Virus record (IMG/VR): IMGVR_UViG_3300044830_000029
Span: 1-21,475 of that record
Length of the DNA: 21,475 nucleotides
Reading direction: 5' to 3' (one strand)
From: a virus
In this document: in pieces, positions 1 through 21,475 of the stretch
Numbering within the stretch: the first letter of the stretch is position 1
How the letters are laid out: each line of letters opens with the position of its first letter
Notes under the pieces: model-generated
Seen by the model: the letters and a program-made list of their open reading frames with translations, nothing else
Database searches by the model: none
What the model was told of the DNA's origin: nothing
Made by a program: the position numbers and the translations under genes

Positions 1-54
1 TGGTTGCACACCGGGCTGAGTACATCCGCCACCTGCTCTGAACAGGAAGCGAAC

Positions 55-294
55 ATGGCAGATCGTAGCGCCAACCTCATTGACCACGTCACCCCCTCGC
101 CGTCAGAGCCCAGCTCCGGCGCTCGGGTCACCGCCCTTCCGGCCCCGCCGTCGCGTCCGCTCACCGAGGTCCCCGCCACCTGGCCCACCGACGCTGACGT
201 CGACCACGCCCTCGGGGCTTACGGCAGCTACGACCGGTTCCAGTTCGCGGCCGACCGGGCGTTCGGCGAGGACCTGCCCGGCGGTGCGGCGTGA
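55..294 (+). CDS. Small protein of unknown function, first gene of a coupled cluster
   Basis: A 79-residue protein that I do not recognise. I chose the ATG at 55 because AGGAAG lies just upstream; the frame is also open back to a TTG at 4, but that extension has no ribosome binding site. The N-terminal half is Pro/Ser/Ala-rich and probably disordered. The C-terminal half (DADVDHALGAYGSYDRFQFA and what follows) looks helical and acidic/aromatic. No signal peptide or membrane segment is visible. Its TGA overlaps the GTG of the next gene at 291, so the two are probably translationally coupled. Codon use is typical of the window. Function unknown. Confidence 0.65.
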   Translation: MADRSANLIDHVTPSPSEPSSGARVTALPAPPSRPLTEVPATWPTDADVDHALGAYGSYDRFQFAADRAFGEDLPGGAA

Positions 295-527
295 ACGCCG
301 CCGAGGCAGGGCTCCCCGAGATCGAACTCCACTGGATCATGACGGCCCTATCGCCCCGTGGACTCCAGGGAACCTTCGACGGATCGATCAACGCCGTCCC
401 CGGCATGCACACCCACACCAGCAGCTACAACGTCATCCGCGACATCGTGGCCGACAAGATCGGCAGTGCCGAGTTCGTCGTCCTGTTCTTCTCGCTCACA
501 CCGGACGCCATCGGCGGTGCGGCATGA
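291..527 (+). CDS. Small protein of unknown function, paralogue A
   Basis: A 78-residue protein starting at GTG 291 inside the stop of the previous gene. It has a central segment HWIMTALSPRGLQGTF, then a YNVIRDIV helix and a hydrophobic strand VVLFFSLTP near the end. The next gene has the same succession of motifs (HWVMSAQ, YEVVRAFV, VLFFSLEP) in the same order and spacing, so the two are probably a tandem duplication. The pattern suggests a compact alpha/beta fold with a buried final strand. No family is recognised. The stop overlaps the next ATG (ATGA at 524-527). The function is unknown; small adaptor or accessory proteins of actinomycete mobile elements are one possibility. Confidence 0.7.
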   Translation: MNAAEAGLPEIELHWIMTALSPRGLQGTFDGSINAVPGMHTHTSSYNVIRDIVADKIGSAEFVVLFFSLTPDAIGGAA

Positions 528-775
528 GCACCCCGACGCCTCCCGGCCCGAACCCGCAGGGCAGCCACCACTGGGTCATGTCCGCACAGTGGCCCACCCG
601 GGACGGCGAAATCTCCGGCACCTGGCGCTCCACCTTCACCCCGGAGCCGGGCCAGACCCGCGCCGAGGTGTACGAGGTCGTCCGCGCCTTCGTGATGAAG
701 GACGCCACTGGCGGCCAGCCCCCGACGGTCCTGTTCTTCTCCCTGGAGCCCAACCAGCTCGGGAGCCCGGCATGA
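524..775 (+). CDS. Small protein of unknown function, paralogue B
   Basis: An 83-residue protein beginning at the ATG that overlaps the upstream TGA. Motifs HHWVMSAQWP, GTWRSTF, YEVVRAFVMKD and VLFFSLEPNQLG mirror those of the neighbour at 291-527, which supports duplication and divergence. This copy has a longer insertion (GQPPT) before the final hydrophobic strand. The N-terminus is short and Pro-rich. There is no signal peptide and no membrane helix. Its own TGA overlaps the ATG of the next gene at 772. Function is not recognised; that two diverged copies are both open argues they are translated and kept. Confidence 0.7.
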   Translation: MSTPTPPGPNPQGSHHWVMSAQWPTRDGEISGTWRSTFTPEPGQTRAEVYEVVRAFVMKDATGGQPPTVLFFSLEPNQLGSPA

Positions 776-1185
776 CCGCCACCGACCCGGACGCCAGCCC
801 CCGCCTCAAAGCGATCATCGCCCGCCACGCCAACGACATCGCATTCCTCGCCCCCGGCTGCCCACCCGGCGGCCACACCGACATCGACGGCGTCACCCTC
901 GCCGAACTCCTCACCGCCGCCCGCGACCACCTCGAAGCCAGCGACCAAGACCACGCCGACACCCTCAACGCCGCACTCACCTACCTCGGAGACGCCCTCG
1001 ACGCCGACAACGACACCGCCCAGGACGTGCTCCTCACCTACGTCGACCACTACCTCACCGGCAGCGAAGACGCGGACGGCTTCGAGGACGGCGTCGAAGA
1101 CATGGCCCGCAAACTCGCCGCCGCCTACGGCCTCAGCTACCCCGACGGTGCCGTGCTCTACAACCAGGCAGGCGGTGCGCGATGA
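772..1185 (+). CDS. Acidic helical protein of unknown function
   Basis: A 137-residue acidic protein from the ATG at 772, overlapping the previous stop. It begins TATDPDASPRLKAIIARHAN, followed by several amphipathic helices rich in Ala, Asp, Glu and Leu (around residues 40-60, 65-80 and 85-125). There are no transmembrane segments, no Cys pair apart from a single Cys near residue 30, and no catalytic motif that I can name. It ends GGAR, whose codons carry the GGCGGTGCG sequence that also precedes two other starts in this cluster. Genes of this acidic helical type are common in actinophages and Streptomyces plasmids without assigned function. Confidence 0.7.
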   Translation: MTATDPDASPRLKAIIARHANDIAFLAPGCPPGGHTDIDGVTLAELLTAARDHLEASDQDHADTLNAALTYLGDALDADNDTAQDVLLTYVDHYLTGSEDADGFEDGVEDMARKLAAAYGLSYPDGAVLYNQAGGAR

Positions 1186-1325
1186 GGGCCTTCCTCGCCA
1201 AGTGCGCCGTCGCCGCGATCATCGGCGCCGCGATCTGGTGCTACAGCCACGCCGGAACCGCCAGCGCCCACACCTACGCGCCCAGCCACCCGACCGTGCA
1301 CGCCACGAAGAAGGCCCACCGATGA
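1182..1325 (+). CDS. 47-residue small secreted or membrane-anchored protein
   Basis: A very short gene coupled on both sides: its ATG (1182) overlaps the TGA of the preceding gene, and its TGA (1323-1325) overlaps the ATG of the next gene at 1322. The product starts MRAFLAKCAVAAIIGAAIWC, with a positive N-terminus and a hydrophobic core at about residues 8-20. The following HAGTASA could be a signal-peptidase-I-like site, although a single-pass anchor is equally possible. The remainder is His/Thr/Lys-rich (TYAPSHPTVHATKKAHR). A conventional lipobox is absent. The perfect fit between neighbours is the main reason to believe it is translated. Function unknown. Confidence 0.6.
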   Translation: MRAFLAKCAVAAIIGAAIWCYSHAGTASAHTYAPSHPTVHATKKAHR

Positions 1326-1642
1326 CCCAGCCCACGATCTACAGCGCAGACCAGCCCGGCGGACGCCCCGCCACCGACGCGGAGATCAAAGCCGTCCTCG
1401 ACCAGTACACCGCAGCCGACGGTGCCGTCGACTTCCACGCCCTCTGGCTCGCGAGTCAGGCCGAAGAGAAGCGCGACCAGGTCACCGCCGCCGTCGCCCG
1501 CGTCAACCAGCTCGCCCAGAACCTCGTCGACGCCAGCTACGCCCAACGCCCCGACGCCGCCGACGCCTTCCGCACCGCCCTCAACCAGCTGCGGGAACTC
1601 AACGGCGGACACCTGCCCCAGCTCACCGCAATGGAGGACTGA
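1322..1642 (+). CDS. Helical protein of unknown function
   Basis: A 106-residue protein from the ATG at 1322, overlapping the preceding stop. Residues 1-20 are polar. From about residue 20 on the protein is predicted helical with heptad-like Ala/Leu/Val spacing (DAEIKAVLDQYTAADG, then QVTAAVARVNQLAQNLV and AFRTALNQLRELNGG), suggesting a helical hairpin or short coiled coil. No catalytic or metal-binding motif is visible. It sits in the middle of the small-gene cluster, three bases before the next gene. I do not recognise the family. Confidence 0.7.
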   Translation: MTQPTIYSADQPGGRPATDAEIKAVLDQYTAADGAVDFHALWLASQAEEKRDQVTAAVARVNQLAQNLVDASYAQRPDAADAFRTALNQLRELNGGHLPQLTAMED

Positions 1643-1645
1643 CGC

Positions 1646-1870
1646 ATGGCCTGGAACCCGTTCGCACCCAAGGCACCCGCCACCGACACCAGCTACCACG
1701 ACTCCGAGAAGCGCCGCCAGGAAGCCGCCGCCGACAACCGGCGCCAAGCCGCCGACGCGGCCGCCCGCCAGAAGGCTTCCGACGCCTACTACGCCGAGAT
1801 CATGCCCCAGCGCCGCGCCCGCCGCGCCGCCTGCACCATGTCCAACCACGACCGCTGCCTCAGCCACTGA
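1646..1870 (+). CDS. Small Arg/Ala/Gln-rich protein of unknown function
   Basis: A 74-residue protein beginning MAWNPFAPKAPATD. GGAGG about nine bases before the ATG, inside the end of the upstream gene, supports this start. Residues 20-50 form a strongly charged helix (SEKRRQEAAADNRRQAADAA). The tail is basic (PQRRARRAACTMSNHDRC) and carries two Cys. The basic helix could bind nucleic acid, but nothing specific supports this. The stop lies within a perfect 8-bp inverted repeat, and a 139-bp gap follows, so this is probably the last gene of the first transcription unit. Confidence 0.65.
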   Translation: MAWNPFAPKAPATDTSYHDSEKRRQEAAADNRRQAADAAARQKASDAYYAEIMPQRRARRAACTMSNHDRCLSH

Positions 1871-1874
1871 GGCA
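1856..1874 (+). terminator. Hairpin over the end of the first gene cluster
   Basis: TGCCTCAG and CTGAGGCA form a perfect 8-bp stem with a three-base loop (CCA), overlapping the TGA at 1868-1870. No T-tract follows, but GC-rich actinomycete terminators often lack one. It lies at the only gap over 100 bp in this part of the window. Termination is inferred from position. Confidence 0.45.
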
Positions 1875-2009
1875 GCCCCAAGACGCGTCCAGCCCGATTC
1901 CGTCCCCCGCGGCCGGACTGGACGCCCGGCGCCCGGCCCGCACCCCCGGCGGGACGGGCGCCACCCCGCAGAGCACGCATCCACGTCGCCCGAATAGGAG
2001 CAGCAACAC
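1871..2009 (+). promoter_or_regulatory. Structured intergenic leader before the GIY-YIG membrane gene
   Basis: This 139-bp non-coding gap contains CCGTCCC at 1900-1906 matched by GGGACGG at 1951-1957, with further GC-rich pairing inside. Transcribed, it could form a large stem-loop. The end of the gap carries AATAGGAG, the ribosome binding site of the GTG at 2010. I see no clear -35/-10 pair. It could be a second terminator element, a structured 5' leader or both. Confidence 0.35.
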
Positions 2010-2900
2010 GTGAGCACGATCGAGCAGCCCACCAAGGAGTCCCGCGACCACGAGGCAGCAGTCACCGGATGGATCACCGCCGTCCTGATGTTCGTGACTG
2101 CCACCTGCGAGGCGGGGCTCCTTGGGTCCCTGCTCGCTCCATGGGCCAAGACGTGGCAGGACCAAGTCCAGATGTATCTCGCCGGCGGCATCTTTGGCCT
2201 GCTCTGGCTCTGGTGCGCCTGGGTCGAGTGGGACAACCGCTACGACTCCGAGGGCGCCTTTCTCGGCCGCCGCGGCGGTCTGCTGCTCCAGGTGATCATC
2301 CTCTCGCTGATCACCTGGACGGGCTGGCCTCGCACTGGACCCTGGGACGGCGCGGTGATCTCGATGCTCGCCATCCCCGTGACGTGGCTGTGGCGCGCCT
2401 GGATGAAGACCCAGTCCCTGCACCCGGACGATCAGTCCGAGATCGACCACCTCCTGATCGAGCGGAACAAGCAGCGCGGCGTAGCGCTCGAAGCGAAGAG
2501 GCAGAAGGCTCGGCTGGAAAGGCGGCTGGCTGCGCTCGCCCACCTCAACCTCGACGCGCCGGCGACCGCGCCCATGGCTGCCAAGCCGGCAGAGCCGCGC
2601 TTCAACTGGCCGGTCCCGGAGGGCAAGCACAAGGCCCACGTTTACTTCATCGGCAACGGCAGCCGCGTCAAGATCGGCACGACCAGCAGCCTCCGCGCCC
2701 GGGTGAGCGCCCTCTCGCTGCGCACCAGCGACATCGTCCTGCTCATTGCCGGTGACCGCCGCATGGAGCAGGCCATGCACAAGCGCTTCGCCGACCAGCG
2801 CGTCGGCAGCACCGAGTGGTTCGAGAACACCGGACCCCTGGCCGACTTCATCCGGGGGCACAACGAGCAGGCGCTCACCGCCGCCAAGCAGGGGAGCTGA
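2010..2900 (+). CDS. Four-helix membrane protein with C-terminal GIY-YIG (T5orf172/MUG113-like) domain
   Basis: A 296-residue protein from GTG 2010; AATAGGAG nine bases upstream fixes the start. Four hydrophobic segments are visible at about residues 18-45, 55-73, 89-106 and 113-131. A charged, coiled-coil-like linker follows (145-178). The C-terminus (209-283) has the order expected of T5orf172/MUG113-type GIY-YIG domains: VYFI (211-214) and VKIG (220-223) replace GIY and YIG, then come Arg229/Arg231, Glu253, HKRF (257-260) and EWF (269-271). Known members bind or cut DNA. Whether this one is active is unproven, since the Tyr of the second motif is replaced. The nuclease-like domain should face the cytoplasm. 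It is followed two bases later by a DUF2637-type membrane gene. Confidence 0.8.
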   Translation: MSTIEQPTKESRDHEAAVTGWITAVLMFVTATCEAGLLGSLLAPWAKTWQDQVQMYLAGGIFGLLWLWCAWVEWDNRYDSEGAFLGRRGGLLLQVIILSLITWTGWPRTGPWDGAVISMLAIPVTWLWRAWMKTQSLHPDDQSEIDHLLIERNKQRGVALEAKRQKARLERRLAALAHLNLDAPATAPMAAKPAEPRFNWPVPEGKHKAHVYFIGNGSRVKIGTTSSLRARVSALSLRTSDIVLLIAGDRRMEQAMHKRFADQRVGSTEWFENTGPLADFIRGHNEQALTAAKQGS

Positions 2901-2902
2901 CC

Positions 2903-3802
2903 ATGACCGAGACCGACGACAGTCCCGTCGCTTCGCCGGAGACTATCCGGCGCCTCATGCTGCTCGCGGTCATCCTCTCCATCGCCCTGACCGCCGCAGC
3001 GTTCTGGCTCTCCTACGAGCACCTCCACGACGTTGCCAGCGGCCACGGCCTCAGAGCAGCTCGCGCCTGGGCGTGGCCCGGCACCGTCGACACCTTCATC
3101 GTCCTCGGCGAGGTGATGGTCCTCGTCGCCAACCTGCTCCGCCGGACTGACGGGTGGGCCATCTGCCTGACTCTGATCGGCTCCGTCGGCTCCGTTGCCC
3201 TCAACGTTGCCGGCGTCGGAGCAGGCGCCGCGCCCATGACCTACGTCGTCGCAGCGGTCCCACCTTGCGGCGCGCTTTTGTCATTCGCAGTCCTCATGGG
3301 ACAGATCAAGAAGTTCCTCACCCCGCGACGGGAGCCGACCGAGTCATTGACGGATGCTGCGACGGATCAGTCCGCTGCCGACGACGGAACGACCGACGGA
3401 ACACGGGCTCCCGTCGACGGGAGCGGCGTCGAACCGACGCTTCCCGTCGCGTCGGAACCGGCCCGAACCGTCGACGACCCGACGGCTTCCGTCGACCGTT
3501 CCGACGCACCTTCCGTCGACGAGAAGCCGGCCAAGCCGCCGACGACTCGTCGACCGAAGGCGCCCCGTTCCGCCGCCGGGAAGCGACCGCCCCGTCGCCC
3601 ACTCGACGAGTGGGTGGAGATCGCCAAGCCGATTTTCCACGCCGAGTTCCAACGCCTCCGGCGCCAGCCGACCGCCAACGAGTTCGCCCAAGCGATCGAC
3701 CGAGCCGGCCACGGGCTGCCTTCGGACACCGTCGCGAAGACGATCCGCGCGGAGATCCTCGACCGCGCAGATGTCCCAGCCCTGAATGGAGAAGAGCAAT
3801 GA
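2903..3802 (+). CDS. DUF2637-type four-helix membrane protein (SpdB-like role inferred)
   Basis: A 299-residue protein; GGGGAG seven bases upstream picks the ATG at 2903. Four membrane helices are at about 18-38, 60-80, 87-107 and 112-133, with a short loop SYEHLHDVASGHGLRAARAW between the first two. This is the pattern of actinobacterial DUF2637 proteins. They are common on Streptomyces plasmids and integrative elements beside TraB-like translocases, and are often called SpdB-like or transfer proteins. Residues 140-230 are a disordered Asp/Thr/Pro-rich linker with repeated [P/T/S]VD. Residues 235-290 (DEWVEIAKPIFHAEF, then TANEFAQAI and SDTVAKTIRAEI) look like a helix-turn-helix domain. The stop overlaps the next ATG. 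A membrane-anchored DNA-binding role is inferred. Confidence 0.75.
   Translation: MTETDDSPVASPETIRRLMLLAVILSIALTAAAFWLSYEHLHDVASGHGLRAARAWAWPGTVDTFIVLGEVMVLVANLLRRTDGWAICLTLIGSVGSVALNVAGVGAGAAPMTYVVAAVPPCGALLSFAVLMGQIKKFLTPRREPTESLTDAATDQSAADDGTTDGTRAPVDGSGVEPTLPVASEPARTVDDPTASVDRSDAPSVDEKPAKPPTTRRPKAPRSAAGKRPPRRPLDEWVEIAKPIFHAEFQRLRRQPTANEFAQAIDRAGHGLPSDTVAKTIRAEILDRADVPALNGEEQ
3349..3520 (+). repeat. Short GACGGA and CCGTCGAC direct repeats inside the DUF2637-type gene
   Basis: GACGGA occurs at 3349, 3361, 3383 and 3395 (spacings 12, 22, 12). CCGTCGAC occurs at 3411, 3468, 3489 and 3513, always in the same reading phase. They encode part of the disordered linker ([P/T/S]VD). The cluster could simply reflect amino-acid repetition. 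It could also be a binding site for the element's translocase, as 8-bp TraB recognition repeats are known on Streptomyces plasmids. Confidence 0.35.
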
Positions 3803-4368
3803 CCGAGTACCGCTACCAGTCCCCCTACAACGATCCCGGCTACAACATCAGCTCGATGCCCTATCAGCCCTACCAGACGCCGAAGCCGACGGAGCCCCCG
3901 CCGCCGGCCAAGCTCAGCCCTCGCGCCAAGGCCGGTCTCGGTCTTGGCTTCGCGGCCGTGGCGGCCACTGGCATGTTCACGTGGTCGCAGTACGAGGCCA
4001 ACCAGGCCAACGCGCATATCCGCGCCGGCCAGGTCGCCGTGGATGCGGCGAGGGTGCAGCTGGCCCAGGAGCAGCAGGCCGCCGCCCAGGCGAAGGCCGC
4101 TGCGCAGGAAACCCCTGCTCAGCGGGCTCGTCGTCTCGCGGTGGAGGCGTGCATCGCGAAGGCCGGCAACAACTTCGGCGGGGTGTCGGACTGCGGCTCG
4201 ATCTACCCGGCGACCGGTTCGCCCGCCCTGGCCGACGCGTCGAGCACCAGCAGCACCGGCGGTGGGGCGGGGACCGGCTCGAACGTCGGGCTGATCGTCC
4301 TGGGGTCGATCGGTGTCGTGCTGGTCGGCGGCAAGGCGAAGAAGTTGCTGACCGCACGCAGCCGTTAG
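3799..4368 (+). CDS. Two-helix membrane protein, spread-protein-like
   Basis: A 189-residue protein from ATG 3799, overlapping the previous TGA. The N-terminus (1-36) is Tyr/Pro-rich (YRYQSPYNDPGYN, YQPYQTPKP) and presumably cytoplasmic. A membrane helix at about 45-62 is followed by an Ala/Gln-rich coiled coil (65-115), a loop with two Cys (118 and 132) that could form a disulphide, a Gly/Ser stretch and a second membrane helix (163-178) with a basic tail. The topology implies an external coiled-coil domain held at both ends. Proteins of this shape accompany TraB-like genes in Streptomyces transfer modules, but I cannot assign a named family. The gene ends just before a long inverted repeat. 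Confidence 0.65.
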   Translation: MTEYRYQSPYNDPGYNISSMPYQPYQTPKPTEPPPPAKLSPRAKAGLGLGFAAVAATGMFTWSQYEANQANAHIRAGQVAVDAARVQLAQEQQAAAQAKAAAQETPAQRARRLAVEACIAKAGNNFGGVSDCGSIYPATGSPALADASSTSSTGGGAGTGSNVGLIVLGSIGVVLVGGKAKKLLTARSR

Positions 4369-4374
4369 TCATCT

Positions 4375-4480
4375 CCCCCCACCCACCCCCCACCCGCCAA
4401 GAGAGCGCGCATACGGCTCTCCCGTGCAGGTCAGAGCCCCGACCCTGTTCTCTCAGGTCGGGTGGGGGGTGGGTGGGGGG
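4375..4480 (+). promoter_or_regulatory. Perfect 22-bp inverted repeat with a G-quadruplex-capable arm
   Basis: The left arm (4375-4396) is a C-rich run with C blocks 6,3,6,3 split by single A residues and ending in G. The right arm (4459-4480) is its exact reverse complement, with G blocks 3,6,3,6 split by single T residues. The 62-base loop contains GAGAGC/GCTCTC (4401-4406/4416-4421) and an alternative stem CCCGACC/GGTCGGG (4438-4444/4456-4462) that would compete with the long stem. The G-rich arm lies on the coding strand, so the mRNA could form a quadruplex seven to ten bases before the ribosome binding site of the gene at 4503. It could act as a terminator, attenuator or translational switch, or as a DNA site for transfer. 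Confidence 0.7.
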
Positions 4481-4502
4481 TCAATCGAGAGAGGAGTCCG
4501 TG

Positions 4503-6170
4503 ATGGCGACAGCGACCGCGCCGCCCGTCCCGGCCGGTGTGACCGAGCAGTCGGCCGCGCCCGCAGGACCCGCTGCTGCAGCCGCCCCGGCCACGGCGCC
4601 GGGCCCGCTTGCGCGGATCCTGACGCCGGTCGAGCCCGCCCGGCCGGTGAAGCCGCTGGGGACCACGGCGACCATGGGCGAGGTCTCCGAGGAGGCCAGC
4701 GCCAAGGGCGGCAACGGCAAGAACGGCAAGGCCAGTCCAGGCGACAACAACCGCGGCAGCGCCGTGGCCGCCCTGGTGCACGCCCTGGCCGCCCGGCTGG
4801 CCCGCGGCGGTACAGCGGTCAAGCGGACCCACACCATCACTGAGGCCCGGGTCTCCGGCGCTACCAGCACCGGCACGAACAAGGCCGAGCGCACGCACCG
4901 GCACGACGGCAAGGCCCACGCCACCCGCGACAGCAAGCTGGCCGACCTCCGGAACAAGACGCAGCAGGGCAGGACCAACCGCGACCGCAAGGCCGCGACG
5001 GACGCCAAGACCTCCGACGCCAGGACGTCGAAGGCCGACACTGCAGCCCGGGACAACAAGGATCTGAAGAAGGCGGACAGTAGCGCCGCGAAGACGTCGA
5101 ACGCGAAGGCCGCGACAGCGGACACGGTCTCCAAGAACGACGACCGGGACTACCGCGACACCAAGACCGCCAAGGGCCCGAGCCCCAAGGGGGCGGACGC
5201 CAAGACCGCGGGGCCCGCGAGCGCGAAAGGCGGCACCGCAGCCAAGACGCCGGAACCCTCGACGCCCGCTGCCGCGCGCCCCGACGGACCGGACCTGACG
5301 AAGAAGGCCGACCCGAAGAGCCTGAACACCAAGACCGCCGCTGCGATCAAGCCCGACGACACTGCGCCCGTCGATCTGGTGAAGGACACCAGCGCCGCGG
5401 CCAAGCCGAGCCCGGCCGCGACAACCGAGCCGGCCGCCGCTCCGAAGCTGCGCACCCGCCCCGCGCGGGAGGCCGGGTACCGCGACGGCACCCGCGTCGC
5501 CGCGACCGTCGGACAGGCCAGGGCCTACAAGGACGGCGCTGTCGACGGCTGGGACGACCGCACCGCCGCCGACAAGGCGGAGGGCAAGAAGATGAGCGAC
5601 ACCCGGGCCCGCAACGCCGTCAAGCCCAAGAAGTCAGCCGCTCCGAAGCTGCCGCCGGCCAGCGGGTCGACCGTCGACCTCGCCAAGAAGCCGGCCCCGA
5701 CTGCTGCAGAGCCCGCACGGGTGACCTCCGTCGGAGACAAGGCCGTCGAGTTCGTCGCCGACGGGGCGAGCCACACGATGAGCCGCGGCGAGGTCCGCAC
5801 CCTCAAGGCCTTCGAACGCCGCCTGGGTGACAAGAAGGCCGCGATGGGCCGCGTCGCCGAGGGCAGCAAGGCCACCCGCCTGCAGGCCGTGGAGATGGCG
5901 ACCCGGGCGCAGCGCCTGGCCGAGAACGCGAAGAGCGTCCATGGGGGTGCCCGGATCGTCGCGCTTCTGTCGCGCCTCGCGGAACGATCCCAGGTGCTGC
6001 GCCTGAGGGCCGAGGAGATCGAGAAGAGCGCCCAGCGCGGCAGTGAAGCGGTGCGCGTCCTGGCCGCCAACGCCGAGACCCGGCACGGCGGCATCTATCG
6101 GGCAGTCGTCGACTCGCCTCTGACCACGCCCGCCGAGCGGGAGTTCTACATGGACAAGCAGGGGGGCTGA
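4503..6170 (+). CDS. Lys/Ala/Asp/Thr-rich low-complexity protein with C-terminal helical domain
   Basis: A 555-residue protein. AGAGGAG six bases upstream supports the ATG at 4503; an in-frame GTG directly before it is possible. Residues 1-60 are Ala/Pro-rich. Residues 110-370 are strongly charged and repetitive (TDAKTSDARTSKAD, KADSSAAKTSNAKAA, DTKTAKGPSPKGADAKTAG), resembling the basic tails of bacterial histone-H1-like proteins. Residues 330-390 contain the more ordered REAGYRDGTRVAATVGQARA. From about 430 to the end come long amphipathic helices and a C-terminal motif (HGGI at 528-531, later SP and FY) shared with the next gene. There is no membrane segment. It may coat DNA or act as a scaffold for transfer; the function is inferred only. 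Confidence 0.7.
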   Translation: MATATAPPVPAGVTEQSAAPAGPAAAAAPATAPGPLARILTPVEPARPVKPLGTTATMGEVSEEASAKGGNGKNGKASPGDNNRGSAVAALVHALAARLARGGTAVKRTHTITEARVSGATSTGTNKAERTHRHDGKAHATRDSKLADLRNKTQQGRTNRDRKAATDAKTSDARTSKADTAARDNKDLKKADSSAAKTSNAKAATADTVSKNDDRDYRDTKTAKGPSPKGADAKTAGPASAKGGTAAKTPEPSTPAAARPDGPDLTKKADPKSLNTKTAAAIKPDDTAPVDLVKDTSAAAKPSPAATTEPAAAPKLRTRPAREAGYRDGTRVAATVGQARAYKDGAVDGWDDRTAADKAEGKKMSDTRARNAVKPKKSAAPKLPPASGSTVDLAKKPAPTAAEPARVTSVGDKAVEFVADGASHTMSRGEVRTLKAFERRLGDKKAAMGRVAEGSKATRLQAVEMATRAQRLAENAKSVHGGARIVALLSRLAERSQVLRLRAEEIEKSAQRGSEAVRVLAANAETRHGGIYRAVVDSPLTTPAEREFYMDKQGG

Positions 6171-6171
6171 C

Positions 6172-6540
6172 GTGGCACTGACCTATGGCGAACTGCTGCG
6201 CGAGACGCGGGCCCTGGCCCGGGACGTGCGGCGCGCCACCCAGAGGCACAAGAAGATGGCCTCCGCGATGGACGCCCAGGCCAAGGACACCGGGCGCATC
6301 GCCGAGCAGACCGCCGCCCTCAAGGTCGATCCGGCGACCGTTGCCGAGACCCGCGAGGTCTCGCGAATCATGCAGGGCGTGTCCACGGCCGCGCTCGCCT
6401 ACGCCAACGCCGCCGACGAGGCATCCCGCGCGGCGGTCGCCGCCGAGCAGGCGACCGTCACCACCCACGGCGGCATCAAGGAAGCCCGCGACCGCTCCCC
6501 CGTCGAGATGGCCAACCGCACCTGGTACCGGCAGGAGTAG
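6172..6540 (+). CDS. Small helical protein sharing a C-terminal motif with its upstream neighbour
   Basis: A 122-residue protein from GTG 6172, right after the previous stop. The GGGGGG run over that stop serves as ribosome binding site. Residues 5-45 and 55-95 form amphipathic helices (GELLRETRALARDVRRATQR, then VSTAALAYANAADEASRA), suggesting a helical hairpin. The last 24 residues begin HGGI and carry A, SP, R and WY at nearly the same spacing as the end of the 555-residue protein (HGGI, A, SP, R, FY). The two are therefore related by duplication or share a recognition tail. No membrane segment. It precedes the translocase gene by four bases, which suggests a partner or substrate role; unproven. 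Confidence 0.7.
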   Translation: MALTYGELLRETRALARDVRRATQRHKKMASAMDAQAKDTGRIAEQTAALKVDPATVAETREVSRIMQGVSTAALAYANAADEASRAAVAAEQATVTTHGGIKEARDRSPVEMANRTWYRQE

Positions 6541-6544
6541 GACT

Positions 6545-8812
6545 GTGACCACCAACGACACCACGCCCGCGGCCAAGGCGCTGCCGAACCCTGCCGCCGA
6601 GAAGCGGTTTGCCGTGGCTCAGGTCGCCGCCCCGCTGGCGACCGCCCTGACCCTGCCGCTGCTGGACGGTCAGGCCGCGAGTACCGTCAGCTGCCTGCTG
6701 GCCGTACCCGCCCTGGCCGCCGGCGCGAACTACATGCACCTGCTGTCCGATGAGCACTTGGACGCCCTGCCGGGCGGTGACATCGTGCGCGCCCACCGCG
6801 AGCCGTTCCTGGTCTCCGCGATCGCGACCGCCACCGCGGCGGCCACCGCGACGCAGTACGGCTGGCCCGGAATCGACTCCCTGGCCGCCGGCTGGATGAC
6901 GCTGCCCTCCGTGGCCGGCTTTGTGTCGGTGGCCTGGTGGTCCGCGACCGGCTACATCCACTTCGCGCTGCGCCGCGTCCTGCGCAAGCCCCGCGCGGTC
7001 GCCGCCTACCGCGCGCCCGCCGCCCCAGTCCCAGAGCCGACGCCGGAGCGCGACGTCCTGCAGTACTGGCACGACTGGATCTCCAGCGAGGACGGCGCGC
7101 ACCCCGGCCAGCACCTCACCCTGACCGGCTACAGCCCGGAGGCGTGGGAGGGCACGATCCACTCGATGCCCGGCCGCCCCGTCTCGGTCACCGCCGAGAC
7201 CGTGTCCGGGGTCTACGGCGTCCCCGAGGCGCGGGTCCACCTCATTGACGGTCCGCACACCAGCTCTCGCCACATCCACGTCGACGTGGTCGCGCCGACC
7301 GTCGACGTGGCCGAGTACAGCGCCCTGGAGGCACTGTGGCTGCGGCGTGTGGGCCACAAGGGCGGCTGCATGCCCGGCACCCACCTGGAGGGCATCGTCC
7401 CCGACCCTGCAACCGGTGGCATCGCCGCATGGGTCGTCGCCGACGAGGACACCGACGCCGTCACCGCCCCCGACTCATACCGCATCGCCGGAGCACTTCG
7501 CACCACCACCCTGCTGACGTCCGTCGAACCCACGAACAACCCCCGCCGGGCCAAGCTCCGGCTCATGGACCGCTCACCCCTGGAAGCCGGCCAGCCCCTG
7601 CCTGGCCCCGAGACGCTGCTCGCCAACGCCAACGGGTTCGTGAACCTGGGTACCGGCATCTCCGGCCGCCCTGCCCGCGTGCAGCTGTACGACACCAGGA
7701 TGGGCGCCCGGCACGTCCTGATCGCCGGGGTGACCGGCTCCGGGAAGGGCGGGGCGCTGCAGCTCCTGTGCCTCAGCTACCACGTCAACCGGGTCGCGAT
7801 CATCTACGCCGACCCCAAGGGCTCCAGCAACCCCGACGTCGAGGACATGGCCACCTACCCCGGCTGCGGTATCGACGGTGCGATGGGCGCCCTGCGCGTG
7901 GCCTACGCCCTCCTCCTGCACCGCGTCGAGCAGTCGCAGCGGCTGCGGATGAAGAACTTCGTCCCGACCGCCGACATGCCCTACACCGCCGTGGTCCTGG
8001 ACGAGTTCGCCCAGCTCCTCGGCGAGAAGGCAACCAACAAGGCCGAGGCGGCATTCATCATCGCCGCCCTGGCCGAGCAGGGCCGCTCACTGGGCCTGAT
8101 CCTGATCCTGTGCGGGCAGATCCTGAACCTCGACAAGATGGGCTCGGACACCTCCATCCGCGACAACGTGTTCTACGGCGGCGCCCTGATCCTGCTGCGC
8201 TCCGACAGCGACCAGAGGAACCGGGTCGACCTGCCCGACGCGTTCGCGGGCGTCGACCCCGCCAAGATCCCGGCGTTCTGGAAGAGCGACGAGGACGACA
8301 CTCTGATCTACGACCCGACGGTCCCCGACGACGACCCCAGCCGCACGTTCGGCGTCGGCTACACCGTCGGGCCCGACGACCGCGCCGAGATGATGCGCCT
8401 GTGGATCCTGGAGTCCGCCGCCGGCCTGTTCGATCCGGAGCAGATCGTCATTCCCGCCGACTGGCCCGAGTGGGAGGACCGCGGCGAGATCGCGCTGGTC
8501 CCCGTCGGGCCAGCCGCCGAAGACGAGGATGAGGACGGCGCCGCGAAGTGGACGCCCGGTCAGGCGAAGCCGGCCGCGGCGAAGGAGCCGACGGCGCAGG
8601 AGAAGATCCTCACGGTCCTGGGCGAGTACCGCGACCCGATCGGTCTGGACGTCGGTTACCTGCACCTGGACGCCATCACGGACCAGTCCGGTGTCGCCCG
8701 CAAGACGGTCGAGAACACGGTCAGCCGCCTGGTCAAGGACGGCACCATCCTCCGCAACCCGGCCGCCAGCGGCGAGTACGGGCTGCCTGTCCCCGAGATG
8801 AGCCAGTCGTGA
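6545..8812 (+). CDS. TraB/FtsK/SpoIIIE-type double-stranded DNA translocase
   Basis: A 755-residue protein from GTG 6545, with CAGGAG overlapping the previous stop. The N-terminal 150 residues contain three to four membrane segments (about 27-40, 45-62, 88-104, 118-140). A middle domain (170-340) precedes the FtsK motor: Walker A GVTGSGKG (395-402), ADPKGS (422-427), Walker B VVLDEFAQ (483-490), then EQGRSLGLILILCGQ (511-525). Residues 683-749 form a winged helix (QEKILTVL, SGVARKTVENTVSRLVKDG, YGLPVP), as in the gamma domain of FtsK and the TraB C-terminus. Streptomyces TraB proteins are membrane hexamers that move double-stranded DNA between hyphae. The neighbouring small membrane genes fit that role. 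A chromosome-segregation function is less likely given the context. Confidence 0.87.
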   Translation: MTTNDTTPAAKALPNPAAEKRFAVAQVAAPLATALTLPLLDGQAASTVSCLLAVPALAAGANYMHLLSDEHLDALPGGDIVRAHREPFLVSAIATATAAATATQYGWPGIDSLAAGWMTLPSVAGFVSVAWWSATGYIHFALRRVLRKPRAVAAYRAPAAPVPEPTPERDVLQYWHDWISSEDGAHPGQHLTLTGYSPEAWEGTIHSMPGRPVSVTAETVSGVYGVPEARVHLIDGPHTSSRHIHVDVVAPTVDVAEYSALEALWLRRVGHKGGCMPGTHLEGIVPDPATGGIAAWVVADEDTDAVTAPDSYRIAGALRTTTLLTSVEPTNNPRRAKLRLMDRSPLEAGQPLPGPETLLANANGFVNLGTGISGRPARVQLYDTRMGARHVLIAGVTGSGKGGALQLLCLSYHVNRVAIIYADPKGSSNPDVEDMATYPGCGIDGAMGALRVAYALLLHRVEQSQRLRMKNFVPTADMPYTAVVLDEFAQLLGEKATNKAEAAFIIAALAEQGRSLGLILILCGQILNLDKMGSDTSIRDNVFYGGALILLRSDSDQRNRVDLPDAFAGVDPAKIPAFWKSDEDDTLIYDPTVPDDDPSRTFGVGYTVGPDDRAEMMRLWILESAAGLFDPEQIVIPADWPEWEDRGEIALVPVGPAAEDEDEDGAAKWTPGQAKPAAAKEPTAQEKILTVLGEYRDPIGLDVGYLHLDAITDQSGVARKTVENTVSRLVKDGTILRNPAASGEYGLPVPEMSQS

Positions 8813-9441
8813 CCACACCTCTCCGCGTGCGCCAGGCGAAAGCCCAACTGCGCAGGCGCGTACAGCGCCAGCGGATCACCGGCCCCATGTTGATCATTGC
8901 CGCCCTGATCCTGTTCGACGCCGCACTGTGGCTCTCCCGGCACCCGCAGATCATGATCTGCGTTGCGGCAATCGCAGCCACCACCGCCATTGGCTTCGTG
9001 TACATCAAGATGCACCGCGCTCAGCGCCGCACCATCGCGCCCTACTGCCGGCGCCCCGTCATGGACTTCCGGCGGCTCAGCCCGACCCAGTTCGAGCACG
9101 CCCTCGCCGACCTGTGCCGCCGCGACGGCTGCCGCAACGTCACCGTCGTCGGCGGAGCAGGAGACCTCGCCGCCGACGTACTGGCCACCACCCCGGACGG
9201 CCGCCGGATCCTGATCCAGGCCAAGCGCTACGCCGTCGGCAACCCGGTTCGCTCCCCGATGGTGCAGGCGGTCAACGGCACGTACCGGCAGATCCACGGC
9301 GCAGACCTCGCCGCAGTGGTGACGACGTCCACGTTCACCGAGCAGGCCGCCGCGTTCGGCCGGCGCGTCGGGCTGCGCCTGTTCGACGAGCAGGCCCTGG
9401 CCGCCTGGGCGTCCCGGACCGGCCCCGCACCGTGGCACTGA
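8809..9441 (+). CDS. Membrane-anchored Mrr-type restriction-endonuclease-like protein
   Basis: A 210-residue protein from GTG 8809, overlapping the translocase stop, so probably coupled to it. A basic N-terminus (RVRQAKAQLRRRVQRQR) precedes two membrane helices (about 27-43 and 49-65). The soluble part has the Mrr_cat order: FEHALADLCRRDGC (95-108), GDLAADV (118-124) and IQAK (136-139), then FTEQAAAFGRR and LRLFDEQAL. Asp119 or Asp123 with Gln137 and Lys139 would form the PD-(D/E)xK-like site. Mrr-family enzymes cleave DNA, often modified or foreign. Here the nuclease is tied to the membrane beside a DNA pump, suggesting action on DNA during entry or exit. Activity and substrate are unknown. 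Confidence 0.8.
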   Translation: MTTPLRVRQAKAQLRRRVQRQRITGPMLIIAALILFDAALWLSRHPQIMICVAAIAATTAIGFVYIKMHRAQRRTIAPYCRRPVMDFRRLSPTQFEHALADLCRRDGCRNVTVVGGAGDLAADVLATTPDGRRILIQAKRYAVGNPVRSPMVQAVNGTYRQIHGADLAAVVTTSTFTEQAAAFGRRVGLRLFDEQALAAWASRTGPAPWH

Positions 9442-9490
9442 CGCCCGCGACCGCCGGACGGTGGCGCGGTGGACGCGAGAGGATGAGGGC

Positions 9491-9691
9491 ATGGCGAAGA
9501 AGAAGGTCGAGCACGCGGCCGACAGAGGCCAGTTCCTGACGCTGGACGAGGTGGCCGCGTTCGTGCAGGACGCGATGCGGACCGGGGCCGACGGCGGGAC
9601 GGTGGTCAACGCGACGGTGTCGTTCGGGGGGAAGCTGCAGAAGATCGGCGTGGACGTGGACAGCGGCAGTCGCGTCGATCAACCTGGCTGA
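9491..9691 (+). CDS. Small protein of unknown function at the module boundary
   Basis: A 66-residue protein from ATG 9491; GAGAGGATGAGGG provides a ribosome binding site. The N-terminus is basic (AKKKVEHAADRGQF), followed by a helix TLDEVAAFVQDAMRTGAD and two strands (TVVNATVSFGGKLQKIGVDV). This small alpha-beta arrangement is common among hypothetical proteins of actinomycete mobile elements. It is the last plus-strand gene of the transfer half; its end overlaps a convergent small gene by 13 bases. Function not recognised. Confidence 0.6.
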   Translation: MAKKKVEHAADRGQFLTLDEVAAFVQDAMRTGADGGTVVNATVSFGGKLQKIGVDVDSGSRVDQPG

Positions 9692-9849
9692 GTCGCGGGC
9701 CGGGCGCGGACCATCCACCTGTCGCGCCCCACCGGCTGCTTCGGCGCCGACACGGGCTCCAGTCCGATCGTGCGCAGCTTCTCCAGCCACCGCTCAGCCT
9801 CGGCCTCGCTGCGCGCCTGCACCGTCACGACGGTCTCCATGCGCCCCAT
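9679..9849 (-). CDS. 56-residue convergent protein of unknown function
   Basis: Read on the minus strand from the ATG at 9849 (or the second ATG at 9840). The product begins MGRMETVVTVQARSEAEAER, then WLEKLRTIGLEPVSAPKQ and ends with a WMVRARP strand. The beta-helix-beta pattern (strand VVTV, helix EAEAERWLEKLRTI, final strand) resembles a small ACT- or ferredoxin-like half fold. This makes it more credible than the other short minus-strand frames. No good ribosome binding site is visible; a GGGG precedes the second ATG. It would be the only minus-strand gene in the left half of the window. Function unknown. Confidence 0.45.
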   Translation of the reverse strand: MGRMETVVTVQARSEAEAERWLEKLRTIGLEPVSAPKQPVGRDRWMVRARPATQPG

Positions 9850-9925
9850 CGTGACGCCAAGTCACCGACGGCGCAGCAGAAACAGCGTGATTCGCCCACG
9901 GTGTGCCCCGCAACCGGGCATGCTG

Positions 9926-9952
9926 GGTGCACGGTTGGTACACCCGTGCACC
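9926..9952 (+). promoter_or_regulatory. 9-bp dyad, possible operator or hairpin
   Basis: GGTGCACGG (9926-9934) and CCGTGCACC (9944-9952) form perfect arms around a nine-base spacer. The right arm overlaps the start of the next stem by two bases. It sits in the 282-bp gap between the transfer half and the virion genes, so an operator, terminator or recombination site are all possible. I see no other copy of the core in the window. Confidence 0.4.
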
Positions 9953-9993
9953 GCAGCCCCCACTCGCATCCCCCCGCCGAGTGGGGGCTGCGG
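9951..9993 (+). terminator. Strong 16-bp hairpin at the module boundary
   Basis: Arms 9951-9966 (CCGCAGCCCCCACTCG) and 9978-9993 are perfect complements with an 11-base loop. It is the strongest simple hairpin I found. It lacks a T-tract, as is usual in high-GC actinomycetes. It could end transcription from either side, separating the transfer module from the virion genes. Confidence 0.6.
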
Positions 9994-10131
9994 CATGTCA
10001 CGGCCAGCCCGGCGACGATGACCATGGCCGCCCCTGATGCCCTACGCTGGCAGCACGACAGCAAGGGCAGCGACCCGCGCGAAGCCGAACGCGCAGTTCA
10101 CCCCCGACTCGACCGAGTGGAGGAGATCAGC
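9994..10131 (+). promoter_or_regulatory. Likely promoter region of the accessory virion genes
   Basis: This is the remaining gap before the GTG at 10132. TGACCA (10019-10024) and TACGCT (10043-10048), separated by 18 bases, are a weak -35/-10 candidate. GGAGGAG at 10119-10125 is the ribosome binding site of the next gene. A promoter is expected here because the upstream hairpin should block read-through; the exact boxes are uncertain. Confidence 0.3.
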
Positions 10132-10578
10132 GTGGCCAACATCGTCTTCAACATCGCCCTCGGCAAGGTGGCCTACTACGCCAGCCTGCCCGCCGCAAAC
10201 GACGGCCTCGTCCTCATCGCCCTGGAGACCAGCGGCCTGGAGACCGACACCGTCCTGCGCGACAAGGCCGACTTCGGCTCCGTGGTCGCCGGCACCACCA
10301 ACGAGCAGACCACCGTCACCAGGAAGGCGCTCGCCAGCGTCACCGTCACCGTCGACAACACCAGCGACCGCGTGGCCGTCGACGCCGCCGACGTCACCTT
10401 CACCGCACCGACCGGCAACGCGATCAGCGCCGTCGTGGTCTGCTACGACCCCGATACCACCACCGGCACCGACGCGGACCTCATCCCGCTCACCAAGCAC
10501 GACCTGCCGTGGACGCCGGACGGCAACACCTTCGTCCTGGCCATCGCGGACCTCTACCGGGCCACCTCCGCCGCGTAA
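10132..10578 (+). CDS. Actinophage-type structural protein of unknown role
   Basis: A 148-residue protein from GTG 10132 with a near-ideal GGAGGAG six bases upstream. It is rich in beta-forming residues. Recognisable blocks are ALGKVAYYASLPAANDGLVL, the segment LETDTVLRDKADFGSVVAGT, then TVTVDNTSDRVAVDAADVTF and a C-terminal VVVCYDPDT with DLIPLTKHD. I recall this block order from hypothetical virion-region proteins of Streptomyces and other actinobacterial phages, but no function is established that I can name. It lies directly before a repeat-rich fibre-like gene, so it is probably a head or tail accessory protein. No signal peptide or membrane helix. Confidence 0.7.
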   Translation: MANIVFNIALGKVAYYASLPAANDGLVLIALETSGLETDTVLRDKADFGSVVAGTTNEQTTVTRKALASVTVTVDNTSDRVAVDAADVTFTAPTGNAISAVVVCYDPDTTTGTDADLIPLTKHDLPWTPDGNTFVLAIADLYRATSAA

Positions 10579-10610
10579 CTCCCACCGGGCCGACAGCGGG
10601 AGGCGCCGAC

Positions 10611-11855
10611 GTGACGACGTTCACCGACGACTTCAACCGCGCCGACGGAGCTGTCGGCGCCAGCTGGGTCCAGGTATCCGGCACTTGGACGGTCGTCTCC
10701 AACCAGCTCTCACCCGGCGCAGCAGGCGGCACGATCGTCCTGCGCGCCGCGACCGCCATGGCCAGCAACGACCACTACGCGCAGGTCGCCATCCCCGCAA
10801 CCACGGTGGCGAGCCAGGGCGTGTGGTGCCGCGGAAATGTGGGCTTCACCCAGGGCTACCTGCTGCGCAACAACGGCACGAGCTGGGACCTGTTCCAGGT
10901 TGTCGGCAGCAGCTTCACCAGCATCGGCACCTACGCTGCGGCAGCCGTAGCGGGCGACGTCGTCAAGATCCAGGCAGTCGGCTCGGCAATCACCGGATAC
11001 GTCAACGGCACCCTGCGCATCTCCGTCACCAACACGGCCGTCACGACCGGCACCAGCGTCGGCATCCGCGGCGACTCAGCCAGCGCGCTCCGCTACGACA
11101 ACTTCGCCGCCGCGGACGTGACCGAAGGCGCAACCCTCGGCATCGCCAGCGGCATTGAGACCACCCAGACGCTCACGGGGGCGAAGTCGGCCACCCTCGG
11201 CATCGCCGCGGGGCCCGACGCCGCGCAGTCGCTCGCCGGCGCCAAGACGGCCACCATCACTTTTGCGGGCGCCGTCGAGTCCGCCCAGTCGGTGACCGGG
11301 ACGAAGACGACACCGCTCAGTATCGGAGCCGCCACCGAGACGGCGCAGCCCGCCACGGGCGCCAAGGCCGCTGCCCTGGCCTTCGCCGCCGCGGCCGAGT
11401 CGGCACAGGCACTGGCCGGCACGAAGGCAAGCCTCCTCGGCCCTGCCGCCACGGCCGACTCCGCGCAGGCCCCGGCCGGCGGCAAGACGGCCACGCCCGG
11501 TGCTGCGGTTGAGGTCGCCGCCGGGCAGGCCGTCGCCGGGGCCAAGGCCGCGCCGCTTCCTGTCGCCGCGCAGACCGAGTCCGCACAGCCCCTGGCGCAC
11601 ATGGCGAGTCAAACCCTCGGCGTGGCCGTATCCGTCGAGGCGGCCCAGCCGCTGACGGGCGCCAAGGCCGCCGCCCTCGGGCCGGCCGTGGAGACCGGCA
11701 CCGCGAGGCCGATCGTCGCAGGCGCCGCCAGTCGGGACATTGTCTTCACCGTCAGGGCCGCCCCCGAGCGCTGGACGGCCTGCGCCCCCGAACAGTCCCG
11801 CTGGACGGCCAGGGCCGGTGTCCAGCGCTGGACCGCCCGTGAACCCGATGCGTAA
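10611..11855 (+). CDS. Fibre-like virion protein with LamG-like domain and ten 20-residue repeats
   Basis: A 414-residue protein from GTG 10611, with GGGAGG seven bases upstream. Residues 1-165 look like a concanavalin A/laminin-G-like beta sandwich (TFTDDFNRADGAVGASWVQV near the start; TGTSVGIRGDS and RYDNFAA near its end), typical of carbohydrate- or surface-binding modules. Residues 174-373 are ten consecutive 20-residue repeats with core [T/S]AQ-x-L-x-GAK. Residues 380-414 hold three copies of RWTA spaced 9-12 residues apart. The layout suggests a receptor- or hyphal-surface-binding fibre or head decoration. There is no collagen Gly-X-Y pattern. The repeat number may vary between relatives. 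Confidence 0.72.
   Translation: MTTFTDDFNRADGAVGASWVQVSGTWTVVSNQLSPGAAGGTIVLRAATAMASNDHYAQVAIPATTVASQGVWCRGNVGFTQGYLLRNNGTSWDLFQVVGSSFTSIGTYAAAAVAGDVVKIQAVGSAITGYVNGTLRISVTNTAVTTGTSVGIRGDSASALRYDNFAAADVTEGATLGIASGIETTQTLTGAKSATLGIAAGPDAAQSLAGAKTATITFAGAVESAQSVTGTKTTPLSIGAATETAQPATGAKAAALAFAAAAESAQALAGTKASLLGPAATADSAQAPAGGKTATPGAAVEVAAGQAVAGAKAAPLPVAAQTESAQPLAHMASQTLGVAVSVEAAQPLTGAKAAALGPAVETGTARPIVAGAASRDIVFTVRAAPERWTACAPEQSRWTARAGVQRWTAREPDA
11130..11729 (+). repeat. Ten in-frame 60-bp tandem repeats
   Basis: Exactly ten periods of 60 bp within the fibre-like gene. Each encodes a 20-residue unit such as ATLGIAAGPDAAQSLAGAKT. The DNA has diverged more than the protein pattern, so the array is old and under selection. 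Most conserved are the AQ pair and the terminal GAK. Confidence 0.8.
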
Positions 11856-11864
11856 GGTGAGCCC

Positions 11865-12206
11865 GTGACTGTGCCCGTGACCAGGTCCATTTCTGCGGCA
11901 TCCCTGGAGTTCGTTCCGGCCTGGGTGAGGGCGACCTCAGGCGGTGCCCCGCACGACCCGACCGGCGACACGGTCGAGTTCGCGTTCACCGGGCCTGGGG
12001 CTGCTCTTGTTGGTGCGCACTGGTATGCGGGCTCCTGGGACGGCGTGACCCCGACTGCTGCGGGCGGCTGGTACACGGCCCTGTGCATGGTCGGGCCGGG
12101 TGGTACGACGCAGCTGGCGCCGGGTCAGTACCAGGTGTCGGTGCGGGTCACCGACAATCCGGAGATCGTCGCCATCCCCGCCTATCCGCTGACCGTCACC
12201 GGCTGA
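11865..12206 (+). CDS. Small beta-rich virion-associated protein
   Basis: A 113-residue protein from GTG 11865, nine bases after the fibre gene; AAGGTGAG overlapping that stop serves as ribosome binding site. It reads as a single immunoglobulin-like or BppU-like beta domain: ISAASLEFVPAWVRATSGGA, DTVEFAFTG, HWYAGSWD, GGWYTALCMVGPGGT, LAPGQYQVSVRVTDNPE and a closing strand. Similar one-domain proteins follow fibre-like genes in many Streptomyces phages. A structural role at the head or neck is inferred from position. It converges with the small membrane gene on the other strand, 18 bases away. Confidence 0.68.
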   Translation: MTVPVTRSISAASLEFVPAWVRATSGGAPHDPTGDTVEFAFTGPGAALVGAHWYAGSWDGVTPTAAGGWYTALCMVGPGGTTQLAPGQYQVSVRVTDNPEIVAIPAYPLTVTG

Positions 12207-12224
12207 GCCGCCCGCACCGGATCG

Positions 12225-12437
12225 CTATGGCTGCTGGCCTGCCCGCGAGCGCAGCCACGCCCGATGCGAGGTCCGCCAGATCCACACCGGGGCGGTCCAG
12301 TAGATGAACTTGCACAGCAGCCACACCCCGACGCCGGTGTAGACGAAGAGCATCACGAAGGCGCGCAGCATCCCTCGGGGCATGAGCGGCACCGACACCC
12401 GAACCGGGCCCACCCCGCCGCGCAGACGTACCGACAT
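12225..12437 (-). CDS. Small membrane protein at the end of the packaging operon
   Basis: A 70-residue protein from ATG 12437 on the minus strand; GGGGGGA about seven bases upstream supports this start over the in-frame ATG 21 bases earlier. The basic N-terminus (SVRLRGGVGPVRVSVPLMPR) leads into one or two hydrophobic segments (GMLRAFVMLFVYTGVGVWLL, then CKFIYWTAPVWIW), followed by a basic tail (RTSHRAWLRSRAG). It is the last gene of the minus-strand packaging operon. Holin-like proteins can have this size, but a single hydrophobic hairpin beside a portal gene is not enough for that call. Function unknown. Confidence 0.6.
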   Translation of the reverse strand: MSVRLRGGVGPVRVSVPLMPRGMLRAFVMLFVYTGVGVWLLCKFIYWTAPVWIWRTSHRAWLRSRAGQQP

Positions 12438-12453
12438 CCCGCATCCCCCCACC

Positions 12454-12473
12454 TGCACGCCACTTGGCGTGCA
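12454..12473 (-). terminator. 9-bp palindromic hairpin between portal and small membrane gene
   Basis: TGCACGCCA and TGGCGTGCA are perfect arms around a two-base spacer, in the 48-bp gap after the portal stop and just before the ribosome binding site of the next minus-strand gene. It could attenuate read-through from the portal or stabilise its mRNA. Strand is assigned from context; it could also be a protein-binding dyad. Confidence 0.45.
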
Positions 12474-12485
12474 CAGGCGGGCAGC

Positions 12486-14174
12486 CTACGCCGCCGCAGC
12501 CCCCGGCTGGGCTGCTCCCTCCGAATCGGCCTGGTCCGCCCACGCCGAGGCCGCCGTGCCCTCCTCCGCCTGCCCCGGTTCCTGGCCCTGCTGCTGAACC
12601 TGCCCTGTCGGCTGTGCAGCAGGGGCGGTGAGGGTGACCGGCGGTGCGGACTCCTCGCGGATGCGGGCCACCTCCTCGGCGACCTCAATGTCCTCCCACT
12701 CCGGGTGCAGCATCCGCACCATGGTGTCCGTGGATGCTGCGGAGGCGGCCTTCAGGAACGACAGCGTGGTGGCCTGGGACTGAGGGTCGGCCTGCACCGC
12801 GTCCGGCCACGCGATGGTCAGGTCCGCCGTCGGGTCCACGGCAGCCTTGAACCACTTCGCGTCCACGGCCAGCAGCACCTTCAACACCTGATCCAGCGCC
12901 GGACGCTGGTACAGGATCTTCGTGTCCCGGGTGGCGAGGGACTGCTCCTTGCGGGCGGCGATCTCCGTGGCCGTCACCGCGACCATGCCCTTGTCCGCGC
13001 CCATGGACTGCGATGAGTAGCCGGCGGACCGCAGGACCTGGTTGACGATCGCGGTGCACGTGTCCTCGTGCTCCTTCACGCGGATCTGGAACTGGTTCAT
13101 GGTGATGGCCTCGCCGCTGGTGCCGTCGGCGAGGCTGTTGATCTGCACGAACACTTCCTTGTCGCGGAAGATCGCCCCCTGCCCCGGGCCGTCGGTCTCC
13201 AGCATCGACTGCGGGATCATGATCCGGGAGCGGGCGAGGCGCAGGTCCCGCATCCACGACGTCCACGTCTCGTCCAGGGAGTCGAAGAGCTGCTCGATGC
13301 CCGTGTAGTCCGAGCGCCCCAGCGGCTCGGAGCCGGGCACGGTACGCCACACCCGGTTCGGGAGCATGTTGGGGATGTACACGGCCAGGAGCTTGTCGAC
13401 GCCGGTGACCTGCTGCTCGCGGCCCGGCGTCTTGTCGGTGAGCTGCCCCATCAGCTCCACGCCCTTGGGGTGTGCGGCGAGGGGCAGGCGTTCGCCGATC
13501 TCCGTCAGCGATCCCTTGTACAGGCCGTACTCGATCAGGCCCGGGGTGTGGTATTCGAGGAGCCGCCACTCCTCGGTGCCCGACGGGTCCTGCTGCACAG
13601 TCTGCCAAAACGTCACCGCGGTGAGGCAGCCCCAGCGCCACTCCGGGACGGCCATGTCCGGGTGCACCACGGTCAGCCACGGGTGATCGCGCAGCGTCGC
13701 GTCCCACACCACCCGCAGATAGACGCCGCCCAGCCCCGAGCCAGTGTCGGCGCCCTGCAGCAGGGTGGCGTGGCCACGGTCGTCCAGGTAACGGGCAATG
13801 CGGTCCGTCGTCGCCGTGCCCAGGCCGCTGGTGTCCGCGGCCCGGATCTGCGGCAGCTCGGAGTACAGCAACGACGCCGACAGCTCCGAGATGTCGCCCG
13901 GCAGCGGAATGTGCAACTTGACGCGCCGCTCACCAGGCGGGATCGGCTCGCCCCAGAACGTGCGCGCGACCACGGACACCTGGTTGGAGCCGGGCTTGTC
14001 CATGTCGAAGAACTGCCGGGCCAGCGGCGACGATCCCGCGGTGGCCACACCCCCGTACACGGACTGCAGGTCCTTGGGCAGCCCCGCATACCAGGCGTGC
14101 CACACCTGCAGCGAGTTCCACACCGGGTTGAGGTCCGGCGGCGGCCAGGGGGCGTCGTCCAGGGGCAGCGGCAT
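12486..14174 (-). CDS. Phage portal protein
   Basis: A 562-residue protein from ATG 14174 on the minus strand, 19 bases after the large terminase; TTGGAG lies upstream. Portal proteins form the dodecameric ring at the capsid vertex through which DNA is pumped. Supporting features are the length, the early VYGGVATAGSSPLARQFFDM, the central WLTVVHPDMAVPEWRWG strand region, the adaptor-like helix LFDSLDETWTSWMRDLRLAR, IMIPQSML, and the TATEIAARKEQSLATRDTK helix followed by PALDQVLKVLL, a typical portal ending. The C-terminus is Gln/Glu/Ala-rich and disordered. Position after the terminase agrees. The name rests on this pattern, not on a unique catalytic motif. Confidence 0.85.
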   Translation of the reverse strand: MPLPLDDAPWPPPDLNPVWNSLQVWHAWYAGLPKDLQSVYGGVATAGSSPLARQFFDMDKPGSNQVSVVARTFWGEPIPPGERRVKLHIPLPGDISELSASLLYSELPQIRAADTSGLGTATTDRIARYLDDRGHATLLQGADTGSGLGGVYLRVVWDATLRDHPWLTVVHPDMAVPEWRWGCLTAVTFWQTVQQDPSGTEEWRLLEYHTPGLIEYGLYKGSLTEIGERLPLAAHPKGVELMGQLTDKTPGREQQVTGVDKLLAVYIPNMLPNRVWRTVPGSEPLGRSDYTGIEQLFDSLDETWTSWMRDLRLARSRIMIPQSMLETDGPGQGAIFRDKEVFVQINSLADGTSGEAITMNQFQIRVKEHEDTCTAIVNQVLRSAGYSSQSMGADKGMVAVTATEIAARKEQSLATRDTKILYQRPALDQVLKVLLAVDAKWFKAAVDPTADLTIAWPDAVQADPQSQATTLSFLKAASAASTDTMVRMLHPEWEDIEVAEEVARIREESAPPVTLTAPAAQPTGQVQQQGQEPGQAEEGTAASAWADQADSEGAAQPGAAAA

Positions 14175-14193
14175 GTCGGGTCTCCAAGAGGGG

Positions 14194-15453
14194 TTAGGCG
14201 GCGGGGGCGAGCTGGTGCTGCCACTGGGACCGGGTGGTCATCAGGCCGTAGCGGAGCCCGTCGATTCCGTGGTCGGCGACCTTGATGGGCTTGTCGTCTC
14301 CCAACAGTTGGGCGCGGTCGTCCCACGAGTAGCCGGGGATCTCAGAGATCAACTCCGTGCACGAGGCGTCAACGAAGAGCTGGCGGCCCGCCAGGAGCGA
14401 CGACATGGTGCGAATGCCGTCCAGGACCGCATTGTCGGCCGCGTGGGGGCGCAGCTTGTCGCGGAACAGCTGTGTCTTGAACGAGGCCGCCGACGGGTCC
14501 ACGGCCACGTACTGCGGGCGCACCGGGCCGATGTGCGGCACGTCGGACATCCAGGCGCGCAGCCGCTCCGAGTACTCCACGTCGGTGAGCTGACGGCGCA
14601 TGTGCCGCGAGTCGTAGCGCCACTCCGCCGCCGCGTACAGGCGCCGCTCCTCACTGATGCCGATCAGCACTGCGTGGAACGGGTTCGTCGTGCCGTAGTC
14701 CACGCCCAGCGCGATCCAGCGCCGGATCCGGCCGATGGGCACCCGGTCGACGACGTGGACGTCCTCGTCCCACATGTCGAAGATCGCGCCCTCCGCGGCG
14801 ACCCACAGGCCCTCCAGGAACCGCTTGCGCCACAGGCCCGTGTACTCCGCCGACAGACCGTCGACGTACTCGCGGGTAAGCGAAGGATTGTCCTTCAGGG
14901 TGAAGTGCCACGAGCGCAGGTTCAGGGTGTCCTCGCGGCGCAGGAAGTCACGCCGCAGCCAATGCTGCGGCGAGTCCGGGTTAGTACTCGCCAGCAGCCT
15001 CGCCCCAGGCACGGACAGGCGGCCCAGAAGCTGGTTCCAGAAGCCCTCAGGCAGCAGCGTCGCCTCATCCACCAAGGCCAGGCAGGCCGTCAGGCCGCGC
15101 AGCCGGCCCTCCGCGCGCGCATCCGAGGCGCCGATCAGGTGCACGGTGCGGCCCAAGATCGTTGCCGTCGTCGCTCCACGCGTGTGCTGCACATCCGCTG
15201 ACAGGGACCCGAACAGCTCCGGGTCCATCATCGGGTCCAGGACGTTGCGCTCGATGGTCTGCAGGGAGCGGCCGATGATGAGCACCAGCCCCGAGTCCGG
15301 GGCCTCGTTGACGGCGATGAAGAACGCCACCGTCGCCGCGATCGACTTGCCCGACCGCACCGACCCGTGGGCGATGTTGATGCGCGCCGTCGAGTTCGCG
15401 ATGAACCCCATCTGCTTCGGGGACAGGGCGAGGCTAAGTCCGCGCATGGACAC
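14194..15453 (-). CDS. terL: Terminase large subunit (packaging ATPase/nuclease)
   Basis: A 419-residue protein on the minus strand; the start is GTG 15453, or ATG 15447 two codons later. The ATPase half has Walker A GSVRSGKS (30-37), the Walker B strand LALVDEA (126-132, Asp129-Glu130) and a coupling-like STNPDSPQHWL. The RNase-H-like nuclease half has acidic candidates in VDYG (Asp252), VDPSA (Asp319) and DHGIDGLRY (Asp394/Asp398), as in large terminases that cut concatemers and drive DNA into the prohead. Length is usual for siphoviruses. The small terminase gene lies 21 bases upstream and the portal downstream. No frameshift is seen. Confidence 0.92.
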   Translation of the reverse strand: MSMRGLSLALSPKQMGFIANSTARINIAHGSVRSGKSIAATVAFFIAVNEAPDSGLVLIIGRSLQTIERNVLDPMMDPELFGSLSADVQHTRGATTATILGRTVHLIGASDARAEGRLRGLTACLALVDEATLLPEGFWNQLLGRLSVPGARLLASTNPDSPQHWLRRDFLRREDTLNLRSWHFTLKDNPSLTREYVDGLSAEYTGLWRKRFLEGLWVAAEGAIFDMWDEDVHVVDRVPIGRIRRWIALGVDYGTTNPFHAVLIGISEERRLYAAAEWRYDSRHMRRQLTDVEYSERLRAWMSDVPHIGPVRPQYVAVDPSAASFKTQLFRDKLRPHAADNAVLDGIRTMSSLLAGRQLFVDASCTELISEIPGYSWDDRAQLLGDDKPIKVADHGIDGLRYGLMTTRSQWQHQLAPAA

Positions 15454-15474
15454 CCCGCATCGCCTGGCGCATCG

Positions 15475-15990
15475 TCAGTCGACCTGCTCCGGGCGGTCCG
15501 ACTCGTTCTCGGACACCCATGCGCGCAGGTCCTCGGCCAGCGTCCCGAGCATGCTCCGGTTCTCCTGCGAGCCGCCCCCGGCCTTCGGCGGCGACAGCTT
15601 CAACGACCGGTCGTAGGCCATCACAGCGGCGGCCATCAACGTGCGCTTGTCCGCCGGCGGCGGCTCGGACACCGGCTCCTCGGTGTACACGTTCTCCTTG
15701 CCGCCGAACGCGAAGACCACGGCCGGCTCCCACATCTGCCGCCGAAGCCGGTCCGCATCCTCCTGCAGCTCGATGGCGGACTGGGCGCGCATCGCGGCGA
15801 GGTCGACCTTGCGGGCGTGGACGGCGACCTCGGTCTCGGACCGGTCGAAGAGCAGGCCCTGCGCGGCGCAGTAGGCCGTGACCGTACCCACGGCCCGGTC
15901 AATCGTGCGGGCGATGGCATTGCGGCCCAGGCCATCCGCGTACAGGCGGCGAATCTCGGCCTTCTCGTCGTCGCCGAGCGGGCGGGCCAT
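15475..15990 (-). CDS. Probable terminase small subunit (helix-turn-helix)
   Basis: A 171-residue protein from ATG 15990; AAGGAGAA six bases upstream chooses this start over an in-frame ATG at 16032. Residues 8-45 form a helix-turn-helix (DEKAEIRRLYADGLGRNAIA, then RAVGTVTAYC), the DNA-recognition domain of many small terminases. A central helical segment follows (VDLAAMRAQSAIELQEDADR), and the acidic C-terminus could contact the large subunit. The small subunit recognises the packaging site and regulates the large subunit. Assignment rests on the DNA-binding fold plus position immediately before the large terminase. A transcription regulator is the alternative, less likely here. Confidence 0.75.
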   Translation of the reverse strand: MARPLGDDEKAEIRRLYADGLGRNAIARTIDRAVGTVTAYCAAQGLLFDRSETEVAVHARKVDLAAMRAQSAIELQEDADRLRRQMWEPAVVFAFGGKENVYTEEPVSEPPPADKRTLMAAAVMAYDRSLKLSPPKAGGGSQENRSMLGTLAEDLRAWVSENESDRPEQVD

Positions 15991-16034
15991 CGGTTCTCCT
16001 TCGCGCCCGCGCGGGGCGTCTCGACTGGTCATGA

Positions 16035-16919
16035 TCAGGGGCGGGTGGCGCGGTCCTGCAGGACGCTGGCCATGGGTGGCTGTGTGGGGTCCTGCCAGTC
16101 CGGGTGCCAGGGGATGGTGGTGCAGCGGCAGTTGATGTGCCGCGGGGGGCCGTTGATCGCGCCGGGGTAGGAGACCTTCGCCGGGTCCGTGGACAGGCCG
16201 CCGGGGAAGAGGCGTCCGGGTTTGACGGAGTGTCCGGCGTAGCCCTGGCAGGCGGGGCAGGCGCCGGGTTCGGCCACCCACATGACCATCACGCCGTCGC
16301 CCGCGAGCACGCGCCCGATGGCTCGCGCCACGGCGGTGACGCCGGCTGCGACCTGCTGGGTGACGGACCATCCGATGGTGGCCCGGATGCGGCCGGCTGC
16401 GCGTTTGGCCCGGTTGACGGCCGCGGTGATCGCGGCGAGGCCGAGGGCGGTCAGGGTTGCGGCGGTGAGCATGGCGATGGCGGCGTCGTGGTCCTGCTTG
16501 ATGCCGTGCGGGAGTTGGTCGATTCCGACGGTGACGTCGTCGGCGAGGGGTGGGGCTTCGGCAGCCGGTGCGGTGAATCCGGCGTGGCGGGCGAAGGCGG
16601 TGGCTTGCTGGGTGCCGAGTTGGCCTGCGGTGTGGGCGGCTGCGGTGGCGATGCGCTGGGCGTGGGCGGCCTGTCCGGTCATGGCGGCGGTGACGCGGGC
16701 GCGGGTGCAGGCGGCGAGGGCCTTGGCTTGGGCGGGTGTTGGTGGCGTGTGCAGGCCGCCGGTGGTGCGGATCCAGTCGTGGGTGGCTGCGGTCTGCGCC
16801 GCCTGGAGGGCGTAGGTGAGCGGGGCAGTGGCGGTGTAGTTGGCGGCGTGGGTGTGTTCGGCCAGGGCGGTGGTCTGCCGCTGGGCGATGTCGCCGAGGG
16901 TCGCTGTGGGGAGCGCCAC
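16035..16919 (-). CDS. MuF-like minor head protein
   Basis: A 294-residue protein. GGAGG seven bases before GTG 16919 fixes the start; the frame is open further upstream without support. The N-terminal 200 residues are Ala/Thr-rich helices (TALAEHTHAANYTATAPLTY and similar). The C-terminus holds the diagnostic block CPAC (221-224), GYAG, LFPGG and PPRHINCRC (258-266), a Cys/His metal-binding pattern known in Mu gpF/SPP1 gp7-like proteins. These enter the head with the portal and affect capsid assembly or DNA ejection. It is transcribed first in the minus-strand operon, with the small terminase start 45 bases beyond its stop. MuF proteins more often follow the portal, so the order is unusual. 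Confidence 0.82.
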   Translation of the reverse strand: MALPTATLGDIAQRQTTALAEHTHAANYTATAPLTYALQAAQTAATHDWIRTTGGLHTPPTPAQAKALAACTRARVTAAMTGQAAHAQRIATAAAHTAGQLGTQQATAFARHAGFTAPAAEAPPLADDVTVGIDQLPHGIKQDHDAAIAMLTAATLTALGLAAITAAVNRAKRAAGRIRATIGWSVTQQVAAGVTAVARAIGRVLAGDGVMVMWVAEPGACPACQGYAGHSVKPGRLFPGGLSTDPAKVSYPGAINGPPRHINCRCTTIPWHPDWQDPTQPPMASVLQDRATRP

Positions 16920-17076
16920 GATCACACCTCCAGCCTTTTTGTAGGAACTGTACAAGTAGTGTGGCGCTTCTTGGCCACTTGGGATATATGATCCTTCTCA
17001 GTACGCGGCCGTCAAGGGCGGTCTCTGCGCGTACACGGCACCCAAGGCGATGCCGGTCTCTTTGGAGGAATCCCAC
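16920..17076. promoter_or_regulatory. Divergent promoter region between packaging and capsid operons
   Basis: This 157-bp gap separates the minus-strand packaging operon from the plus-strand capsid operon, so it should carry two promoters. It is the most AT-rich patch in the window. TATGAT (16987-16992, within GATATATGAT) is a -10 candidate for the plus strand, without a good -35. On the minus strand TACAGT near 16947-16952 could be a -10. TTGTA and TACAA flank GGAACTG near 16939-16955, a small dyad that could bind a regulator. The gap ends with TTTGGAGGAA before the scaffold ATG. Confidence 0.55.
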
Positions 17077-17868
17077 ATGACCACTCCCGCCCCCGGCACC
17101 GCTGCGCCTTCTGGCGACGCCCCGCCGGTCACCCCCGCCGCCGACGCCAACCCGGCACCGGCAGCACCTCCCGCACCTGCATCGCCAGCGCCTGCGGCAC
17201 CCGCCGCCGACGCACCCGCCGCCGAACCGCAGGGCAAGGCCCCCAAGTTCGAGGGCGAGTTCGACCCCGCCAAGTTCGAGCGCCTGGTCGAGAACCTCCG
17301 AGGCGAGGTCGCCACCGAGCGCGAGAAGCGCACCGCCGCAGAGAAGTCCGCGACTGAGCAGGCCGCTCAGCAGCAGGCCGACCTGGTCAAGAAGCTCGCC
17401 GCCGCATTCGGGCTCCAGGGCGAGGAGGCGAAGCCGCCGTCAGTGGAGGAACTGACCAAGCAGCTCGCCGACGCGCGCACGGAGACCGAGAAGACGCAGG
17501 CCCTGGCCCGCCAGCGCGACGTCGAGCTCGCCGTGTACCGATCTGCCGGCAGTGCCGGCGGGGACGCGGACGCACTCCTGGACTCGCGCAGCTTCCTGCG
17601 CTCCATCCGGGACCTCGACCCGGCCGCGAGCACCTTTGCGGACGACGTCGCGGCGGCAGTCGCAAAGGCGGTCGAAGGCAATCCGAAGCTCGCCCTCAAG
17701 CAGCCCGAGGCCCCACAGCCACCGGCGCGCGGAGGGGCTGACCTCAACGGGACGCCAGGCGGAAAGAGGCAGCTCACAGGGGCGGAGGTGAAGCGAATGA
17801 CCCCCGACCAGATCGATCAGGCCCGCAAGAGTGGTCAGCTCCGCGACTACCTCTCCGGTGCCGGATAG
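17077..17868 (+). CDS. Scaffolding-like protein
   Basis: A 263-residue protein from ATG 17077; GGAGGAA upstream excludes the ATG at 17050. Residues 1-60 are Pro/Ala-rich and disordered. Residues 75-165 form a long charged helix or coiled coil (FERLVENLRGEVATEREKRT, later VEELTKQLADARTETEKTQA). The C-terminus includes LTGAEVKRMTPDQIDQARKS, a helical segment of the kind scaffolds use to touch the coat protein. This design and the position directly before the major capsid gene match phage scaffolding proteins, which guide procapsid assembly and then leave. No protease motif is visible. Confidence 0.75.
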   Translation: MTTPAPGTAAPSGDAPPVTPAADANPAPAAPPAPASPAPAAPAADAPAAEPQGKAPKFEGEFDPAKFERLVENLRGEVATEREKRTAAEKSATEQAAQQQADLVKKLAAAFGLQGEEAKPPSVEELTKQLADARTETEKTQALARQRDVELAVYRSAGSAGGDADALLDSRSFLRSIRDLDPAASTFADDVAAAVAKAVEGNPKLALKQPEAPQPPARGGADLNGTPGGKRQLTGAEVKRMTPDQIDQARKSGQLRDYLSGAG

Positions 17869-17876
17869 GAACCTGA

Positions 17877-18737
17877 ATGTCCATTCTGGCGTTCAAGCCG
17901 GAAGTGTGGTCCGCGATGCTCCTGGTGGAGCTCCGCAAGACCCTGATCTATGCGCAGCCCACCATCGTGAACCGCGACTACGAGGGTGAGATCGCCCAGC
18001 GCGGCGACACCGTCCACATCTCCGGGATCGGCAACCCGACGGTCACCGACTACACCAACGGCTCCGTCCTGACCTACGAGGACGTGTCCGACGCCGGGAC
18101 GACCCTGCACATCGACCAGGGCAAGTCGTGGGCGCAGAAGTTGGACGACATCGACCGCGCCCAGGCCCTCGGGGACCCGATGGTGCAGGTCATGCAGAAC
18201 TCGGCCTACGTCCTGGCGGACAAGGCCGACCAGTTCGTGGCCTCGATGTGGACCGGCGTGGCCGCCGCGAACCAGATCGGGTCGACCGGTTCGCCGATCA
18301 ACACGTACACCACGGTCACCGACGCCTACGACAAGGTCCTGGTGCCGCTGCGCACCCGCCTGACCAAGAGCAACGTGCCCTCCCAGGGCCGGTACTGCGT
18401 CGTGTCCCCCGAGTTCATGGGCTCCCTGCTGCTGGACCCGCGCTTCATCCGCGCCAACGAGGCCGGGACCGACACCGGTCTGCGCAACGGCATGGTCGGC
18501 AGGGCCGCCGGGTTCGACATCCTCGAATCCAACAACACCCCGAACCCGTCCAGCGACTACCAGGCGGTCATCGCCGGGTACCCGGGGGCGCTGTCCTACG
18601 CCGAGCAGATCGTGGAGACCGAGGCCCTGCGCCTCCAGACCACGTTCGCCGACGCCGTGCGCGGACTGCACGTCTACGGCGGCAAGCTCGTGCGCCCCAC
18701 CGGCCTCGCCGTCGCCGTCATCGACCCGGCCGCCTGA
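17877..18737 (+). CDS. Major capsid protein, P22 coat/gp5-like HK97 fold
   Basis: A 286-residue protein; AGGA overlapping the scaffold stop supports ATG 17877. The opening FKPEVWSAMLLVELRKTLIY, then VNRDYEGEI, GDTVHISGIGNPTVTDYT, LHIDQGKSWAQKLDDIDRAQ and SAYVLADKADQF match the N-terminal arm and E-loop region of the P22-type coat family common in actinophages. YCVVSPEFMGSLLLDPRF and GRAAGFDILESNN fall in the central domain. The C-terminal VRGLHVYGGKLVRPTGLAV is typical of the family. It would form the icosahedral shell. No delta-domain cleavage site is evident, consistent with the separate scaffold upstream. Confidence 0.88.
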   Translation: MSILAFKPEVWSAMLLVELRKTLIYAQPTIVNRDYEGEIAQRGDTVHISGIGNPTVTDYTNGSVLTYEDVSDAGTTLHIDQGKSWAQKLDDIDRAQALGDPMVQVMQNSAYVLADKADQFVASMWTGVAAANQIGSTGSPINTYTTVTDAYDKVLVPLRTRLTKSNVPSQGRYCVVSPEFMGSLLLDPRFIRANEAGTDTGLRNGMVGRAAGFDILESNNTPNPSSDYQAVIAGYPGALSYAEQIVETEALRLQTTFADAVRGLHVYGGKLVRPTGLAVAVIDPAA

Positions 18738-18755
18738 GCCGAAGGGACCACTGCC

Positions 18756-19145
18756 ATGTCTCGTACCGCAATCGTGCCCAGCGCCCTCGCCCCGAACAGC
18801 AACCTGTCCGACGCCACATCGGGCGGCTCCGCGCTCGGCACCACCATCGACTCCACTCTGGTGACCAACGGCGCCACCATCGCCCCCGGCGTCTCCCCCG
18901 AGCACCTGATCCTGCTCGTGTCCAACACCACCGCCGGCGCCCTGACCGTGACCCTGCGGGCGGGCAACCGCTTCCAGGGCGGCGCCGGCGACCTGGTCCT
19001 GCCGGTCGCTGCCGCACCGGGCACCTCCTGGCTGGGGCCGTTCGCCTCGGCGCGGATCCTGCAGGCCGACGGCTCGGTCAGCATCGACTTCGCGACCGGG
19101 TTCACCGGGTCGATCAAGGCCCTCAAGTACCCGAGGTACACCTGA
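18756..19145 (+). CDS. Probable capsid decoration or head-stabilising protein
   Basis: A 129-residue beta-rich protein from ATG 18756, with AAGGGA upstream. Segments VPSALAPNSNLSD, HLILLVSNTTAGALTVTLRA, GAGDLVLPVAAAPGTSWLGP and VSIDFATGFTGSIKALKYPR suggest a single beta-sandwich. A small beta protein right after the coat gene is often a decoration or cement protein that binds the outside of the shell. The role is inferred from fold and position; no specific family is recognised. Confidence 0.65.
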   Translation: MSRTAIVPSALAPNSNLSDATSGGSALGTTIDSTLVTNGATIAPGVSPEHLILLVSNTTAGALTVTLRAGNRFQGGAGDLVLPVAAAPGTSWLGPFASARILQADGSVSIDFATGFTGSIKALKYPRYT

Positions 19146-19146
19146 C

Positions 19147-19488
19147 ATGACCGACACCTCCGCCCAGGTGGGCACCTACGTCGGCGAGGGCGGCATTGTG
19201 CTGCACCTCGACGAGTCCCGGCCCGGGACTCCCGCGGATCCGCTGATGGCCAAGCAGCTCGCCAAGGGCGCGCTGCGCCGGGCCGACGACACCGAACTGG
19301 AGGCCGACGCCAAGGGCGAGGTCGTCCACGGGCGTCCGGCAGCCAGCGCCTCCGTCGGCCAGTGGCGCGACTGGGCCATCACCCAGGGCCTGGCGAAGTA
19401 CGAGGCCGAGGGCATGTCCAAGAAGGCCCTGCTGCTGTGGGCCGACCAGGACGGCACCGAGGACCTGGACAGCGCGGGGGTCGTGTAG
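19147..19488 (+). CDS. Head-region protein of unknown function
   Basis: A 113-residue protein from ATG 19147, one base after the preceding stop, with GAGG inside that gene. The N-terminal half is Gly/Ala/Asp-rich with a strand GGIVLHLDESRPGTP. The C-terminal half has helices MAKQLAKGALRRADDTELEA and WRDWAITQGLAKYEAEGMSK followed by KALLLWADQDG. The last part resembles a small SAP- or Rho-N-like helical unit seen in phage head genes (helix, short turn, KAxLL), but I cannot confirm it. It lies between the decoration gene and the head-tail adaptor. Function unknown. Confidence 0.7.
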   Translation: MTDTSAQVGTYVGEGGIVLHLDESRPGTPADPLMAKQLAKGALRRADDTELEADAKGEVVHGRPAASASVGQWRDWAITQGLAKYEAEGMSKKALLLWADQDGTEDLDSAGVV

Positions 19489-19490
19489 CC

Positions 19491-19883
19491 GTGCCATACG
19501 CGTCCGTCGACGACCTCACCGCATTCCTCGGCTCCCTGCCGCTGCCCCTGGACGTGTCGCGCCTCCTGGAGGAGGCGTCGGACGACCTGGACGGCGTGCT
19601 CGTCGGTGCGCGCTACGCCACCGACGACAGCGGGATGCCGACGGATGCGGCGGTCCAGACGGCGCTGCGCAAGGCGTGCGTGCGGCAGGTGCACTGGCTG
19701 ATGGACCGCGACGACGAGACGGGGGCGACCTCGGACGTGCAGTCGATGACGACCGGGTCGCGGTCCGTCACGCGCCGCACCGGGGCCAATGCGGCTGCCA
19801 CGACCCCGCAGTTGGGGCCGAGGGCGGCGCAGGCCCTGCGCACCTCCGGCCTGCTGCATCCCTTCCCTGTGACGTTCGGGTGA
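19491..19883 (+). CDS. Head-tail connector (adaptor) protein
   Basis: A 130-residue protein from GTG 19491; GGGGG upstream supports it. The start PYASVDDLTAFLGSLPLPLD, with a helix LLEEASDDLDGVLVGARY and a later AVQTALRKACVRQVHWLMDR, is the pattern of the gp6/gp15-type adaptor family, whose helical bundle docks onto the portal. The C-terminal tail (RRTGANAAATTPQLGPRAAQ) could extend to the next ring. It is the first neck gene and precedes a stopper-like protein, as in siphoviruses. Confidence 0.75.
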   Translation: MPYASVDDLTAFLGSLPLPLDVSRLLEEASDDLDGVLVGARYATDDSGMPTDAAVQTALRKACVRQVHWLMDRDDETGATSDVQSMTTGSRSVTRRTGANAAATTPQLGPRAAQALRTSGLLHPFPVTFG

Positions 19884-19889
19884 TGGCGC

Positions 19890-20219
19890 GTGCCGGTCAT
19901 CGGAAACGAGCGGGTCACGGTCCTGAACGCGCCCCTGTCCAAGGACGGGTACGGCAATCAGGTCCGGGACTGGGATGCGGCGGTCGCCACGGTCATCGGC
20001 CGGGTAACGGTCGATCCGCTGTCCGGCCAGGAGAACACGACGGCCAACGACCAGACCACGACGACCATGCGGGCGATCATGCCCGCCAATTCGCCGGTCG
20101 GCGAGTTCTCGCGCATCCAGTGGCTGGACCGCACGTGGGAGGTCGACGGGCGCCCCGACATCTACCGGGGCGGTCCGCTGGCGCATCTCTCGGTGGTCCT
20201 GAAGGAGGTGCAGGGCTGA
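19890..20219 (+). CDS. Head closure (stopper) protein
   Basis: A 109-residue protein from GTG 19890, six bases after the adaptor. Beta-rich segments PVIGNERVTVLNAPLSKDGY, VATVIGRVTVDPLSGQEN, TTTTMRAIMPANSPVGEFSR and WLDRTWEVDGRPDIYRGG follow the gp16/SPP1-like stopper pattern, including the strand RIQWLDRTWEVDG near the end. Stoppers seal the head after packaging and form the tail-binding surface. The stop overlaps the next ATG (TGATG at 20217-20221). Confidence 0.75.
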   Translation: MPVIGNERVTVLNAPLSKDGYGNQVRDWDAAVATVIGRVTVDPLSGQENTTANDQTTTTMRAIMPANSPVGEFSRIQWLDRTWEVDGRPDIYRGGPLAHLSVVLKEVQG

Positions 20220-20536
20220 TGGACGTGACCCTGGACCAGGCCGCGATCAACCGCCTCGTGGTGGATCCGGATGTGCAGCGGGATCTGCAGCGGCGCACGG
20301 ACATGGTGGTGCAGGCGGCGAAATCCACCGCCCCGGTACTGACCGGCGCGTACCGGGCGTCGATCCACCAGGAGCCGCAGTACGACGCCGACGGGGCCCG
20401 CACGGTCACCGCGGACGTGCACTACGCGATCTATGTGGAGCACGGCACGCGGCAGACCGACCGGCACGGCCGCTCGATCCATCCGGCCCGTTTCACCCTG
20501 ACGCGGGCCCTGGATGCGGCCGGGGGCGATTCCTGA
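20219..20536 (+). CDS. HK97 gp10-like neck or tail-completion protein
   Basis: A 105-residue protein from ATG 20219, with a near-perfect AAGGAGGT nine bases upstream. The blocks VVQAAKSTAPVLTGAYRASI, VTADVHYAIYVEHGTR and HPARFTLTRALDAAG are the hallmarks of the HK97 gp10 family: K..AP..TG..R.SI, then Y..YVE.GT and a final helix. Family members sit at the head-tail joint or help tail assembly in siphoviruses. The gene lies between the stopper and the tail terminator, the usual place. Confidence 0.82.
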   Translation: MDVTLDQAAINRLVVDPDVQRDLQRRTDMVVQAAKSTAPVLTGAYRASIHQEPQYDADGARTVTADVHYAIYVEHGTRQTDRHGRSIHPARFTLTRALDAAGGDS

Positions 20537-20967
20537 TGGCAGGGGGTGTGCTGCTGCCCGACGAGGAGTTGATGGCCGTCGCCCTCCTGACGGCGGCGCT
20601 GGACGGCGTGACGGTGTGCACCGACCTGCCGGACGGATCCGCGTTCACTGCGGCGCTGCCGGTGGTGCGGGTGCTGCGGGCCGGCGGCCTGCCGGACATC
20701 GCGGCGTGGGGCGGCGACGTGCTGCGGGACAACCCGCGCCTGTCGGTGGACTGCTACGCCGCGAGCCGGGCGCAGTGCAAGGAGTTGGTGGCGCGCGTGC
20801 GGGCCGCGTGGATGTCGATGGCGGGGGCCTCGACACCGCAGGGATCGGTCAGCAGGGCGTGGGAGGAAGTCGGGCCCACGGCCCGACCGGAGGAGCCGAA
20901 CACCAATATCACCCGCTTTGGCTGGATCGCAGGCATGAGCGTGCGCCCGCCCCGAGCCGGATCTTGA
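20536..20967 (+). CDS. Tail terminator protein
   Basis: A 143-residue protein from ATG 20536, overlapping the previous TGA. Segments LMAVALLTAALDGVTVCTDL, ALPVVRVLRAGGLPD, DNPRLSVDCYAASRAQCKEL and VARVRAAWMSM give the alpha-beta pattern of lambda gpU/SPP1 gp17-type terminators, which cap the tail tube and bind the head. NTNITRFGWIAGMSVRPP near the end is the expected last strand. It is followed by the major tail protein. Confidence 0.75.
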   Translation: MAGGVLLPDEELMAVALLTAALDGVTVCTDLPDGSAFTAALPVVRVLRAGGLPDIAAWGGDVLRDNPRLSVDCYAASRAQCKELVARVRAAWMSMAGASTPQGSVSRAWEEVGPTARPEEPNTNITRFGWIAGMSVRPPRAGS

Positions 20968-20977
20968 GGAGGCCCTC

Positions 20978-21475
20978 GTGGGCACAGCGGACAATGTGAT
21001 CATCGGTGTCACCGGCAAGGCCTACATGGCCGTCGTCGGCACCGCCTTCCCCGCCGACCCCTTCACGGCGTGGGCGACCCCGTGGGTGGACCTGGGCTAC
21101 ATCTCCACCGACGGCCTGGACGAGAGCCTGGGCGAGAACCGCACCGAGATCGACGCCTGGGGCGAGAACTCGCCGGTCATCACCCGGGTGAAGAACCGCC
21201 AGCAGACGTTCAAGATGACGTTCCTGGAGACCACGGCCGCAACCCTGCAGCTCTACTACGCGGTCAAGGCCTCCGACATGAACGCCTCCGGGGCCGGTAC
21301 GGGCGCCTTCGTGGCCTTCGGCTCCGCCTCGACGACCACGGCCTACACCACGGCCCTGGGCCTGGACGTCGTCATGGACAACAAGATCGAGCGGATCATG
21401 ATCGCGCGTGCGGACGTCACCAACCGCGGCGACCGCAAGTTCAACGCCAACGACGCCGCGTCCATGGAGATGACG
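20978..21475 (+). CDS. Major tail tube protein, truncated by the window end
   Basis: At least 166 residues from GTG 20978, with TTGAGGAGG upstream, and still open at the last base. VIIGVTGKAYMAVVGTAFPA, WVDLGYISTDGLDESLGEN, EIDAWGENSPVITRVKNRQQ, FKMTFLETTAATLQLYYAVK and MDNKIERIMIARADVTNRGD match siphovirus major tail proteins, which stack as hexamers to form the flexible tail. The position after the terminator agrees and indicates a siphovirus-type virion. Its end and any C-terminal Ig-like domain lie outside the window. Confidence 0.82.
   Translation, partial: MGTADNVIIGVTGKAYMAVVGTAFPADPFTAWATPWVDLGYISTDGLDESLGENRTEIDAWGENSPVITRVKNRQQTFKMTFLETTAATLQLYYAVKASDMNASGAGTGAFVAFGSASTTTAYTTALGLDVVMDNKIERIMIARADVTNRGDRKFNANDAASMEMT

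Follow-up and report, generated by a model that had tools for sequence, protein, structure and literature searches.

Spread by phage and spread by conjugation are commonly regarded as distinct routes. A plasmid-phage kind of element is already known, i.e. pZL12, with pSLE1 and pSAM1 being its kin or prophage-like. pZL12 is known here by description, its sequence not being identified among the hits listed, and statements on it rest on two reports (PMC3583192, PMC4487206). pZL12 has the title of plasmid-phage, and its conjugation is said to require a tra gene and two neighbours (PMC3583192). For pSAM1, particles were reportedly not detected, DNA of this element being nearly missing (<0.01% of reads) from particles purified after growth in one medium (PMC11302927). 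According to a 2024 review, the origin of phage-plasmids through gene acquisition by phages or plasmids 'has not yet been observed' (PMC11652158). The 21,475-nt stretch of viral DNA analysed here (the window) resembles pZL12, pSLE1, pSAM1 and pCQ4 (85-90 kb) in that a virion module comes immediately after the transfer genes, within a single replicon of similar size. pSLE1 and pSAM1 have a TraB of the window's family (42-43% identical), and in pCQ4 the TraB that stands at this place, ahead of a terminase/capsid module, scores above the NCBIfam equivalog cut-off (847.7 versus 800). The window differs from these four elements in having an SV1-like large terminase (TerL, ~60%), a phrog_267 capsid and inverted packaging genes; further differences are that its TraB belongs to the Kitasatospora/AICE clade and that the longer contig described below has a serine integrase and no ParA/ParB match.

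The whole window matches an internal stretch of a longer virus contig (G001; 84,849 bp) at 99.99% identity, such that the transfer and siphovirus modules share one contig of 84.8 kb, the range for the pZL12 kind being ~85-95 kb. The extra genes of the contig encode a tape-measure-sized protein (1696 aa; named by size, place and homology to plasmid genes), a tail tip, a GH25 endolysin and a holin, together with a DnaB helicase, an O-like initiator, RecT, YqaJ and a serine integrase. The original prediction had asked for integrase, replication and lysis genes in the flanks, all of which are thus found (serine integrase, DnaB, O-like initiator, endolysin and holin); its suggestion that the transfer genes replace lysis or replication genes is not borne out, the endolysin, holin and replication genes lying elsewhere in the contig. 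The set that stands beside TraB in AICEs (Rep/Prim-Pol, Xis and a tyrosine integrase) did not occur among the element proteins scanned, which instead include the serine integrase, DnaB and O-like initiator. No end repeats were seen in the contig, which may thus be incomplete; ParA and ParB (PF13614, PF02195) gave no match in it.

The transfer genes are preceded on the plus strand by a run of small ORFs from gene calling (positions 55-1870, i.e. 55-294, 291-527, 524-775, 772-1185, 1182-1325, 1322-1642 and 1646-1870). The two of these that were scanned gave no strong family match, and the 524-775 ORF has homologues (28-69%) 5' of TraB in G002, G003, G004, Kitasatospora indigofera, K. xanthocidica and the Streptomyces plasmid QHH-9511. 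All transfer-module genes named below are likewise on the plus strand. The product of 2010-2900 combines a hydrophobic N-terminal region, judged by eye, with a C-terminal T5orf172/MUG113 (GIY-YIG-like) domain (PF10544, 29.5 bits, cut-off 20; PF13455, 29.7 bits, cut-off 22.3), a 76-residue piece of it matching a GIY-YIG protein gene 3' of TraB in QHH-9511. The predicted DUF2637-type protein is encoded at 2903-3802 (PF10935, 56.8 bits, cut-off 22.8), with a match at the equivalent place in the S. europaeiscabiei and NBC_01483 plasmids, but not in QHH-9511 or pSLE1. The 189-aa protein that follows (3799-4368), directly 5' of a long inverted repeat, has homologues in 8 of the 12 loci compared (G002, G003, G004, G005, K. 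indigofera, K. xanthocidica, pSAM1 and S. californicus). Next come a low-complexity 555-aa protein, coiled-coil by eye (4503-6170), without match in Pfam and PHROGs and with homologues 5' of TraB in 10 of 12 loci, and a conserved 122-aa protein (6172-6540), a homologue of which lies directly 5' of TraB in 11 of 12 other loci (36-80% identity), NBC_01483 being the sole exception. On the 3' side of TraB, an Mrr_cat nuclease with an N-terminal stretch that is hydrophobic by eye (8809-9441; PF04471, 84.8 bits) starts in overlap with the TraB stop, a later start also being called, and has homologues 3' of TraB in G002, G003, G004, G005 and NBC_01483; a 66-aa protein (9491-9691; phrog_9864) has one in G005.

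The central gene of the module (6545-8812) encodes a 755-aa TraB-like DNA translocase of the FtsK family, with a Walker A variant, GVTGSGKGG, that ends in GKG rather than the standard GK[ST], and a Walker B-like VVLDE. Of 12 aligned rows, 11 share the GKG ending, as do all 39 IMG/VR homologues, among which a few of the same plasmids recur. The predicted ATPase assignment is confirmed by Pfam FtsK_SpoIIIE (PF01580, 35.4 bits, cut-off 24) and by an AlphaFold model built with 43 homologues (pLDDT 81.7), in favour of which an earlier model from six sequences (pLDDT 41) was discarded; among solved structures, the motor of the model is matched best by FtsK (E 5e-12) and by TcpA, a conjugation coupling protein (E 4e-11). 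By its motor fold TraB thus belongs to the FtsK/TraB-like superfamily of dsDNA translocases, although it fails the cut-off of the NCBIfam TraB equivalog NF041214 (46.8 versus 800 bits, a partial match over residues 311-542 only), and it had no match among 50,697 phage records. The N-terminus of the model consists of long helices, hydrophobic by eye, and its small C-terminal helical domain is consistent with a winged helix, the predicted helices and strands being compatible with both a membrane region and such a domain.

A long inverted repeat with perfect 22-bp core arms lies between the genes for the 189-aa and 555-aa proteins (4375-4480; inverted-repeat search, folding z -7.7), and most relatives have one at the same fixed site of the transfer operon, the arm sequence varying while complementarity is kept. 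A gapless inverted-repeat score of at least 11 was reached in 27 of 38 loci (L008 being measured at the wrong gap) compared with 6 of 300 controls, and a folding z-score below -3 in 24 of 45 loci compared with 11 of 270 controls, the 45 including near-copies and the gap being wrong for L003, L138 and L008. The hairpin is a candidate for a cis-acting transfer locus (clt) or an RNA regulator, and, as it could be deleted, it offers a specific candidate for where this TraB family acts in cis. In a partial Mantel analysis of 27 loci (arms under 11 nt dropped, the L008 arm substituted from another hairpin analysis), the arm correlated with the putative TraB winged helix given the motor (r 0.33, p 0.0005); the putative membrane-side domain does as well (0.39, p 0.0005), hence the correlation is not specific and could reflect phylogeny.

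The spacing between the two modules, predicted to be within about 700 bp, is indeed ~0.4-0.7 kb, i.e. ~425 nt from the end of the last plus-strand transfer-side ORF (9691) to the start of the first virion-side ORF (10117), or ~675 nt from 9441. A small ORF on the minus strand (9679-9840), for which one relative has a homologue, lies in this gap. The virion side opens with plus-strand accessory virion/fibre genes (10117-12206), comprising 10117-10578 (phrog_26662), 10611-11855 (phrog_14065/phrog_2804) and 11865-12206; in L128 and L156, homologues of phrog_26662 stand between TraB and virion modules of other kinds, and in L164 a phrog_2804 homologue lies 3' of TraB. The packaging genes are on the minus strand and encode the portal (12486-14174; phrog_533, E 5e-101), TerL (14194-15453; phrog_2, E 2e-48), ~60% identical to that of Streptomyces siphophages such as SV1, a likely small terminase subunit (15475-15990), which matches phrog_5536, a family without named function, and is placed between TerL and the minor head gene, and a MuF-like minor head protein (16035-16955; phrog_115, E 1e-12). 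From the likely scaffold protein (17050-17868) onward, which matches phrog_15186 (E 3e-53; without named function) and the head scaffolding family phrog_2592 (E 2e-5), the genes return to the plus strand. The major capsid protein (17877-18737; phrog_267, E 1e-72) is 67-70% identical to those of the QHH-9511, S. europaeiscabiei and NBC_01483 plasmids, in which homologues of the six head-tail connector and completion ORFs that follow (18756-20967; phrog_2322 connector at 19147-19488) occur in the same order. The major tail (tube) protein (20978-21475; phrog_117, E 2.5e-32) is cut by the record end and is complete, with 189 aa, in the 84.8-kb contig. PHROG matches thus exist for portal, large terminase, minor and major head proteins, connector and major tail protein, and the hallmarks of a siphovirus (terminase, portal, capsid, tail tube, tape measure, endolysin) are all present in the window and contig together. 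That no gene looks broken also stands, the ORFs being open on both sides and only the tail-tube gene being cut.

Relatives with the same gene order, the search for which had been recommended, are three circular Streptomyces plasmids of 88-93 kb, from QHH-9511 (NZ_CP046906), S. europaeiscabiei (NZ_CP107843) and NBC_01483 (NZ_CP109440). They share the order and strand layout across the window, in which the transfer genes come first, the portal/TerL/TerS/minor head genes follow on the opposite strand and the scaffold/capsid/tail genes come last (portal 49-52%, TerL 56-63%, capsid as above). They differ from the window in TraB, which is 41-45% identical, the transfer ATPase of NBC_01483 being only 23% identical, and, unlike the 84.8-kb contig, QHH-9511 has ParA and ParB matches and S. 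europaeiscabiei a ParA match only. On the transfer side, an AICE-like element of K. xanthocidica (L010) resembles the window in its TraB (67%), its homologues of the 122-aa and 189-aa proteins and its hairpin, but differs in having Prim-Pol, an HTH_17 protein and a tyrosine integrase; five terminase types sought in the 22 kb covered were not found. On the virion side, SV1-like Streptomyces siphophages (SV1, Picard, Piccadilly) have a terminase ~60% identical to the window's, but are 34-41 kb in size and have no match to its TraB.

Among 58 plasmids with a TraB of the window's family (E 1e-60 or better), at least 22 carry a terminase of either of two types at a distance of 0.9-5.4 kb from TraB, among the matches listed (best 60 for each terminase). 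The other 36, one of which (NZ_CP109578) has a phrog_9-type terminase, have neither type among those matches, and TraB therefore often travels without these two virion types. Scanned from the terminase side, a TraB of this family is in the flank of 1 of 80 loci, that of the window's own contig; linkage counts from IMG/VR are biased because that resource is selected for viruses. On a TraB tree of 44 rows with six virion labels, at least 14 label changes are needed (minimum 5), about the same as with shuffled labels. The label of L164, first guessed from fibre genes, was after a check merged with L156, L128, L140 and L042 as a phrog_9-type group, and the recount again gave 14. The tree omits partial TraBs (L149, L150, L157, L162, L166, L168, L170, L171), near-copies (L007, L127, L129, L130, L145, L146), the distant NBC_01483 protein and the pCQ4 TraB, while L003, L037, L038 and L039 are represented by L138, L141, L163 and L154. 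The closest non-viral TraBs found (67%) are one in an AICE and one in a plasmid without virion genes; in K. indigofera and in the large linear plasmids covered, TraB has no virion genes nearby. Conversely, a relative close on the virion side carries another FtsK-like translocase at this junction, and in NEAU-sy36 and Kitasatospora NBC_01246 the annotation gives a terminase/capsid module with no transfer gene within ~6.5 and ~8 kb upstream, respectively. These comparisons suggest repeated re-pairing of the two halves with new partners. The TraB tree is comparative, not direct, evidence of module gain and loss in phage-plasmids.

We consider it likely that the window is an inner fragment of a ~85-kb temperate siphovirus of the pZL12/pSLE1 kind, with a Streptomyces/Kitasatospora-type host, which would use an actinomycete dsDNA-transfer module for spread from hypha to hypha and would also spread as particles after induction. 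As a prophage, the element would be either integrated via its serine integrase or free, and a membrane-anchored, ring-shaped TraB-like pump, with DUF2637 and small proteins, would move its double-stranded DNA from hypha to hypha without lysis; on induction the genome would be replicated and TerL would drive it through the portal into the capsid of a siphovirus, with holin and endolysin enabling release. The linkage of the modules in one contig and in kin plasmids, their gene content and conserved arrangement, and the fold of the pump are observed, and the tree fits repeated re-pairing; for the host, DNA transfer by the pump, particle formation and a switch between the routes, the proposal draws on precedent.

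That both halves are one element, as originally predicted, follows from the position of the window inside the 84.8-kb contig and from the three Streptomyces plasmids, which exclude both mere abutment and halves that are never linked. Two abutting elements or an assembly chimera might account for the abrupt switch in gene class at 9700-10100 and for the scarce linkage seen from the terminase side (1/80), but two IMG/VR records agree, complete plasmids share the junction and at least 22 of 58 plasmids are linked among the matches listed, so this explanation is already refuted and we give it practically no credence. The pump might instead serve spread or segregation within the mycelium, through septa and into spores, with particles as the only means of horizontal spread, as could be argued from a motor closest to FtsK and from two plasmids in which a pSLE1-type virion module has no annotated transfer gene beside the terminase. 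We hold this to be distinctly unlikely, since same-clade TraBs also occur in the AICE-like element and the plasmid without virion genes, which would need TraB for horizontal spread, since pCQ4 carries its equivalog-passing TraB in the same place, and since transfer of pZL12 is said to need tra (PMC3583192).

It is also rather improbable that one route only still works, the element being a plasmid with a decaying prophage or a prophage with a captured transfer island. Such a state would be in line with the near absence of pSAM1 DNA from particles in the single medium reported (PMC11302927) and with K. indigofera and the large linear plasmids looked at, which keep TraB without nearby virion genes; it fits poorly with the open ORFs of both modules in window and contig and with the occurrence of the arrangement alongside several groups of terminase, which retention of both halves would predict.

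Returning to an element that spreads by both routes, new here are the re-pairing on the tree, the closest non-viral TraBs in an AICE and a plasmid, the different translocase at the same junction and the fixed-site hairpin. One transfer pump beside several terminase groups, apparently re-paired many times, makes it a direct question whether the two routes are selected together; the reshuffled virion types on the TraB tree (14 changes) would accord better with selection acting on the combination than with a single accident passed on by descent. We tentatively propose, at somewhat less than even chances, that conjugative temperate phages represent an enduring way of life in filamentous actinomycetes rather than isolated accidents. 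A transfer cassette would carry its own hairpin acting in cis, a clt of a new type that drifts in sequence while pairing is kept and that may co-evolve with its TraB; this cassette would have been re-paired repeatedly with several terminase/capsid groups, AICEs and plasmids, and virion modules with several different translocases, because selection favours both routes.

Some further observations concern repeats in the window. A count of long-range base pairs discriminated poorly as a measure of the hairpin (a threshold of 12 pairs was reached by 34 of 38 loci but also by 159 of 290 controls, the L003 row being void) and was set aside. An Rfam scan of the window gave sub-threshold matches only, the mir-like ones being the hairpin itself. 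A search for TRS-like 8-bp direct repeats found one cluster, CCGTCGAC, at 3411-3520 inside the DUF2637 gene, with none in 20 shuffles; it was not accepted as a clt. Clusters in G003, K. indigofera and K. xanthocidica differ in sequence, and the G004 stretch has none. Between the transfer and virion modules, a perfect 16-bp inverted repeat (9951-9993) marks a possible transcription boundary.

The juxtaposition of transfer and virion genes in the window, which is one complete IMG/VR record, is real, as both modules are present in a single longer IMG/VR virus contig of 84,849 bp (the 84.8-kb contig) that contains the entire window at an identity of at least 99.99%. Integrase, replication and lysis genes are found around the window in this contig, i.e. 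a serine integrase; DnaB and an O-like initiator, both of which precede the transfer module; and a GH25 endolysin and holin 3' of the tail genes. The original prediction had the transfer genes occupying the space of lysis or replication genes; given that the 84.8-kb contig has both elsewhere, they replace neither. It also codes for a 1696-residue protein at the tape-measure position, tail-tip and fibre proteins, RecT, YqaJ, an HU-like protein and an HTH_3 regulator-like protein. Searches of the contig gave no match for ParA or ParB (the same searches on three plasmids recovered ParA in three and ParB in two), and it has no end repeats. After the tail fibre, a block on the opposite (minus) strand (g096-g102, ~4986-9867 of stretch L015) includes genes that by eye resemble those for glycosyltransferases or sugar epimerases.

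The central proposal, that one element may spread both by conjugation and as particles, is reasonable, but elements of this kind are already known; what merits further study is that its modules are repeatedly re-paired and that it has a conserved hairpin. The plasmid pZL12 is cited by way of a paper titled as on a plasmid-phage (PMC4487206, PMC3583192), and for the prophage-like plasmid pSAM1 strong expression is reported in one medium and almost no mapped particle reads in another (PMC11302927).

The transfer module (2010-9691) encodes T5orf172/MUG113-domain, DUF2637, 189-residue, low-complexity 555-residue and 122-residue proteins, a 755-residue TraB/FtsK-like ATPase (hereafter TraB, 6545-8812), an Mrr-type nuclease and a 66-residue protein. 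The nuclease (8809-9441) has a hydrophobic N terminus and its start overlaps the TraB stop; several relatives, as well as the Streptomyces plasmid NBC_01483, keep it close to TraB. Accessory virion genes (from 10117) precede minus strand genes for portal, large terminase subunit (TerL), likely small subunit (TerS) and minor head protein, followed on the plus strand by scaffold, capsid, connector and tail tube genes. A Guanidine-II riboswitch match within an accessory gene (11767-11813) is sub-threshold (23.8 bits; gathering 32) and probably due to chance. The portal/terminase/minor head block (12486-16955) is inverted relative to the capsid and tail genes, as it is in locus L046 and in three plasmids with the same gene order, QHH-9511 (NZ_CP046906), S. 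europaeiscabiei (NZ_CP107843) and NBC_01483 (NZ_CP109440); in the virus contig G004 it is instead colinear. TerL is ~60% identical to those of Streptomyces siphophages. The window ATPase gave no tblastn match among 50,697 phage records and was matched in 135 of 72,556 plasmid records (129 Streptomyces, 6 Kitasatospora).

A structure model of TraB (43 homologues; mean pLDDT 81.7, pTM 0.52) most closely matches, among solved structures, FtsK (E 5e-12) and the pCW3 conjugation coupling protein TcpA (E 4e-11), whereas its score against the NCBIfam TraB equivalog is 46.8 bits (cut-off 800). From these results, a putative function like that of a TraB is well supported, and identity with the equivalog is not. 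Its Walker A motif (residues 395-403, GVTGSGKGG) has the family form GxTGSGKGG; the Ser/Thr after the lysine is missing in 11/12 and 39/39 homologues checked. VirD4/TraG coupling proteins likewise have GKG.

Linkage of TraB to virion genes is common, but not obligatory. Among the matches listed, 22 of 58 TraB-bearing plasmids (E 1e-60 or better) have a TerL of the window type (three) or of the type in plasmid pSLE1 (19) beside TraB, at 940-5376 bp. The pSLE1-type TerL (at least 56% identity) occurs in 34 Streptomyces/Kitasatospora plasmids among the matches listed, including 19 of the 58. Four of the other 15 were inspected: the TraB of pCQ4 clears the equivalog cut-off; S. pseudovenezuelae has, by annotation, a short gene labelled TraB, a 760-residue hypothetical protein and a restriction nuclease; and no transfer genes are annotated within ~6.5 kb (NEAU-sy36) or ~8 kb (Kitasatospora NBC_01246) upstream. 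In IMG/VR, where preselection for viruses biases linkage counts, 52 of 57 loci have a strong TraB; this set, which includes near-copies, the query sources themselves and three contigs equal in length to QHH-9511, pSLE1 and pSAM1, has a terminase in 52/52. A TerL of four tested types lies in the examined flank of 43 (36 pSLE1-type, four window-type, two type D, one type C); the remaining nine carry type C (L006, L007), window-type (L008) or phrog_9-type (L128, L129, L130, L140, L156, L164) terminases. In the converse scan, starting from terminases, 106 loci matched; of the 80 retained, a single one, the window's own contig, has a same-family TraB in its flank. The 175,260-bp contig G004 (L028-L036) holds two related virion modules ~94 kb apart, with 74-91% identity over the pieces that align; it may represent prophages in tandem, a cointegrate or a misassembly.

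The modules appear in varied combinations. In plasmids pSAM1 and pSLE1 and one from S. californicus, a transfer module of the window's kind is followed by another type of terminase, encoded on the TraB strand. Conversely, an 80.8-kb contig that is the closest relative on the virion side among those with long flanks (TerL 74%, inverted layout as in the window) has at the same junction a different FtsK-like translocase (PF01580, 39.6 bits; phrog_1358, E 4e-83), and the TraB profile has no match in it. In a maximum-likelihood TraB tree (44 rows; 29/41 inner branches well supported), six labels, i.e. five terminase groups and 'none', require at least 14 changes (minimum possible five; shuffled mean 15.4; 20/200 shuffles as low); virion-bearing rows only give 11 versus 11.5 (117/300 as low). 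The groups are not all unrelated: pSLE1-type and type D are 33% identical, and window-type and type C both match phrog_2. The pSLE1-type label alone clusters beyond chance (nine versus 13.2 changes; 5/500 as low). The window's well-supported six-row clade mixes window-type, type C and type D with a virion-less plasmid and an AICE-like element. No virion gene is annotated in positions 1-50000 or 51810-92044 of the K. indigofera plasmid (92044 bp; annotation flagged incomplete), and the five terminase types are absent from these stretches, as they are from the TraB-flanking stretches examined in K. xanthocidica, S. zaomyceticus and NBC_01298. At the K. xanthocidica locus TraB is followed, in AICE fashion, by Prim-Pol, DUF3631 and HTH_17 proteins and a tyrosine integrase.

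A long inverted repeat (window 4375-4480) lies between the genes for the 189-residue protein and the 555-residue protein, by eye a coiled coil, and recurs at the equivalent site in most related loci, in plasmids and phage contigs as well as in the AICE-like element (including L002, L004, L006, L008-L010, L038, L042, L044, L136, L147, L156 and L158). On gapless inverted-repeat scoring of 38 loci without near-copies, with 300 stretches drawn from those loci as controls, scores of at least 11 were obtained for 27/38 versus 6/300, and of at least 16 for 17/38 versus 0/300; four of the 38, including QHH-9511 and S. californicus, scored below 9. Folding z-scores were below -3 in 24/45 loci versus 11/270 controls. 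In titles and abstract openings, few from subscription papers, we found no account of a transfer module re-paired with several virion modules, or of the hairpin; the large phage-plasmid surveys reportedly made by Pfeifer and colleagues lie outside that scope.

Two readings of the hairpin are candidates. It may be a cis-acting transfer locus (clt), since in pIJ101 and pJV1 the clt contains both direct repeats and imperfect inverted ones (PMC3583192), or it may be an RNA attenuator or regulator of the downstream gene; Rfam matches at the hairpin are sub-threshold only. The 5' arm is, by eye, pyrimidine-rich. The arms are strongly clade-specific (CCCACCC-, TTCCTTCC-, TTCATTCC- and GTAGTTACT-type), yet complementary, and their similarity tracks that of TraB, not specifically that of its winged helix.
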